Assembly (NCBI RefSeq): GCF_900112865.1
Contig: NZ_FONH01000019.1
Span: 18,430 to 82,429 of the forward strand
DNA from: Dyella marensis
GTDB lineage: Bacteria > Pseudomonadota > Gammaproteobacteria > Xanthomonadales > Rhodanobacteraceae
DNA length: 64,000 nt
Reading direction: 5' to 3'
Numbering within the stretch: position 1 is the first letter of the stretch; each line of letters opens with the position of its first letter. The translations under genes were made by a program, and so were the position numbers. Of this stretch, positions 1 through 64,000 are shown piece after piece. Below the pieces are notes generated by a model that was not told the origin of the DNA, did no database searches, and saw only the letters and a list, made by a program, of their open reading frames with translations.

Positions 1-352
1 CGTGCGCGCCGCGGCGCACCAGCGCGCCGGGCACCACGCGCGCGCCCAGGCCCTGCAGCTCGGCGTCGTTGCCGTGGGCGAAGCGCAGCGGCACTTTGTC
101 GAAGGCCAGTGCGGAACCGCCGTCGACCACGCGGTTGCCGTTGATGCGGAAATACAGCAGCACCGCTTTCTTGATCCACTGGTTGACCGTCCAGCCGCCA
201 TGGCCGTCCGGCTCGGCGACGCGGCGCTCGCCGGATTCCAGCAGGTCGATCACCTGCTCCACGGCGGGGCGCAGATAGGTTTCGATGTCGGACTGGGTGA
301 GGTCGTTGCGGCGCTCGAAGGCGTCGTTGATCAGGGATTCGATGCTTTGCAT
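1..352 (-). CDS. dapD: 2,3,4,5-tetrahydropyridine-2,6-dicarboxylate N-succinyltransferase, N-terminal part (cut by window edge)
   Basis: This enzyme transfers succinyl from succinyl-CoA to tetrahydrodipicolinate in the succinylase branch of lysine and meso-diaminopimelate synthesis, in the cytoplasm. The visible 117 codons start at the complement of 350-352 with MQSIESLINDAFERR and include the segment KKAVLLYFRING and FDKVPLRFA, which follow the N-terminal helical domain of E. coli DapD closely. The left-handed beta-helix catalytic domain lies beyond the window. It is transcribed in the same direction as glnD, 88 bp downstream of it, an arrangement I regard as usual in this group. Identification is firm from the N-terminal domain alone. 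Confidence 0.93.
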   Translation of the reverse strand, partial: MQSIESLINDAFERRNDLTQSDIETYLRPAVEQVIDLLESGERRVAEPDGHGGWTVNQWIKKAVLLYFRINGNRVVDGGSALAFDKVPLRFAHGNDAELQGLGARVVPGALVRRGAH

Positions 353-440
353 GGCGTGCGGGGACCTTGGGAAAACTGAAGCATGCTAGCGGGATTGGCC
401 GCAGGGGGCGAGCCGGTTTGGCCGTCTATCGGCGGATGCC

Positions 441-3083
441 CTAGCCCGCGCGCCTGGCCGCACCCAGGCGATCCAGCAGGGCGTGCAGCAGGCGGTCCTG
501 CTGCACCACGCCAAGCGGCGCGTTGCGGCGGTCGCTGATAAGGAAGAAATCTTCCACGCGCTCGCCGAAGGTGGCGATGCGCGCATCGTGCACGCGCACC
601 TCGGCGTCGACCATGGCCTGCGACACCGCGGCGAGCAGGCCGGGCCGGTCGCTGCACACCAGGGCCAGCCGGGTGCGCTCGCCGATGGCGCTGAAGGCGA
701 TCTTCGGCGCCGCCTGGAAATGCTTCAGATGCCGCGACATGTTCCGCCGCGACGGCTGGTGCGTATGCGCCGGCTGCGACAGCGCGCGGTGCAGGCGCTG
801 CTGCAGTTCCTCGGCGCGATCGGCGCTGGCCGGCTGCTGGCTGTCCGATTCGAGCAGCAGGAAGGTGTCCAGTGCCATGCCGTTGCGGCTGTTGAGGATG
901 CGCGCCTCCATCACCGAGAAATGCAGGCGGTCGAGCATGGCGGTGACCGAGGCGAACAGGCCGTCGCGGTCCGGCGTGTAGACGAACAGCTCGGTGGTGC
1001 CGCGCACCGACAGCGGATGCACTTCGATCAGCGGCGTCGCCCCGCCGCTGCGGATGATCGCCGCCGTCTGCCAGGCGATCTGCTCCGGGCGGTGGCGCAG
1101 GAAGCTCTGCTCCGGGAAGTCGTGCCATACGCGCTGGCAGGCCTGCTCCGCAAAACCGTCCGCGAGCAGCAGGGCCAGCGCCGCCTCGCGGCATTCGCGC
1201 ACGCGCGCGGCGGCGTCGCGCGGCAGTTCGTCGTCGCTGGCCAGGGCGTAGCGGGTAGCGGTGTAGAGGTCAGCCAGCAGGCGGTCCTTCCACGCGTTCC
1301 ACAGCCGCGGGCTGGTGCCGATGATGTCGGCGATGGTCAACAGATACAGCAGGTCCAGGCGCTCACGCTCGCCCACGGCTTCGGCGAAGCGCTGCACCAC
1401 GTCCGGATCGGTGATGTCCTGGCGCTGCGCGGTCACGCTCATCAGCAGGTGCCAGCGCACCAGCCAGGCGATCAGGTCGATGTCTTCGCGCGGCAGGCCG
1501 AGGCGGGCGCCGAACGCGCGCGCGTCTTCCTCGCCCAGCACGGAATGGTCGCCGCCGCGGCCCTTGGCGATATCGTGGAACAGCGCGGCGAGCAGCAGCA
1601 GCTCGGGCTTCTCCAGCGTGGGCCAGATGCCGCAGGCGATCGGGAATTCGCTGCGCGCGGCCGCATCGGCGAAGCGCGCCACGTTGCGCAGCACGCGCAG
1701 CGTGTGCTCATCCACGGTGTAGACATGGAACAGGTCGTACTGCATGCGCCCGAACACCTTGCCGAAGGCCGGCAGCACCGCCGCCAGCAGGCCGTGCCGG
1801 TTCATCCGCCACAGTGCCTCCACCGCCGGCGCGCCCTTGCGCAGCAGCTGCAGGAAGGCATCGAGCACCTGCGGATCGTCGGCCAGCGCCGCGCCGAAGA
1901 ACGCGGTGGCCTGGTGGATGCGGCGCATGGTGTCGGCGGTGAAGCCGACGATGCCCGGCTCGCCCAGGCGCAGGATGAATACCTCGACCAGGGCCGCCGG
2001 ACGGCGCACGAACAGATCCGGATCGCGCACCGCCAGGCGCGAGCCGTAACGCAGGAAATCCGCGCCGACCGGCTGCGGCTCGGCCGGCGGCTCGAGCATT
2101 TCCTCGAAGCGCTCGGCAATCTGCACCCCTAAACGTTCCACCTGGCTGGCGGCGCGGTAGTAGCCCTGCATGAACTGCTCGACGCCGAGGTTCTTCTCGT
2201 GCTCGTCGCGGAAGCCCAACTGCTCGGCGAGCGCGCGCTGGTAGTCGAACAGCAGGCGCTCCTCGGCGCGGCCGGCCTCCAGGTGCAGCGCGAAACGGTA
2301 GCGGCGCAGCGTGGCCTCGGCCTCTTCCAGGGTGGAGCGCTCGGCCGGATCGAGCAAGCCTTCCTCGACCATGCCGTCGAAATCGTCCGCATGCGCCAGG
2401 CGACGCCCCAGCCAGCGCAGCGAATCGAGCGTGCGCAGGCCGCCGGGACCGTCCTTGAGATTGGGTTCGAGGTTGTAGGCGGTGTCGTTGTAGCGCGCAT
2501 GGCGCGCATCGCGCTCGGACAGGCGCACCGCCAGGTAGGCAGCCGGCGGCCACAGCGCGGGGTCGTCGACGATCGCCTGCAGCGAGGCTTCCAGCGCGGG
2601 ATCGCCGGCCAGCCGGCGTGCATCGAGCAGGCTGGTGAACACGCTGGCGTCCTGCGCGGACAGCGCGCGGCACTGGGCCGGGTCGCGTACCGCATGGCCC
2701 ACTTTCAAGCCGATGTCCCACAGCGTGGCGAAGCATTGCTCCAGCGCGCGCAGCCGTGCCGGTTCGGCGCGCTCGGCCAGCACCAGCAGGTCCACATCCG
2801 AATGCGGAAACAGCAGGCCGCGGCCGAAACCGCCGACCGCGAACAAGGCCGCGCCCTCCACCTCGCCCAGGCAGGCGGTCCAGACGTGGGCGACGATGCG
2901 CGATACCGAATCGCCGCGCCGGCGCGCCAGCGCGGTGGCGTCGGCGCCGTCGCGGAAGGCGGTGGCGATGGCGCGGTCGACGTCGCCCAGCAGCTGCCGC
3001 AGCGCCCGCCGCGCCTCAGTCGATACGCCCGAGCGCGGGACCGCGGTGGGCAGGCGGGGCAAGGGCGGCAGCACGACGGTCAT
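441..3083 (-). CDS. glnD: Bifunctional [protein-PII] uridylyltransferase / uridylyl-removing enzyme
   Basis: GlnD senses glutamine and adds or removes UMP on PII proteins (GlnB, GlnK), controlling glutamine synthetase and nitrogen regulation. The 880-residue product has the family length and domain order. A nucleotidyltransferase domain carries GGFGRG and HSDVD near residues 84-98. A GlnD-specific middle follows, then an HD domain with LFHDIAKGRGGDHS near residue 500. Two C-terminal ACT domains lie at roughly 700-770 (TELFVYTPDRDGLFA) and 800-870 (TRLALVCSDRPGLLAAVS), the glutamine-sensing part. The ATG at 3083 is used. It lies between map upstream and dapD downstream, all on the minus strand. 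No defect in key residues is seen. Confidence 0.97.
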   Translation of the reverse strand: MTVVLPPLPRLPTAVPRSGVSTEARRALRQLLGDVDRAIATAFRDGADATALARRRGDSVSRIVAHVWTACLGEVEGAALFAVGGFGRGLLFPHSDVDLLVLAERAEPARLRALEQCFATLWDIGLKVGHAVRDPAQCRALSAQDASVFTSLLDARRLAGDPALEASLQAIVDDPALWPPAAYLAVRLSERDARHARYNDTAYNLEPNLKDGPGGLRTLDSLRWLGRRLAHADDFDGMVEEGLLDPAERSTLEEAEATLRRYRFALHLEAGRAEERLLFDYQRALAEQLGFRDEHEKNLGVEQFMQGYYRAASQVERLGVQIAERFEEMLEPPAEPQPVGADFLRYGSRLAVRDPDLFVRRPAALVEVFILRLGEPGIVGFTADTMRRIHQATAFFGAALADDPQVLDAFLQLLRKGAPAVEALWRMNRHGLLAAVLPAFGKVFGRMQYDLFHVYTVDEHTLRVLRNVARFADAAARSEFPIACGIWPTLEKPELLLLAALFHDIAKGRGGDHSVLGEEDARAFGARLGLPREDIDLIAWLVRWHLLMSVTAQRQDITDPDVVQRFAEAVGERERLDLLYLLTIADIIGTSPRLWNAWKDRLLADLYTATRYALASDDELPRDAAARVRECREAALALLLADGFAEQACQRVWHDFPEQSFLRHRPEQIAWQTAAIIRSGGATPLIEVHPLSVRGTTELFVYTPDRDGLFASVTAMLDRLHFSVMEARILNSRNGMALDTFLLLESDSQQPASADRAEELQQRLHRALSQPAHTHQPSRRNMSRHLKHFQAAPKIAFSAIGERTRLALVCSDRPGLLAAVSQAMVDAEVRVHDARIATFGERVEDFFLISDRRNAPLGVVQQDRLLHALLDRLGAARRAG

Positions 3084-3158
3084 GGGCGGCGGGGACCGGG
3101 AAACGGGGAACCGAAGCAGTCTGCCACGCCGAGGACGGCACGGAGCGCCCCGAAACGA

Positions 3159-3184
3159 AGAAGGGCGGCCAAGGCCGCCCTTCT
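3159..3184 (-). terminator. Hairpin terminator candidate after map
   Basis: A 12-bp perfect stem (3159-3170 with 3173-3184, core GGGCGGCC/GGCCGCCC) sits 21 bp beyond the map stop codon on the minus strand. It is followed on that strand by only a short T-rich stretch (TCGTTTCG), so it is a strong hairpin with a weak U-tract. It may only partly stop transcription into glnD. Confidence 0.55.
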
Positions 3185-3204
3185 ATCAAACTATTTCCCG
3201 CCCC

Positions 3205-3969
3205 TCAGGCATCCGGCCAGGGCGTCAGGATCTCGAAGCCGTCGTCGGTCACCGCGATGGTGTGCTCCCACTGGGCCGACAGCGAATGGTCCTTGGTCAC
3301 CACGGTCCAGCCGTCCGGCAGCTGGCGGGTCTGCGGCTTGCCGGCGTTGACCATCGGCTCGACCGTGAAGGTCATGCCCTTCTTCAGCTCCAGCCCGCTG
3401 GCGGGCTTGCCGTAGTGCAGCACCTGGGGCTCGTCGTGATAGACCTTGCCGATGCCGTGGCCGCAGTACTCGCGCACCACCGAGAAACCGGCCGCCTCGG
3501 CATGCTTCTGGATGGCGTGGCCGACGTCGCCCAGGGTGGCGCCGGGGCGCACCGCCTGGATGCCCAGCATCATCGCCTCGTGGGTGGTCTCCACCAGCCG
3601 CCGGGCCAGCACCGAGGGGGTGCCGACGTAATACATGCGGCTGGTGTCGCCGTGCCAGCCGTCGCGGATGACGGTGACGTCCAGGTTGATGATGTCGCCG
3701 TCCTTCAGCAGCTTGCCCGGGCTGGGAATGCCGTGGCAGATCACGTGGTTGACCGAGGTGCACAGGGTCTTGGGAAAGCCGTTGTAGCCCACGTTGGCCG
3801 GGATGGCCTTCTGCACGTTGACGATGTGCTCGTAGGCGAGGCGGTCCAGGTCCTCGGTGGTCACGCCCGGCTTGACGTGCTCCTTGAGCATGGCCAGCAC
3901 TTCGGCGGCGAGCTTGCCGGCCTCGCGCATGGCTTGGATGTCGGCGGGGGATTTCAGGGTAACGGCCAT
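3205..3969 (-). CDS. map: Type I methionine aminopeptidase
   Basis: It removes the initiator methionine from nascent proteins. Metal-binding residues of the pita-bread fold are all visible in order: His in VNHVICHG, Asp in NLDVTVIRDG, Asp in HGDTSRMYY, His in EYCGHGIG, Glu in FTVEPMVN and Glu in QWEHTIAV. I chose the ATG at 3969 (MAVTLKSPADI), which gives 254 residues, close to E. coli Map at 264. An in-frame start 24 bp upstream would add an unconserved extension. The gene is divergent from rpsB, the classic map | rpsB-tsf arrangement. Confidence 0.96.
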   Translation of the reverse strand: MAVTLKSPADIQAMREAGKLAAEVLAMLKEHVKPGVTTEDLDRLAYEHIVNVQKAIPANVGYNGFPKTLCTSVNHVICHGIPSPGKLLKDGDIINLDVTVIRDGWHGDTSRMYYVGTPSVLARRLVETTHEAMMLGIQAVRPGATLGDVGHAIQKHAEAAGFSVVREYCGHGIGKVYHDEPQVLHYGKPASGLELKKGMTFTVEPMVNAGKPQTRQLPDGWTVVTKDHSLSAQWEHTIAVTDDGFEILTPWPDA

Positions 3970-4021
3970 AGGTCCACTCAGATGGCGCCGCAAGTCCCCG
4001 GCTTCAACCGGGCGGGCCGAC

Positions 4022-4051
4022 TTGCCGCTGCGCCGGCGCGCCGGCTATAAT
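4022..4051 (+). promoter_or_regulatory. Sigma-70-type promoter of the rpsB-tsf operon
   Basis: A -35 box TTGCCG (4022-4027) and a perfect -10 box TATAAT (4046-4051) are separated by 18 bp. Transcription would start near 4058, giving an untranslated leader of about 240 nt before rpsB. It is the best-matching promoter at the left end of the window. Confidence 0.8.
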
Positions 4052-4057
4052 TTCGGA

Positions 4058-4301
4058 GTTTTGCTGCCCGGAGAACGCGCCTTAGAAGGCGTTTCCCGAT
4101 TGGCCGCAAAGCGAAAAGCGATTGTAACCGCGCTGCGGCATGATCACTTAAGTCCTTGATCGGACAAACCTAACGCCACACACGCATCGGCACCGCCTTC
4201 GGGGTGCCGCGGGCCTTCGGGTACCGCGGTCGAAGCCGGGGATGCGTGGAGGTCCCAACCCCCGGGCCACACAAAAAAGGCCCAATGAAGGAGTTTTTCC
4301 C
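4058..4301 (+). promoter_or_regulatory. Long structured 5' leader of rpsB-tsf, probable autoregulatory region
   Basis: The stretch between the rpsB promoter and start codon has no gene but several hairpins. One is GTCC/GGAC at 4152-4165. A very stable one is CCGCGG at 4207-4212 pairing with 4224-4229 and closing on a C(UUCG)G tetraloop at 4215-4220. In other gammaproteobacteria the rpsB leader (Rfam t44 family) mediates repression by S2. That this leader does so is inference from position, length and structure. The ribosome binding site AAGGAG at 4288-4293 is well placed. Confidence 0.5.
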
Positions 4302-5192
4302 ATGGCACAAGTCACCATGCGCCAGATGCTCGAGGCTGGCGTGCACTTCGGTCACCAGACCCGCTACTGGAACCCCAAGATGGCGCCGTACATCTTCGGC
4401 GCCCGCGGCAAGATCCACATCATCAATCTGGAAAAGACCCTCCCGCTGTTCACCGACGCGATGCATTTCCTGTCGGCCGTGGCGCAGAAGCGCGGCACCG
4501 TGCTGTTCGTCGGCACCAAGCGCTCGGCCCGCGAGGCCCTGGCCGAGGAAGCCGGCCGCGCCGGCATGCCGTTCGTGACCGCCCGCTGGCTCGGCGGCAT
4601 GCTGACCAACTTCCGCACCGTCAAGCAGTCCGTGGCGCGCCTGAAGGAGCTGGAAGCGGCCGAGACCGACGGCAGCTTCGACCGCCTGGTCAAGCACGAA
4701 GTGCTGGCCCGCCGTCGCGAGCGCGAGAAGCTGGAGAACTCGCTGGGCGGCATCAAGGACATGAACCGCCTGCCCGACGCGCTGTTCGTGGTCGATATCG
4801 GCCATGAAGACATCGCCGTGCAGGAAGCCAAGAAGCTCGGCATCCCGGTGGTCGCGGTGGTCGACACCAACTACAACCCGGAACTGGTGGACTACGCCAT
4901 CCCGGGCAACGACGACGCGATCCGCGCGATCCAGCTGTACGCCCGCGCCGCCGCCGACTCGATCCTCGAGGGCCGCGCCGCCGCCCCGGCTGCCGCCCAC
5001 GGCGACGCCAACGAGTTCGTCGAGCTCGACGAGGAAGGCAACCCGGTCGCCAAGGAAGAGCGCAAGGCCGCTCCCCGCCGCGACAACAACCGCGGTCCGG
5101 CCAAGAAGGGCGCCGGCGCCCCGCGCCGCGACGGCGGTCGTGGCGGCCGCGGCGGTCGTCAGAACGACGGCGAAGCGGACGGCGGCGAGTAA
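4302..5192 (+). CDS. rpsB: 30S ribosomal protein S2 with long C-terminal tail
   Basis: S2 belongs to the 30S subunit and helps recruit S1. The start ATG at 4302 ([20 protein letters not shown]) follows AAGGAG by 8 bp. Family hallmarks are [14 protein letters not shown] near the N-terminus, [14 protein letters not shown] and the [20 protein letters not shown] segment. The product has 296 residues against 241 in E. coli. The extra part, from about residue 225, is low-complexity, first acidic then rich in Arg and Gly ([13 protein letters not shown]). It is transcribed with tsf 60 bp downstream. Identity is certain; any role of the tail is unknown. Confidence 0.98.
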
Positions 5193-5252
5193 GCCATCCC
5201 CCGCCCCGGCCGCATGCGGCCGGGGCGTTTCAAAGATTTTCGAGGAACCCAG

Positions 5253-6131
5253 ATGACTGCCATTACCGCAAAACTGGTCGGCGAACTGCGCGAGCGCTCG
5301 GGCGCCGGCATGATGGACTGCAAGAAGGCGCTGACCGAGACCAACGGCGATATCGAAGCCGCCATCGAGCACCTGCGCAAGACCGGCCTGGCCAAGGCCG
5401 ACAAGAAGGCCGACCGCGTCGCCGCCGAAGGCCGCGTGGCCACCGCCAGCGACAACGGCAAGGCCGTGCTGGTCGAGGTCAACAGCGAGACCGACTTCGC
5501 CGCCAAGAACGCCGAGTTCATCGACTTCACCCATGCCGTGGCGCAGGCCGTGCTGCAGGCCGGCGTGACCGAGATCGAGGCCGTCAAGGCCTCCGCGATC
5601 ACGGGCTTCGCCAACATCGAAGAGGCCGCCAAGGCCAAGACCGCGACCATCGGCGAGAAGATCGACGTGCGCCGCGCCGCCCGCGTGGAGAACGACGGCC
5701 CGCTCGGCGTGTACTCGCACGGCGGCAAGATCGGCGTGATCGTGGCGCTCAAGGGCGGCTCGGAAGAGCTGGCCAAGGGCATCGCCATGCACGTGGCCGC
5801 CATGAACCCGCCCTACGTGAAGGCCGAGGACGTTCCCGCCGACTTCATCGCGCGCGAGAAGGACATCGCCCTCGCCGCCATGTCGGACAAGGAAAAGAAC
5901 AAGCCCGCCGACATCCTGGACAAGATCATCACCGGCAAGATCAACAAGATCGTGTCGGACGTGACCCTGGTCGGCCAGCCCTACGTGCTGGACACCAACC
6001 TCACCGTCGGCGACGTCCTGAAGAAGGAAGGCGCGGACGTGGTGAAGGTGGTGCGCCTGGTCGTGGGCGAAGGCATCGAGAAGGTCCAGGAGGACTACCT
6101 CGCCGAAGTGCAGAAGGCGATGCAGGTCTGA
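5253..6131 (+). CDS. tsf: Elongation factor Ts
   Basis: EF-Ts exchanges GDP for GTP on EF-Tu. The 292-residue protein starts at the ATG at 5253 after GAGGA (5242-5246). It shows the N-terminal UBA-like segment [16 protein letters not shown], the nucleotide-exchange motif [11 protein letters not shown], which matches the family TDFV region, and the core ending in [15 protein letters not shown]. It is the second gene of rpsB-tsf and is followed at once by an intrinsic terminator, so the pair forms its own unit. Confidence 0.98.
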
Positions 6132-6150
6132 CCTGTCGCGCATTCGCTTG

Positions 6151-6179
6151 AAAAGCCGCGGGAAACCGCGGCTTTTTTA
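6151..6179 (+). terminator. Intrinsic terminator after tsf
   Basis: The stem AGCCGCGG/CCGCGGCT (6154-6161 with 6166-6173) has a GAAA tetraloop and is followed by a run of T to 6179. It lies about 20 bp after the tsf stop codon and has textbook form. Confidence 0.92.
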
Positions 6180-6289
6180 TTGCCCGCGGATGGACTTGGG
6201 CACGGACGGCCGGACGTCCACGCATGCAGCGCAGGCACGCGTGCATGAACGGGACATCGTCGCGCACCGCATCGCGGCGCGCTTCGTGC

Positions 6290-6318
6290 TTACCTGCGCG
6301 CGGCGCAGCCGCTACAAT
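6290..6318 (+). promoter_or_regulatory. Putative promoter of pyrH
   Basis: TTACCT (6290-6295) and TACAAT (6313-6318) are spaced by 17 bp between the tsf terminator and pyrH. The -10 is good and the -35 moderate. It would yield a leader of about 28 nt. The rest of 6180-6289 holds nothing recognisable. Confidence 0.55.
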
Positions 6319-6352
6319 GCGCGCGTTTTGCCACACACAATCCGGAGACCCT

Positions 6353-7075
6353 ATGAGCGAACCGCTTAAATATCGCCGCATCCTGCTCAAACTCTCCGGT
6401 GAAGCGCTGATGGGCGAAGCCGACTACGGCATCGACCCGAAAGTGATCGGCCGCCTGGCCGACGAGATCATCGACATCCAGAAGGCCGGCGTGCAGATCG
6501 GCGTGGTCATCGGCGGCGGCAACATCTTCCGCGGCGCCGGCCTCGCCGCCGCGGGCATGGACCGCGTCACCGGCGACCACATGGGCATGCTCGCCACCGT
6601 GATGAACGCGCTGGCGATGCAGGACGCGATCGAGCGCCGCGGCGGCTTCGCCCGCGTGATGAGCGCGATCCAGATCCACGACGTGGCCGAGGACTTCATC
6701 CGCCGCCGCGCGATCCGCCACATCGAGAAGGGCCGCATCGCGCTGTTCGCCGCCGGCACCGGCAATCCGTTCTTCACCACCGACTCGGCCGCCGCGCTGC
6801 GCGCGGTGGAGATCGGCGCGGACCTGCTGCTGAAGGCGACCAAGGTCGACGGCGTGTACACCGCCGACCCAGCGCGCCACGCCGACGCCACCCGCTACGA
6901 CCGGCTCACCTACGACCAGGTGATCGAGCGCAAGCTGGCGGTGATGGACACCGCCGCCATCGCGCTGTGCCGCGACCACGGCATGCCGCTGCGCATCTAC
7001 GACATGACCGTGCCGGGCAACCTGCTGCGGATCATGCGCGGCGAGTCGATCGGCACCATCGTCACCGACCGCTGA
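6353..7075 (+). CDS. pyrH: UMP kinase
   Basis: PyrH phosphorylates UMP to UDP in pyrimidine nucleotide synthesis and belongs to the amino-acid-kinase fold. The ATG at 6353 gives 240 residues, the usual length. Motifs include [10 protein letters not shown] near the N-terminus, GGGNIFRG (phosphate-binding Gly-rich loop), [34 protein letters not shown] and the [12 protein letters not shown] segment. It heads the pyrH-frr-uppS-cdsA-dxr-rseP series. GGAGACCCT upstream supplies the ribosome binding site. Confidence 0.97.
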
Positions 7076-7112
7076 CGCCCGGGCGGGGTGCCGCAAGGCG
7101 CCCCACCCTGCC

Positions 7113-7138
7113 GGAAGCCCGCCCGCTTGCGGGCTTCC
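7113..7138 (+). other. Strong hairpin between pyrH and frr
   Basis: A 10-bp perfect stem (GGAAGCCCGC, 7113-7122, with 7129-7138) and a 6-nt loop follow the pyrH stop by 37 bp. No T-run follows, so it is more likely an mRNA-stabilising or processing element than a terminator. Confidence 0.5.
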
Positions 7139-7146
7139 CCCGCTGT

Positions 7147-7152
7147 TATACT
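7147..7152 (+). promoter_or_regulatory. Possible -10 box of an frr promoter
   Basis: TATACT at 7147-7152 would start transcription about 24 nt before frr. The spacing to the nearest TTG (7127) is too short for a normal -35, so the promoter is tentative. Confidence 0.3.
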
Positions 7153-7182
7153 TCCAGGCTTGCACGATCAAGGGGTATGCCC

Positions 7183-7740
7183 ATGCTCAACGACATCAAG
7201 ACCGATGCCCAGACCCGCATGGGCAAAAGCATCGATTCGCTCAAGCACAGCTTGACCCGCCTGCGCACCGGCCGCGCCAGCACCGCGCTGGTGGAAAACA
7301 TCAGGGTGCCGGCCTACGGCTCGGAGATGCCGCTCAACCAGGTGGCCTCGATCTCGCTGGGCGATGCCCGCTCGATCATCATCACGCCGTTCGACAAGAG
7401 CCACATCGCCGCGGTCGAGAAGGCGCTGCTGTCCTCCGACGTCGGCATCACGCCGACCACCGCCGGCACGGTGATCCGCCTCAACATGCCGCCGCTCACC
7501 GAAGAACGCCGCCGCGAGCTGGCCAAGCACGTGGCGCACGAGGGCGAGGAAGCCAAGATCGCCATCCGCAACGTGCGCCGTGATGCGATGCAGCAGGTGA
7601 AGGACCTGCTCAAGGACAAGAAGATCACCGAGGACGACGAGCGCCGCGCCGAGGACGACATCCAGAAGCTCACGGATCGCTTCGTCAAGGAAGTGGACAC
7701 GGTCGCCAAGGCCAAGGAAGAGGAGCTGATGGCGCTCTGA
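7183..7740 (+). CDS. frr: Ribosome recycling factor
   Basis: RRF splits the post-termination ribosome with EF-G. I chose the ATG at 7183 (MLNDIKTDAQTRM) over the ATG at 7177 because the AAGGGG Shine-Dalgarno (7170-7175) stands 7 bp from the former and only 1 bp from the latter. The resulting 185 residues equal the E. coli length. Conserved segments are LRTGRAS, NQVASISLGD, the PPLTEERRREL helix and RRDAMQQVKDL. It is followed by uppS after 20 bp. Confidence 0.97.
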   Translation: MLNDIKTDAQTRMGKSIDSLKHSLTRLRTGRASTALVENIRVPAYGSEMPLNQVASISLGDARSIIITPFDKSHIAAVEKALLSSDVGITPTTAGTVIRLNMPPLTEERRRELAKHVAHEGEEAKIAIRNVRRDAMQQVKDLLKDKKITEDDERRAEDDIQKLTDRFVKEVDTVAKAKEEELMAL

Positions 7741-7760
7741 CGCGCCATCGCTCCGACCGC

Positions 7761-8507
7761 ATGGCCGACGCCGACGCCGCGCGGATCCCGCGCCACATCG
7801 CCATCGTGATGGACGGCAACGGCCGCTGGGCCAAGGCGCGCCACCGCCCGCGCAGCTTCGGTCACAACGCCGGCCGCAAGGCCCTGCGCGAAGTGGTCGA
7901 AGGCTGCCTGCGCGAAGGCGTGCAGGCACTCACCGTGTTCGCCTTCTCCAGCGAGAACTGGCAGCGCCCGCAGGACGAGGTCGGCGCGCTGATGGAGCTG
8001 TTCGTGCGCGCCCTGGACAAGGAAGTGGACGAACTGCACCAGCACGGCGTACGCATGCGCTTCGTCGGCGACCTGGGCGCGTTCGATCCGACCCTGCGCC
8101 AGCGCATGAACCAGGCGATCGCACACACCGCCGGCAACGACAAGCTGCATCTCAACGTGGCGGTGAACTACGGCGGTCGCTGGGACGTGGTGCAGGCCGC
8201 GCGCAAGGCCGCCGAGGCGGTGGCCCGCGGCGAGTTCCGCGCCGACGAGATCGACGAGCAGTTGCTCGGCCATTGGATGAGCCTGGCCGAACTGCCCCCG
8301 CTGGACCTGTTCATCCGCACCGGCGGCGAGCTGCGCATCAGCAACTTCCTGCTGTGGCAGGCCGCCTATGCGGAGCTGTATTTCACCGATACCTTGTGGC
8401 CGGACTTCGACCAGGCTTGCCTGCGCGGGGCCATCGAGGAATATGCACGCCGTGAGCGCCGCTTCGGGCGCACCGGCGAGCAGGTCGCCGTCAAGGCGTC
8501 AACCTAA
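7761..8507 (+). CDS. uppS: Undecaprenyl diphosphate synthase (cis-prenyltransferase)
   Basis: UppS condenses eight isopentenyl units onto farnesyl diphosphate to make the C55 carrier of peptidoglycan and O-antigen. The 248-residue product has the signature [13 protein letters not shown] with catalytic Asp near residue 20. It also has [11 protein letters not shown], and [23 protein letters not shown] near the C-terminus. Its substrate comes from ispA, present at 28251. It is 8 bp from cdsA, consistent with one transcript. Confidence 0.97.
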
Positions 8508-8515
8508 GGATCCGC

Positions 8516-9337
8516 ATGCTGCTTCAGCGCACTCTTACCGCACTGCTGCTCGCGCCGCTGGCGATCCTGCTGATCCTGTGGCCGCCGACGACGGTGTTCG
8601 CGCCGCTGGTGGCGCTGGCCTTCCTGGCCGCGCTGTGGGAATGGACCCGCCTGTCCGGCCTGAAGCACGACACCGGCGTGCGCGGCGGCCTGCTGGCCGC
8701 CGCCGCCGTGTTGTTCGCCCTGCTGTGGTGGGCGCGCGACTCCGCCCTGTGGCCGGTGCTGATCGGCGTCGGTGTGCTGTGGTGGGGCGTGGTCTGCGTC
8801 TGGCTCAACCACTTCGCCTTCGGCGCCGCGCCGACGCGCGAGAACCGGCTGCTCAAGCTCGGCGCCGGTGCGCTGGTGATCGTGCCGGCCTGGGTGGCCG
8901 CGATGAGCATCCACCGCGACCAGCCGCACGGCCACTGGTGGACCGTGCTGGCCCTGGCCATCGTGTGGGCCGCCGATATCGGCGCCTATTTCAGCGGCCG
9001 CCTGTTCGGCAAGCGCAAGCTCGCCCCGACCATCAGCCCCGGCAAGACCTGGGCCGGCGTGTACGGCGCCTTCATCGCCGGCGCCCTGGTGGCCGGCGTG
9101 GGCGGCTGGCTGCTGCACGTGCGCGACGGCAGCCTGGTCGGCCTGATCCTGCTGTCGATGGTCACGGTGGTCGCCTCGATCGTCGGCGACCTGCTGGAAA
9201 GCCTGATGAAGCGGCATGCCGCGGTGAAGGACTCCGGCAACCTGTTCCCCGGCCACGGCGGCCTGCTGGACCGCCTGGACAGCGTGTTCGCCGCCCTGCC
9301 CGTGTTCGCCGCCGGCAAATTGCTGCTGGGTCTATGA
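8516..9337 (+). CDS. cdsA: Phosphatidate cytidylyltransferase (CDP-diglyceride synthase)
   Basis: CdsA makes CDP-diacylglycerol, precursor of all phospholipids, in the inner membrane. The 273 residues are mostly hydrophobic with about seven or eight membrane segments. The family signature lies in the C-terminal third: [11 protein letters not shown], then [12 protein letters not shown]. The stop codon overlaps the dxr start (ATGA at 9334-9337), implying translational coupling. Confidence 0.96.
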
Positions 9338-10518
9338 GCAAGCCTCGCCAGATCGCGGTACTGGGGGCCACCGGCTCCATCGGTGGCAGCACCCTGGACG
9401 TCGTCGCGCGCCATCCGGAACGTTTCCGCGCCAGCGTGCTGACCGCCCATCGCCAGGTGGAAGCGCTCGCCGCGCTGTGCGAGCAGCACCGGCCGGACCT
9501 GGCCGTGATCGGCGACCCGGCCCTGGAGGGCGAACTGTCCCGCCGCCTGGCCGCCGCCGGCGTGCGCTGCGAAGTGGCCGCCGGCCACGACGCCATTACC
9601 GCCGCCGTCTCCGGCGGGCAGTGCGACACCGTGGTGGCCGCCATCGTCGGCGCCGCCGGCCTCGATTCCACCTTGGCCGCGGCCCGCAGCGGCAAGCGCC
9701 TGCTGCTGGCCAACAAGGAATCGATCGTGATGGCCGGCCCGCTGCTGCTGGCGGCGCTGCGCGAAGGCGGCGGCGAACTGATTCCGGTCGATTCCGAGCA
9801 CAACGCCATCTTCCAGTGCCTGCCGGGCGGCCGGCCCGAGCTGGCGCGCAGCGGCGTGCGCCGGCTGGTGCTGACCGCGTCCGGCGGCCCGTTCCGCGGC
9901 CGCCGCCGCGCCGAGCTGGCCGGCATCACCCCGGACGAGGCCTGCCGCCATCCCAAGTGGTCGATGGGCCGCAAGATCTCGGTGGACTCGGCCACGCTGA
10001 TGAACAAGGGCCTGGAGGTGATCGAGGCGCACCACCTGTTCCAGGCCGCGCCCGACGCCATCGAGGTGCTGGTGCATCCGCAGAGCCTGGTCCACTCGCT
10101 GGTCGAATACGTCGACGGCTCGGTGCTGGCCCAGCTCGGCAACCCCGACATGCGCACTGCCATCGCCCATGCACTGGCCTGGCCGGAGCGGGTCGAATCC
10201 GGCGTGCCGCCGCTGGACCTGGCCGCCCACGGCACGCTGCAGTTCGAGACGCCGGACCTGGCCACCTTCCGCTGCCTGGCCCTGGCCTTCCAGGCGCTGC
10301 GCGCGGGCGGCGACGCGCCCGCCATCCTGAATGCGGCCAACGAAGTGGCCGTGGCAGCCTTCCTTGCCGGCGGCCTGCCCTTCCTGTCGATCGCCGACGT
10401 AGTCGAAAGCGTGCTCATGGAACTGCCGCCGCAAGCCGTGGTCGATGTCCGGTCCCTTACTGAACGTGACCGGGCAGCCCGCGAAGCCGCCCGCCGCATC
10501 CTCCGCAACGCATGCTGA
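9334..10518 (+). CDS. dxr: 1-deoxy-D-xylulose 5-phosphate reductoisomerase
   Basis: Dxr makes 2-C-methyl-D-erythritol 4-phosphate, the committed step of the MEP isoprenoid pathway, using NADPH. The 394-residue protein starts at 9334. Visible motifs are the Rossmann [14 protein letters not shown] at the N-terminus, ANKES (NADPH and substrate region), [10 protein letters not shown] (metal ligands), TASGGPF and [21 protein letters not shown], the substrate-binding flexible loop. Overlap with cdsA by 4 bp shows an operon. Confidence 0.97.
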
Positions 10519-10531
10519 TAAGCTCTTGCAG

Positions 10532-11878
10532 ATGAATTCCTTTTTAGGCTCGGTGTTCTGGTTGCTGGTCACGCTCGGCGTGCTGGTGACCTTCCATGAG
10601 TTCGGCCACTACTGGGTCGCGCGCCGCTGCGGCGTCAAGGTGCTGCGCTTCTCGGTGGGCTTCGGCAAGGCCATCTGGAGCCGCATCGGCAAGGACGGTA
10701 CCGAGTACCAGATCGCCGCCATCCCGCTGGGCGGCTACGTGAAGATGCTGGACGCCCGCGAGGGCGAGGTCGACCCGGCCGACCGCGGCAGCGAATTCAC
10801 CAGCAAGCCGGTCTGGCAGCGCATCGCCATCGTCGCCGCCGGCCCTGCCTTCAACCTGATCTTCGCCATCGCCGCGTTCTGGGCGATGTACGTGGTCGGC
10901 ATGCCCGACTTCGCCCCGCTGGTCACCGCCACCCCGCACAGCATGGCCGCCGACGCCGGCGTCCGCGACGGCGACCGCGTGCTCGCCGTCGACGGCAAGC
11001 CGGTCGACACCATGGGCGACACCTACGAGGCGCTCGGCAACGCCCTGCTCGGCCGCGAGCCGCTGCCGCTGCGCGTACGCGGCAGCGACGGCACGGAGCG
11101 CGTGGTCACCCTGCCGTTGAACCGGCTGCCGGCTGGCCAGGACATCGGCCAATACATGGACAAGCTCGGCATCAAGCTCGCCTCGCCCGCCCCGATCGCC
11201 GCCGTGGTGAGGGCCGGCTTCCCGGCCGCCAGCGCCGGCATGCAGGGCGGCGACCGCATCGTCAGCATCAACGGCCAGCCGGTGACCGACTTCGAGGCCT
11301 TCTCGCGCCTGGTGGTGGCCGAAGCCACCAAGTCGCCGGCCCTGGACATCGCCGTCGAGCGCCAGGGCAAGCCGCTGTCGTTCAAGGTCACCGCGCGCAT
11401 GGAATCGATGGAAGGCCAGCCGCCGCGCTGGCTGATCGGCGTGTCGCCGCCGCAGCCGGAGCCGATGCTGCGCCGCTACGGGCCGGCCGCCGCCGTATCC
11501 GCCGCGCTGACCACCACCTGGGACAACACCGCCTCGATCTTCAACATGATCGGCAAGATGGTCAGCGGCCAGGCCTCGACCAAGAATCTGTCCGGCGTGA
11601 TCGGCATCGCCCAGGTGGCCAATGCCTCGGCCAGTGCGGGCCTGGGGGCGTTCCTGCGTTTCCTGGCCGCGATCTCGCTGAGCCTGGCGGTATTGAACCT
11701 GCTGCCCATCCCCGTCTTGGACGGCGGTCACCTGCTGTATTACCTTATCGAGTTGGTCAAGGGCAGTCCGCTGAGTGAGCGCACGATGATGGCCGGCCAG
11801 TACGTCGGCCTGTTCCTGCTGCTCACCTTGATGGGTCTGGCGTTCTACAACGACATCCATCGCAGCCTGTTCTTGTGA
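10532..11878 (+). CDS. rseP: Site-2 intramembrane zinc metalloprotease, sigma-E pathway
   Basis: RseP cleaves RseA after DegS, releasing sigma-E when outer-membrane assembly fails. I use the ATG at 10532 (MNSFLGSVFWLLVTLGVLV); 448 residues result. The first membrane segment contains the zinc motif HEFGH. Two PDZ domains follow, near residues 130-200 (ADAGVRDGDRVLAVDG) and 220-300 (ASAGMQGGDRIVSING). The third ligand motif NLLPIPVLDGG lies in a late membrane segment. Its position just before bamA fits its role in envelope stress. Confidence 0.96.
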   Translation: MNSFLGSVFWLLVTLGVLVTFHEFGHYWVARRCGVKVLRFSVGFGKAIWSRIGKDGTEYQIAAIPLGGYVKMLDAREGEVDPADRGSEFTSKPVWQRIAIVAAGPAFNLIFAIAAFWAMYVVGMPDFAPLVTATPHSMAADAGVRDGDRVLAVDGKPVDTMGDTYEALGNALLGREPLPLRVRGSDGTERVVTLPLNRLPAGQDIGQYMDKLGIKLASPAPIAAVVRAGFPAASAGMQGGDRIVSINGQPVTDFEAFSRLVVAEATKSPALDIAVERQGKPLSFKVTARMESMEGQPPRWLIGVSPPQPEPMLRRYGPAAAVSAALTTTWDNTASIFNMIGKMVSGQASTKNLSGVIGIAQVANASASAGLGAFLRFLAAISLSLAVLNLLPIPVLDGGHLLYYLIELVKGSPLSERTMMAGQYVGLFLLLTLMGLAFYNDIHRSLFL

Positions 11879-12011
11879 CGCAAGTGGCCAACGCCAGCGT
11901 CGGGGGACGATCAGCGAGCCGTGGCAAGGCGACATCCGTTGTCGCCCGCGTCGCGGCGCCATGCGTTGAAACGTCCTCCGCCTCGCCGGCGAACGGTGCG
12001 CGCTTTTTTTC

Positions 12012-12034
12012 GAAGCGGGGAACCTCCCCGCTTC
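12012..12034 (+). other. Hairpin in the rseP-bamA gap
   Basis: A 9-bp stem GAAGCGGGG/CCCCGCTTC (12012-12020 with 12026-12034) sits in the 212-bp gap between rseP and bamA. Few Ts follow. The stem includes GGAACCT (12019-12025), similar to the sigma-E -35 element GGAACTT, but I cannot find a convincing -10 partner. It may be a partial terminator or part of the bamA control region. Confidence 0.4.
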
Positions 12035-12090
12035 AACTCTTACTCGCAGCGGCCCCGGCCGTTGTGTCGGAATAAACTACGGAATCGACG

Positions 12091-14532
12091 ATGAAGCGTA
12101 TCGCCGCCCTGATCCTGCTTGCCTCACTCTCCGCCAACGTGCTCGCGTTCGAGCCGTTCGTCGTTTCCGACATCCGCATCGATGGCCTCAGCCGCATCTC
12201 CGCGGGCACGGTGCTCAACTACCTGCCGGTCAACAAGGGCGACCGCCTGACCTCGGATGCCGCCCAGCGCGCGATCCGCGCCCTGTACCAGACCAAGTTC
12301 TTCAGCGAGGTCGAGATCGACCGCGAAGGCGACATCATGGTGATCAAGGTCACCGAGCGTCCGTCCATCGCCAAGCTCACCCTGCGCGGCAACAAGGACA
12401 TCAAGGAAGACGACCTGCGCAAGGGCCTGAAGGAGATCGGCCTGTCCGAAGGCGAGACTTTCGACCGCCTCTCGCTCGACCGCGTGCAGCAGGAACTGAT
12501 CCGCCAGTACTACAACCGCGGCAAGTACAACGTGTCGGTCGAGCCGCACGTGACCAACCTTGACCGCAACCGCGTGGCGATCGACATCGAGATCCGCGAA
12601 GGCAAGGTCGCCAAGATCAAAGAGATCAACATCGTCGGCAACAAGGCGTTCACCGACAAGGAAATCCGCAAGGACTTCGAGTCCGACACCAGCAACTGGA
12701 TGTCCTGGTATTCGAAGGACGACCAGTACTCGCGCGAAAAGCTCTCCGGCGACCTGGAGAAGCTGCAGTCCTACTACATGGACCGCGGCTACGCCGACTT
12801 CGGCGTGGATTCCACCCAGGTGAGCATCGCCCCCGACAAGCGCGAGATGTACATCGCCGCCGCGGTGAAGGAAGGCGAGATCTACACCGTCTCCGACATC
12901 CACCTGCTCGGCGACCTGGTGCTGCCGGAAGAGACCCTGCGCCAGCTGGTGTTCCAGAAGAAGGACCAGACCTTCAACCGCAAGGCGATCGAAGCCAGCT
13001 CCGATGCGATCAAGAGCATCCTGGCCAGCATCGGCTACGCCTTCGCCAAGGTCACCCCGGTGCCGAAGCTGGACAAGGACAAGCGCACCGTCGACCTCAC
13101 CTTCTACATCGAGCCGGGCAAGCGCGTGTACGTGCGCCGCGTGGTGTTCAACGGCAACACCCGTACCGAAGACGACGTGATGCGCCGCGAGATGCGCCAG
13201 CTGGAAGGCAGCTGGTACTCGCAGCCGGCGATCGACCGCTCGAAGATCCGCCTGCAGCACCTGGGCTACTTCAAGAAGGTCGACATCGACAAGAAGCTGG
13301 TGCCGGGCACCGAGGACCAGGTCGACCTGACCGTGAAGGTGGAAGAACAGTCCGCCGGCAGCCTGATGTTCGGCGTGGGCTACTCGCAGTACTCGGGCAT
13401 CATCCTGTCCGCCTCGGTCTCGCAGAACAACTTCCTGGGCACGGGCGACAGCTTCTCGGTGTCCGCGCAGCGCAGCGACTACGTCACCAGCGTCAGCGCC
13501 ACCTACTTCAACCCGTACCTGACCGACAACGGCATCGGCATCGGCTACAACGCCGCCTACAGCAAGAGCGACTACGGCGACGCCAACAGCGACTTCGTCA
13601 ACTTCACCAGCAGCCAGAAGTCGTTCTCGGCCTTCCTCAACATCCCGATCACCGACTTCGACAACCTGCGCGCGGGTCTGGGCCTGAGCAGCAACAAGAT
13701 CAACCTGGATTACCAGTACTACGACTCCACCGGCCAGATCGTCTCGCAGAGCCTGTCGCCGCAGGCGCTGATCGACTACCAGAACGCGATCGGCCACAAG
13801 ACCATCCATTCCTGGACCGGCCAGCTGGGCTGGACCCACGACACCCGCAACGGCTACTGGGCGCCGACCCGCGGCGGCCTGATGTCGCTGTCGACCGACA
13901 TCGCCCTGCCCGGCTCGACCGTGCAGTACTACAAGATCTTCGGCGAGGCCAACCACTACTGGCCGATCGGTCGCGGCTTCGTGCTGTACCTGGACGGCCA
14001 GGTCGGCTACGGCAAGACCTACGGCCAGGAGTACGACAACAGCTTCGGCGACTACATCAAGGGCCAGAAGATCGACTTCCCGTTCTGGGAGAACTACTAC
14101 TCCGGCGGCGTGCGCGACGTGCGCGGTTTCCAGGACAACACCCTGGGCCCGAAGCTGTGCGTGGGCCTGGACGCCAACAATAAGCCGCTCAAGCCCGATG
14201 CCGACGGCCGATGCAACGGCGGCTACTACGCCTACGCCCAGCCGGTCGGCGGCGCGTTCAAGGTGCTGGGCACGGCACAGGTGTTCCTGCCGCTGCCGTT
14301 CCTGAAGGACGTCAACACCGCCCGCGTGTCGTGGTTCCTCGACGTCGGCAACGCATACAAGGACTACTCGAGCTTCAAGGCCAGCGACCTGCGCGCCTCG
14401 ACCGGCCTGTCGCTGCAGTGGCAGGCGCCGATCGGCCCGCTGATCATCAACTTCGCCATGCCGATCCGCTCCAAGAAGGAAGATCGCCATTACGAGGAGC
14501 GCATCCAGTTCACCTTCGGCAGCCAGTTCTGA
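12091..14532 (+). CDS. bamA: Outer membrane protein assembly factor BamA
   Basis: BamA is the Omp85-family core of the beta-barrel assembly machine. An N-terminal signal peptide (MKRIAALILLASLSANVLA) is followed by five POTRA domains over about residues 20-420; KKVDIDKKLVPGTEDQVD is in the last. A C-terminal 16-strand barrel ends in an aromatic-rich FTFGSQF, with the final Phe typical of outer-membrane proteins. The lid-lock motif VRGFQ is present near residue 670. Length 813 matches the family. Skp, which follows bamA in E. coli, is missing here; lpxD is next. Confidence 0.97.
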   Translation: MKRIAALILLASLSANVLAFEPFVVSDIRIDGLSRISAGTVLNYLPVNKGDRLTSDAAQRAIRALYQTKFFSEVEIDREGDIMVIKVTERPSIAKLTLRGNKDIKEDDLRKGLKEIGLSEGETFDRLSLDRVQQELIRQYYNRGKYNVSVEPHVTNLDRNRVAIDIEIREGKVAKIKEINIVGNKAFTDKEIRKDFESDTSNWMSWYSKDDQYSREKLSGDLEKLQSYYMDRGYADFGVDSTQVSIAPDKREMYIAAAVKEGEIYTVSDIHLLGDLVLPEETLRQLVFQKKDQTFNRKAIEASSDAIKSILASIGYAFAKVTPVPKLDKDKRTVDLTFYIEPGKRVYVRRVVFNGNTRTEDDVMRREMRQLEGSWYSQPAIDRSKIRLQHLGYFKKVDIDKKLVPGTEDQVDLTVKVEEQSAGSLMFGVGYSQYSGIILSASVSQNNFLGTGDSFSVSAQRSDYVTSVSATYFNPYLTDNGIGIGYNAAYSKSDYGDANSDFVNFTSSQKSFSAFLNIPITDFDNLRAGLGLSSNKINLDYQYYDSTGQIVSQSLSPQALIDYQNAIGHKTIHSWTGQLGWTHDTRNGYWAPTRGGLMSLSTDIALPGSTVQYYKIFGEANHYWPIGRGFVLYLDGQVGYGKTYGQEYDNSFGDYIKGQKIDFPFWENYYSGGVRDVRGFQDNTLGPKLCVGLDANNKPLKPDADGRCNGGYYAYAQPVGGAFKVLGTAQVFLPLPFLKDVNTARVSWFLDVGNAYKDYSSFKASDLRASTGLSLQWQAPIGPLIINFAMPIRSKKEDRHYEERIQFTFGSQF

Positions 14533-14593
14533 TCCAGGAGCTGGTCCTGACCGGGCCCGGCCCGGACAGTCGCCGATCCACCGCAATACCCCC

Positions 14594-14623
14594 GAAAGCG
14601 CGGCCACGGCCGCGCTTTCTTTT
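14594..14623 (+). terminator. Intrinsic terminator after bamA
   Basis: The inverted repeat GAAAGCGCGGCC/GGCCGCGCTTTC (14594-14605 with 14608-14619) is followed by T-rich CTTTT, 61 bp after bamA. It separates bamA from the lpxD group. A TACAAT at 14658-14663 could be the -10 of an lpxD promoter, but no good -35 is visible. Confidence 0.8.
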
Positions 14624-14686
14624 GCCCGTGCGGAAAGACGTCGCGGCCCCCACGCCCTACAATGCCCGCACCGCCAGGGAGCCCGC

Positions 14687-15730
14687 ATGAGCACCATCCA
14701 ACACACCGTGGCCGAGCTGGCCGAGCGATTCGGCCTCGCCTTCCAGGGCGACGGCCAGCGCGTCATCGACGGCGTCGGCACGCTGGCCGGCGCCGGCCCC
14801 AGCCAGCTGAGCTTCCTCTCCAACAGCAAGTACAGCGCCCAGCTGAGCGGCACCCGCGCCGGCGTGGTGGTGCTGCGCGAAGAGAACGCGGGCGATTGCC
14901 CCACCGCCGCGCTGGTGGCCAAGGATCCCTACGTCGCCTACGCCAGGATCGCCGCGCTGTTCGAGCGCCTGCCCGCCTATCCGGCGGGCATCCACGCCAG
15001 CGCCGTGGTCTCGCCCGCCGCGCGCATCGCGCCGACCGCGAGCATCGGCCCCTGCTGCGTGGTGGAAGAGGACGCCGTGATCGAGGACGGCGCCGTACTT
15101 GGGCCGCATTGCATCGTCGGCGCCGGCTGCACCGTCGGCGCGCAGTCGCGCCTGGTCGCGCGCGTCACCCTGGTCACCCGCGTGACGCTGGGCAAGCGCG
15201 TGCTGGTGCATCCGGGCGCGGTGATCGGCTCGGACGGCTTCGGCCTCGCCTTCGACCGCAGCGCATCGGATCACGGCAGTTGGATCAAGCTGCCGCAGCT
15301 CGGCGGCGTGCGCATCGGCGACGACTGCGAGATCGGCGCCAACACCACCATCGACCGCGGCGCGCTGGAAGACACCGTGCTGGAAGAAGACGTGCGCCTG
15401 GACAACCAGATCCAGATCGCCCACAACGTCCACGTCGGCGCGCACACCGCCATGGCCGGCTGCGCCGCGGTGGCCGGCAGCGCGAAGATCGGACGCTATT
15501 GCATGATCGGCGGCAACGCCGGCGTGCTGGGCCATCTCGAACTGGCCGACCGGGTTACCATTACCGCCAAGAGCCTGGTGACCCATTCGATCCGCGAGCC
15601 CGGCGAGTATTCCGCGGGGGTACCGTTGCAGGAGAACCGCCTGTGGCGGCGCAACGCGGCCCGTTTCAAGCACCTGGATGAGTACGTGCGCCGCCTTTCG
15701 GCGCTGGAGAAGGACAGCAACAATGAGTGA
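14687..15730 (+). CDS. lpxD: UDP-3-O-(3-hydroxyacyl)glucosamine N-acyltransferase
   Basis: LpxD adds the second hydroxyacyl chain in lipid A synthesis, from acyl-ACP in the cytoplasm. The 347-residue product has an N-terminal uridine-binding domain (SQLSFLSNSKYSAQL) and then many hexapeptide repeats of the left-handed beta-helix. It contains the catalytic-His segment IQIAHNVHVGAHTAMAGCAAVAGS. The stop codon overlaps fabZ by 8 bp. Gene order lpxD-fabZ-lpxA-lpxB is the standard Raetz-pathway cluster. Confidence 0.97.
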   Translation: MSTIQHTVAELAERFGLAFQGDGQRVIDGVGTLAGAGPSQLSFLSNSKYSAQLSGTRAGVVVLREENAGDCPTAALVAKDPYVAYARIAALFERLPAYPAGIHASAVVSPAARIAPTASIGPCCVVEEDAVIEDGAVLGPHCIVGAGCTVGAQSRLVARVTLVTRVTLGKRVLVHPGAVIGSDGFGLAFDRSASDHGSWIKLPQLGGVRIGDDCEIGANTTIDRGALEDTVLEEDVRLDNQIQIAHNVHVGAHTAMAGCAAVAGSAKIGRYCMIGGNAGVLGHLELADRVTITAKSLVTHSIREPGEYSAGVPLQENRLWRRNAARFKHLDEYVRRLSALEKDSNNE

Positions 15731-16196
15731 CAAGACCGTGCCCTTCCACCTGCCGGTGACCGTCGAGCAGATCCAGAACCTGCTGCCGCATCGTTATCCG
15801 TTCCTGCTGGTGGACCGGGTGATCGAGCTGGACCCGGACCACCGCGTGGTGGGCCTGAAGAACGTGACCATGAACGAGCCGTTCTTCCAGGGCCATTTCC
15901 CCGGCCATCCGGTGATGCCCGGCGTGCTGATCGTGGAGGCCATGGCGCAGACCGCCGGCCTGCTCACCCAGATCAGCAGCCGCCTCAAGGGCGACACCGG
16001 CAGCCCGCTGTTCTACCTGGCCAAGGTCGACGACGCGCGCTTCTACAGCCCCGTCGTGCCGGGCGACCAGCTGCATATGGAAGTGAAGCTGCTGCGCCTG
16101 CTGCGCGGCATGGGCATGTTCGAGGCCGAAAGCCGCGTCAACGGCAAGAAGGTCGCCTCCTGCCAGCTGGTCTGCGCGGCGAGGTCCGACAAATGA
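15723..16196 (+). CDS. fabZ: 3-hydroxyacyl-[acyl-carrier-protein] dehydratase
   Basis: FabZ dehydrates 3-hydroxyacyl-ACP in fatty acid elongation and competes with LpxA and LpxD for hydroxyacyl-ACP, which explains its place in the lipid A cluster. The 157 residues contain [14 protein letters not shown] and the catalytic His helix region [21 protein letters not shown], with the hot-dog fold size. The ATG at 15723 lies inside the end of lpxD and the stop overlaps lpxA by 4 bp. Confidence 0.97.
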
Positions 16197-16966
16197 TCCA
16201 TGCCACCGCTCAGATCGATCCGTCGGCCAGGCTCGGCGCCAACGTCAGCGTCGGCGCCTACAGCGTGATCGGCGCCGAGGTGGAGATCGGCGAAGGCACG
16301 GTGATCGGTCCGCACGTCGTGATCGAAGGTCCCACCCGGATCGGCCGCGACAATCGCATCAGCCAGTTCGCCTCGCTGGGCGGTGCGCCGCAGGACAAGA
16401 AATTCCAGGGCGAGCGCACCGAGCTGGTGATCGGCGACCGCAACCTGATCCGCGAATTCGTCACCGTCAACCGCGGCACCGGCGACGGCGGCGGCATCAC
16501 CCGCATCGGCAACGACAACTGGCTGCTGGCCTATGTGCACGTGGCGCACGACTGCCAGATCGGCAACAACACCGTGTTCTCCAACTACTCGGCGCTGGCC
16601 GGGCACGTGGAGATCGGCGACTTCGTGATCATGTCCGGCTTCTCCGGCGTGCATCAGTTCTGCAAGGTCGGCGCGCACGCCTTCATCGGCATGGGCTGCC
16701 TGGTCGGCTCCGACGTGCCGCCGTTCGTGATGATGGCCAACGAGCAGCGCGGCCGCCCGCGCGGCATCAACAGCGAAGGCCTCAAGCGCCGTGGCTTCGA
16801 CCCGACCCGCATCGCCGCGATCAAGCGCGCCTACCGCACGCTGTACATGGCCGGCCTGACCCAGGCCGACGCGCGCGAACAGCTGGTGACGCTGGCGCAG
16901 GAAAGCGACGACGTGCGCGCGATGCTGGACTTCCTCGATCGCAGCGAGCGCGCCCTGGCGCGCTGA
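16193..16966 (+). CDS. lpxA: Acyl-[ACP]-UDP-N-acetylglucosamine O-acyltransferase
   Basis: LpxA starts lipid A synthesis by acylating UDP-GlcNAc. The 257-residue protein opens with [15 protein letters not shown] and continues with hexapeptide repeats. It has the catalytic His region [14 protein letters not shown] and the [12 protein letters not shown] segment, and ends in a helical domain. Its start overlaps the fabZ stop (ATGA). After it the otherwise gapless cluster has a 60-bp spacer with a perfect palindrome. Confidence 0.97.
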
Positions 16967-16992
16967 CGACTATATGCGCCCCGCATATAGTC
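16963..16992 (+). promoter_or_regulatory. Perfect AT-rich palindrome overlapping a possible lpxB promoter
   Basis: An 11-bp perfect stem (16968-16978 with 16982-16992, sequence GACTATATGCG and its complement, loop CCC) starts 2 bp after the lpxA stop codon. CTGACG (16963-16968) and TATAGT (16986-16991), 17 bp apart, form a plausible promoter whose -10 is inside the right arm. No T-run follows, so a terminator is unlikely. Whether it is an operator, a promoter or an mRNA hairpin cannot be told from sequence. Confidence 0.45.
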
Positions 16993-17026
16993 AAATCAGG
17001 CACGGGCTTTTGCCCTAAGCGCCACC

Positions 17027-18232
17027 ATGACACCCACGGCCAACGCCCCTTTGCAAATCGCTCTTATCGCCGGAGAAGACTCCGGCGATCAGCTTGGTGC
17101 GGACCTGATCGCTGCTCTGCGTCGTCGCTATCCGGAAGCCCGCTTCGTCGGCATCGGCGGCGCGCGCATGCAGGCGCAGGGCTTCGAGTCCTGGTACGAC
17201 ATCCGCGAGCTGTCGCTGTTCGGCCTGGCCGAAGTGATCGGCCACCTGCCGCGCCTGCTGCGCCTGCGCAAGGAACTGGTCGCGCGCCTGATCGCGGCGA
17301 AGCCCGCAGTGGTGGTCGGCATCGACGCGCCGGATTTCAACCTGGGCGTCGAGCAGCGCGTGCGCGCCGCCGGCCTGCGCACCGTGCACTACGTCAGCCC
17401 TTCCGTATGGGCCTGGCGCGAAGAGCGCGCGGCGAAGATCGGCCGCAGCGCCGACCGCGTGCTGTGCCTGTTCCCGATGGAACCGGCGATCTACGCACGC
17501 CATGGCGTCGATGCCCGCTTCGTCGGCCATCCGCTGGCGGACCGCTTCGCCCTGGTCTCCGACCGCGTCGGCGCACGCGATTTCCTCGAGCTGCCGCAGA
17601 ACGCGCCGGTGCTGGCGGTGCTGCCGGGCAGTCGCTCGTCAGAAGTGACGAAACTGGGCAGCGTGTTCCTCGACGCCGCCCGCCGCGTGGCGGCGCAACT
17701 GCCTGGCCTGCGCATCGTGATCCCCGCCGCCAACGCACGCGTGCATGCCACGCTGAAGGCGATGCTCGGCGATGGCCCCACCAACGACGACACTCCGATT
17801 CTTCTCGACGGCCGCGCCCACGAAGCCATGCTCGCCGCCGACGTGGTGCTGCTCGCTTCCGGCACCGCCACATTGGAAGCCATGCTGGCCAAGCGGCCGA
17901 TGGTGGTGGGCTATCGCGTCTCGCCGATCAGCTACCGCATCGCGCGCGCGCTGAACATGCTGAAGACCGACGTCTACGCGCTGCCCAACATCCTCGCCCG
18001 TGCCTGCGGCCTGGGCGACCAGGCCATGCTCGCGCCGGAACTCATGCAGGACGACTGCACGCCGGAGAAGCTCGCCGAAGCCGTGCTCGCGCTGTTCCAC
18101 GACAGCCAGCGCCGCGGCGAGATCGTGGCCGCGTTCGAGCAACTGCACCGCGCCCTGCGCGGCGAGCTGGAAGGCGAAGCGGGCGACCATGCGGCCGACG
18201 CCGTCATCGAACTGATCGAGCGCCCGCGATGA
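17027..18232 (+). CDS. lpxB: Lipid-A-disaccharide synthase
   Basis: LpxB joins UDP-diacylglucosamine and lipid X to form the lipid A disaccharide. It is a GT-B glycosyltransferase (GT19). The 401-residue product begins with a nucleotide-binding strand followed by [18 protein letters not shown]. It then has [34 protein letters not shown] and [22 protein letters not shown], all family hallmarks. It overlaps rnhB by 4 bp. Confidence 0.97.
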
Positions 18233-18825
18233 ACAGGAAAGCGCTGCGCCATATCGCCGGCGTCGACGAAGCCGGCCGCGGGCCGCTCGCCGGACCGGTG
18301 GTGGTGGCGGCGGTGATCCTGGATCCCAAGCGCCCGATCGACGGCCTCGACGATTCGAAGAAACTCACCGAGGCGAAGCGCGAGGCGCTGTATCCGCTGA
18401 TCGTCGCCAACGCGCTGGCGCATTGCATCGTCGCGATGAGCGTGACGGAGATCGACCAGCTCAATATCTTCCAGGCCACCATGGCCGGCATGAGCCGCGC
18501 CGTCGCCGGCCTTTCGCTGATCGCGCACGAAGCCTGGATCGACGGCAACGCGCTGCCGAAGAACCTGCCCTGCCCCGGCCGCGCCATCGTCGGCGGCGAT
18601 GCGCTGGAACCGGCGATCAGCGCCGCCTCCATCCTGGCCAAGGTCACCCGCGACCGCCTGATGGTGGCGATGGAAACGCAGTACCCCGGCTACGGCTTCG
18701 CCGCGCACAAGGGCTACCCCACGCCGGCGCATTTCGAGGCGCTGCAGCGGCTGGGCCCGTGCGCCGAACACCGCCGCAGCTTCGCGCCGGTGAAGATCAT
18801 GCTCGATCAAGGGCAGCTCTTTTAG
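18229..18825 (+). CDS. rnhB: Ribonuclease HII
   Basis: RNase HII cuts RNA in RNA/DNA hybrids and starts removal of single ribonucleotides. The 198 residues contain the catalytic [13 protein letters not shown] motif near the N-terminus, the LDDSKKLT segment, and the Asp and Gly residues of [40 protein letters not shown] follows. The ATG at 18229 overlaps lpxB by ATGA. It is the last gene of the lpxD-rnhB transcript. Confidence 0.97.
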
Positions 18826-19097
18826 AGCATGCTGTTTTAGCCGTCCGTCCGTCGCCGGCGGCAAAGCATCAACGAGGCCAAGATCGTGCCCCGCAGCGCG
18901 ATTTTCGTCATGTCCTTCGACACGGTTTTTTCTTGCGACGCGGGCCTACACTACAGCCACGATCGGAAGCCGCCCCGGCTGCCCATGGGGCCTCATCCGA
19001 CCGGCGCTTCGCCTTCGCCCGCGCCGTGCAACCCTTCTCCAGCGACGCGCATCGAAGCTCCGAAGCAGGACGAAGCGGGGCCGACCGCCCCATCGAC
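18826..19097. other. Intergenic region after rnhB, no recognised feature
   Basis: I see no supported gene, terminator or clear promoter here. An in-frame stretch from 18886 to 19155 could encode 89 residues but is very Pro/Ala/Ser-rich, lacks a ribosome binding site and looks like chance. TACACT at 18947-18952 resembles a -10 box without a matching -35. Confidence 0.4.
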
Positions 19098-19205
19098 CGC
19101 CGAGCCAGCCCGGTTCCACGGCGCGGTCGCCGCTTCAGGCAGGGACGCAAAGTGAAACCTTCCGCGGGCGCCGCCCCGGCGCGCCGCGGCATACGCCAGC
19201 GGCGC
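19098..19205 (+). ncRNA. Possible degenerate c-di-GMP-I (GEMM-like) riboswitch element
   Basis: AGGGACGCAAAG at 19141-19152 matches the most conserved single-stranded block of GEMM-I riboswitches. It is preceded by a small hairpin, GCCG-CTTCA-GGC (about 19129-19140), as in the P2 arm. It is followed after AAAG by a long hairpin (19162-19172 with 19178-19189, one bulge) in the place of P3. The upstream GGCAAAC block of the consensus and a clear P1 are not found, so this is either a diverged member or chance. It lies 80 bp before a small hypothetical gene. Confidence 0.3.
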
Positions 19206-19231
19206 TGCGATCGCGTCGCAGGAGTCCAGTC

Positions 19232-19447
19232 ATGACACTTCCCAACACGCCACTCACCGTCGTCGCCAGTGGTGGCGACGCGCCGACGTCCGCAGAACAG
19301 AGCGTGCTGTCTCCGACATCCACGCCGGATGCGCCGCCGCTCCTGGGCACCGCCCACGTCGACTACAACCTGCACCCGCTCAAGGTGGCGGGCCTGGATC
19401 ATTTCATCGAACAGCCGGACGGCAACGAGCGCTTCCGTATTTCCTGA
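19232..19447 (+). CDS. Small hypothetical protein
   Basis: A 71-residue reading frame starts at ATG 19232 behind a good ribosome binding site (CAGGAG, ending 7 bp before the start). The product begins MTLPNTPLTVVASGGD. It is Pro/Ser/Thr/Ala-rich in its first half and ends with GTAHVDYNLHPLKVAGLDHF then EQPDGNERFRIS. No membrane segment, signal peptide or known motif is seen. I do not recognise it. The more conserved-looking second half and the ribosome binding site are the only support. It converges with the permease gene, whose stop is 25 bp away. Confidence 0.4.
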   Translation: MTLPNTPLTVVASGGDAPTSAEQSVLSPTSTPDAPPLLGTAHVDYNLHPLKVAGLDHFIEQPDGNERFRIS

Positions 19448-19471
19448 ATGCCGGATCGCGGGCGCGGCGCT

Positions 19472-20911
19472 TCAGCCGCGCCTGCGCATCAGGCTGTGGC
19501 GATAGCCGTAGGCGATGTAGATCAGCATGCCCAGCGTGGTCCATGCAGCGAGCAGGATCCAGTTGCCCAGGTTCATCTGCGCCAGCAGGAAAGCGCACAC
19601 CAGCACGCCCAGCGTGCAAACGGCCGGCGCCGCCGGCACGCGGAAGCCGCGCGGCAGGTTCGGATGCGTCCTGCGCAGCACCAGCACGCCGATGCACACC
19701 GTGGCGAAGGCCAGCAGCGTACCCATCGACAGCAGATCGCCCAGCAGGCTCAGCGGGAATACCGCCGCGAGGACGCCGCCCACCGCGCCCACCAGCAGCG
19801 TGGTGCGATGAGGCGTGCGATGGCGCTCGTGCACGGCGCCGAAGAAAGTCGGCAGCAGCCCGTCGCCCGCCATGCTGTAGAGGATGCGCGACAGGCCCAG
19901 GTGCATCACCAGGATCACCGAGGTGAGGCCAGCCACCGCACCGACCTGGGTCAGCAGCTTCAGCCAGGCCAGCGGCGGATGCGCCGCCAGCGCGGTCGCC
20001 ACCGGCTCGGCCGTGGCCAGCTGCGGATACGGCACCAGGCCGGTCAGCACCGCGGCGACGATGATGTACAGCACGGTGCAGATCGCCAGCGAAATGAGAA
20101 TGCCCGCCGGCACATTGCGCTGCGGATTGCGCGTCTCCTGCGCCGCCGTCGCCACCGCATCGAAGCCGATATAGGCGTAGAACACGCTGGTCGCCGCGCG
20201 GAACACGCCGGCCCAGCCGTAGTGATCGCCGCCCTGGTTCGCCGGCACGTAGGGATGCCACAGCGACGGGTCCACATATTGCAGTCCGCACACCACGAAC
20301 AGCACCACCACGATCACCTTCAGCGCCACCACCACGCTGGCGAACATGGTCGACTGCCTGGTGCCGCGATACAGCAGCGCGGTCAGCGCGGCGACGACCA
20401 GCAGCGCCGGCAGGTTGAGCAGCGCTCCGGTCAATTCCAGATGCCCGTCCTTGAAGCTCAGCGGCGCATTGGCCAGCGCCGCCGGCACCTCGATCCCCAG
20501 GCTCTTGAGCAGCCCCACGCCATAACCCGACCAGCCGACCGCCACCGACGACACCGCCAGCAGGTATTCCGCCACCACGTTCCACCCGATGAACCAGGCC
20601 AGCAGCTCGCCGAAGGTGGCGTAGGCATACACATAGGCGCTGCCCGACACCGGCAGCATCGCCGCGAACTCCGCATAGCTCAGCGCCGCCAGCGCCGCCG
20701 CCAGGCCGGCCAGCACGAAGGACAAGGTCAGCGCCGGCCCTGCATGCTCCGCCGCCGCCTGCCCCGTGATCACGAAAATACCCGCCCCGATCACCGCCCC
20801 CACGCCCAACACGACCAGTTCTTTCAGCCCCAGGGTCCGCCGCAGCGAATCATCGGCGGTGAGCGAAGCCTCGACAGGCTTCACGGCAAACAGCGAGCGG
20901 ATCAACGACAT
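19472..20911 (-). CDS. Amino acid permease, APC superfamily (cationic amino acid transporter type)
   Basis: This is a predicted inner-membrane amino acid carrier of 479 residues with about 13-14 hydrophobic segments. The start at 20911 gives MSLIRSLFAVKP followed by LRRTLGLKELVVLGVGAVIGAGIFV. The latter is the first-helix motif (GAVIGAGIF) that binds the amino-acid backbone in this superfamily. LSYAEFAAMLPVSGSAYVYAY and AYIGFDAVATAAQETRNPQR are also CAT-family segments. The exact substrate cannot be read from sequence. It stands alone on the minus strand between plus-strand rnhB and dnaE, with a REPIN upstream. Confidence 0.88.
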   Translation of the reverse strand: MSLIRSLFAVKPVEASLTADDSLRRTLGLKELVVLGVGAVIGAGIFVITGQAAAEHAGPALTLSFVLAGLAAALAALSYAEFAAMLPVSGSAYVYAYATFGELLAWFIGWNVVAEYLLAVSSVAVGWSGYGVGLLKSLGIEVPAALANAPLSFKDGHLELTGALLNLPALLVVAALTALLYRGTRQSTMFASVVVALKVIVVVLFVVCGLQYVDPSLWHPYVPANQGGDHYGWAGVFRAATSVFYAYIGFDAVATAAQETRNPQRNVPAGILISLAICTVLYIIVAAVLTGLVPYPQLATAEPVATALAAHPPLAWLKLLTQVGAVAGLTSVILVMHLGLSRILYSMAGDGLLPTFFGAVHERHRTPHRTTLLVGAVGGVLAAVFPLSLLGDLLSMGTLLAFATVCIGVLVLRRTHPNLPRGFRVPAAPAVCTLGVLVCAFLLAQMNLGNWILLAAWTTLGMLIYIAYGYRHSLMRRRG

Positions 20912-20978
20912 CGGAGCGCTCCGGAGCGCGGCGGAAAGCCCGGAACCATGCCAGCCACGCCCCGCCCTGGCAACTGGA

Positions 20979-21062
20979 CGCAGGTTGGGGTGAGCGCGGC
21001 GCACCCCGACGTCGCGGTATCGGCAGGCCTGTTGGGGTTCGCTGTGCTCACCCCAACCTACG
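20979..21062. repeat. REPIN copy A (paired inverted REP hairpins, 84 bp)
   Basis: Two inverted arms about 32 nt long start and end with CGCAG and CTACG. Each arm folds on itself: GTTGGGGT pairs with ACCCC(G/A)AC around a short GC stem. The left arm is the most diverged of the family (foot GCAG, ACCCCGAC), the right arm has the standard form. It lies between the divergent permease and dnaE. Relatives are at 25772, 32247 and 43548. Confidence 0.85.
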
Positions 21063-21146
21063 CGGCTGCGCATAAAACCGCGGAAGTCAATCTTGCCCGC
21101 CTGGGGGGTGCCGGTTAGCCTTCCCGCACTCACCGCGTGAGTCCGC

Positions 21147-24100
21147 ATGACCGTCCGCTTCGCCCACCTCCACCTGCACAGCGAATACTCGCTGGTCGAC
21201 TCGACCATCCGCATCAAAGCGCTGGTCGACGCCTGCGTGCGCGAAGGCATTCCCGCCGTCGCGCTCACCGACGAGACGAACATGTTCGCGCTGGTGAAGT
21301 TCTACAAGGCCTGCAGCGCCGCCGGCATCAAGCCGATCGGCGGCTGCGACCTGTGGCTGTCGATGCCCGACGACCCGCGCCCCTCCCGCGTCACCCTGAT
21401 CTGCCAGAACCGCGACGGCTATCTGAACCTGTCGCGCCTGGTCTCGCGCGTGTGGCGCGAAGGCCAGGGCAGCGGCAAGCCGATGGCCGACGCGGCCTGG
21501 CTCACGCCATCGGCGACTGAGGGCCTGATCGCCCTGGTCGGCCGCGAGAACGAAGTGGCGCGCCTGGCCGTCAACCAGGGCGTCGCCGCGGCCGCCGCGC
21601 GCCTGCGCCCGTTCGCGCGGCTGTTCCAGGACCGCCTGTATCTGGAGCTGACCCGCTGCGGCCGCGAAGGCGAGGAAACCTGGAATGCCGCCGCGCTGGC
21701 GCTGGCCGCCGAGCTCGACCTGCCGGTGATCGCCAGCAACGACGTGCGCTTCCTGCGCCAGGACGATTTCGAATCGCACGAAGCGCGCGTGTGCATCCAC
21801 CAGGGCCGCGTGCTGGCCGACCCCAAGCGTCCGCGCGACTACAGCGACCAGCAGTACCTGAAGACGCCCACGCAGATGGCCGAGCTGTTCGCGGACATCC
21901 CCGAAGCGCTGGAAAACACCGTCGAACTGGCCAAGCGCTGCACCCTGGAACTGAACTTCGGCACCTACTACCTGCCGAACTTCCCGGTGCCGGAAGGCCA
22001 CGACCTGGCCAGCTACATCCGCGAGCTCTCGCACGAAGGCCTGAAGGAACGCCTCGCCAGCAATCCGCTGGCCCCCGGCTATACGCTGGAGGATTACGTC
22101 GCCCGCCTCGACCGCGAGCTGGACGTGATCATCGAGATGGGCTTCCCCGGCTACTTCCTGATCGTGGCGGACTTCATCAACTGGGGTAAGCAGAACGGCA
22201 TCCCGGTAGGCCCGGGACGCGGCTCCGGCGCGGGCTCGCTGGTGGCCTGGGTGCTGAAGATCACCGACCTGGACCCGCTGCCGTTCAACCTGCTGTTCGA
22301 GCGCTTCCTCAATCCGGAACGCGTGTCGATGCCCGACTTCGACATCGACTTCTGCATGGACCGCCGCGACGAGGTGATCGACTACGTCGCGCGCAAGTAC
22401 GGCCGCGACCACGTCAGCCAGATCATCACCTACGGCTCGATGGCCGCGAAGGCGGTGCTGCGCGATTCCGGCCGCGTGCTGGGCATGGGCTACAACGCGG
22501 TCGACAAGATCGCCAAGCTGATTCCCGCGCGCCCGCTCGACCTCACGCTGTCGTGCGCGCTGGGCCGCTCGGAGAAGGCCAAGAAAGAACCCGACCGGGT
22601 GGTCAAGGAATTCTGCGACCTCTACGACCAGGACGAGGAAGCGAAGACGCTGATCGACCTGGCGCTGAGCCTGGAAAACCTCACCCGCAACGCCGGCAAG
22701 CACGCCGGCGGCGTGGTGATCGGCCCCAAGCCCCTGACCGAGTTCGCCCCGCTGTACTGCGAAGCCGGTGGCGGCGGCGTGGTGACGCAGTACGACAAGG
22801 ACGACGTCGAAGCCGTCGGCCTGGTGAAGTTCGACTTCCTCGGCCTGCGCACGCTGACCATCATCGACTGGGCGGTGAAGGCGATCAACGCGCGCCGCGC
22901 AGCCAGTGGCGAGGAGCCGCTGGACATCGCCGCGCTGCCGCTGGACGACGCCGCCACCTACAAGCTGCTGCAGCAGGCCAGGACGGTAGCGGTGTTCCAG
23001 CTCGAATCCTCGGGCATGCAGCGCATGCTCAAGGATGCGCGCGCCGACCGCTTCGAGGACATCGTGGCGCTGGTGGCGCTGTACCGCCCCGGCCCGATGG
23101 ATCTGATCCCCAGCTTCGTCGCGCGCAAGCATGGGCGCGAGGAAGTGCAGTACCCCGACCCGCGCGTCGAGCCGATCCTGAAAGAGACCTACGGCATCAT
23201 GGTCTACCAGGAGCAGGTGATGCAGATGGCGCAGATCGTGGGCGGTTATTCGCTCGGCGGCGCCGACCTGCTGCGCCGTGCGATGGGCAAGAAGAAACTC
23301 GAGGAGATGGCGAAGGAACGCGCCAAGTTCCGCGAGGGCGCCGCCAAGGACGGACTCTCCGGCGAGAAGGCCGACGAGATCTTCGACCTGATGGAGAAGT
23401 TCGCCGGCTACGGCTTCAACAAGTCGCACGCGGCCGCCTACGCGCTGGTCTCGTACCAGACCGCATGGCTGAAGGCGCACTACCCCGCCGAGTTCATGGC
23501 CGCGACGATCTCGTCGGACATGGACAACACCGACAAGGCGGTGACCTTCATCGACGAGTCCAAGGCGATCGGCCTCACCGTGCTGCCGCCGGACGTCAAC
23601 GCGTCGGAGTTCATGTTCGTCGCGGTCGAGCCGAAGGTGATCCGCTATGGCCTGGGCGCGATCAAGGGCGTCGGCCAGGGCGCCTGCGAATCGATCGCCG
23701 AGGAACGCGAACGCGGTGGTCCATACAAGGACTTGGCCGACTTCTGCCGCCGCGTCGACTCCACCAAGCTCAATCGCCGCGTGCTGGAAGCGCTGATCCT
23801 GTCCGGCGCGCTCGATGCGCTCGCGCCGACCCGCGCCAGCCTGATGCTGCAGCTGCCGGATGCGATCAAGGCGGCGGAGCAGCACCTGCGCGACAAGCAG
23901 TCGGGCCAGAACGACATGTTCGGCGCCGCCATGTCGGATAAGAGCGGGGGTACCGTGGCGCCCGTGGTGCAGATCGACCTGCCGACGGCCCCGGAATGGC
24001 CGCTCGAGCAGAAGCTGCAGGGCGAGCGCGACACGCTCGGCCATTACCTCTCCGGCCATCCCACCGATCCCTGGCGCGAGGAGCTGCAGCAGCTCTCCAC

Positions 24101-24716
24101 CTGCCCGCTGGGCGAGATCGCCGACCGCTACCAGCCGCCGCGCCCGCGCAAGGGCGACGACGACAACCGCTTCCGCCGCGGACCCGACACGCCGTGGACG
24201 GTGGCCGGCATGGTCACCGCCATCCGCAAGCGCGGCGAGAGCGATGCCTTCGTGCGCCTGGAAGACGGCACCGGCATCATCGAGGTGAGTTTCTTCGGCG
24301 AGCTGTACCAGCAGGTCGCCCCGCTGCTCACCCGCGACGAAATCCTGGTGGTCGAGGGTGGCCTGCGCATCGACGACTTCTCCGGCGGCGGCTTCGCCGT
24401 GCGCGCCCGCAGCGCGCACACCCTGGCCGACGCCTGCCGCCGCTTCGCGCGTGTGCTGCATGTGAAGCTGAACGGGGTCGGCCCCGGCTTCGTCGACCAG
24501 TTGCGCCAGATCCTGGCCGGCTACCGCAACGGCCGCACCAGCGTGGTGCTGCACGGCTACCACAACGCCATCGCCCAGGCCGACCTGGAGCTGGGCGACG
24601 CGTGGCGGGTCGAGGCCATCCCGGAGCTGCTGCGCGCCGTGCGCGCGGTGCCCGGGGTGCAGGCGGCCAGGCTGCGCATCGTTAAGACCGACGACCGCCC
24701 CTCGCGCGGCGACTGA
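21147..24716 (+). CDS. dnaE: DNA polymerase III alpha subunit
   Basis: DnaE is the replicative polymerase catalytic subunit, acting with beta clamp and epsilon in the holoenzyme. The 1189-residue product begins with the PHP domain (FAHLHLHSEYSLVDSTI). The C-family palm carries GPGRGSGAGSLVAWVL and the catalytic Asp pair in PDFDIDFCMD near residue 400. Fingers and the KSHAAAYALVSYQTAWLK segment lie near 760. A helix-hairpin-helix region and an OB fold (WTVAGMVTAIRKRGESDAF) near 1010 follow. Length and order are normal for gammaproteobacterial DnaE. It is followed by accA, as in many relatives. Confidence 0.98.
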   Translation: MTVRFAHLHLHSEYSLVDSTIRIKALVDACVREGIPAVALTDETNMFALVKFYKACSAAGIKPIGGCDLWLSMPDDPRPSRVTLICQNRDGYLNLSRLVSRVWREGQGSGKPMADAAWLTPSATEGLIALVGRENEVARLAVNQGVAAAAARLRPFARLFQDRLYLELTRCGREGEETWNAAALALAAELDLPVIASNDVRFLRQDDFESHEARVCIHQGRVLADPKRPRDYSDQQYLKTPTQMAELFADIPEALENTVELAKRCTLELNFGTYYLPNFPVPEGHDLASYIRELSHEGLKERLASNPLAPGYTLEDYVARLDRELDVIIEMGFPGYFLIVADFINWGKQNGIPVGPGRGSGAGSLVAWVLKITDLDPLPFNLLFERFLNPERVSMPDFDIDFCMDRRDEVIDYVARKYGRDHVSQIITYGSMAAKAVLRDSGRVLGMGYNAVDKIAKLIPARPLDLTLSCALGRSEKAKKEPDRVVKEFCDLYDQDEEAKTLIDLALSLENLTRNAGKHAGGVVIGPKPLTEFAPLYCEAGGGGVVTQYDKDDVEAVGLVKFDFLGLRTLTIIDWAVKAINARRAASGEEPLDIAALPLDDAATYKLLQQARTVAVFQLESSGMQRMLKDARADRFEDIVALVALYRPGPMDLIPSFVARKHGREEVQYPDPRVEPILKETYGIMVYQEQVMQMAQIVGGYSLGGADLLRRAMGKKKLEEMAKERAKFREGAAKDGLSGEKADEIFDLMEKFAGYGFNKSHAAAYALVSYQTAWLKAHYPAEFMAATISSDMDNTDKAVTFIDESKAIGLTVLPPDVNASEFMFVAVEPKVIRYGLGAIKGVGQGACESIAEERERGGPYKDLADFCRRVDSTKLNRRVLEALILSGALDALAPTRASLMLQLPDAIKAAEQHLRDKQSGQNDMFGAAMSDKSGGTVAPVVQIDLPTAPEWPLEQKLQGERDTLGHYLSGHPTDPWREELQQLSTCPLGEIADRYQPPRPRKGDDDNRFRRGPDTPWTVAGMVTAIRKRGESDAFVRLEDGTGIIEVSFFGELYQQVAPLLTRDEILVVEGGLRIDDFSGGGFAVRARSAHTLADACRRFARVLHVKLNGVGPGFVDQLRQILAGYRNGRTSVVLHGYHNAIAQADLELGDAWRVEAIPELLRAVRAVPGVQAARLRIVKTDDRPSRGD

Positions 24717-24754
24717 AGCCATCCCGCCGGCGCCCGGCAAGCCATACGGCCCCG

Positions 24755-24784
24755 TTCTCGCCTTTTCCGCCGCCCCGGTATACT
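24755..24784 (+). promoter_or_regulatory. Possible promoter of accA
   Basis: TATACT at 24779-24784 with a weak -35 TTCTCG (24755-24760, spacing 18) lies in the 98-bp dnaE-accA gap. It would give a leader of about 24 nt. The -10 is good, the -35 poor. Confidence 0.4.
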
Positions 24785-24814
24785 GCGCGGCTTCCGTGTC
24801 CCGACTAGCACCGA

Positions 24815-25771
24815 ATGAACCCGAACTTCCTCGATTTCGAACAACCCATCGCCGAACTGGAAGCGAAGATCGAAGAGCTTCGCCACGCCAGCCACGGGCA
24901 GGCGTTCAATATCGAGGACGAGGTCGTCCGGCTGCGCGAGAAGCTGAAGATCAAGACCGCGGAAATCTTCCGCAATCTCAGCTCCTGGCAGATCACCCAG
25001 CTGTCGCGCCACCCGGCCCGCCCCTACACGCTGGACTACATCAGCGTGATCTGCGAGGAGTTCCACGAGCTGGCCGGCGACCGCGCCTACGCGGACGACG
25101 CCGCCATCGTGGGCGGCATCGGCCGCATCAACGGCCGCTCGGTGGTGATCATCGGCCACCAGAAGGCACGCGATACCAAGGGCAAGGTGCGCCGCAACTT
25201 CGGCATGCCGCGCCCGGAGGGCTACCGCAAGGCGCTGCGCCTGATGAAGCTGGCCGAGCGCTTCAAGCTGCCCCTGCTGACCCTGATCGACACCCCCGGC
25301 GCCTACCCCGGCGTCGGCGCCGAGGAGCGCGGCCAGAGCGAGGCGATCGCGCGCAACCTGCTGGAAATGGCCGACCTGCGCGTGCCGATCGTGTGCACGG
25401 TGATCGGCGAAGGCGGCTCCGGCGGCGCGCTGGCCATCGGCGTGGGCGACCGCACGGTGATGCTGCAGTACTCCACCTATTCGGTGATCTCGCCCGAAGG
25501 CTGCGCCTCGATCCTGTGGAAGAGCGCCGACAAGGCCAAGGACGCTGCCGAGGCGCTGGGCCTCACCGCGCCGCGCCTGCTGGAGCTGGGCCTGATCGAC
25601 AAGCTGGTGCGCGAGCCGCTGGGCGGCGCCCACCGCAATCCGCATTCGATGGCGGTGCGCCTGAAGGCCGTGCTGCTCAACCAGCTCGACGAGCTGGAAG
25701 CATTGCCGATCGATGAGCTGCTGCAGCAGCGGTATCAGCGGCTGCGCGGGTACGGCGCCTATACCGAATAA
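24815..25771 (+). CDS. accA: Acetyl-CoA carboxylase carboxyltransferase subunit alpha
   Basis: AccA with AccD transfers the carboxyl group from biotin to acetyl-CoA, making malonyl-CoA for fatty acid synthesis. The 318 residues include the N-terminal helical part ([19 protein letters not shown]), then [31 protein letters not shown], the crotonase-fold active-site segments [21 protein letters not shown] and [14 protein letters not shown], and [11 protein letters not shown]. Length equals E. coli AccA within one residue. A REPIN begins at the base after its stop codon. Confidence 0.98.
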
Positions 25772-25860
25772 CGTAGGTTGGGGTGAGCCGCAGGCGAACC
25801 CCAACGGGCCTCTCACATCGATGTGCCTGTTGGGGTTCGCTGCGCTCACCCCAACCTACG
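25772..25860. repeat. REPIN copy B (89 bp) directly after accA
   Basis: The left arm 25772-25805 and the right arm 25829-25860 are inverted REP hairpins with GTAG at each outer foot. The left arm folds as GTTGGGGT (25777-25784), GA, GCC, loop GCA, GGC, GA, ACCCCAAC (25798-25805). The right arm has a shorter GC-GCA-GC tip. The 23-nt spacer holds a perfect palindrome CACATCGATGTG (25814-25825). The element touches the accA stop codon and precedes the NYN gene by 51 bp. Confidence 0.92.
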
Positions 25861-25911
25861 CCGCGCAATCATGGCGCTATGATCCCCCGGCCCATTCCGC
25901 CGGAGGCCGCC

Positions 25912-26664
25912 ATGGCCAGCGACAGCACCAAGCTCGCCGTCCTGATCGATGCCGACAACGCGCAGCCGAATCTCGCCGAAGCCCTGCTCGCCGAAGTGGC
26001 CAAGTACGGCACCGCGCACGTCAAGCGCGCCTACGGCGACTGGACCAGCCATCACCTGAAGACCTGGAAAGAGCAGCTGCTCACCCAGTCGATCCAGCCG
26101 ATCCAGCAGTTCGGCTACACCAGCGGCAAGAACGCCACCGACTCGGCGATGATCATCGATGCGATGGACCTGCTGTACTCGGGCCGCTTCGACGGCTTCT
26201 GCATCGTCTCCAGCGACAGCGACTTCACCCGCCTGGCCGCGCGCATCCGCGAGTCGGGGCTGATTGTGTACGGCTTCGGCGAGCGCAAGACGCCCGATCC
26301 CTTCGTCGCGGCCTGCGACAAGTTCATCTACACCGACATCCTGGTCGCCAAGCCCGACGAGGAAGCGCCGCTGAAGCCGCGCGGCGCCACCCAGCTCAAG
26401 CAGGACAGCGGCCTGGTGAACCTGCTGCGCAACGCGGTGGAAGCCGCTTCGGACGACGATGGATGGGCCGGACTCGGAGGCGTGGGTTCCATCATTACCA
26501 AACAGCGGCCGAATTTCGATGCGCGCAGCTATGGCTACAGCAAGCTCAGCGAGTTGATCGCTGCCACCGCGCTGTTCGACATAGAACGCCGCAGCCCCGG
26601 CGAAGGCCGGCCGAAAGTGATCTACGTGCGCGACAAGTCGAAGAAATCCGTAGCTCGTGAGTAG
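25912..26664 (+). CDS. NYN-domain (PIN-like ribonuclease fold) protein with C-terminal OST-HTH/LOTUS domain
   Basis: The 250-residue product has an N-terminal NYN domain: LAVLIDADNAQ with acidic residues, TDSAMIIDAMDLLYSG, and the strand FCIVSSDSDFTRLA with the DSD acidic cluster. These fit a metal-dependent nuclease fold related to LabA/DUF88 and MARF1. The C-terminal part (about 165-245: GLVNLLRNAVEAA, DDDGWAGLGGVGSII, SYGYSKLSELI, VIYVRDK) is an OST-HTH RNA-binding domain. I choose the ATG at 25912 behind GGAGG (25902-25906). The target RNA is unknown. It overlaps tilS by 8 bp. Confidence 0.85.
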   Translation: MASDSTKLAVLIDADNAQPNLAEALLAEVAKYGTAHVKRAYGDWTSHHLKTWKEQLLTQSIQPIQQFGYTSGKNATDSAMIIDAMDLLYSGRFDGFCIVSSDSDFTRLAARIRESGLIVYGFGERKTPDPFVAACDKFIYTDILVAKPDEEAPLKPRGATQLKQDSGLVNLLRNAVEAASDDDGWAGLGGVGSIITKQRPNFDARSYGYSKLSELIAATALFDIERRSPGEGRPKVIYVRDKSKKSVARE

Positions 26665-27976
26665 CGGTCTCGTGAGTAGCGCCGATCCGCTTGTCGTCCT
26701 GCTGCGGCGCGCCCTGCGCAAGCATCCCGCCGGCGCGCTCTGCGTCGCCTTCAGCGGCGGCCCCGATTCCACGGCGCTGCTGCATGTCCTTGCCGGCATC
26801 GAGGAAGCGCGCGCGCGCGGACTGCGCGCGGTGCACGTCGACCATGGCCTGCATGCGCACAGCGGCGCATGGGCGGAGCAGGCGCGGCAGTTCTGCTCCG
26901 TGCTGGAAATCGAATGCACTGTCGTGCGTGTGCAGGTGGAGCGGCACGGCGGCGAAGGCATCGAAGCCGCCGCGCGCCATGCACGCTATGCGGCCTTCGC
27001 CGAGGTGCTGCGCGCGGGCGAATGGCTGCTGCCCGGCCACCATCGCGACGACCAGGCCGAGACCGTGCTGCTCAAGCTGCTGCGCGGCAGCGGGCCGGAA
27101 GGCCTGGGCGGCATGCGCGAACTGCGCCCGCTCGGCGCCGGCATGCTTTGGCGCCCGTTGCTGCAGACGCCGCGCGAGGTGTTGCGCCAATACGTGCAGC
27201 GCCATCATCTGCCGGTGATCGACGATCCGTCGAACGCCGACACGCAGCTCTCGCGCAACTATCTGCGCAACGAAATCCTGCCGCATGTGGTCGGGCATTG
27301 GCCGCACGCGATCGACTCCATCCTGCACGCCGCTGCGCATCAGCGCGCCGCCGCCGACGCGCTGCGCACGCAATGGCTGGCCTCGTTCGCGCAGTTGCAC
27401 GACAACGCCACCGGCAGCCTCGATGCGGCCGCCTGGCTGGCCCTGCCGCCGGCGCTGCGCGATCCGCTGCTCGATCACTGGCTGCGCGCGCGCGGCCGGC
27501 GTATCCCCACCCTGGCGCAACGCGCACAGATCGAGCGCCAGCTGCGCGAGCTGCGCGAAGGCCGCGTGCCCTGCATCCACTGGCCGGACACCGACCTGCG
27601 CATCTGGAAGGGGCGGCTGTGGGCGCTGGCGCCCGCACGGACGCTGCCGCCGGACTGGCAGGCGGCCTGGACGGGACAGCCGCTGACGCTGCCCGACGGC
27701 AGCCTGCTGGCATGGCAGGGCCCGCCGCTGCGTGAGGCGCTGACCGTGCGGCTGCGCCGGGGCGGCGAACGCATCCGTCCCAGCGGCGACCGCCATACGC
27801 GGGAACTGCGCGACCTGTTCCAGCAGGCTGGACTGCCGCCGTGGCGGCGCGCGGCCTGTCCGCTGATCTATGCCGGCGACGAGCTGCTCGCGGTGGCCGA
27901 CCGGTGGCGCAGCGAAGCGGGCGAAATCTGGTTCCGCGGCGCCGGCGGAACGCCGCACTGGCGTTGCGCGGATTGA
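26657..27976 (+). CDS. tilS: tRNA(Ile)-lysidine synthetase
   Basis: TilS converts C34 of the CAU anticodon of minor tRNA-Ile to lysidine, so that it reads AUA. The PP-loop SGGPDSTALLHVL lies near residues 33-45, then HVDHGLHAHS, and GHHRDDQAETVLLKLLRGSG which is diagnostic. The C-terminal TilS domains follow (LRRGGERIRP, HTRELRDLFQQAGLPPWRR). The start is GTG, at 26657 or 26672; both lie at the end of the NYN gene, so translation is probably coupled. The 439 residues fit the family. Confidence 0.95.
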   Translation: MSSGLVSSADPLVVLLRRALRKHPAGALCVAFSGGPDSTALLHVLAGIEEARARGLRAVHVDHGLHAHSGAWAEQARQFCSVLEIECTVVRVQVERHGGEGIEAAARHARYAAFAEVLRAGEWLLPGHHRDDQAETVLLKLLRGSGPEGLGGMRELRPLGAGMLWRPLLQTPREVLRQYVQRHHLPVIDDPSNADTQLSRNYLRNEILPHVVGHWPHAIDSILHAAAHQRAAADALRTQWLASFAQLHDNATGSLDAAAWLALPPALRDPLLDHWLRARGRRIPTLAQRAQIERQLRELREGRVPCIHWPDTDLRIWKGRLWALAPARTLPPDWQAAWTGQPLTLPDGSLLAWQGPPLREALTVRLRRGGERIRPSGDRHTRELRDLFQQAGLPPWRRAACPLIYAGDELLAVADRWRSEAGEIWFRGAGGTPHWRCAD

Positions 27977-28009
27977 TTCCGGACGGTCGCTGCGTTAATT
28001 TTTCCGGCC

Positions 28010-28267
28010 ATGGCCAAGCCTGCTCCCTCCCCCGCCGAACCCGCTTCTCCCGCCGATTTCGAACATTCGCTGGACGAGCTCGAGCAGCTGGTGGCGCGCA
28101 TGGAAGGCGGCGACCTGAGCCTGGACGATTCCCTGGCTTCGTTCGAACGCGGCATCGGCCTCTACCGGCATTGCCAGCAGGCGCTGGAACAGGCCGAACT
28201 GCGCGTGAGGCTGCTGCTCGATCCTGAAGCCCCCGACAGCGCAGAACCGTTTGAACCCGAACTTTGA
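28010..28267 (+). CDS. xseB: Exodeoxyribonuclease VII small subunit
   Basis: XseB binds XseA to form the single-strand-specific exonuclease VII. The 85-residue product has a Pro/Ala-rich N-terminus and then the family core [37 protein letters not shown]. It overlaps ispA by 17 bp, the classic xseB-ispA pairing. Dxs, the usual third gene, is not here. Confidence 0.95.
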
Positions 28268-29144
28268 TCTAGGTCCGGCGCTCAGGGCGTTGATCGCCCG
28301 CGCCGACCAGGCCCTGGCCCGGGCCCTCCCCGCCGAAGACCGCTCCCCCGCCGAACTGCACCGCGCCATGCGCTATGCCGTGCTGGGCGGCGGCAAGCGG
28401 CTGCGCCCGCTGCTGGTGTATGCGGCCGGCCACGCTTTGGGCGAGGACGGCGACGCGCTCGATGCGCCGGCCTGTGCGGTGGAACTGATCCACGCCTACT
28501 CGCTGGTGCACGACGACCTGCCGGCGATGGACGACGACGACCTGCGCCGCGGCCGCCCCACCTGCCACGTGGTGTTCGGCGAGGCGATGGCGATCCTGGC
28601 CGGCGACGCCCTGCAGGCGCTGGCCTTCGAACTGCTGGCCAACGACGCCGGCGCCGACGCCTCGCGCTGCGTGGCGATGCTGCGCACGCTGGGCCGCGCC
28701 TGCGGCGCCGAAGGCATGGCCGGCGGACAGGCGCTGGACCTGGCCGCGGTCGGCCACCCGCTCAGCCTGGCCGAGCTGGAACACATGCACGCCTGCAAGA
28801 CCGGCGCGCTGATCCGCGCCTCGGTCCGGCTCGGCGCGCTCGCCGCGACGGCGGACCCATCCGCGCTGGATGCGCTGGACCGCTACGCCCACGCCGTGGG
28901 CCTGGCCTTCCAGGTGCGCGACGACATCCTCGATGTCGAGGGCGAGTCCGCGGTGATCGGCAAGACCGCCGGCAAGGACGCGGCCGCCGACAAGCCGACC
29001 TTTCCCTCGATCATCGGCCTGGACGCCTCGCGCGCGCGGCTGGACGAGCTCACCGCCACGGCGCTGGAGGCGATCGCCGCGCTGGGCGAACGCGGCGCCC
29101 TGCTGGAGCGGCTGGCGCTGTACGCGGCCAGGCGCCACCACTGA
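28251..29144 (+). CDS. ispA: Farnesyl diphosphate synthase (geranyltranstransferase)
   Basis: IspA makes C15 farnesyl diphosphate from IPP and DMAPP, feeding UppS (7761). Both aspartate-rich motifs are present: [14 protein letters not shown] near residue 85 and [12 protein letters not shown] near 222. [28 protein letters not shown] and the [13 protein letters not shown] helix also match. The most upstream start is TTG at 28251 inside xseB (297 residues). A second TTG at 28290 is possible, so the exact N-terminus is unsure. Confidence 0.95.
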
Positions 29145-29170
29145 GGCGCGCTCCGCTCCGGCACCAACGA

Positions 29171-29203
29171 AAAGAGGCAGCCCGGAGGCTGCCTCTTTTT
29201 TTG
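29171..29203. terminator. Bidirectional terminator between ispA and the DUF4870 gene
   Basis: The stem AGAGGCAGCC/GGCTGCCTCT (29173-29182 with 29187-29196, loop CGGA) is followed by a long T-run on the plus strand and preceded by AAAA, which serves as T-run for the opposite strand. It separates two convergent genes. Confidence 0.9.
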
Positions 29204-29219
29204 TCGCCGCGACGCCCGC

Positions 29220-29651
29220 TTACTTGATCAGGCGCAGGCAGAACGGGTAGCGGTAACGCTCGCCTTCGTTCGACTTGATGGTCGCCATGATCACCAGGAC
29301 CAGCCAGGCGATGCCGATGATGATGCCTGCCGGCACGGCCAGGATGATGCCTATTCCTAAGGTCAGCACGGTGATCAGCAGCAGCACCACCGCGATGATC
29401 GCCATGGTGATGTTGAAGTTCAGCGCTTCCTTGGCCTGGTCGTCGACGAAGGGCATGGTCTCGCGCTTGACCAGCCAGATGATCAGCGGCCCCAGGAAGC
29501 AGCCGATGCCGAACCAGGCGCCGGTGACCAGGGTGCCCAGCAGGGCCGACAGGTGGGCCAGCATGGCCCACTGGCGTTCCTCGGGGGTGGGCATGTCCGA
29601 GGGCGGAGTGGGATCGCTTGAAGGCTCGACGGATTCGGGTGGGACGCTCAT
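29220..29651 (-). CDS. DUF4870 domain membrane protein
   Basis: This is a 143-residue predicted inner-membrane protein of unknown function. The start at 29651 (MSVPPESVEP) has AGGAG 8 bp upstream. After a Pro/Ser-rich N-terminus come MPTPEERQWAMLAHLSALLG, a hydrophobic hairpin (WFGIGCFLGPLIIWLVK) and DDQAKEALNFNITMAII, then a long hydrophobic C-terminal part. The motif ALNFNIT after a DDQAKE segment is the DUF4870 (Tic20-like) hallmark. It is a single gene facing ispA. Confidence 0.85.
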   Translation of the reverse strand: MSVPPESVEPSSDPTPPSDMPTPEERQWAMLAHLSALLGTLVTGAWFGIGCFLGPLIIWLVKRETMPFVDDQAKEALNFNITMAIIAVVLLLITVLTLGIGIILAVPAGIIIGIAWLVLVIMATIKSNEGERYRYPFCLRLIK

Positions 29652-29754
29652 GCGTGCTCTCCTGGCCATGCGGTGATCCGGCCTCGGTGCCGGTGGCGCC
29701 GATGCTAGCAAGGGCTGCGACGGTTTGCCGAGCCAACCGTAGACCTAGCGTCAG

Positions 29755-29933
29755 CCCTCACGTTGGAATCCTTCTCCCGCCGGGAGCACGCGGGGAGCGC
29801 ACATGGATGTGCGCGGCTCTGAGGAGCGAGGAAGGTGCCGGCAGGCGGATGAGGGTTCGGCCGGAGTCGTGAACATCACTTCCGCGCTCCGCCCGTACCC
29901 TCACCCCAACCCCTCTCCCGGCGGGAGAGGGGC
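29755..29933. repeat. Palindromic intergenic repeat region beside pmbA
   Basis: The left element has nested inverted repeats: CCCTCA (29755-29760) with TGAGGG (29850-29855), CCTTC (29770-29774) with GAAGG (29831-29835), and a central perfect palindrome GCGCACAT-GG-ATGTGCGC (29797-29814). The right part is a 10-bp stem CCCCTCTCCC/GGGAGAGGGG (29910-29919 with 29923-29932). From memory this kind of CCCTCACCCCAACCC-plus-stem sequence recurs between genes in many proteobacteria. It could also end pmbA transcription. Confidence 0.6.
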
Positions 29934-29945
29934 TCAAGCGAAAGC

Positions 29946-31325
29946 TCACTCGCCCGCGATGGTCATCTTGTCCAGCAGGATCGACCCGGTCAGCAGATGC
30001 GAGCGCGGGTCCACGTCCGCCCCCACTGCCTGGATACCCAGGTACATCTCGCGCAGGTTGGCGGCGATGGTGATCTCTTCCACCGGGTAGGCGATGCGGC
30101 CGTTCTCCACCCAGAAGCCGGCCGCGCCGCGCGAATAGTCGCCGGTGATGGTGTTCACGCCCTGCCCCATCACCTCGGTCACCAGCAGGCCGGTGCCCAG
30201 GCGCCGGAGCATGCCGTCGAAGTCCTCGCGGCCCTGGTCGGCGGCGCCGGCCTCCACGATCAGGTTGTGGATGCCACCGGCGTTGCCGGTCGATTCCAGG
30301 CCCAGCTTGCGGGCCGAATAGCTGCCCAGCACGTAGCGCGCCAGCACGCCGTCCTCGACCAGCGAGCTGTCGCGGGTGGCCACGCCCTCGGCATCGAACG
30401 CGCCCGAGCCCTGGCCGCGCGACAGCAAGGGCCGCTCCACGATGCGCAGCCACGACGGCATCACTGGCTTGCCGACGTGGTCGAGCAGGAAGCTGGCGCG
30501 CCGGTACAACGCGCCGCCGCTGACCGCGCCCACCAGGTGGCCGATCAGGCCGCGCGCGATCTCCGGCGCGAACAGCACCGGACTCTGCCGCGTCGACAGG
30601 CGACGCGCGCCCAGCCGCGCCAGGGTGCGCCCGGCCGCCTTGTCGCCCAGCGCCTGCGCGTCCATGAAATCGCCGGCGCTGCGCACGCTGTCGTACCAGT
30701 AGTCGCGCTGCATGCCGTCGTCGTCCCCGGCGATCAGCGACAGCGACAGCGAATGCCGCGTGCCGCGCTCGCGCCCGATGAAGCCATGCGAATTGGCGTA
30801 GACCGACAGGCTCTCGCCCACCTGCACGCTGGCGCCCTCGGAATTGGTGATGCCCGCGTGCGCTCGGCCGGCTGCCTCGATGCGCTGGCCCAGTTCGATC
30901 GCCGCCGGCGTATCCAGCGCCCACGGGTGCCACAGGTCCAGGTCGGGGAAGGCATCGGCCATGCGCGCCGGATCGGCGAGGCCGGCGGCGGGGTCTTCCT
31001 CGGTATAGCGGGCGATCGCGCAGGCCTGGTCTAGCGTGGCCTGGACCGAGTCCGGATTGAGGTCCGCGGTGCTGGCCGAGCCCTTGCGCTGCCCGAAGTA
31101 CACGGTGAGGCCGAAACCGCGGTCGCGGTTGTGCTCCACCGTCTCCACTTCGCCCAGGCGCACGTTCACGTTGAGCCCGGTGTCGATGCTGGCGGCTACC
31201 TCGGCCTGGCTGGCGCCGGCGGCGCGGGCGCGGCGGATGACGTCCTGCGCGAGCTCGGCGAGGCGATCCAGGTCCTGCTGGCTGCGGTCGGAGGGGCGGT
31301 CGGAGGGAACGAGGGTCGCGCTCAC
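29946..31325 (-). CDS. pmbA: Metalloprotease subunit TldE/PmbA
   Basis: TldE forms a heterodimeric zinc protease with TldD that matures microcin B17 and degrades CcdA in E. coli. TldE carries no HExxxH motif itself, and none is seen here. The GTG at 31325 (VSATLVPSDRP) is chosen because AGGAAG lies 6 bp upstream; 459 residues result. Family segments: VETVEHNRDRGFGLTVYFG, TADLNPDS, VLFAPEIARGLIGHLVGAVSGGALYR, GGIHNLIVEAG and NTITGDYSRGAAGFWVENG. It is divergent from a DUF1653 gene and darP, with tldD nearby. Confidence 0.95.
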   Translation of the reverse strand: MSATLVPSDRPSDRSQQDLDRLAELAQDVIRRARAAGASQAEVAASIDTGLNVNVRLGEVETVEHNRDRGFGLTVYFGQRKGSASTADLNPDSVQATLDQACAIARYTEEDPAAGLADPARMADAFPDLDLWHPWALDTPAAIELGQRIEAAGRAHAGITNSEGASVQVGESLSVYANSHGFIGRERGTRHSLSLSLIAGDDDGMQRDYWYDSVRSAGDFMDAQALGDKAAGRTLARLGARRLSTRQSPVLFAPEIARGLIGHLVGAVSGGALYRRASFLLDHVGKPVMPSWLRIVERPLLSRGQGSGAFDAEGVATRDSSLVEDGVLARYVLGSYSARKLGLESTGNAGGIHNLIVEAGAADQGREDFDGMLRRLGTGLLVTEVMGQGVNTITGDYSRGAAGFWVENGRIAYPVEEITIAANLREMYLGIQAVGADVDPRSHLLTGSILLDKMTIAGE

Positions 31326-31443
31326 GTGGGCTTCCTGAATGCTGGCGGGTAGAATACGCGGCCCATTCCTGCTCGAACCGCGCGGCCTCCCGAATTGGGG
31401 GCACCGCGGCCGATGCAAAGCCTTCGCCGCGGAGAAAAGCGCC

Positions 31444-31695
31444 ATGGTGCCGGAGACCGGCCTTTACCGTCACTACAAAGGGCAGCCTTACCGCGTGCTC
31501 GGCACCGCCCGCCACAGCGAGACGATGGAAGCGCTGGTGGTCTACCAGGCGCTGTACGGCGAACATGGCCTGTGGGTCCGTCCCGCCGCGATGTTCTGCG
31601 AGACCGTGCAGGTGGACGGCAAGACCGTGCCGCGCTTTGCGCTCGAACGCGCCGAACCCGGTATCGCCATCGGCGCTTCCGTCGCCGCGCCCTGA
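31444..31695 (+). CDS. DUF1653 domain protein
   Basis: This small protein of 83 residues (MVPETGLYRHYKGQPYRVLG) matches the DUF1653 pattern of G-x-Y-x-H-[YF]-K-G near the N-terminus, with ETMEALVVYQALYG and GLWVRPAAMFCETV further on. Function is unknown in the family. It precedes darP by 20 bp on the same strand, so the two probably share a transcript starting in the divergent gap with pmbA. Confidence 0.85.
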   Translation: MVPETGLYRHYKGQPYRVLGTARHSETMEALVVYQALYGEHGLWVRPAAMFCETVQVDGKTVPRFALERAEPGIAIGASVAAP

Positions 31696-31715
31696 AGCAT
31701 GAAGAGACAGAACCC

Positions 31716-32246
31716 GTGAATCGCACCTATACCGACGACCCCGATCACGACTACGGCCCGACGCGCACGCAGCAGCGCCGCGATGCGCTGGCCGTGCTCG
31801 AGCTGGCCCAGCAGCTGGTGGACCTGCCGCCGAGCCGCCTGGCCAAGCTCGACCTGCCGGAGGACGTGCTGCGCGAGATCGCCAACACGCGCAAGATCAC
31901 TTCGCACATCGCGCGCAAGCGCCAGCTCGGCTTCCTCGCCAAGACCATGCGCAAGCACGACAGCGAGGTCTTCGACGGCGTGCGCGCCGCGCTGGGCGAG
32001 AACCGCGAGCGCCAGCGCCAGGAAACGGCGGCGATGCATCGCCTGGAAGCGACCCGCGACAGGCTGCTCGACGACGAGGACAACGCACTGCCGCAGCTGA
32101 TCGCCACCTATCCGCAGCTCGATCGCCAGCACCTGCGCTCGCTGCTGCGCCAGGCGCGGCTGGAGCGCGAGAAGAACAAGCCCCCGCGCGCGTACCGCGA
32201 GATTTTCCAGCTGCTGAAAGACCTGGCCGCAGCGGGCGACGAGTGA
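31716..32246 (+). CDS. darP: Ribosome-associated protein DarP (YjgA, DUF615)
   Basis: DarP (YjgA) associates with late 50S assembly intermediates in E. coli. The GTG start at 31716 gives 176 residues (VNRTYTDDPDHDYGPTRTQQRR). Family hallmarks: LVDLPPSRLAKLDLP, LREIANTRKITSHIARKRQL, and the C-terminal LRSLLRQARLEREKNKPPRAYREIFQ. In E. coli yjgA and pmbA are also divergent neighbours, which supports the call. A REPIN starts at the base after its stop. Confidence 0.95.
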   Translation: MNRTYTDDPDHDYGPTRTQQRRDALAVLELAQQLVDLPPSRLAKLDLPEDVLREIANTRKITSHIARKRQLGFLAKTMRKHDSEVFDGVRAALGENRERQRQETAAMHRLEATRDRLLDDEDNALPQLIATYPQLDRQHLRSLLRQARLEREKNKPPRAYREIFQLLKDLAAAGDE

Positions 32247-32336
32247 CGCAGGTTGGGGGGAGCCAAAGGCGAACCCCAACGTTGCGACCCACCTGCACGC
32301 CAGTTGGGGTTCGCCTTTGGCTCACCCCAACCTACG
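32247..32336. repeat. REPIN copy C (90 bp) between convergent darP and tldD
   Basis: This is an inverted pair of REP hairpins with GCAG (left) and GTAG (right) feet. Both tips read GCC-AAA-GGC, unlike the GCA loops of copies B and D, so the two arms share their variant loop. The element begins directly after the darP stop codon and ends 6 bp before the tldD stop codon. Confidence 0.92.
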
Positions 32337-32342
32337 GCGGCG

Positions 32343-33782
32343 CTACGATGCGGTGCCGCCCACCGTCATGCCATCCACGCGCAAGGTCGGCTGGCCCACG
32401 CCCACCGGCACGCTCTGCCCGTCCTTGCCGCACACGCCGACGCCTTCATCGAGCGCCAGATCGTTGCCGATCATCGACACGCGCGTGAGCACGTCCGGGC
32501 CGCTGCCGATCAGGGTGGCGCCCTTCACCGGCACGGTGACCTTGCCGTCTTCGATCAGATAGGCCTCGCTGGCGGAGAAGGTGAACTTGCCGCTGGTGAT
32601 GTCGACCTGGCCGCCGCCGAAGTTCACCGCGTACAGGCCGCGCTTGACCGAGCGGATGATCTCCTGCGGATCGTGCTGGCCGGCCAGCATGTAGGTGTTG
32701 GTCATGCGCGGCATCGGCAGCTGCGCGAAGGATTCGCGGCGGCCGTTGCCGGTCGGCTGCATGCCCATCAGGCGCGCGTTGAGCTTGTCCTGCATGTAGC
32801 CCTTGAGGATGCCGTCCTCGATCAGGGTGGTGCACTCGGTCGGCGTGCCCTCGTCGTCGATGCTGAGCGAGCCGCGGCGGCCCGGCAGGGTGCCGTCGTC
32901 GACCACGGTGACGCCGGGCGCCGCCACGCGCTGGCCGATGCGGCCGGCGAAGGCGGAGCTGCCCTTGCGGTTGAAGTCGCCTTCCAGGCCGTGGCCGATC
33001 GCCTCGTGCAGCAGCACGCCGGGCCAGCCGGGGCCAAGCACCACGGTCATGCTGCCGGCCGGCGCATCGACCGCGTCGAGATTGACCAGGGCCTGGCGCA
33101 CCGCCTCGTCGGCGAAGGCCAGGGCGCGGCCGTTTTCCATCAGCTCGCGATAGCCGTAGCGGCCGCCACCGCCGGCATGGCCCTGCTCGCGGCGGCCGTT
33201 CTGCTCGGCGATCACCTGCACGCTCAGGCGCACCAGCGGGCGCACGTCCGCGGCCAGGGTGCCGTCGGAGGACGCCACCAGGATGGTGTCCATGATCGCC
33301 GCGATGCTGACCATCACCTGCTTCACGCGCGGATCGCGCGCGCGCGCATAGGCATCCACCTCGCGCAGCAGGGCGATCTTGTCGGGGTTGGGCAGGCTTT
33401 CCACCGGATCGATCGCCGGATACAGCGCTCGCGCGCCATGCAGCGCCAGCGGCTTGCCGGCGCCGTTGCCGTCCTGGGCGATCGCCCGCGCGGCGCGCGA
33501 GGCGTCCAGCAGCTGCGGCAGCACGATCTCGTCGGAATAGGCGAAGCCGGTCTTCTCGCCGGCGATGGCGCGCACGCCCACGCCCTGCTCGATCGAGTGG
33601 TTGCCGTCCTTGACGATGCCCTCTTCCAGGATCCACGACTCGCTGCGCGAATGCTGGAAATACAGGTCCGCGGCGTCGATGGACGGGCCCATCAGCTGGG
33701 CGAACACGCGGTCGAGGTCGGTGGCGGCCAGGCCGCCCGGCGCCAGGAGGCGGCGCTCGGCCTGGGCGATCAATGAATCCAT
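32343..33782 (-). CDS. tldD: Metalloprotease subunit TldD
   Basis: TldD is the catalytic zinc-binding partner of TldE (pmbA, 29946). The active-site motif [11 protein letters not shown] (HExxxH type) lies near residue 260. Other family segments are [69 protein letters not shown] and [14 protein letters not shown]. Length 479 is normal. Proximity of tldD to yhdP and rng is also seen in E. coli. It is divergent from the hydroxylase gene. Confidence 0.96.
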
Positions 33783-33934
33783 AGGTTCTTAGGCCATGTC
33801 GATGGGAACGCAGACTGTAGCAAGTGGGGGCCGGCGCCAGCCGTTTAAAGCCGCAGTGGAGCAGCGCGGCCCCGGCCGGCTACCATGCTCCAGGCTGGCC
33901 GGGACGGACCGGCGCCCCACGTGAAGGACCACCG

Positions 33935-35143
33935 ATGAGCGACACCTCCAAACGCGAGCTGGCCCACAAGGTCATCGACCGCACTGTCAAAGCCCCGCTC
34001 GAGGACACCCGCGAACTGCTGCATCGCGACGGCGAGCTCAAGCCGGGCCTGGGCAAGATCAGCAGCGTGCTCGCATTGTCTCTAGGCATCCTCAGCCTGC
34101 TCGGCGTGCTGGCCTTTCACTTCCCGCAGTACCTGACCACGCCGGACCTGCGCCACAAGTATTCCGTCGACGTGCTGCGCCAGCTGCTGTTGGCGGCGCT
34201 GCTGATCGCCGGCGGCATCTCGCTCGGCAACGTGATCCTCGGCCGCCTGCGCAACATCAATATCGTCGCCTTCGCCCTGGTGGTCGCCGCCACCGCGATG
34301 GGCGGCTCGCGCGTGCCGGTGGGCAGCTTTCCCGACCACACGCCGTACATCGGGCTGGACTGGTTCATCCTCGACCTGCTCGGCTCGACGCTGATCTTCG
34401 TGGTGATCGAGAAGCTGTTCCCGCTGTACAAGGGCCAGTCGCTGTTCCGCAAGGAATGGCAGACGGACCTCAAGCATTTCGCGGTGAACCATTTCATCGT
34501 CGGCCTGGCCCTGCTGGTGGTGAACTTCCTGCTGCACCACCTGTTCGGCTGGCTGGTCTCCAGCGGCTTCCAGCAGACCGTGCGCGATATCGCCTTCGTG
34601 CCGCAGCTGCTGCTGTGCATCCTGGTGGCGGACCTGGCGCAGTACTGGACGCACCGCGCGTACCACGAGGTGCCGTTCCTGTGGCGGTTCCACGCGGTGC
34701 ACCACAGCGTGAAGACCATGGACTGGCTGGCCGGCTCGCGCCAGCACATGCTGGAGCTGATCTTCACCCGCGTGTGCGTGCTGGCGCCGCTGTACATCCT
34801 GGGTTTCAGCGAAGGCGTGATGAATGCCTACATCATCGTGGTCGGCTTCCAGGCGGTGTTCAACCACGCCAACGTGCACCTGCCGTGGGGCCCGCTGAAA
34901 TACCTGGTGGTAACGCCGGACTTCCACCACTGGCACCACGCCTCCGACGACGAGGCGATCGACAAGAACTACGCGGCGCACTACGCCTTCCTCGATTACC
35001 TCTTCGGCACCGCGGTGAAGTCGACGAAGAAATTCCCGGAGAAGTACGGCGTGGTCGGCGACTACATGCCGGACGGCTTCGTGCGCCAGCAGCTGTTCCC
35101 GTTCCGCGGCAGCACCAAGCCCGTCGAACCCACGGAATCCTGA
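33935..35143 (+). CDS. Fatty acid hydroxylase / sterol desaturase superfamily membrane protein
   Basis: A 402-residue integral membrane protein starts at ATG 33935 behind AAGGA. Several hydrophobic segments occupy about residues 45-210. The C-terminal half carries the di-iron histidine clusters of the superfamily: HRAYHE, FHAVHHS, NHANVHLP and FHHWHHA, with spacing as in bacterial sterol-desaturase-like hydroxylases. It should oxidise a lipid in the inner membrane; the substrate is unknown. The N-terminal 120 residues with extra helices are not typical of the minimal family. It sits between tldD and yhdP, which are direct neighbours in E. coli. Confidence 0.85.
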   Translation: MSDTSKRELAHKVIDRTVKAPLEDTRELLHRDGELKPGLGKISSVLALSLGILSLLGVLAFHFPQYLTTPDLRHKYSVDVLRQLLLAALLIAGGISLGNVILGRLRNINIVAFALVVAATAMGGSRVPVGSFPDHTPYIGLDWFILDLLGSTLIFVVIEKLFPLYKGQSLFRKEWQTDLKHFAVNHFIVGLALLVVNFLLHHLFGWLVSSGFQQTVRDIAFVPQLLLCILVADLAQYWTHRAYHEVPFLWRFHAVHHSVKTMDWLAGSRQHMLELIFTRVCVLAPLYILGFSEGVMNAYIIVVGFQAVFNHANVHLPWGPLKYLVVTPDFHHWHHASDDEAIDKNYAAHYAFLDYLFGTAVKSTKKFPEKYGVVGDYMPDGFVRQQLFPFRGSTKPVEPTES

Positions 35144-35164
35144 GCGCGCCGATCCTGAGCGCGC

Positions 35165-38100
35165 TCAGCGCGCCGAGCTGCTCGCCGGCGCCGGTGCGGT
35201 GAGGGGTGCGGGAGCCGTGGACGACGCGGCTTCCGCGGCGGAGAGGTTCTTCTTCTCCACCAGCGAAATATCCGGCTTATCCCAGCTGCCGCCGATGTGA
35301 TAGCGCGCGCTGGCCACGCGGTTGAGACCGCGTCCGAGCAGTCCCTGCGCGACGAAACCCGCGGCCGCGCCGAGCGGCCCGGCCACCACCGCGCCGACGA
35401 TCGGCAGGCTGCTGCCCAGATGCGGGATCACCAGCGCCTGCTGGTCGTAGTCCTTCGCGCGCAGGCCGGTGCGCCCCTTGATATTGATCTCCGCCGCCGG
35501 TCCGCGCATGGACAGGTTGTTGGTGGTGGCGTTGCCGTCGGCCAGCACGAAGTCGCCGGTGATCGAGTCGAACGCCAGCCCCTTGCCGAACACGTCGCCG
35601 AAATCCAGGGTCAGGCGGCGCGGCAGCTCCACCAGCGACACCAGGCCGAACAGACGGCCTACGCCGGGGGCGACCTCGGGAATGCTGCCGTCGGTAACCT
35701 GGATGCCGAGCTTGCCGTCCATGTTGGCCAGCTCCATCGCCGACGGCGCGCCGGGCCAGGTGGCGTCCAGGTGCGCGCGCGTCTTGCCGCCGTTGAACAG
35801 GCCGGCGAAGCCGAACGCGCCGAGCATGTCGCCGAGGTTTTCCGCGGCGAAATCGATGCGCAGATGGCTGCGGCTGCTGGTCGCCGTGCCGTCCCAGTCG
35901 CCGCTGCCGTTGATCTGCACGCTGCGCGACTGCGCGCGCAGCTGGTCGATATGCAGGCCGCGGTCGGTCGGCCAGGTTTCCAGGCGCGCCTCGCCGAGCC
36001 TGGATTCGCCGAAGCGCAGGTCGCCGACCCAGAGGTGGAACGGCGGCAGGGACGATGGCGTGATGCCGGTGTTGGCCGGATCGGTCTTCGGCGGGTCGCC
36101 GGGATTGGTCTTGGCGTCGCTGGAGCGGCCGCTGGTCTTGGGCCAATACAGCCGCTGCAGGCGTGCGGTGACGCCGCGCTTGTCGAGATCGTCGGTGGGC
36201 ACGATGAAACGCCCGACGATATCCGCGCTGTCCACGTCCACGTTCAACTGCCCGCTCTCCGGCGCGGCCTGGATGCGCATCGACGGAAACGGATGGCCGA
36301 ACAGCTCGGCCTGGTCCGCGCTCACGTCGATGCTCTCCAGCCCCGGCCCGCCGGTGCTGCTGCCGGCCACGGCGCGCTGCACCCAGCCGGTGACGTCCAT
36401 GCGCGCGGCGCGCCCGCGCACGCGGATGCCCTTGTCCGGCACGGTGTCGGGCATGCGCGTGCCGAAGGCGAAACTCGCGGCCAGCGGGCGCTTGTCGTCA
36501 GGCAGGCGGAAGCGCTGGCGCATCACCTGGCCCAGCGCGATCTGCAGGTCGCCGCCCGACACCGGCAAGGTCAGCGCCAGGTGCGTCGGCAGGCTGGCGT
36601 CGGCGGATTTCTTCAGCGGCGCCGGCAGGTCCAGCGCCATGCCGGCGAAGTTGGTGTCCAGGGTCAGCAGCTGCGCGGCATTGGCCACGGTGTCCGGGCG
36701 CACGATGTCGAAGCCCACGGTGGTGTCGCTGCGGCCGCTGGCGACGTCTTTCAGCCAGTCCAGCTGGGACAGTCCCTGCACCAGCTCGGCCATGCCGTAG
36801 CGGCCGCTGAGGCGCGCGGAGAACTCGGTGTCCGGCCGGCCGGTGGCGCCGGCGATGGCGATGTCCAGCTTGGACGGCTGGCCGCGGAATACGGTGTCCA
36901 GCGCCCCGGCGCGGAAGCCGTGCCCGTCGAAGCTCGCCTGGCCGCTGATCTTGTCGAGCTTGAGGTTCCAGTCCGGCGCGTTGAGGTCGACGTCCTTCAG
37001 GTCGGTAGTGCCGTTGAGGAAGAATTCCCTGGCGTTGTTCATCGGCAGCGAGAGATGGAAATCGAAGGTGCCGGCGCCGCCCAGGCTGAGCTTGTTGAGG
37101 GTGTCGGCCTGGCGGCTGCCGATCGGGCTGTGCTTGACGAAATCCATCAGGCTGGCGCCGCTGCCGGAGCCGTGCACGTTGAGGTCCAGCACGGTATGGG
37201 CCAGATCCGGAATCACCGCCACCGCCCGCTCGGTCTTCACGCCCAGCGATTCGCCGCCGCTGGCTTCGACCAGCATGCTGTTGTTGACGAAGTTGGCGAC
37301 CGCGTCGATACCCTCGGCGCGCGGCCAGTTCCTGCCGTAGTCCAGGCTCAGCCCGCTGAGCTCGGCGCGGGCTTCGAAGCGGCCTTCGTTGGCGTGGAAC
37401 GGCCAGTCCTTCAGGTCGCCGCGCACCAGCATGTCGCTGCGCTCGATCTTGCCGGCGACCAGCGCGCGGTCCAGCCATTCGATCGCCTGCGGCGACATGG
37501 AATCGATCGGCCAGAACAGCTTGGCCGCATCCATGTCGGCGTGGTCGAGCATGGCGTACAGATCGAGGAAAGGACGTCCGCCCGCATCGGGCAGACGGAT
37601 CTCGCCGCGCGCCTGCCCGCCGAAGCCCGCGCCGACGAAGTCCAGCGGCTCGATGCCGAGATGCCAGTCGCCGTCCTCATGCCATGCCGCGATATCGCCT
37701 GCCAGGCGCGACAGCGCGAAGGGCTTGCGGAAGGTACGCGGGAACCGCAGCACGGTGGCCTGCGGCGGCAGCTCGACCGACAGCGCGCCAGCGTCGCCGC
37801 GCAGCACGCCGTCGAGACGGTCGATGCCGGGCAGCTTGCCCACCGCGTCGATGCCCAGGCCGCTGAAGCCGACATTGGCGCTGGCCAGGCCGTCGGCACG
37901 CGTCCAGCGCAGCGCCACCTGGCCGAGCTTGCCGCGCGGCTTGCCGGTGCCCAGCCACTGCGCCATGCCCGGCGACAGCTCGGGCTTGAGCGCTGCCCAC
38001 GGCGCCAGCGCGCCGAGCTGCAGGTCGCGCGCCGCGATCAGCGCCTCGTCGGCATGGCCGTCGGCGCCGTTGTGCACGTCCAGTACCAGCGCGCCGCCGT

Positions 38101-39031
38101 CGTCCGCACCCCAGCGCACGCGCAAACCCTGCGCGGTCTTGTTCATGTCGCCCAGCGCATGCAGCGAGGCCACCCGCGCCTGGTGTCCCGCGGGATTGGT
38201 CAGTGCCAGTCCGTCGAGGTCGAGGCGGGTGAGGTTGCGCACCACTTTCGCGTCGCGCCAGTCCAGCCAGCTGGCGAACGTACCGTTGCCGCTGTCCACC
38301 GTATAGCCGCCCAGGTCGATGCCCGCGGCGAAGGCGCGCAGGTCCACCTTGCTGCCGGCGATCCACAGCCGGCCGTCGGCGCCGTCCTCGCGGAAGTTGC
38401 CGGCGCCGCGCAGCTCGCCGGCCACGCCTTCGCGCTGCAGGATCGCGCCGACGCGCACGCGGCCGCCCTGCCGGCTCACACGCAATTGCCTGGCCAGCAG
38501 CGCGTAATGCTTGCCGGTGGTTTCGTCGGCGATGTCCAGGCGCAGGTCGCGCAGCCACAGCTCGACCGACAGGCGGCCGAACGAAGGATTCTGGCGCTCG
38601 CCGCCGCCGGCCACGCCGATGCCGTTGACGTGCCAGCTGCCGTCCTTGCCGCGCGCCAGGTCCAGTTGCATGCCGCGCACGCGCAGGTTGACCAGGTGGC
38701 GCGCCGGCATCAGCCAGCCGCCAAGATCCAACTTCAGTTCCGTCTCCGGAATGCTCAGCGCGCTTTCGCCCGGGCCCGCGGCCACCACCGTATTGCGCAT
38801 CACGAACAGCGGGCCGGACGGTTCCCAGCGCCCTTCCAGCGAGGCGAACGAGACCGGCCGCTCCAGCAGCCGGCTCAGCTGCGCCGCCACCCATTGCGGA
38901 TGGCTGGCCAGGGTCGGCAGCAGCAGCTGGATCAGCCCGGCGAGCACGGCCAGGCTGATCACGGACACGCCCAGCACCCAGCCCAATGCGCGGGCGATCC
39001 GGTGCAGGCGCTGGCGCACGGAAACGTTCAC
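35165..39031 (-). CDS. yhdP: YhdP, AsmA-like phospholipid transport protein
   Basis: YhdP is an inner-membrane-anchored protein spanning the periplasm that helps move phospholipids to the outer membrane (with TamB and YdbH in E. coli). The 1288-residue product has one N-terminal membrane segment (VLGVSVISLAVLAGLIQLLL). A long beta-rich periplasmic part follows, with the AsmA-like C-terminal segment (MRGPAAEINIKGRTGL, LVIPHLGSSLPIVGAVVAG). The start is GTG at 39031. It is 24 bp after rng on the same strand, the rng-yhdP-tldD order of E. coli interrupted only by the hydroxylase. Confidence 0.93.
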   Translation of the reverse strand: MNVSVRQRLHRIARALGWVLGVSVISLAVLAGLIQLLLPTLASHPQWVAAQLSRLLERPVSFASLEGRWEPSGPLFVMRNTVVAAGPGESALSIPETELKLDLGGWLMPARHLVNLRVRGMQLDLARGKDGSWHVNGIGVAGGGERQNPSFGRLSVELWLRDLRLDIADETTGKHYALLARQLRVSRQGGRVRVGAILQREGVAGELRGAGNFREDGADGRLWIAGSKVDLRAFAAGIDLGGYTVDSGNGTFASWLDWRDAKVVRNLTRLDLDGLALTNPAGHQARVASLHALGDMNKTAQGLRVRWGADDGGALVLDVHNGADGHADEALIAARDLQLGALAPWAALKPELSPGMAQWLGTGKPRGKLGQVALRWTRADGLASANVGFSGLGIDAVGKLPGIDRLDGVLRGDAGALSVELPPQATVLRFPRTFRKPFALSRLAGDIAAWHEDGDWHLGIEPLDFVGAGFGGQARGEIRLPDAGGRPFLDLYAMLDHADMDAAKLFWPIDSMSPQAIEWLDRALVAGKIERSDMLVRGDLKDWPFHANEGRFEARAELSGLSLDYGRNWPRAEGIDAVANFVNNSMLVEASGGESLGVKTERAVAVIPDLAHTVLDLNVHGSGSGASLMDFVKHSPIGSRQADTLNKLSLGGAGTFDFHLSLPMNNAREFFLNGTTDLKDVDLNAPDWNLKLDKISGQASFDGHGFRAGALDTVFRGQPSKLDIAIAGATGRPDTEFSARLSGRYGMAELVQGLSQLDWLKDVASGRSDTTVGFDIVRPDTVANAAQLLTLDTNFAGMALDLPAPLKKSADASLPTHLALTLPVSGGDLQIALGQVMRQRFRLPDDKRPLAASFAFGTRMPDTVPDKGIRVRGRAARMDVTGWVQRAVAGSSTGGPGLESIDVSADQAELFGHPFPSMRIQAAPESGQLNVDVDSADIVGRFIVPTDDLDKRGVTARLQRLYWPKTSGRSSDAKTNPGDPPKTDPANTGITPSSLPPFHLWVGDLRFGESRLGEARLETWPTDRGLHIDQLRAQSRSVQINGSGDWDGTATSSRSHLRIDFAAENLGDMLGAFGFAGLFNGGKTRAHLDATWPGAPSAMELANMDGKLGIQVTDGSIPEVAPGVGRLFGLVSLVELPRRLTLDFGDVFGKGLAFDSITGDFVLADGNATTNNLSMRGPAAEINIKGRTGLRAKDYDQQALVIPHLGSSLPIVGAVVAGPLGAAAGFVAQGLLGRGLNRVASARYHIGGSWDKPDISLVEKKNLSAAEAASSTAPAPLTAPAPASSSAR

Positions 39032-39055
39032 CGGCGGCTCTCGCCGCGCGGTGAA

Positions 39056-40549
39056 CTAGAGGAGAACCACATCGAACTGTTCCTGCGAATAATGCTCTTC
39101 GGCCTGGAAGCGTATGCTCTTGGAGATGAACTCTTCCAATTCGGCCACGGCCACCGATTCCTCTTCGAGGATGCGGCCGACCACCTTCGGGCTGGCCATT
39201 ACCAGCAGTTTTTCCGCGTTGAACTGACGCACCGCGCGGGTGATCTCGCGGAAGATCTCGTAGGTCACCGTCTCGGCGGTCTTCACCGCGCCACGGCCGC
39301 CGCAGGCAGGGCACGGCTCGCACAGCTGGCGTTCCAGGCTTTCGGTGGTGCGCTTGCGCGTCATCTCCACCAGGCCCAGCGCGGACATCGGATACACCGT
39401 GGTCTTGGCGTGGTCGCGCTGCAGGCCTTTTTCCAGCATGCGCAGCACCTGGCGCTTGTGCTCCTCGTCGGTCATATCGATGAAGTCGATGATGATGATG
39501 CCGCCGAGGTTGCGCAGCCGCAGCTGGCGCGCCGCAGCCTGCGCGGCTTCGAGATTGGTGCGATAGACGGTCTCTTCCAGGTTGCGCGTGCCGAGGTAGC
39601 CGCCGGTGTTGACGTCGATCGTGGTCATCGCCTCGGTCTGGTCGACGATCAGGTAGCCGCCGGATTTCAGCGGCACTTCTTTCTTCAGCGCGCGCTGGAT
39701 CTCGTCTTCCACGCCGTACAGGTCGAAGATCGGGCGTTCGCCCGAATAGTGCTCGACGCGGTCGTCCAGGCTGGGCATGAACTTGTGCACGAACTTGACG
39801 ACCTTCTCGTAGGTCTCGCGCGAATCCACCCGCACCTTCTCGATGTCGTCGTTGAGCATGTCGCGCAGGCTGCGCAGCGGCAGCGAGAGTTCCTCGTAGA
39901 CGCGCTCGCCGACCTTGGACTTGGCGATGTTCTCCTGCACCACGCGCCACACCTTGCCCAGGTAGGTGACGTCGAAGGCGAGCGACTCGGCGGTCTGCTC
40001 CTCGGCGTTGGTGCGCACGATGTAGCCCAGCGGGTTCTCGCCGATCAGCGAGGTCATCACCTCTTTCAGGCGCTGGCGCTCGGCCTCGTCCTCGATGCGC
40101 GCGGAAATGCCCAGCGTGCGCGCATGCGGCAGCAGCACCAGGTAGCGCGACGGGATGGACAGATGGGTGGACAGCCGCGCGCCCTTGGTGCCGATCGGGT
40201 CCTTCACCACCTGGACCACGATCTCCTGCCCTTCATGCACCAGCTCGGTGATCGACGGCGTGGGGCCGTTGCCGGCTGGTACCACGACCGCCTCGGCGCC
40301 TTCGGCGACCACCGGCAAGGGCGGACGCACGATGTCGGAGGCGTGCAGGAACGCCGCGCGCTCCAGGCCGATATCGACGAACACCGCCTGCATGCCCGGC
40401 ATCACGCGCTGCACGCGACCCTTGTAGACATTGCCCACATAGCCGCGGCGGGAGGCTCGCTCGACATGCACTTCCTGCAGCATGCCGTTTTCCACCACGC
40501 CGACGCGGGTTTCGCGCGGCGTCACATTGATCAGAATCTCTTCACTCAC
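39056..40549 (-). CDS. rng: Ribonuclease G
   Basis: RNase G is an endoribonuclease that processes the 16S rRNA 5' end and some mRNAs. The 497-residue protein starts with GTG at 40549 behind GGGGAG. It has the N-terminal S1 domain (RRGYVGNVYKGRVQRVMPGMQAVFVDIG). The RNase E/G catalytic domain carries the Asp-containing TIDVNTGGYLGTRN and IIIDFIDMTDEEHK. The zinc-link motif CEPCPACGGRG follows. It lacks the long C-terminal scaffold of RNase E, so the G assignment is safe. Confidence 0.96.
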   Translation of the reverse strand: MSEEILINVTPRETRVGVVENGMLQEVHVERASRRGYVGNVYKGRVQRVMPGMQAVFVDIGLERAAFLHASDIVRPPLPVVAEGAEAVVVPAGNGPTPSITELVHEGQEIVVQVVKDPIGTKGARLSTHLSIPSRYLVLLPHARTLGISARIEDEAERQRLKEVMTSLIGENPLGYIVRTNAEEQTAESLAFDVTYLGKVWRVVQENIAKSKVGERVYEELSLPLRSLRDMLNDDIEKVRVDSRETYEKVVKFVHKFMPSLDDRVEHYSGERPIFDLYGVEDEIQRALKKEVPLKSGGYLIVDQTEAMTTIDVNTGGYLGTRNLEETVYRTNLEAAQAAARQLRLRNLGGIIIIDFIDMTDEEHKRQVLRMLEKGLQRDHAKTTVYPMSALGLVEMTRKRTTESLERQLCEPCPACGGRGAVKTAETVTYEIFREITRAVRQFNAEKLLVMASPKVVGRILEEESVAVAELEEFISKSIRFQAEEHYSQEQFDVVLL

Positions 40550-40573
40550 CGAACACTCCCCTCTCGGAGGGTC

Positions 40574-40602
40574 TTTATAGCGGCTGGGCGGACGGGCGTC
40601 GA
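40574..40602 (-). promoter_or_regulatory. Promoter of the rng-yhdP unit
   Basis: On the minus strand TCGACG (40597-40602) and TATAAA (40574-40579) are spaced by 17 bp. Transcription would start about 18 nt before the rng start codon. The rest of the 176-bp gap up to 40725 shows nothing recognisable. Confidence 0.6.
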
Positions 40603-40725
40603 TGCGCCAGTGCGCAGCCCGCCAACCCCGTCGTGCCAGCGCCCGCCACCGGACCGGCCGGCGCGGAAGCTGCGTTCCCTCAGACAGGACCGGCGGGTGC
40701 GGGGTTCACGCCGGAACGCCGCCGG

Positions 40726-41832
40726 CTAGGGCCCGGCCGCCGGTGCCGGGCCGCCGGCCGGCGCGTCGTCGGGTTCGCGCTCCCACTGGATCCGGGTGCG
40801 CGGGAGGTACTGGGGATATTCGCGCTGGACGAAGGCGATCAGCCCTTCGCGGATGCGGCAGCGCAGGTCCCAGCCCTGGCCGGAGTCGGCCGAGCTGACC
40901 AGGGCGCGCAGTTGCATGGCGCGGTCGCCGGCGTCGACCACCTGCAGCACGCAGACGCGGCGGTCCCATTCCCTGGCCTCCTCGCACAGGCGCTCCAGCT
41001 CGGCGCGCAGGGGCGGCACGGGCAGGCGGTAATCGACCCACAGGAATACCGTGCCGATCAGCTGGGAGCTGCGGCGCGTCCAGTTCTCGAACGGGTTCTC
41101 GATGAACCAGTTCAGCGGCACCACCAGCCGGCGCTCGTCCCAGATGCGCACCACCACGTAGGTGCCGGTGATCTCCTCGATGCGGCCCCATTCGCCCTTC
41201 ACGATCACCACGTCGTCCAGCCGGATCGGCTGGGCCAGGGCGATCTGCAGGCCGGCGATCAGGTTGCTCAGCACCGGCTTGGCGGCGATGCCCAGCGCCA
41301 GGCCGGCAAGGCCGGCCGAGGCCAGCAGGCTGGCGCCGAACTGGCGCACCCCGGGGATGGTCATCAGCACCGCAGCCAGGCCGGCCAGGATGAACAGCAC
41401 CATGGTCGAGCGGCTGAGCACCCGGACCTGGGTGACTACGCTGCGGGCGCGCAGGTTGTCGGCCTGGTCGACCGGGTGCAGGCGGATCACCAGGTCTTCC
41501 AGGGCGCCGATGCAGCGCACTACCAGCCAGGTGAGGGTGGCGATCAGCGCCACCAGCAGCGCATGGTGGAGATCGCCCATCAAGCGCAGCGACTCCACAT
41601 CCGGCGTGACGCGCAGCGCCACCGACACGGTCAGCAGCGGCACCAGCCATTCCATCGGCGCATTGGCGCGGCTGACCATGCCGTAGGCAGCCGGATGCCG
41701 GCGCGACAGCCGCCGCAGCACGGCGCGCGCCACGCGGCGCAGCACGAAGGCCAGCGCCAGCGCGACCGCCACCGTGATGCCGAGGCGGCCAAGCAGATGG
41801 TCGTTCCAGAAAGCGGCGAAGTCGGTAGCCAT
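40726..41832 (-). CDS. MscS-family mechanosensitive ion channel
   Basis: The 368-residue inner-membrane protein has an N-terminal amphipathic start, about four hydrophobic segments, then the pore-lining helix region ASLLASAGLAGLALGIAAKPVLSN, rich in Ala and Gly as in MscS TM3. The cytoplasmic beta domain follows (QPIRLDDVVIVKGEWGRIEEITGTYVVVRIWDERRLVVPLN). The C-terminus ends in a Pro/Ala-rich tail. It probably releases solutes on osmotic downshock. It is divergent from the Dph6-like gene. Confidence 0.9.
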   Translation of the reverse strand: MATDFAAFWNDHLLGRLGITVAVALALAFVLRRVARAVLRRLSRRHPAAYGMVSRANAPMEWLVPLLTVSVALRVTPDVESLRLMGDLHHALLVALIATLTWLVVRCIGALEDLVIRLHPVDQADNLRARSVVTQVRVLSRSTMVLFILAGLAAVLMTIPGVRQFGASLLASAGLAGLALGIAAKPVLSNLIAGLQIALAQPIRLDDVVIVKGEWGRIEEITGTYVVVRIWDERRLVVPLNWFIENPFENWTRRSSQLIGTVFLWVDYRLPVPPLRAELERLCEEAREWDRRVCVLQVVDAGDRAMQLRALVSSADSGQGWDLRCRIREGLIAFVQREYPQYLPRTRIQWEREPDDAPAGGPAPAAGP

Positions 41833-41945
41833 GCGCGATCGGGGGGAGCAGGTCCGCGGCGAGGTCGCGCCCCACCCTGCCGCAGGCCATGTTCACGTCG
41901 CGTGGTCTGGATATGAACGGACGCGGCTGCCGTTAAAGTACGGCG

Positions 41946-42635
41946 ATGCAAACCACGCCCATCCTGCTGGCCTGGAGCGGCGGCAAGGACTGCCTGCTGG
42001 CCCTGCAAGCCCTGCTGCGCGAGCCGCGCTGGCAGGTGGTGGGCCTGCTGTGCACGGTCAACCGCACCTACCAGCGCGTGGCCATGCACGGCACGCGCCG
42101 CGAGGTGCTGCAGGCCCAGGCGCGGGCGCTGGGCCTGCCGCTGCTGGAGGCTGAGCTGGACTGGCCCAGCGGCAACGAGGACTACGAGGCCGCGCAGGCG
42201 CGCGCCCTGGCCGAGGCGCGCATGCACTGGCCCGGCGTGCGGCATTGCGCATTCGGCGACCTGTTCCTGGCCGACGTGCGCGACTACCGCGTGCGCCAGC
42301 TCGGCGCCTTGAGCTGGCGCGCGGTGTTTCCGCTGTGGGGCGAGGACACCGCCGCGCTGGCGCGGCGCTTCGTCGGCGAAGGCCATCGCGCGGTGCTGTG
42401 CTGCGTGGATACGCAGCAGCTCGATGCCGCGTGGTGCGGCCGTCCGTTCGACAACGCGCTGCTGGATACGCTGCCCACCGGCGTCGATCCCTGCGGCGAG
42501 CGCGGCGAGTTCCACACGCTCAGCTATGGCGGGCCGCTGTTCCGCCATCCGCTGGCGCTGCGGCGCGGCGAATCCACGCTGCGCGACGGGCGCTTCCAGT
42601 ACACCGATTTCCTGCTTGCCGATGCCGCGCACTGA
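41946..42635 (+). CDS. Dph6-like PP-loop ATP pyrophosphatase domain protein
   Basis: The 229-residue product opens with the PP-loop SGGKDCLLALQALL at residues 11-24. It also has CTVNRTYQRVAMHG, DWPSGNEDYEAA, CAFGDLFLADVRDYR and the diagnostic GVDPCGERGEFHTLSYGGPLF. This is the diphthine-ammonia-ligase (Dph6) domain pattern. Bacteria do not make diphthamide, so the real substrate is unknown; an adenylating amidation or thiolation of RNA or a small molecule is possible. It overlaps the following Mug-like gene by 14 bp, so the two are likely co-translated. Confidence 0.85.
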   Translation: MQTTPILLAWSGGKDCLLALQALLREPRWQVVGLLCTVNRTYQRVAMHGTRREVLQAQARALGLPLLEAELDWPSGNEDYEAAQARALAEARMHWPGVRHCAFGDLFLADVRDYRVRQLGALSWRAVFPLWGEDTAALARRFVGEGHRAVLCCVDTQQLDAAWCGRPFDNALLDTLPTGVDPCGERGEFHTLSYGGPLFRHPLALRRGESTLRDGRFQYTDFLLADAAH

Positions 42636-43155
42636 GCCGGCGCACATCCTGCCCGACCTGCTGCAGCCGGGGCTTGCGCTGGTGTTCTGCGGCACCGCCG
42701 CGGGCAGGCGCTCGGCGGCCGAACAGGCCTACTACGCGCATCCGGGCAACATGTTCTGGCGCGCGCTGCACGCGTCCGGCCTCACCCCGCGCCTGCTGGC
42801 GCCGGCCGAATATCCGCTGCTGCCCGGCTACGGCCTGGGCCTCACCGACGTGGCCAAGCTGCACGCCGGCAACGACGACGAACTGCCGCGCGACGCCTTC
42901 GACGTGCCGGCGCTGCGCGCCAAGATCGAACGCTACGCGCCCGCCCTGCTCGCCTTCACCAGCAAGGCCGCGGCGCGCGCCGCGCTGGGCCGCGCGGCCG
43001 GCTACGGCCTGCAGCCGGAGACCTTCGGCGCAAGCCGGCTGTTCGTGCTGCCGTCGCCGTCCGGGCAGGCGCGCGGGCACTGGGACCTGGCGCCATGGCT
43101 GGAGCTGGCGGCGCAGGTGCGCGCCAGCGTTGCCCATGGCCGTCCGGGTGCGTAG
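42622..43155 (+). CDS. Mug-like (uracil/mismatch) DNA glycosylase
   Basis: The 177-residue protein belongs to the uracil-DNA glycosylase superfamily, Mug/TDG type. LVFCGTAAGRRSAAEQAYYAHPGNMFWRALHASGLTPR is the active-site region near residues 17-55 (cited here only in part: motif VFCGTAAG, then PGNMFW), GYGLGLTDVAKLHAG follows, and LPSPSGQARGHW is the C-terminal base-flipping loop. E. coli Mug has GINPG and NPSG at these places, so the catalytic-site Asn is replaced by Thr/Ala and the loop Asn by Ser. Substrate range may differ. The start at 42622 is inside the end of the Dph6-like gene. Confidence 0.82.
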   Translation: MPRTEPAHILPDLLQPGLALVFCGTAAGRRSAAEQAYYAHPGNMFWRALHASGLTPRLLAPAEYPLLPGYGLGLTDVAKLHAGNDDELPRDAFDVPALRAKIERYAPALLAFTSKAAARAALGRAAGYGLQPETFGASRLFVLPSPSGQARGHWDLAPWLELAAQVRASVAHGRPGA

Positions 43156-43185
43156 GGTGCGGTTCTTCCCAAGGAGGACCTGACC

Positions 43186-43533
43186 ATGCTCAAAGGCAGC
43201 TGCCACTGCGGCGCGATCACCCTGGAAGTCGACGCCGCGCCGCCCGAACAGGCGATGGAATGCAATTGCTCGCACTGCAGTCGCAAGGGTTATCTGCTGT
43301 GGTTCGTGCCGCGCGAATCGGCCCACGTGCATGCTGCGGACGGCCAGGTCGGCGTCTATCACTTCAACAAGCATGCGATCGCGCACCACTTCTGCAAGCA
43401 GTGCGGCTGCGCGCCGTTCGCCCTGGGCACCGCGCCGGACGGCACGGCGATGACGGCAGTGAATGTGCGTTGCCTGGAAGGGATCGACCTGGCGGCCATC
43501 AAGCGCATTCCGGTGGACGGGCGCAGCTTCTGA
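43186..43533 (+). CDS. GFA family zinc-binding protein
   Basis: This 115-residue protein has the fold of glutathione-dependent formaldehyde-activating enzyme (GFA/CENP-V). Zinc-binding cysteines appear as SCHCGAI, ECNCSHCSRKG and FCKQCGCAPF. A full Shine-Dalgarno AAGGAGG (43171-43177) lies 8 bp before the ATG. The role of small stand-alone GFA proteins is not established. It is the last plus-strand gene before a REPIN and convergent cytochrome genes. Confidence 0.88.
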   Translation: MLKGSCHCGAITLEVDAAPPEQAMECNCSHCSRKGYLLWFVPRESAHVHAADGQVGVYHFNKHAIAHHFCKQCGCAPFALGTAPDGTAMTAVNVRCLEGIDLAAIKRIPVDGRSF

Positions 43534-43547
43534 TCGGCGACACATGA

Positions 43548-43637
43548 CGTAGGTTGGGGTGAGCCGCAGGCGAACCCCAACAGCCGTCGCGGGATGCAGG
43601 CATGTTGGGGTTCGCCTGCGGCTCACCCCAACCTACG
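43548..43637. repeat. REPIN copy D (90 bp) between convergent GFA and cytochrome genes
   Basis: The two inverted REP hairpins are identical copies of each other: GTAG foot, GTTGGGGT/ACCCCAAC stem, GA/GA internal loop, GCC-GCA-GGC tip. A 22-nt spacer separates them. It begins 14 bp after the GFA stop and ends 6 bp before the cytochrome stop, filling the convergent gap. It is the best-preserved copy of the family here. Confidence 0.93.
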
Positions 43638-43643
43638 AATCGA

Positions 43644-44933
43644 TCAATCGATCGGCGTATGCCGATACTTGATCACGTCGCGCTCCTGCACCAGCGGCGC
43701 CTGGTTGCCCCAGGACTGGCGGATGTAGGTGACCACCGCGGCGACGTCGGCGTCGTTGAGCTGCTGCGCGAACGGCGGCATCGAATAGGGCCGCGGATTG
43801 CCCTGCGTGGACGGCGCGAAGCCGCCCAGCAGCACCACGCGGATCGCATTGATGCCGGTGGGTTCGTTTACCGAGGAATTGCCGCTGAGCGGCGGATAGA
43901 CGCCGGCCACGCCCTGGCCGTCCCGGCCGTGGCAGTCGGCGCAGCGCTCGGCGTAGACCTTGGCGCCCTGGTCGAGCATCGGCTTGGTATCCAGCAGCGA
44001 CGGCTCGTACGACACGCGCGGACGCGCCGGCAGCGACTGCAGGTAAGTGGCGATCGCATGCAGGTCCGCATCGTTCAGATGCTGGGTGCTGCGCGCCACC
44101 ACCTCGGCCATCGGGCCGAACGCGGCCCCCTTGGCGGACTGGCCGGTCTTCAGCAGGTCGGCGATGTCGCGTTCACTCCAGCCGGCGAGGCCGCCATTGG
44201 CCTGCGTGCTGAGATCCGGCGCGTACCAGTTCTGCACCGGGATCTGGCCGCCGGACAGCGACTGGTCGCTGCGCATGCCGCCGAACGAGTCGCGCTCGAC
44301 GTGGCATTCGTTGCAGTGGCCCAGGCCCTGCACCAGGTAGGCGCCACGGTTCCACTCCGGCGACTTGGTGCTGTCGGCGACGTATTCGCCTTCGCGGAAA
44401 TACAGCGCGCGCCAGGCCTTCAAGGTGTTGCGCACGTTGTAGGGAAAGCCGAGCCCGGGCTGCTTCGCCGCCTGCTTGAGCGGCGGCAGCGACTGCAGGT
44501 AGGCGAAGATGGCCAGCGCGTCGTCGCGCGACACCTTGGTGTACGAGGTGTAGGGGAAGGCCGGATAGAGGAACTGGCCATGGCGGTCGACACCGCTGTG
44601 CAGCGCCTGGCGGAACGCTTCGAAGCTCCACTCGCCCAGACCCGTCTCGCGGTCCGGCGTGAGGTTGGGCGCGGGGATGTCGCCGAACGGCGTGCCGACC
44701 ACGCGGCCGCCGGCGAAACGCGCGCCGCCCTGCCCGGTGTGGCAGGAGGCGCAGTCGCCGACCAGGGTGAGGTATTCGCCCTTGGCGATCAGCGCGGGAT
44801 CCTTGAGCGCGGCAGCGTCCACCCGGCTGGCCGAACGCGGCACGGACGGCTGGCCGCCGCGCAGGAACAGCCAGCCGGCAAGCCCCAGGCCGAGCAGCAC
44901 GACGACGGCGATGCCGATGCGGAAGATCTTCAT
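43644..44933 (-). CDS. Triheme c-type cytochrome, membrane-anchored
   Basis: The 429-residue product starts at 44933 with an N-terminal hydrophobic anchor (MKIFRIGIAVVVLLGLGLAGWLFL). Three heme-binding motifs follow: CASCH near residue 62, CNECH near 212 and CADCH near 340, each in its own cytochrome c domain. This layout matches cytochrome subunits of periplasmic alcohol or aldehyde dehydrogenases. No dehydrogenase gene lies nearby, so the electron donor is unknown. Its start overlaps the stop of the upstream diheme cytochrome gene (ATGA). Confidence 0.9.
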   Translation of the reverse strand: MKIFRIGIAVVVLLGLGLAGWLFLRGGQPSVPRSASRVDAAALKDPALIAKGEYLTLVGDCASCHTGQGGARFAGGRVVGTPFGDIPAPNLTPDRETGLGEWSFEAFRQALHSGVDRHGQFLYPAFPYTSYTKVSRDDALAIFAYLQSLPPLKQAAKQPGLGFPYNVRNTLKAWRALYFREGEYVADSTKSPEWNRGAYLVQGLGHCNECHVERDSFGGMRSDQSLSGGQIPVQNWYAPDLSTQANGGLAGWSERDIADLLKTGQSAKGAAFGPMAEVVARSTQHLNDADLHAIATYLQSLPARPRVSYEPSLLDTKPMLDQGAKVYAERCADCHGRDGQGVAGVYPPLSGNSSVNEPTGINAIRVVLLGGFAPSTQGNPRPYSMPPFAQQLNDADVAAVVTYIRQSWGNQAPLVQERDVIKYRHTPID

Positions 44934-45688
44934 GGCTGCGCTCCCGCGTCGAGCACGCCGCAATGCAGCGGCGGCGCGATCGAACCGGCCGGCTGCGCAT
45001 GCATGTCCGCCGGCAGCTCGCGGCCGGCCAGCCAGGCCGAGACCGCGCTGATGTCCTCGACGCTCAGGCGGCTGGCGATCTCCGCCATGCAGTCCGGCGC
45101 CACAGTGGCGCGCGTCTTGGTCCGCCAGGAGCCGAGCTGCGAGCTGATGTAGTCGTACGGCAGGCCGACCAGGCCGGGCACGTCCGGCTGCACGCCGGTG
45201 AACTGCGTGCCGTGGCAGGCCGCGCAGGGCGGGATCTTGCGCGACGGATCGCCCTTGGTGGCCAGCTCCTCGCCGCGCTTGAACGCGTCCGGCGCAATGC
45301 GCGGCATCGGCGAGCGCGCGTACGGCACGTCCTGCGCGGCGAAGTATTCGGCGATCTCGCGCATGTAGTCGGGAGTGAGATAGCGCGTGGTGTATTCCAT
45401 CGGGCCGTACTTGCGCAGGCCGTCCTGGAAGTCCTTCAGCTGGCGCGCGAGATAACCGGCGGGCTTGCCGGCCAGGCGCGGGAAGAAGCCGCTGGACGGC
45501 GTGCCTTCACCGCGCTCGCCATGGCAGGCGGTACAGCTGGCGATGCGCTGCTTGAGCGTATCGGGCACGTGCGGCGGCGCGTTGTCCGCCGCCTGCGCGT
45601 GCACCGCGCCGGCGATGGCCATGGCGGCTGACAGCACGATGGAGGACCACACACGCCTGGCATGGCACAGCTGGGCTCTCGTATCCAT
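44930..45688 (-). CDS. Diheme cytochrome c (c4-like), periplasmic
   Basis: The 252-residue protein has an N-terminal signal peptide (VWSSIVLSAAMAIAGAVHA, cleavage near residue 32) and two c-type heme sites, CTACHGERGEG near residue 53 and CAACHGTQFTG near 155. Each is followed by a distal Met-containing segment, as in cytochrome c4. LAGKPAGYLARQLKDFQDGLR is typical of c4-type domains. It overlaps the triheme cytochrome gene by 4 bp, so the two should form one electron-transfer unit. The exact start among in-frame codons is uncertain. Confidence 0.9.
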   Translation of the reverse strand: MDTRAQLCHARRVWSSIVLSAAMAIAGAVHAQAADNAPPHVPDTLKQRIASCTACHGERGEGTPSSGFFPRLAGKPAGYLARQLKDFQDGLRKYGPMEYTTRYLTPDYMREIAEYFAAQDVPYARSPMPRIAPDAFKRGEELATKGDPSRKIPPCAACHGTQFTGVQPDVPGLVGLPYDYISSQLGSWRTKTRATVAPDCMAEIASRLSVEDISAVSAWLAGRELPADMHAQPAGSIAPPLHCGVLDAGAQP

Positions 45689-45762
45689 CCGGCGATTATA
45701 TGCGTCGACCCGGGGTCCATCCGGCTACGATGCGGCCTCATGCCGCACGACCGGAGACCGCC

Positions 45763-47388
45763 GTGACCCGCCTGCCGCTCTCGCTTTCGCTCGCCGCCCT
45801 GCTGCTCGCCAGCACCGCCCTGCCCGCCCAGTCGGCCGATCCTGCGCTGGCCTGGGCCTCGATCAAGGAACTGCAGCAGCGCATGGATGCCGGGCAGCTG
45901 CGCAGCGAGGCGCTGGCGCGATTGTTCCTGGAGCGCATCCAGCGCATCGACCGCGACGGCCCGGCGCTGCGCGCGGTGCTGGAAACCAATCCGGATGCGC
46001 TCAAGCTCGCCGCGCAGATCGACCGGCAGAAGCCGAAGGGCGCCTTGCGCGGCATCCCGGTGCTGCTGAAGGACAACATCGATACCGGCGACCGCATGCT
46101 CACCACCGCCGGATCGCTGGCCCTGGCCGACGCGCCGCCGGCGCCGCGCGATGCAGGCCTGGTGGCGCGGCTGCGCAAGAACGGCGCGCTGATCCTGGGC
46201 AAGACCAACCTCAGCGAGTGGGCCAACATGCGCTCCAACCACGCCAGCAGCGGCTGGAGCGCGCGCGGCGGGCAGACGCGCAATCCGTACGCGCTGGACC
46301 GCAATCCCTGCGGCTCCAGCGCCGGCTCGGGCGCGGCGGTGGCGGCGGGCCTGGCCACGGTGGCGATCGGTTCGGAAACGGACGGCTCGATCATCTGCCC
46401 CGCCGCGGCGAACGGCATCGTCGGCATCAAGCCGACGGTCGGCCTGGTCAGCCGCAGCGGCATCGTCCCGATCAGCCACAACCAGGACACGGCCGGCCCG
46501 ATGGCGCGCACGGTGGCCGATGCGGCCGCGGTGCTGGGCGCGATCGCCGGCAGCGATCCGCGCGATCCGGCCACGGCCGAGGCGGACAAGCATGCGACCG
46601 ACTACACGCGCTTCCTCGACCCGAACGGCTTGAAAGGCAAGCGCATCGGCGTGGTGCGGGGACTGGCCGGGGCGGAACCGAATGCCGACCGCATCCTCGA
46701 GCAGTCGATCGCGCTGATGAAGGCGCAAGGCGCGGTGATCGTCGATCCGGTGGAGCTGCCGCATCTGAAGGAGCTGGGCGATCCGGAGCTCACCGTGCTG
46801 CTGTATGACCTCAAGCAGGATATGCAGGCGTATCTCGCTACCCGCACCGGCACGTCGATGAAGACGCTGGCCGACCTCATTGCGTTCAACAAGCGCGAGG
46901 CCGAACGCGAGATGCCGTGGTTCGGCCAGGAACTGTTCGAGCAGGCGCAGGCCAAGGGGCCGCTGACCGACAAGGATTACGTGGAAGCACAGGCCAAGGC
47001 GAAGCGCTTCGCCGGGCCGGAGGGCATCGACGTCGCGCTGGCCAAGGATCATCTGGATGCGCTGCTGGCGCCGTCCTGGGGACCGACCTTCGTGACCGAT
47101 CCGGTGCTCGGCGACCACGTGGTGAGCGGCGATCCGACCGTGGGCGGCGCGTCCCAGCCGGCGGCGGTGGCGGGCTATCCGTCGATCACGGTGCCGGCCG
47201 GTTTTGCGCACGACCTGCCGGTCGGCATCGTGTTCTTTGGCGCGAAGTGGAGCGAGCCGACCTTGATCACGATCGCCTATGGCTACGAGCAGCATGCGCA
47301 GGCGTGGCGGGCGCCGAGGTTCCTGGATACGGTGGGCGGGAAGCCGGTGATGGCGGATGCTGATCACGTCTTGGAAATGACACGCTAA
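45763..47388 (+). CDS. Secreted amidase (amidase signature family)
   Basis: The start GTG at 45763 lies 6 bp after GGAG and gives 541 residues with a signal peptide (VTRLPLSLSLAALLLASTALPAQSA). The Ser-cisSer-Lys catalytic triad is visible: Lys in GIPVLLKDNIDT, the Gly/Ser-rich CGSSAGSGAAVAAG, and the Ser of GSETDGSIICPAA. The product is therefore a periplasmic or exported amide hydrolase; its substrate is unknown. It is divergent from the cytochrome pair and convergent with the DAHP synthase gene. Confidence 0.9.
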   Translation: MTRLPLSLSLAALLLASTALPAQSADPALAWASIKELQQRMDAGQLRSEALARLFLERIQRIDRDGPALRAVLETNPDALKLAAQIDRQKPKGALRGIPVLLKDNIDTGDRMLTTAGSLALADAPPAPRDAGLVARLRKNGALILGKTNLSEWANMRSNHASSGWSARGGQTRNPYALDRNPCGSSAGSGAAVAAGLATVAIGSETDGSIICPAAANGIVGIKPTVGLVSRSGIVPISHNQDTAGPMARTVADAAAVLGAIAGSDPRDPATAEADKHATDYTRFLDPNGLKGKRIGVVRGLAGAEPNADRILEQSIALMKAQGAVIVDPVELPHLKELGDPELTVLLYDLKQDMQAYLATRTGTSMKTLADLIAFNKREAEREMPWFGQELFEQAQAKGPLTDKDYVEAQAKAKRFAGPEGIDVALAKDHLDALLAPSWGPTFVTDPVLGDHVVSGDPTVGGASQPAAVAGYPSITVPAGFAHDLPVGIVFFGAKWSEPTLITIAYGYEQHAQAWRAPRFLDTVGGKPVMADADHVLEMTR

Positions 47389-47415
47389 CGCATAGCTGAT
47401 AAATCACTGCAAATG

Positions 47416-47446
47416 AAAAGGGGCGCCTGAAAGCGCCCCTTTTTTC
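47416..47446. terminator. Bidirectional terminator between amidase and DAHP synthase genes
   Basis: The stem AAGGGGCGC/GCGCCCCTT (47418-47426 with 47433-47441, loop CTGAAA) has a T-run after it and A-run before it. It can end both convergent transcripts. Confidence 0.92.
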
Positions 47447-47456
47447 ATTGCATGCT

Positions 47457-48830
47457 CTACGCTCGTCCGCCCTTCTGCGACTTGTGCACGATCAGCATCG
47501 CCAACTCCAGCGACTGCTCGTAGTTGAGGCGCGGATCCACCGTCGACTTGTAGGCGCGGTCGAGATCGGCCTCGCTGAGGTCGCGCGCGCCGCCCATGCA
47601 TTCGGTGACGTCCTCGCCGGTGAGCTCCAGGTGCACGCCGCCCAGGCGCGTGCCGGCGGCCGCGTGGATGTCGAAGGCCTGGTCCAGTTCACCGCGGATA
47701 TTGTCGAAGCGGCGGGTCTTGTAGCCGTTCGAGGTGCTCTCGGTATTGCCATGCATCGGATCGGCCACCCACAGCACGCGGCGGCCGGCGCGCTTGACCG
47801 CGTCCAGCAGCGGCGGCAGCGCCTTGGCGATCTGCGCGTTGCCCATGCGATGGATCAGGGTAAGGCGGCCGGGTTCATCGTCGGGATTGAGCGCCTCGAC
47901 CAGCGGCAGCAGTTGTTCCGGCGTCACCGACGGACCGACCTTTACCGCGATTGGATTGCGGATGCCGCGGAAATACTCCACGTGCGCGCCGTCCAGCGCG
48001 GCGGTGCGCATGCCGATCCAGGGGAAGTGCGTGGACAGGTTGAACCAGCCCGGATGGCGCGGCACCTGGCGCGTCAGCGCCTCTTCGTAGTGCAGCAGCA
48101 GGGCTTCGTGCGAGGTGAAGAAGTCGACGCGGGTGAAGCCGGCGATCGGCCCGGCCAGGGTTTCCATGAAGCGCAGCGAATCGCCGATGCCGGCGACCAT
48201 GCGGCGGTATTCGGCGGCCAGCGGCGAGTGCTCCACCCAGGCCAGGTCCCAATATTCCGGGTGATGCAGGTCGGCGAAGCCGCCGTCGATCAGCGCGCGC
48301 ACGAAGTTCATGGTCAGCGCCGAATGCGCATGCGCCTGGATCAGGCGCTGCGGATCGGCGCGCCGCGCCTCGGCGGTGAATTCGGGACTGTTGACCAGGT
48401 CGCCGCGGAAGCTGGGCAGGGTTACGCCGTCGCGCGTTTCCATGTCAGTCGAACGCGGCTTGGCGTACTGCCCGGCGAAGCGGCCCACGCGCAGCACCGG
48501 CATGCGCATGCCGTGCACCAGCACCAGGCTCATCTGCAGCAGTACCTTGAGCCGGTTGGAGATCACCGGGCTGGTGCAGTCGGCGAAGCTTTCGGCACAG
48601 TCGCCGCCCTGCAGCAGGAAGCGCTGGCCTTCCTGCGCCTCGGCCAGCGCCTGCTTGAGCGCGAGCACTTCCCACGAGGTGACCAGGGGCGGCAGGCGCG
48701 CGAGGTGCGCGGTGGCCTGGGCGAGCTCGCCGGCGTTCTCGTACAGCGGCTGCTGCAGTGCCGTGCGGCGCTGCCAGGAAGCGGGCGTCCACGCGGATGG
48801 CGAGGTGGACAGCTGGATATCGGCGTTCAT
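47457..48830 (-). CDS. 3-deoxy-7-phosphoheptulonate synthase, class II (plant/Mycobacterium type)
   Basis: DAHP synthase catalyses the first step of the shikimate pathway from phosphoenolpyruvate and erythrose 4-phosphate. Class II features: WTPASWQ near the N-terminus, FLLQGGDCAESFADC, GRFAGQYAKPRS, THFPWIGMRT, NPIAVKVGPSVTPE, LIHRMGN, WVADPMHGNT and GVHLELTGEDVTECMGG, with metal-binding Cys, His, Glu and Asp retained. The ATG at 48830 (457 residues) has AGAGGAAG upstream and is preferred over the ATG at 48857. It follows dsbB by 23 bp. Confidence 0.94.
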   Translation of the reverse strand: MNADIQLSTSPSAWTPASWQRRTALQQPLYENAGELAQATAHLARLPPLVTSWEVLALKQALAEAQEGQRFLLQGGDCAESFADCTSPVISNRLKVLLQMSLVLVHGMRMPVLRVGRFAGQYAKPRSTDMETRDGVTLPSFRGDLVNSPEFTAEARRADPQRLIQAHAHSALTMNFVRALIDGGFADLHHPEYWDLAWVEHSPLAAEYRRMVAGIGDSLRFMETLAGPIAGFTRVDFFTSHEALLLHYEEALTRQVPRHPGWFNLSTHFPWIGMRTAALDGAHVEYFRGIRNPIAVKVGPSVTPEQLLPLVEALNPDDEPGRLTLIHRMGNAQIAKALPPLLDAVKRAGRRVLWVADPMHGNTESTSNGYKTRRFDNIRGELDQAFDIHAAAGTRLGGVHLELTGEDVTECMGGARDLSEADLDRAYKSTVDPRLNYEQSLELAMLIVHKSQKGGRA

Positions 48831-48853
48831 GGCGAAGCGCTTCCTCTCGATCT

Positions 48854-49357
48854 TCATTGCCGCGCGCGGCGGGTGGCGGCGACCAGCACCAGTGCCAGCA
48901 GCGCCACGTACCAGAGCAGGGTCCACGCCGGCATCGGCAGGCCGAGGATGGGTTCGACCTTGGCGCATTCGCCCGAGCCGGTGAACACCATCTTCAGCAC
49001 CTTGGCCATGGGGAACGCGTCCATCATGTAGCCGAGATTCGGGCCGCAGGCGGGGATCTGGTCGGCCGGCAGGGTCTGGATCCACAGGTGGCGTGCCGCG
49101 GTGGCGATGCCGCCGATGCCGCCCAGGATCGCGCCCACCGCATAGGTCCAGCGCGCAGCTTTGCCCTTGGGACCATGGATGGCGCCGACCAGGAAGAATA
49201 CGCCCATCACCATGAAGGCGATGCGCTGGAAGATGCACAGCGGACAGGGCTCCATGTGCAGCCCGTATTCGGCGTAGAGCGCGAATCCGAGCAGGGCGGC
49301 GCAGATCAGGAAGCCGATGAGGAAAGAGGTGCGGTACGACCAGCGGAGTGGATTCAT
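48854..49357 (-). CDS. dsbB: Disulfide bond formation protein B
   Basis: DsbB reoxidises DsbA and passes electrons to ubiquinone in the inner membrane. The 167 residues have four membrane segments. The first periplasmic loop has the CPLC pair near residues 38-41 and the second loop has two Cys (PACGPNLGYM and GSGECAKVEP). All four active cysteines and the Arg after CPLC (FQR) are kept. It lies upstream of the DAHP synthase gene on the same strand; that link is probably only positional. Confidence 0.95.
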   Translation of the reverse strand: MNPLRWSYRTSFLIGFLICAALLGFALYAEYGLHMEPCPLCIFQRIAFMVMGVFFLVGAIHGPKGKAARWTYAVGAILGGIGGIATAARHLWIQTLPADQIPACGPNLGYMMDAFPMAKVLKMVFTGSGECAKVEPILGLPMPAWTLLWYVALLALVLVAATRRARQ

Positions 49358-49443
49358 GGCCAGCGGACTGTTGCAGTGCGGAACGGCGACATTACCCGCT
49401 CACTGGAGCGCTGTCAGCACGCTTTCGGCCTATGGCCGTCTAA

Positions 49444-49473
49444 ATGTTTCGACATGTTTCGACATGTTTCGAC
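49444..49473. repeat. Three perfect tandem copies of a 10-bp unit
   Basis: ATGTTTCGAC is repeated three times head to tail at 49444-49453, 49454-49463 and 49464-49473 in the gap between dsbB and the rplQ terminator. The period equals about one helical turn, so it could present a protein site three times on one face of DNA, or simply be slippage. It lies about 90 bp upstream of the dsbB start. Confidence 0.8.
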
Positions 49474-49490
49474 GGTCTTCGGCAGCCGGA

Positions 49491-49529
49491 ACCGAAAAGA
49501 AAAACCCCGGTCGGATACCGACCGGGGTT
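49491..49529 (-). terminator. Intrinsic terminator after rplQ
   Basis: On the minus strand a 12-bp stem (49503-49514 with 49518-49529, core CCCCGGTCGG) is followed by TTTTTCTTTT. It marks the end of the long ribosomal gene cluster. Confidence 0.93.
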
Positions 49530-49556
49530 CTGGTATGGCTTGCGTTGAGCCTGGTC

Positions 49557-49940
49557 TTACTCGGCGTCGACGGCTTCGCCGCGCGGACGATCCACCAGCT
49601 CGACATAAGCCATCGGGGCGTTGTCGCCCGGACGGAAGCCGCACTTGAGGATGCGCAGGTAGCCGCCCGGACGCTGGCTGTAGCGCGGGCCGAGCTGCAC
49701 GAACAGCTTGCCCACGGCTTCCTTGTCGCGCAGGCGCGAGAAAGCGAGGCGGCGGTTGGCGACGCCGTCGGTCTTGGCGAGCGTGATGAGCGGCTCGGCG
49801 ACGCGGCGCAGTTCCTTGGCCTTCGGCAGGGTGGTGCGGATCAGCTCGTGCTTGATCAGCGAGGCGGCCATGTTGCGGAACATGGCTTCGCGGTGGCTGC
49901 TCGTACGGTTGAGCTTGCGACCGGATTTCTGGTGGCGCAT
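49557..49940 (-). CDS. rplQ: 50S ribosomal protein L17
   Basis: L17 lies near the peptide exit tunnel. The 127-residue product begins [20 protein letters not shown] and has [28 protein letters not shown], typical of the family. It is the last gene of the cluster. Unlike the E. coli alpha operon, 210 bp with two hairpins separate it from rpoA. Confidence 0.98.
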
Positions 49941-49969
49941 GACGTTTACTCTCTATGTCTGTTGTTATG

Positions 49970-49991
49970 AAAAACCGGTCGGAATGACCGG
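49970..49991 (-). terminator. Terminator-like hairpin between rpoA and rplQ
   Basis: On the minus strand the stem CCGGTC/GACCGG (49986-49991 with 49975-49980) is followed by TTTTT (49970-49974). It stands just 30 bp before rplQ, so it may attenuate rplQ expression rather than end the transcript. Confidence 0.6.
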
Positions 49992-50114
49992 CTTCCCGCG
50001 GTTACCCGCTATTCAAGGCTCTAAGAACGCCTCGTTATAAGAGCGCGGCCTCTATGGACCGCTTCCAGCTTCCGGTAGAACTGCGCATGGCATCCGCCGG
50101 ATCTTTCAAATGCA

Positions 50115-50141
50115 CGGGGCGATCGAAAACCGATCGCCCCG
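50115..50141 (-). terminator. Long hairpin directly after rpoA
   Basis: An 11-bp perfect stem (50115-50125 with 50131-50141, CGGGGCGATCG) begins 10 bp past the rpoA stop codon. No proper T-run follows on the minus strand, so it could protect the 3' end of rpoA mRNA or pause polymerase. Confidence 0.5.
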
Positions 50142-50150
50142 CTTATTGCA

Positions 50151-51149
50151 TCAGCCCAGCTGCATGCCGTGCGACAGGCCCGGCGGCGGCCAGTTCTCGA
50201 GCTTCATGCCCAGGGCCAGGCCACGACCGCCAAGGACGTCCTTGATCTCGGTCAGCGACTTCTTGCCCAGGTTCGGCGTCTTCAGCAGCTCGACCTCGGT
50301 CTTCTGCACCAGGTCGCCGATGTAGTAGATGCTCTCGGCCTTCAGGCAGTTCGCCGAACGCACGGTGAGCTCCAGATCGTCGATCGGACGCAGCAGCAGC
50401 GGATCGAACCCGCCCTTCTCCGCCTTGTCGGTGGCGCTCTCGCGACGCGAGAAGTCACCGAACACCGACAGCTGGTCGTTGAGGATCTCGGCGGCCTTGC
50501 GGACCGCGTCTTCCGCACCGATGGTGCCGTTGGTCTCGATGTCCAGCACGAGCTTGTCGAGGTTGGTGCGCTGCTCGACACGAGCCGCATCCACTTCGTA
50601 AGCCACGCGCAGCACCGGCGCGAACGAGGCATCCAGCTGCAGGCGACCGATCGGACGAGCTTCCTCGTCCGGATGCTGGCGCGAACTGGCCGGCTGGTAG
50701 CCGACGCCGCGACGCACCTTCAGGCGCATGTTGAGCGAGATGTCCTTGGTCAGGTGGCAGATCACGTGCTCGGGATTGACGATCTCCACCGTGTGGTCGA
50801 CCGTGATGTCACCGGCCGTGACCACGCCCTTGCCCTTCTTGGACAGGGTCAGCGTGACTTCGTCGCCCGTATGCTGGCGGATGGCCACTTCCTTGAGGTT
50901 GAGCAGGACTTCGATCACGTCCTCCTGCAGGCCCTCGAGGGTGGTGTACTCGTGAAGCACGCCGTCGATCTCGACCTCGACAATGGCGCTGCCGGGGATC
51001 GAGGAGAGCAACACGCGACGGAGCGCGTTGCCCAGGGTGTGGCCGAAACCACGCTCGAGCGGCTCGACCACCACCTTGGCGCGGTTCGGTGCGAGCTGCT
51101 CGACGCTGAGGCCGCGAGGCCGCAGCACGCTAGTTGACGAAACTGCCAT
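50151..51149 (-). CDS. rpoA: RNA polymerase alpha subunit
   Basis: RpoA scaffolds RNA polymerase assembly and contacts UP elements and activators. The 332 residues contain the N-terminal dimerisation domain ([22 protein letters not shown]), the [13 protein letters not shown] segment and the C-terminal domain ([47 protein letters not shown]). It lies 15 bp after rpsD, within the alpha operon. Confidence 0.98.
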
Positions 51150-51164
51150 GCAGTGCTCCGGTAA

Positions 51165-51791
<627 letters not shown>

Positions 51792-51804
51792 GGTCTATAG
51801 CTCC

Positions 51805-52191
51805 TTAGACTCGACGCTTCTTGGGGGGACGGCAGCCGTTATGCGGAATCGGCGTGACGTCGATGATGTTCAGGACCTTGTAGCCCAGCGCGTTCAGCGA
51901 ACGCACGGCCGACTCGCGGCCCGGGCCGGGGCCCTTGATACGCACTTCCACCGTCTTCACGCCGTAGTCGCCAGCAGCGCGGCCGGCCTTCTCGGCGGCC
52001 ACCTGGGCAGCGAACGGGGTGGACTTGCGGGAGCCGCGGAAACCCGCGCCGCCAGCAGTGGCCCACGACAGGGCGTTGCCCTGGCGATCGGTGATGGTGA
52101 CGATGGTGTTGTTGAAGGAGGCCTGCACGTGGGCCACGGCATCCGTGACAACGCGCTTGATCTTCTTCTTGGTCTTGACGGGCTTAGCCAT
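51805..52191 (-). CDS. rpsK: 30S ribosomal protein S11
   Basis: S11 lies on the 30S platform. The 128 residues start [29 protein letters not shown] and end with [18 protein letters not shown], the invariant C-terminus with the Asn-Gly that becomes isoaspartate in E. coli. It is 12 bp after rpsM. Confidence 0.98.
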
Positions 52192-52203
52192 GATAGGAAT
52201 CCG

Positions 52204-52560
52204 TTACTTCTTGATCGCGCGACGCGGACCCTTGCGGGTGCGAGCGTTGGTACGCGTGCGCTGGCCGCGCACCGGCAGGCCGCGGCGATGACGCAGGCCA
52301 CGGTAGCAACCCAGGTCCATCAAGCGCTTGATGGCGATACCGACTTCGCGGCGCAGGTCGCCTTCGACGACGTACTTGCCGATTTCCTGGCGGAGCTTCT
52401 CCACCTCGCCCTCGCTGAGGGACTTGATCGGCGTGGAGGGAACCACGCCAGCGTCCGCGCAGACCTTCTTGGCCCGGTTGCGGCCGATGCCGTAAATGCT
52501 TTGCAGGCCAACCCACACGTGCTTGTGGACCGGCAAATTGACACCCGCGATGCGCGCCAT
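52204..52560 (-). CDS. rpsM: 30S ribosomal protein S13
   Basis: S13 is in the 30S head and contacts the P-site tRNA and the 50S subunit. The 118-residue product begins [20 protein letters not shown] and ends with [20 protein letters not shown]. It follows a 133-bp gap after secY, where rpmJ would be in E. coli. Confidence 0.98.
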
Positions 52561-52693
52561 GATGTACTTTCTCCGATGCGTTTCTTGCGCGGTAAACGCG
52601 CAATTCTAACCTGAATTATCCCGACAGGAAAGCCCTGCGGCCCTTAGTGCCGCCGCCCTCCGATTTAGACCCCTCTCCGACGCCCCAGCAGCC
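52561..52693 (-). promoter_or_regulatory. secY-rpsM gap: probable alpha-operon promoter and S4-type leader
   Basis: On the minus strand TAGAAT (52603-52608) could be a -10 with only a weak -35. Directly after it is a perfect 7-bp hairpin TTGCGCG/CGCGCAA (52585-52591 with 52597-52603), 25 bp before rpsM. In E. coli, S4 represses through a structured rpsM leader at this place. That it does so here is inference. rpmJ is not encoded in this gap on either strand. Confidence 0.45.
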
Positions 52694-54019
52694 TCAGTTG
52701 CGGCGGAGATTGGCCTTCTTGAGCAGACTTTCATATTGGTGACTGACCAGATGCGCCTGCACCTGAGCAGTGAAGTCCATCACCACGACCACCACGATCA
52801 GCAGAGAGGTGCCGCCGAAGTAGAACGGAACGTGCCAAGCCTTTTGCATGAACGACGGCACCAGACAGACCAGCACCAGGTACAGCGCGCCGACGCCGGT
52901 GAGGCGGGTCATCACGCTGTCGATGTAGTCGGCCGTCGAGCGACCCGGACGGATGCCTGGAATCAGCGCACCCGACCGCTTGAGGTTGTCCGCGGTTTCC
53001 TGGGAATTGAACACGATCGCCGTATAGAAGAAGGCGAAGGTGATGACCAGGACCGCAAAAACGATGTCGTACAGCGGCTCGCCCGGCGTCAGCGCCTGGG
53101 TGAGCTCCTGCAGCCAGCGCGACTGGTTGCCGGCGGTGAGCCAGGTGGCAGCCGTGGCCGGGAACATCAGCAGGCTCGAGGCGAAGATCGGCGGGATCAC
53201 GCCCGACATGTTGATCTTCAGCGGCAGGTGCGAGGTCTGGTTCATGTAGGCCCGCTGCCCGCCCGAGCGCCTCGCGTAGTTCACGGTGATCTGCCGTTGG
53301 GCACGCTCCATGAACACCACGAAGGCCGTCACGGCCAGGATCAGGCCGACCACCAGGATCATCTTGATCACGCTGAGCTCGCCATTGCTGGCCATGGTCA
53401 GCGTGTGCGCCACCGCGCCGGGCAGGCCCGCCACGATGCCGGCGAAGATCAGCAGCGAAATGCCGTTGCCGATGCCGCGCTCGGTGATCTGCTCGCCCAG
53501 CCACATCAGGAACATGGTGCCGGCGGTAAGGCCGACGACCGAGGCCATGATGAAGCCCATGCCCGGCGTATAGACCACCGGCGCGCCACCGTTGGCGACC
53601 TGCTTCTGCAGCGCCACGGCGATGCCGAAGGCCTGGAAGGCCGCCAGGCCGACCGTGCCGAAGCGGGTGTAGGTAGTCATCTTGCGACGACCGGACTCAC
53701 CCTCCTTGCGCAGCGCCTGCAGGCTGGGAATCACCGCTCCCATCATCTGCACCACGATGGATGCCGAGATATACGGCACCACGCCGAGCGCGAACACCGA
53801 GAAGCGGGCCAGCGAACCGCCCGAGAACATGTTGAACATGTTCATCAGGCCGCCGCCCGATTCAATCAGGCTGGTCATCGCTTCCGGGTTGACGCCCGGA
53901 ACGGGAATGAACGAACCGAGACGAAAGACGATCAGCGCACCAATCACGAAGAAGATGCGCTGACGCAGTTCGGTCAGCTTGCCGAGCGATCCGAGCGAAG
54001 GGCCCTTGGCTGCCGCCAC
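52694..54019 (-). CDS. secY: Preprotein translocase subunit SecY
   Basis: SecY forms the protein-conducting channel with SecE and SecG. The 441 residues include ten hydrophobic segments. Hallmarks are [21 protein letters not shown] near the N-terminus, [21 protein letters not shown], the plug and [37 protein letters not shown], and the C-terminal [22 protein letters not shown]. It follows rplO by 4 bp in the spc group. Confidence 0.98.
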
Positions 54020-54023
54020 GTGA

Positions 54024-54455
54024 TTACTCCACGCTGCCGCCGGCAGCTTCGATCGCTGCCTTGGCGCCGGCCGTGGCCAGCACGCCCGACAGCTTCACGG
54101 CGCGACCGATCTCGCCCTTGGCGACGACCTTGACCTTCTTGGCGCGGCTGTCGATCAGGCCGGCCTGGTGCAGGACGACCACGTCGATCACGTCGGCCTT
54201 GAGGTTGGCCAGCTGGTACAGGAAGACTTCCTGGCTCTCGGCCTTGGTCTTCGAGCGGAAGCCGACCTTCGGCAGGCGACGCTGCAGCGGCATCTGGCCG
54301 CCCTCGAAGCCGAACTTGTGGGTGCCGCCCGCGCGGGCGTGCTGACCCTTGTGGCCGCGGCCGGCGGTCTTGCCCAGGCCCGAACCGATACCGCGACCCA
54401 CGCGCAGGCGGGTCTTGCGGGAGCCGGCGGCCGGCTTGATGTCATTCAGACGCAT
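54024..54455 (-). CDS. rplO: 50S ribosomal protein L15
   Basis: L15 is a late 50S assembly protein. The ATG at 54455 ([20 protein letters not shown]) gives 143 residues. Gly-rich [19 protein letters not shown] and [18 protein letters not shown] are diagnostic. It is 66 bp after rpmD. Confidence 0.98.
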
Positions 54456-54521
54456 GATCAATGTCCTCAATACGGGCGTCCTGCCCGAAATCCCGGCCAT
54501 CCTGGCCGGACTCTTCAAAAG

Positions 54522-54710
54522 TTATTCTTCGACCCGGACCAGGTAATAGACCGTGTTGATCAGGCCACGCACCTGCGGGCTGTCCTTCAGTTCACGGACG
54601 TCGTTGAGCTTGTTCAGGCCGAGCGCCTTGACGCTCAGGCGATGACGGCTCTGCACGCCGCGCAGGCCCTTGACCAGGCGGACGCGGACGGTCTTTTCGT
54701 TGTTAGCCAT
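54522..54710 (-). CDS. rpmD: 50S ribosomal protein L30
   Basis: L30 is a small 50S protein. The ATG at 54710 ([15 protein letters not shown]) gives 62 residues ending in [32 protein letters not shown] is the conserved core. It overlaps the end of rpsE by 8 bp, indicating coupled translation. Confidence 0.97.
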
Positions 54711-55212
54711 TGCCCAGCACCTCTTCAACGGTCTTGCCGCGCTTGGCAGCGATCTGCTTCGGCGAAGCGACAGCCTGCAGGCCCTTGATGGTGGCGCGCA
54801 CCAGGTTGATCGGGTTGCGCGAACCGACGGCCTTGGCCAGCACGTTCTTGACGCCGACCACTTCCAGCACGGCGCGCATCGCGCCGCCGGCGATCACGCC
54901 GGTACCTTCGGAAGCCGGCTGCATGAACACGCGCGCGGCGCCGTGGTTGGCCTTCACGGCGTACCACAGGGTGCCGTTGTTCAGGTCGACCGAAACCATG
55001 TTGCGGCGGGCGCGATCCATGGCCTTGGAGATGGCCACCGGCACTTCGCGGGCCTTGCCGTAGCCGAAGCCGACGCGGCCTTCGCCGTCACCGACCACGG
55101 TCAGCGCGGTGAAGCTCATCTGGCGGCCGCCCTTGACGGTCTTGGCCACGCGGTTGACGGCGATCAGCTTCTCGAGCAGGCCGTCTGAATTTTCGCGATC
55201 GTTAGAAGACAT
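54703..55212 (-). CDS. rpsE: 30S ribosomal protein S5
   Basis: S5 shapes the mRNA entry site and affects decoding accuracy. I use the ATG at 55212 ([22 protein letters not shown], 169 residues) with GGAAACGA upstream. An ATG at 55227 would add five residues. Core motifs: [55 protein letters not shown] and [16 protein letters not shown] 112-bp spacer with a strong hairpin separates it from rplR. Confidence 0.98.
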
Positions 55213-55289
55213 ATTCGTTTCCGTCATGCCCGGAAGATCCGGGACTTCTGCTTGCGGCTGAGCCGCTTGGAGTTGTAGGTACAGCGAGC

Positions 55290-55318
55290 GGGGCAGGCGC
55301 TGCGGACAGCCCTGCCCC
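55290..55318 (-). other. Hairpin in the rplR-rpsE spacer
   Basis: GGGGCAGG (55290-55297) pairs with CCTGCCCC (55311-55318), just past the rplR stop codon. There is no T-run on the minus strand. It may act in mRNA processing or stability within the spc group. Confidence 0.4.
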
Positions 55319-55324
55319 TGGGTC

Positions 55325-55678
55325 TTAGAACTTCAGGCCGGCTTCGCGAGCCGCATCGGCCAGAGCCTTGATGCGACCGTGATAGCGGAAGCCCGAGCGA
55401 TCGAAGGCCACGGCCTCGATGCCGGCGGCCTTGGCGCGCTCGGCGATCGCCTTGCCCACGGCGGTGGCGGCTTCGATGTTCTTGGTGCCCTTCAGGCCCT
55501 CGGCGATCGACTTCTGCACCGTCGAAGCGGCGGCAACCACGTTCTTGCCCGAGGCGTCGAACACCTGGGCATAGAGGTGCTGGCCGGTGCGATGCACGGA
55601 CAGGCGGGCCACACCCAGCTTGCGGATGTGCGAGCGGGTGGACTTGGCGCGACGCAGGCGGGATTCGTTCTTGTTCAT
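55325..55678 (-). CDS. rplR: 50S ribosomal protein L18
   Basis: L18 binds 5S rRNA. The 117-residue product starts [22 protein letters not shown] and has [23 protein letters not shown] and [27 protein letters not shown], the 5S-binding family pattern. It is 44 bp after rplF. Confidence 0.98.
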
Positions 55679-55722
55679 CGTGTTCTCTCCAGGAAGCGGA
55701 TAGGCACGCGCTTTTCAGCGCC

Positions 55723-56250
55723 TTAGGCCTTCTTGGCTTCCTTCAGGGTGATCTTCTCGCCGGCATAGCGCACGCCCTTGCCCTTGTAGGGTTCCGGCGG
55801 ACGATAACCACGGATCTTGGCGGCCACTTCGCCCACGAGCTGCTTGTCCGAACCCTTGATCAGGATCTCGGTCTGCGTCGGGGTCTCCAGCGTGATGCCT
55901 TCCGGGGCGTTGAACACGACCGGATGGGAGAAGCCCAGGCTCAGGTTCAGCGCCTTGCCCTGCATGGCGGCGCGGTAACCCACGCCGACCAGCTCGAGCT
56001 TGCGCTCGTAGCCGTCGGACACGCCCTTGACCATGTTGGCCAGCAGCGCGCGCGCGGTGCCGCCGAACTTGTGGTCGGCGCCCTCGGCCAGCACGATGCT
56101 CACGTTGCCGTTATCGACGGCCACGGACACGCCCGGCAGGTTATGCGTGGACAGGGTGCCCTTCGGGCCCTTGACGGAGATGCCTTCAACGCCAGCCTTC
56201 AGCTCGACGCCCTTGGGCAGATTGATGATCTTCTTGGCTACACGGGACAT
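55723..56250 (-). CDS. rplF: 50S ribosomal protein L6
   Basis: L6 lies near the GTPase centre. The 175 residues have two homologous domains, from [17 protein letters not shown] and from [31 protein letters not shown], and end with [25 protein letters not shown]. It is 10 bp after rpsH. Confidence 0.98.
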
Positions 56251-56260
56251 CGTCGGCTCC

Positions 56261-56656
56261 TTAGGCGACCTGGCCGATGATTTCGCCGCCGAGACCCTTG
56301 GCGCGAGCCTGGGCGTCGGTCAGCAGACCGGCGGACGTCGAGATGATCGAGATACCCAGGCCACCAAGGACCTTCGGCAGCTGGTCCTTGCCGCGGTACA
56401 CGCGGAGGCCCGAGCGGCTGACGCGGGAAATACTCTCGATGGCCGGACGGCCTTCGAAATACTTGAGCTTGATCTCGAGCACCGGCTTGCCTTCCTGGGA
56501 GGAGGTCTTGGCGTCGAGGATGTAGCCCTCGTTCTTGAGAAGGTTGGCGATCGCCACCTTCAGCTTCGACGACGGCACGCTGACAGCCTGCTTGCCCGTA
56601 GCCTGGGCATTGCGGATGCGCGTAAACAGATCGGCGATGGGATCAGTCATGCTCAT
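56261..56656 (-). CDS. rpsH: 30S ribosomal protein S8
   Basis: S8 binds 16S rRNA early and in E. coli represses the spc operon. The ATG at 56656 ([16 protein letters not shown], 131 residues) is preferred to the one at 56650 because AAGGA lies 8 bp upstream of it. [25 protein letters not shown] and the [18 protein letters not shown] core are diagnostic. A promoter of its own lies upstream, so S8 to SecY can be transcribed apart from the preceding genes. Confidence 0.98.
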
Positions 56657-56756
56657 GAAAAACATCCTTCAGAGTGCACCGATATCCGATAAAACCGGAA
56701 ATCAATATTGAGTTGTAAGCCGGCATAGGCGCCGGTCTGCTTTGCGCAGAAGGACG

Positions 56757-56786
56757 ACTATAACAGCTCTTTTCCGATTTTGCGAA
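56757..56786 (-). promoter_or_regulatory. Internal promoter before rpsH
   Basis: On the minus strand TTCGCA (56781-56786) and TATAGT (56757-56762) are spaced by 18 bp, about 100 bp before rpsH. The predicted leader contains a small GCCGGC-type hairpin. It follows the terminator-like palindrome at 56847. Confidence 0.6.
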
Positions 56787-56840
56787 TAACGGCACGCGTT
56801 TCGCATCGGCGGCGGCTCAGGAACGGCCCGCCCCCGGACA

Positions 56841-56870
56841 TAAGAACCTGCCCGGGCATGCCCGGGCAGG
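56841..56870 (-). terminator. Terminator-like palindrome after rpsN
   Basis: CCTGCCCGGG (56847-56856) pairs with CCCGGGCAGG (56861-56870) around CATG. On the minus strand TTCTTA follows. It lies 15 bp past the rpsN stop and would split the S10-spc transcript at this point. Confidence 0.65.
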
Positions 56871-56884
56871 TCGTATTGCGGGTC

Positions 56885-57190
56885 TTACCAGCTGGACTTG
56901 CGCAGGCCGGGGACGTCGCCACGCATGGTGGCTTCGCGCAGCTTGTTGCGGCCGAGGCCGAACTTCGCGTACACGGCGCGCGGACGACCGGTCAGGGCGC
57001 AACGGGTGCGCTGGCGAGTCGGGCTGGCGTCGCGCGGCAACTTCTGCAGCTTGGTCTGGGCCTCCATCTTCTCGTCGTAAGACGCCTTGGGGCTCAGCAC
57101 GATCGCCTTCAGTTCCGCACGCTTGGCGGCGTACTTCTTGGCGATCTTGGTCCGCTTGAGGTCGCGGTTAATCATGGAGGTCTTGGCCAT
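56885..57190 (-). CDS. rpsN: 30S ribosomal protein S14 (zinc-independent form)
   Basis: S14 is part of the 30S head. The 101-residue product has the long form without the CxxC zinc pairs: [24 protein letters not shown] and [26 protein letters not shown], ending in GLRKSSW. It is 18 bp after rplE and followed by a 228-bp gap with a terminator-like hairpin and a promoter. Confidence 0.98.
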
Positions 57191-57208
57191 AAATCTCTCG
57201 CGGCTCTC

Positions 57209-57748
57209 TTAGTTGCGGAACGGGAAGCTGAAGGCTTCCAGCAGGGCCTTGGCCTCTTCGTCCGACTTGGCGGTGGTGGTGATGGAAATATCCATACCGC
57301 GCATCGCGTCGACGGCGTCGAAGTCGATTTCCGGGAAGATGATCTGTTCCTTGATGCCGAAGTTGTAGTTACCACGGCCATCGAAGGCGCGGCCCGACAC
57401 ACCGCGGAAGTCGCGGGTACGGGGCAGCGAGATATTGATCAGGCGATCCAGGAATTCCCACATCTGGGCGCGGCGCAGGGTGACCTTGCAGCCGATCGGC
57501 CAGCCGTCGCGGATCTTGAACGAGGCGACGGATACGCGCGCCTTGGTCTGGATCGGCTTCTGGCCGGAGATCTTGGCCATGTCGGCCACGGCGTTCTCGA
57601 GCACTTTCTTGTTGCCCGCCGCTTCGCCCACGCCCATGTTCAGCGTGATCTTGGTGATGCGGGGAACCTGCATCACGTTGTCGTAGCCAAAGCGCTCGGT
57701 GAGCTTCTTGACCACTTCGTCTTTGTAAAACTTTTCAAGGCGCGTCAT
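57209..57748 (-). CDS. rplE: 50S ribosomal protein L5
   Basis: L5 binds 5S rRNA and P-site tRNA. The 179 residues include [42 protein letters not shown] and [29 protein letters not shown], followed by the [19 protein letters not shown] end. It is 12 bp after rplX. Confidence 0.98.
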
Positions 57749-57760
57749 GACTTGTGTTCC

Positions 57761-58072
57761 TTACGCGTCCACGACCTCGCCAGAACTGAACACGCGGACC
57801 TTGCGCCCATCTTCGAGCGTCTTGAAGCCCACGCGTTCACCCTTGTTCTGAGCGGGGTTGAACAGCTGCACATTGGAGATATGGATCGAGGCCTCACGCT
57901 CGACGATGCCGCCGGCCTGGTTGGCCTGCGGATTCGGCTTGGTGTGGCGCTTGACCAGGTTCACGTTGGAGACGAACACGCGATCGCCATCCACGCGCAG
58001 CACGTCGCCGCGCTGACCTTTGTTCTTGCCGGTGATCACGATGACCTGATCACCCTTGCGGATACGGTTCAT
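57761..58072 (-). CDS. rplX: 50S ribosomal protein L24
   Basis: L24 starts 50S assembly. The 103 residues begin [24 protein letters not shown], the KOW motif, and continue with [32 protein letters not shown]. It is 13 bp after rplN. Confidence 0.98.
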
Positions 58073-58085
58073 GTCTGTTCTCCGC

Positions 58086-58454
58086 TCAGAGCACTTCGGG
58101 TGCGAGCGAGACGATCTTCATGAAGCGCTCGCTGCGCAGCTCGCGAGTGACCGGTCCGAAGATACGGGTGCCGATCGGCTCGAGCTTGTTGTTGAGAAGG
58201 ACCGCCGCGTTGCCGTCGAAACGGATCAGCGAGCCGTCCGGACGACGCACACCCTTGGCGGTACGGACCACCACGGCGTTGTACACCTCGCCCTTCTTCA
58301 CCTTGCCACGCGGGATGGCATCCTTCACGGTGACCTTGATCACGTCACCGATCGCGGCGTAACGGCGCTTGGAGCCGCCGAGCACCTTGATGCACATCAG
58401 TTCCTTCGCACCGCTGTTGTCCGCCGCGGAAAGCGTGCTTTGCATCTGAATCAT
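58086..58454 (-). CDS. rplN: 50S ribosomal protein L14
   Basis: L14 forms bridge contacts with 16S rRNA. The 122 residues start [27 protein letters not shown] and contain [30 protein letters not shown] and [11 protein letters not shown]. It is 15 bp after rpsQ. Confidence 0.98.
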
Positions 58455-58469
58455 GTCTGCACCCTCCCC

Positions 58470-58730
58470 TTAGCCGACCGCGCGAGTGACGATTTCGACC
58501 ACGCGGTGATGCTTGGTCTTGGACAGCGGACGGCATTCCGCGATGCGCACCAGGTCGCCCTCGTTCGCACCGAGGTCGTCCTGCGCGTGCAGCTTGGTCG
58601 ACCGGCGGATGATCTTGCCCAGCAGGCCGTGCTGCACCTGGCGCTCGATCAGGACGGTAACCGTCTTGTCCATCTTGTTGCTGATGACGCGGCCCTCGAG
58701 GGTGCGCGCCTGCTTTTCGTTATCGCTCAT
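58470..58730 (-). CDS. rpsQ: 30S ribosomal protein S17
   Basis: S17 is a primary 16S-binding protein. The 86-residue product has [39 protein letters not shown] and [24 protein letters not shown]. It is 11 bp after rpmC. Confidence 0.98.
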
Positions 58731-58741
58731 GTCCGCCGTCC

Positions 58742-58927
58742 TTACTTCTTGCCGCCGAGCGCGAACTTCGCGCGGGCGATATCGCGCCGAACGCGGCGCA
58801 GCTGGTGCGGCTGGTTGAGCTGGCCGGTGCCCTTCTGCATGCGCAGGTTGAACTGCTCCTTGCGCAGGTCCAGCAGGTGCTGCTTCAGCTCGTCGGCCGA
58901 TTTGTTGATCAGATCTTTGATGTCCAT
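58742..58927 (-). CDS. rpmC: 50S ribosomal protein L29
   Basis: L29 lies at the tunnel exit. The ATG at 58927 ([21 protein letters not shown]) gives 61 residues with [32 protein letters not shown]. The start overlaps the rplP stop as TGATG, so the two are translationally coupled. Confidence 0.97.
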
Positions 58928-59340
58928 CACATCACCGCCCGGGATACGAACTGGGTCTGGACCGAGAGCTTGGCGGCGGCCAGGCGGAACGCCTCGCGTG
59001 CCGTGGCCTCGTCGACGCCCTCGATTTCATAGAGCATGCGGCCCGGCTGGATCGGAGCGACCCAGTACTCGACACCACCCTTACCGGCGCCCATTCGGAC
59101 TTCGATCGGCTTCTTGGTGATCGGCTTGTCCGGGAACACGCGGATCCACAGCTTGCCGCCGCGCTTCACGAAGCGCGTGATGCAGCGACGAGCCGCCTCG
59201 ATCTGGCGCGCGGTGAGCGCGCCGTGCGTGGTGGCCTTGAGGCCGTATTCGCCGAAGCTCACGAGGTTCGAGCTGAATGCCAGACCGTCGTTGCGGCCCT
59301 TGAACTGCTTGCGGAATTTGGTTCGCTTGGGTTGCAGCAT
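58927..59340 (-). CDS. rplP: 50S ribosomal protein L16
   Basis: L16 organises the peptidyl transferase centre and tRNA site. The 137 residues start [21 protein letters not shown] and have [43 protein letters not shown] and [24 protein letters not shown]. It is 11 bp after rpsC. Confidence 0.98.
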
Positions 59341-59351
59341 GGCAACTCTCC

Positions 59352-60101
59352 TTACTTCGCCGTCCGCTCGCGACGGCCTTCACCGCCCTCGCGACGCGAT
59401 TCACGACGACCCTCGCCACCTTCGCGGCGCGGCTGCGACGGCTCTTCCTTCGCTTCCTGGCCCACCTGGGACAGGTCGAAGACTTCGCCCTTGTAGATCC
59501 ACACCTTGATGCCGATGACACCGTAGGTGGTGTGCGCTTCGGCGAAGCCGTAGTCGATGTCCGCACGCAGGGTATGCAGCGGCACGCGGCCTTCGCGGGC
59601 CCACTCGGAGCGCGCGATCTCGGCGCCGTTCAGACGGCCGGACACGTTGATCTTGATGCCCAGGGCGCCAAGGCGCATCGCGTTGCCGACCGAGCGCTTC
59701 ATGGCGCGGCGGAACATGATGCGGCGCTCGAGCTGCTGCGCGATCGACTCGGCCACCAGCTGCGCGTCGAGCTCGGGCTTGCGCACTTCGCTGACGTTGA
59801 TGTGCGCCGGGACGCCCATCAGCTGGCTGACTTCCTTGCGCAGCTTCTCGATGTCCTCGCCCTTCTTGCCGATCACCACGCCCGGACGGGCGGTGTGGAT
59901 CGTCACGCGCGCGGTCTTGGCCGGACGCTCGATCTGGATCTTCGAGATGCCGGCCTGGGCCAGCTTCTTGCGCAGCATCTCGCGGACCTTCAGGTCGGCG
60001 GCGAGGTACTGGGCGTATTCGCCCTTATTGGCGTACCACTTCGAGTTCCAGTCCTTGGCAATGCCGAGGCGGATACCGGTGGGATGAACTTTATGACCCA
60101 T
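59352..60101 (-). CDS. rpsC: 30S ribosomal protein S3 with repetitive charged C-terminus
   Basis: S3 lines the mRNA entry channel. The 249 residues start [24 protein letters not shown], with the KH domain ([23 protein letters not shown]) and the C-terminal domain ([31 protein letters not shown]). After the normal end near residue 215, a tail rich in Arg, Glu and Gly contains two copies of [11 protein letters not shown]. coli S3 has 233 residues. It is 15 bp after rplV. Confidence 0.98.
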
Positions 60102-60116
60102 CGTCTATATCCCCAG

Positions 60117-60452
60117 TCAGTTGCCAACGACCACAGTGATGTGGCTCGTGCGCTTCAGGATGCGAGAACCGCGGCCTTTGGCGCGGGCGTACATGCGCTT
60201 CATCGCCGGACCTTCGTCGACAAAGATGCGAGCGATCTTCAGCTCGTCCACGTCGGCGCCGAGGTTGTTCTCGGCATTGGCGACGGCCGACAGCAGCACC
60301 TTGCGGACAATGTGCGCGGCCTTCTTGTTGGTGAACTGGAGCACGTCGCTGGCGCGGCCCACGGGCATGCCGCGGACCAGGTCAGCCACCAGGCGCACCT
60401 TCTGCGCCGAAATGCGGGCGCTGCGCAGGATTGCTTTGGCTTCGGTGCTCAT
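60117..60452 (-). CDS. rplV: 50S ribosomal protein L22
   Basis: L22 extends a loop into the exit tunnel and is a site of macrolide resistance changes. The ATG at 60452 ([22 protein letters not shown]) gives 111 residues with the conserved [20 protein letters not shown] and the [20 protein letters not shown] loop end. The start overlaps the rpsS stop (TGATG). Confidence 0.98.
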
Positions 60453-60724
60453 CACTTGCCCTTCTTATCGCCGCCATGGCCCTTGAAGGTGCGGGTCACC
60501 GCGAACTCGCCGAGCTTATGCCCGACCATGTTCTCGTTGACGAGCACCGGCACGTGCTGGCGACCGTTGTGGATGGCGATGGTCAATCCCACCATTTCCG
60601 GCAGAATCATCGAGCGGCGCGACCAGGTCTTGATCGGACGCTTGTTATTGGTGGAAACCGCAGCTTCCACCTTCTTCACGAGGTGAAGGTCGACGAACGG
60701 ACCTTTCTTCAATGAACGCGGCAT
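60452..60724 (-). CDS. rpsS: 30S ribosomal protein S19
   Basis: S19 lies in the 30S head with S13. The 90 residues begin [20 protein letters not shown] and have [29 protein letters not shown] and [17 protein letters not shown]. It is 12 bp after rplB. Confidence 0.98.
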
Positions 60725-60736
60725 GACGGTTTCCTA

Positions 60737-61558
60737 TTACTTGCGACGACGCACGATGAACTGCTGCGTGCGCTTGTTGTTACGGGTCTTGTAGCCCTTG
60801 GCCGGCGTACCCCACGGGCTGACCGGATGCCGGCCGCCGGAGGTCTTGCCTTCACCACCACCGTGCGGATGGTCGACCGGGTTCATCGCCACACCGCGAA
60901 CGGTCGGGCGGATACCCTGCCAACGCTTGGCACCGGCCTTGCCCAGCTTCTTCAAGCTGTGCTCGCCGTTGCCGACTTCGCCGATGGTGGCGCGGCAGTC
61001 GACCGGCACGCGGCGCATTTCGCCGGAACGCAGGCGGAGCGTCGCGTAACCGGACTCGCGGGCCACCAGCTGCACCGAGGCGCCGGCGCTGCGGGCGATC
61101 TGCGCGCCCTTGCCGGGCTTCATTTCGATGCAATGCACGGTCGAGCCGACCGGGATATTACGCAGCGGCAGGCTGTTGCCGGGCTTGATCGGCGCGTCGT
61201 GGCCCGACACCAGGCGGTCACCCGCCTGCACACCCTTGGGAGCGATGATGTAGCGGCGCTCGCCGTCGGCGTAGCACAGCAGCGCGATATGCGCGGTGCG
61301 GTTCGGATCGTATTCGATGCGCTCGACGCGGGCGGCGATGCCTTCCTTGTCGCGCTTGAAATCGATGATGCGGTAACGCTGCTTATGACCGCCGCCCTGG
61401 TGACGAACGGTGATGCGACCGTAGTGGTTGCGACCGCCGGTCTTGGTCTGGGCTTCGGTCAAGGCCGCGTAAGGCGCGCCCTTGTGCAGGCCCGGGGTAC
61501 GCACGCTGACTGCGTCGCGGCGTCCGGCCGAGGTCGGCTTGTGAGTGATCAGTGCCAT
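60737..61558 (-). CDS. rplB: 50S ribosomal protein L2
   Basis: L2 is needed for subunit joining and peptidyl transfer. The 273-residue protein has [21 protein letters not shown] near the N-terminus and the invariant C-terminal [20 protein letters not shown] including the active-site His. It is 18 bp after rplW. Confidence 0.98.
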
Positions 61559-61576
61559 CTCAATTCAACTCCTGGC

Positions 61577-61870
61577 TCAGGCCTTGGCCGCCACGTCGAT
61601 GGTCTGCCCATCGGCCAGGCGCACATAGGCCTTGCGCTTGCCCTGACGGTTGCCAGCGCGGAAACGGAAGGACTTGACCTTGCCCTTGGCGTTGACGAGG
61701 TTCACCTGCTCGACCTTGACGTCGAACATCTGCTCCACCGCCGCGCGGACATCGGCCTTGGTCGCGTCGGGGGCGACCACGAAAACGTACTGGTTGCCCT
61801 CGGCAAGACGGGCCGCCTTCTCGGAGATGTGCGGCGCGCGCAGCGTGTTGAGAATGCGTTCGTTGCTCAT
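61577..61870 (-). CDS. rplW: 50S ribosomal protein L23
   Basis: L23 at the tunnel exit docks trigger factor and SRP. The ATG at 61870 ([22 protein letters not shown]) gives 97 residues with [31 protein letters not shown]. It overlaps the rplD stop (ATGA). Confidence 0.98.
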
Positions 61871-62469
61871 GCCAGCCACTCCTCGATCTTCTTCACCGCA
61901 TCGACGGTCACGACGACGTGGTCCGAACCGACCAGGCTGACCGGGTTCAGCGCCAGCACGTCCACCACGTGGATGTACGGGATGTTGCGCGCGGCCAGGA
62001 AGGTGGCTTCGTTGGAGTCTTCCGACACCAGCAGCACGCGACCGGAAACCTGCAGCTCAGCCAGCTTGGCGACCATCGACTTGGTCTTCGGGGTGTCGAT
62101 GCCGAAGCTCTCGACGACCTTCAGGCGACCCTGGCGATTGAGCTCCGCGAGAATGGAGCGCAGCGCCACGCGATAGGCCTTGCGGTTGACCTTCTGTTCG
62201 AAGTTGCGGGGCTTGGCCGCGAAGGTGACACCGCCGCCGACGAAGATCGGGGCACGGTAGTCGCCGTGACGGGCGCCGCCGCCCTTCTGCTTCTTGAACT
62301 TCTTGGTGGTACCCGACAGCTCACCGCGGGACAGCTGCGCCTTGGTACCGGCGCGACCGCCGGCCTGGTAGGCGACAACCACCTGGTGGACCAGGGCTTG
62401 CTTGAACTCACCGCCGAACACTTCGTCCGACACGTTGAGCGGCTTGGCGCCAATGACATTCAGTTCCAT
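61867..62469 (-). CDS. rplD: 50S ribosomal protein L4
   Basis: L4 reaches into the exit tunnel and in E. coli represses the S10 operon by binding its leader. The ATG at 62469 ([22 protein letters not shown]) gives 200 residues with the tunnel loop region [24 protein letters not shown], close to the E. coli length of 201. It is 11 bp after rplC. Confidence 0.98.
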
Positions 62470-62480
62470 GGCGTCTCTCC

Positions 62481-63122
62481 TCAACCCTTGGTGGTCGGAC
62501 GGATCACGACGTCGCCACCGGTAGCACCGGGGACAGCGCCCTTGACCGCGATCAGATGACGCTCGGCGTCGACCTTGACCACTTCCAGACCCTGCTGCGT
62601 GCGGTTCACCGCACCCATGTGGCCGGACATCTTCTTGCCAGGGAACACGCGACCCGGGGTCTGGCGCTGACCGATAGAACCCGGCGCGCGATGCGACAGC
62701 GAGTTACCGTGGGTAGCGTCGCCCATGGTGAAGTTGTGGCGCTTGATGGTGCCCTGGAAGCCCTTGCCCTTCGACACGCCGGCGACGTCAACGATCTGAC
62801 CCACCTGGAACACGTCATCGGCCTTGATCTCGGTGCCCACGCTGTACTTGCCGAGATCCTCGGCAGACACGCGGAACTCCCACAGACCACGACCCGGCTC
62901 GACCTTCGCCTTCGCGTAGTGACCCTTCAGCGGCTGGGTCAGCAGGGAGGCGCGCTTGACGCCCGCCGCGACCTGCACAGCGCTGTAGCCATCGTTATCT
63001 TCCGTCTTCAGCTGGGTGACGCGATTCGGGGTGGCTTCAATCAGCGTCACCGGAATCGAGCGTCCGTCTTCAGTGAAGAGTCGGCTCATGCCGCACTTGC
63101 GGCCAACCAGTCCGATACTCAT
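62481..63122 (-). CDS. rplC: 50S ribosomal protein L3
   Basis: L3 is an early 50S protein reaching the peptidyl transferase centre. The 213 residues start [20 protein letters not shown] and contain [51 protein letters not shown], with the Gln of the GQ motif that PrmB methylates in E. coli. It is 20 bp after rpsJ. Confidence 0.98.
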
Positions 63123-63142
63123 CTTCGTATCCTGTCTATCGC

Positions 63143-63454
63143 TCAGCCGAGCTTGATCTGAACATCGACGCCAGCGGCGAGATCAAGCTTCATGAGCGCG
63201 TCCACGGTCTTGTCGTTGGGGTCAACGATATCGAGCACGCGCTTGTGGGTACGGGTCTCGTACTGGTCGCGGGCATCTTTGTCGACGTGCGGCGACACCA
63301 GAATGGTGTAACGCTCGATCTTGGTCGGCAGCGGGATCGGGCCGAGGACCGTGGCGCCGGTGCGCTTGGCCGTCTCGACGATTTCGCTGGCCGAACGGTC
63401 GATCAGACGATGATCGAACGCCTTGAGCCGGATGCGAATCTTTTGGTTCGCCAT
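63143..63454 (-). CDS. rpsJ: 30S ribosomal protein S10
   Basis: S10 is in the 30S head and, as NusE, takes part in antitermination with NusB. The ATG at 63454 ([22 protein letters not shown]) gives 103 residues, the usual length, with [31 protein letters not shown]. It is the first gene of the S10 group, behind a strong promoter and a structured leader. Confidence 0.98.
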
Positions 63455-63623
63455 AAACCGTGTCCTGTTATCTAAAGAACGATTCTGTGATTCGGAATGG
63501 CTTCTCACCATTCCGCACAACCCTTGGTACTGCTGGTACTGCGAGGGGTCGACAGCTACCGGGAAAGCCCGGCCAATCAGCCCCTAAAAGACCGGGCAGA
63601 CCGACGATATCGGTCTGCCCAGA
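63455..63623 (-). promoter_or_regulatory. S10 operon leader with three hairpins
   Basis: Between the predicted start site near 63623 and rpsJ lie three perfect stems: 63594-63604 with 63610-63620 (11 bp, at the 5' end), 63559-63563 with 63568-63572, and 63493-63500 with 63508-63515 (8 bp). No gene is present. In E. coli the S10 leader is the target of L4 repression through a hairpin structure. A similar role here is inference from position and structure. Confidence 0.5.
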
Positions 63624-63629
63624 CGGAAA

Positions 63630-63658
63630 AGTATAGAACGCGAAAACGCAAATGGCAA
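63630..63658 (-). promoter_or_regulatory. Strong promoter of the S10 operon
   Basis: On the minus strand TTGCCA (63653-63658) and TATACT (63630-63635) are 17 bp apart, each matching the sigma-70 consensus in five of six positions. This is the best promoter of the ribosomal cluster. It means the S10 group need not depend on read-through from tuf. Confidence 0.85.
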
Positions 63659-63824
63659 CAGAGCGGTCACTCTGCCGTCATGCGATCCCGCAACGTCCTT
63701 GTATGCGAACTCGAAGCGCTTCCTGCACCTCATTTCGCTGTGTGCCTCGAGCCATCGGGCTCGAATGCAAAGGGATAACTTGTCAAGCATATCCGATCGC
63801 CAGCCCCAGGGGAAGCCCTTTGTG
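63659..63824. other. tuf-rpsJ spacer, little recognisable
   Basis: Between the tuf terminator and the S10 promoter I see only a 7-bp hairpin TCGAGCC/GGCTCGA (63747-63753 with 63758-63764). The segment is lower in GC than the genes, as is usual for promoter regions. No gene is supported. Confidence 0.4.
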
Positions 63825-63865
63825 CAAAAAATGCGCAAAAAAAGAGCGGGGCTTTCGCCCCGCTC
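63825..63865 (-). terminator. Intrinsic terminator after tuf
   Basis: On the minus strand the stem GAGCGGGGC/GCCCCGCTC (63857-63865 with 63844-63852, loop GAAA) is followed by TTTTTTTGCGCATTTTTT. It is a strong terminator with a double T-run. Confidence 0.95.
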
Positions 63866-63909
63866 CCTTCAGATCAGATCCGGCTTTCGCGCGCCCGAAG
63901 GCGGGCTAC

Positions 63910-64000
63910 TTACTTGGTGATCTTGGCGACGACGCCGGCGCCGACGGTGCGGCCGCCTTCGCGGATCGCGAAGCGCAGGCCGTCCGTCATCGCGATCGGC
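63910..64000 (-). CDS. tuf: Elongation factor Tu, C-terminal end (cut by window edge)
   Basis: EF-Tu delivers aminoacyl-tRNA to the ribosome. Only the last 30 codons are visible; they translate to the invariant domain III end PIAMTDGLRFAIREGGRT then VGAGVVAKITK and a TAA stop. Its place just upstream of rpsJ on the minus strand fits the end of the str operon (rpsL-rpsG-fusA-tuf). It is a partner of EF-Ts encoded at 5253. Confidence 0.95.
   Translation of the reverse strand, partial: PIAMTDGLRFAIREGGRTVGAGVVAKITK

Follow-up and report, generated by a model that had tools for sequence, protein, structure and literature searches.

A GTAG-tagged REPIN family of Dyella marensis, its candidate RAYT and its sites in a sister species

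Do the four paired palindromes in this stretch of Dyella marensis DNA belong to a larger family of mobile elements and, if so, which enzyme could move them and what becomes of them after insertion? The window, i.e., the whole 64,000-nt stretch that was analyzed, lies on contig C42 of the source genome, designated G000 among the six species of the genus compared here (G000 to G005). The host is a soil bacterium of the Dyella group. Inspection and alignment of the sequence located four elements where the original prediction had placed them, all four with the predicted plan of foot, hairpin, spacer and inverted unit, i.e., two GTAG-tagged REPs in inverted orientation. The outer foot, announced as GTAG or GCAG, is GCAG on the left of elements 1 and 3 and GTAG at the remaining six ends. 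The spacers, expected to span 19–23 nt, measured 20, 23, 22 and 22 nt in elements 1 to 4. The parts are as follows:

20980..21010, strand +: element 1, left REP; foot GCAG, loop GCG, inner half mutated
21011..21030, no strand: element 1, spacer, measured at 20 nt
21031..21061, strand -: element 1, right REP, inverted; foot GTAG, loop ACA
25773..25805, strand +: element 2, left REP; foot GTAG, loop CGCAG; the TAA of the upstream gene ends at 25771
25806..25828, no strand: element 2, spacer, measured at 23 nt
25829..25859, strand -: element 2, right REP, inverted; foot GTAG, loop GCA
32248..32280, strand +: element 3, left REP; foot GCAG, loop CAAAG; the TGA of the upstream gene ends at 32246
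32281..32302, no strand: element 3, spacer, measured at 22 nt
32303..32335, strand -: element 3, right REP, inverted; foot GTAG, loop CAAAG
43549..43581, strand +: element 4, left REP; foot GTAG, loop CGCAG; identical to the commonest unit, 0 mismatches
43582..43603, no strand: element 4, spacer, measured at 22 nt
43604..43636, strand -: element 4, right REP, inverted; foot GTAG, loop CGCAG

Each arm consists of GTAG (GCAG at two ends) followed by GTTGGGGT, GA and GC, a loop of 3–5 nt, and then GC, GA and ACCCCAAC. Elements 1 and 3 carry a few substitutions relative to this pattern; element 1 is the most decayed of the four, its left inner half reading GCGCACCCCGAC. With up to two mismatches, GGTTGGGGTGAGC matched the window 10 times against a shuffle mean of 2.24, a count reached in 0 of 100 shuffles, and eight of the ten matches are the eight element arms. 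The motif GTTGGGGTTCGC, with up to one mismatch, gave 7 matches versus 0.37 in shuffles. Folded as single-stranded DNA, all four elements form a whole-element hairpin (z from -6.1 to -14.7 relative to their own shuffles). A single 33-nt unit folds into two short stems separated by an unpaired 2x2 step, which by sequence is GA opposite GA. The only Rfam match in the window was t44 RNA.

The original prediction expected several hundred copies per genome and proposed a genome-wide search. A strict-pattern search returned 471 REP units in the whole source genome, i.e., hundreds of further copies, and 0 with the reversed pattern as a control. The anatomy of the population was read from 837 kb of this genome, window included. 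There, 137 raw matches were reduced to the 119 with at most two mismatches, which were counted as REPs; 91 of these are perfect. The foot was GTAG in 114 and GCAG in 10 of the raw matches, and 8 of the remaining 13 read AGGG, which marks another repeat. The REPs are arranged in 55 head-to-head pairs, one '+-+' cluster and one '-+-' cluster, with no tandem REP pairs in the 837 kb, and the GTAG foot is present on 50 of the 55 pairs on each side. By its inverted REP pairs, copy number, foot and hairpin, the family belongs to the REPINs of the GTAG REP superfamily.

Spacer lengths in the same 837 kb cluster at 21–23 and 26 nt. Once oriented, the 26-nt spacers form one family (column majority 0.67 versus 0.41–0.42 when shuffled), and those of the short class reach 0.60–0.68 versus 0.48–0.53. 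Both arms carry the same loop in 31 of the 55 pairs, compared with 13.4 under permutation and a maximum of 22 in 5000 permutations. Identical spacers were found in one pair of elements at unrelated sites, among 53 elements of the source genome; the sister species G001 has no REP at either site, as recent copying would leave it. A single such pair among 53 elements implies that recent copying is rare or that spacers change fast.

The original prediction stated that no RAYT gene is in the window, and the sole NF047646 match of the genome does lie on another contig (G000:C20:117637-118167; 176 aa). This single RAYT scored 187 bits against NCBIfam NF047646 (REP-associated tyrosine transposase, cut-off 80) and 21.6 against Pfam Y1_Tnp, just below the cut-off of 23; its match to E. 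coli TnpA_REP (PDB 4er8) reached 7e-45. The alignment with TnpA_REP retains the HxH motif, the tyrosine region, IWQ..(F/Y)WEH.IR and the Gly-Glu of the C-terminal tail, and extends to residue 161 of 165, final Gly-Glu included. On the 5' side of the gene, a REP ends 8 nt before the ATG, and the stop codon is the TAG within the foot of the next REPIN. The matching REP flanks that the prediction had suggested looking for were found once, as inverted cognate REPs on both sides of the gene.

The sister species G001, Dyella sp. SG609, encodes a RAYT (contig C9, NZ_JAAZQJ010000009.1) with 79% protein identity at the same locus, with the same neighbours and the same REP arrangement. The gene upstream, which from its translation we take to be nrdB-like, is 94.9% identical between the two species over its last 355 matched bases. 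In G002, the same two neighbours are separated by about 205 bases without a RAYT, and G003 and G005 gave distant RAYT matches below the NF047646 cut-off. Strict units numbered 471, 334, 20, 0, 5 and 0 in G000 to G005, so that the two species of the six with a RAYT over the cut-off, G000 and G001, are the unit-rich ones; G002 and G004 carry their 20 and 5 units without such a RAYT.

Across the family, a RAYT over the cut-off was detected in 120 of 233 genomes and at least one strict GTTGGGG unit in 39 of 233. More than 50 units occur in only three family genomes, G000, G001 and G090 (91 units), all three with a RAYT over the cut-off. Among the best 80 named RAYT loci of 578 found, 22 have the GTTGGGG stem beside the gene; they come from many genera and include Rhodanobacter, Candidatus Accumulibacter and Chlorobium records. 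Elsewhere in these best 80, related RAYTs adjoin REPs of the same plan, many with altered stems, and at some loci no such hairpin was found within 160 bases. The other GTTGGGG pairs share the stem beside the gene with Dyella, have genome-specific loops, and have copy numbers counted within the family only. The pairing of RAYTs with REPs has been published (PMC2817692), and the related RAYT loci agree with it. The suggestion that this repeat family and its transposase are undescribed for the genus holds insofar as neither REPs nor RAYTs of Dyella or Rhodanobacteraceae were described among the matches listed from the openly licensed literature (titles and abstract openings), but the stem itself is not special to the genus, as the 22 of 80 loci demonstrate.

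Among known systems, E. coli REP/TnpA_REP (RAYT group 2, subclass 2.2) likewise has a GTAG foot, a two-base stem mismatch and a single REP-flanked RAYT. Dyella differs from it in the stem, GTTGGGGT with GA opposite GA, in its two spacer length classes and in the genus. According to PMC8266576, an interrupted REP stem characterizes the E. coli-type RAYT group; the GTAG-contact residues named there, the C-terminal Gly-Glu among them, are aligned in the Dyella RAYT. Similarity, C-terminal tail and interrupted REP stem together would assign this protein to group 2. The likeness to Stenotrophomonas SMAG elements drawn in the original prediction is valid for the general kind: the GTAG families 6–9 (PMC3733652) are also GTAG-tagged, mostly dimeric and present in many copies in a related Gram-negative genus. 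They are not the closest kin, however, because the Dyella RAYT matches E. coli TnpA_REP at the level given above and the REP stem is interrupted, so that both the transposase and its repeat belong to the E. coli type. PMC8266576 places the Stenotrophomonas transposase in group 3, and PMC2817692 describes its flanking REPs as perfectly complementary palindromes with 2–4 bases in the middle; the Dyella palindrome, unlike these, is not perfect, since GA opposite GA interrupts its stem. The REPINs of Pseudomonas fluorescens SBW25 (Bertels and Rainey 2011, PMC3116915) share the inverted doublets, the less conserved spacer, the nearby RAYT and the hairpin. The Dyella REP family is a different one, and its sister-species comparison exposes shared sites with changed, once inverted, spacers.

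Our preferred reading, to which we assign a probability of roughly 0.87, is that the elements are non-autonomous REPINs with arms that persist and a tip that is rewritten, and that the single RAYT is predicted to recognize them in single-stranded form and to move them in trans. The RAYT, a TnpA_REP-type HuH transposase, would recognize the folded REP strand and spread the doublet in trans; by analogy with the measured E. coli TnpA_REP, cutting and strand transfer would take place at the GTAG foot. After insertion, the element would behave as a long palindrome and persist, and sites shared by the two species would descend from before their split. Arm-to-arm copying within the hairpin may produce the matched loops, and exchange or cutting at the tip may produce spacer inversion and rapid change. 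SbcCD is a candidate enzyme for cutting the hairpin tip. The copies, the REP-flanked RAYT and presence/absence variation agree with the predicted RAYT-moved REP system, in which movement is deduced from sequence. It appears to be an ordinary E. coli-type pair of REPIN and RAYT in a good state of preservation, and the history of its sites is unusually easy to read: the RAYT was kept together with hundreds of elements in two sister species and not in four others, which allows this history to be followed site by site and makes the family useful as a test bed.

Presence/absence variation at the copy sites, a check that the prediction had proposed among strains, was found and was judged between sister species instead, because the collections provide a single genome for each species; the genes of G000 and G001 share about 91% identity. 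G000 has 685 gene gaps, 390 of which have a matched counterpart in G001. Among these, G001 carries a REP in 25 of the 44 with a REP in G000 and in 4 of the 346 without one, a comparison in which the share of occupied G000 gaps is raised, as part of the G001 sequence was chosen by the flanks of G000 elements, irrespective of the content of G001. Of the 55 pairs, 52 (up to three mismatches per arm) entered the site comparison, and 41 were mapped to G001 and 17 to G002. In G001, the 41 pairs face a pair in 18 cases, a single REP in 4, a half in 2 and nothing alike in 17. Within the window, element 2 faces a pair and element 3 a single collapsed palindrome with about 1.9 kb of other DNA after it, while element 4 has no counterpart; the flanks of element 1 lie on different G001 contigs, which places it outside this comparison. 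At the 22 shared sites, the left boundary agrees to within three bases in 10 cases and the right boundary in 11, and both coincide exactly in 1; small insertions and deletions next to the elements are thus common. Empty sites are rarely clean, and their junctions are not fixable to the base because the intergenic DNA there changes too. About half of the compared sites are common to the two species, likely by inheritance.

The positions of the elements bear on a different explanation, in which they are mainly host devices at gene ends, i.e., bidirectional terminators or stabilizers of mRNA 3' ends kept by selection, with mobility a thing of the past. Gene calls used here had the third codon position least conserved in 250 of 250 genes aligned to G001. 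By these calls, 1 of 51 placed elements lies inside a gene. Convergent gaps make up 99 of all 581 yet contain 29 of the 50 elements that have a gene on either side, and of the 76 gene 3' ends next to an element, 61 are no more than 21 nt away from it, a distribution that suits host devices, as do arms that are near-perfect (91 of 119 REPs without a mismatch) and the many sites common to G000 and G001. Purging of insertions from genes and promoters would, however, yield an equal location bias. Against a selected function also stand the 19 of 44 occupied G000 gaps without a REP in G001 and the situation in G002, a genome of 20 units in all, where 15 of 17 mapped sites are REP-free and the other 2 have a single REP. 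We consider the host-device explanation unlikely. In 13 of the 76 neighbouring genes, the end coincides exactly with the TAG of the foot; this stop-codon donation was set aside as a novelty, the location bias and the TAG donation of GTAG REPs being described already (PMC3733652).

At the 18 sites where a pair faces a pair, 34 of the 36 arms have loops of equal length in the two species, versus 18.0 under permutation (p 5e-5), and both exceptions belong to the 3' element of the RAYT itself; most shared sites thus look like the same old insertions, arm for arm. Spacers are recognizably alike (at least 0.75) at two sites only: one spacer reaches 0.77 without a change of orientation, and the other reaches 0.96 but is inverted. 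The 16 dissimilar spacers could mean that the occupant of a site was exchanged whole, by gene conversion or re-insertion. In line with this, both loops and the spacer length changed together at the RAYT's 3' REPIN, and the G000 spacer at C15:121499 is 0.88 like that of another G000 site. Whole exchange would, however, scramble both loop lengths and left/right order, and the loop lengths are concordant everywhere outside the RAYT site, with the order kept at three sites of mixed loop lengths. Shared-site spacers are, moreover, slightly more alike than those at different sites (mean 0.55 versus 0.51, permutation p 0.016), and their length class agrees at 12 of 18 sites versus 7.1 permuted (p 0.014). 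The loop-length test argues against whole exchange at all but one of the 18 conserved sites, and as a general account this exchange is quite improbable. A rival that comes somewhat short of even odds treats the spacers as plain unconstrained intergenic DNA, with nothing special about the tip. The DNA just outside the elements does diverge too: the flanking 24-mers are 0.69 and 0.66 identical at the 18 shared sites. That spacers are less conserved than REPs is known, too (PMC3116915). By the same measure, however, the spacers themselves reach 0.54, falling short of the better flank at 16 of the 18 and of both flanks at 10, with fourfold-degenerate sites at 0.815 between G000 and G001. Relaxed constraint also sits poorly with the spacer that is 0.96 identical yet inverted, and with the long form of the element described below.

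In the long form, the right-arm loop contains a payload of about 75 nt; no copy of this form was seen in the window. Payload matches numbered 28 in G000, some of them partial or at contig ends, 14 in G001 and 0 in the four other species of the genus, and Rfam returned nothing for the payload region up to E 1. From 34 distinct payload copies read, 28 had a readable spacer; here, a 92-nt payload stretch is 0.936 identical on average and the adjoining spacer 0.596. The payload stretches are at least 0.95 alike in 112 copy pairs, and in one only of these are the spacers at least 0.8 alike. Either selection preserves the payload or the rate of spacer change is unusually high. Relative to the payload, the 25–27 nt spacers occur in one orientation in at least 10 copies and in the opposite one in at least 5 (automatic labelling), and shorter long-form spacers also occur in both; a flipping step is needed in either case. 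An enlarged loop is evidently compatible with reaching many copies.

Beyond the preferred reading of RAYT-moved REPINs, we tentatively propose, while regarding it as doubtful, that the elements are self-correcting palindromes: sites as old as the species, arms corrected by copying, a tip cut, rewritten or flipped faster than neutral DNA changes, and a preserved loop payload. No description of spacer inversion at shared sites appeared among the matches listed from the openly licensed literature (titles and abstract openings). In one published approach (PMC8049555), REPIN transposition rates are estimated from the mutation classes that surround a master sequence, with copying taken to balance mutation. 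Should the arms of an element also correct each other, which is what the matched loops suggest, this approach would give biased estimates.

Insertion into pre-existing palindromes was considered and rejected, as left and right flanks lack covariation (125 pairs versus 139 permuted, positions 2-8). The outer flanks share a weak CCGGC at the positions beside the foot.

A REP lies directly upstream of the start codon of the RAYT gene in D. marensis and in the sister species Dyella sp. SG609, ending 8 nt before the ATG. In both genomes its loop reads TGAAA, which no other unit has among the stretches counted, and this REP may be a fixed regulatory copy. A long REPIN form, in which the loop of one arm holds a hairpin-rich payload of about 75 nt, is likewise present in these two genomes and was not found in the four other species of the genus. 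Two of these species (G003 and G005) carry distant relatives of the RAYT family that score under its cut-off (NF047646, 80 bits), and the G005 relative contains internal stop codons. The features, with L numbers denoting extracted sequence stretches, are as follows:

L002:2597-2629 and the corresponding place in L003, REP before the RAYT gene
L002:5521-5695 and L267-L286, long REPIN form
G003:C6:866333-866689, distant RAYT relative
G005:C1:888209-888535, distant RAYT relative
Window element at 43549, C18:65197 and C13:33678 of D. marensis, REPINs opposite a different repeat in the sister species
D. marensis C42, bases ~218-308, outside the window, additional dispersed repeat with TTGGTTACTTTTGCTTTGGGCCAGCAAAG
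Window 4159-4259, + strand, t44 RNA (68.3 bits)

Opposite the three D. marensis REPINs listed (43549, C18:65197 and C13:33678), the sister species carries a different palindromic repeat with CGTCATCCCGGCGCAGGCCGGGATCC. The dispersed TTGGTTACTTTTGCTTTGGGCCAGCAAAG repeat was found at about 20 places in the sister species among the matches listed, and at many in G002, another species of the genus. Separate from the REPINs, an intergenic repeat of about 190 bp with CTCTCCCG-type inverted ends occupies window positions 29750-29940. Its orthologous site holds just 5-49 other bases in all five other genus species, and parts of the repeat match dozens of places in the sister species.
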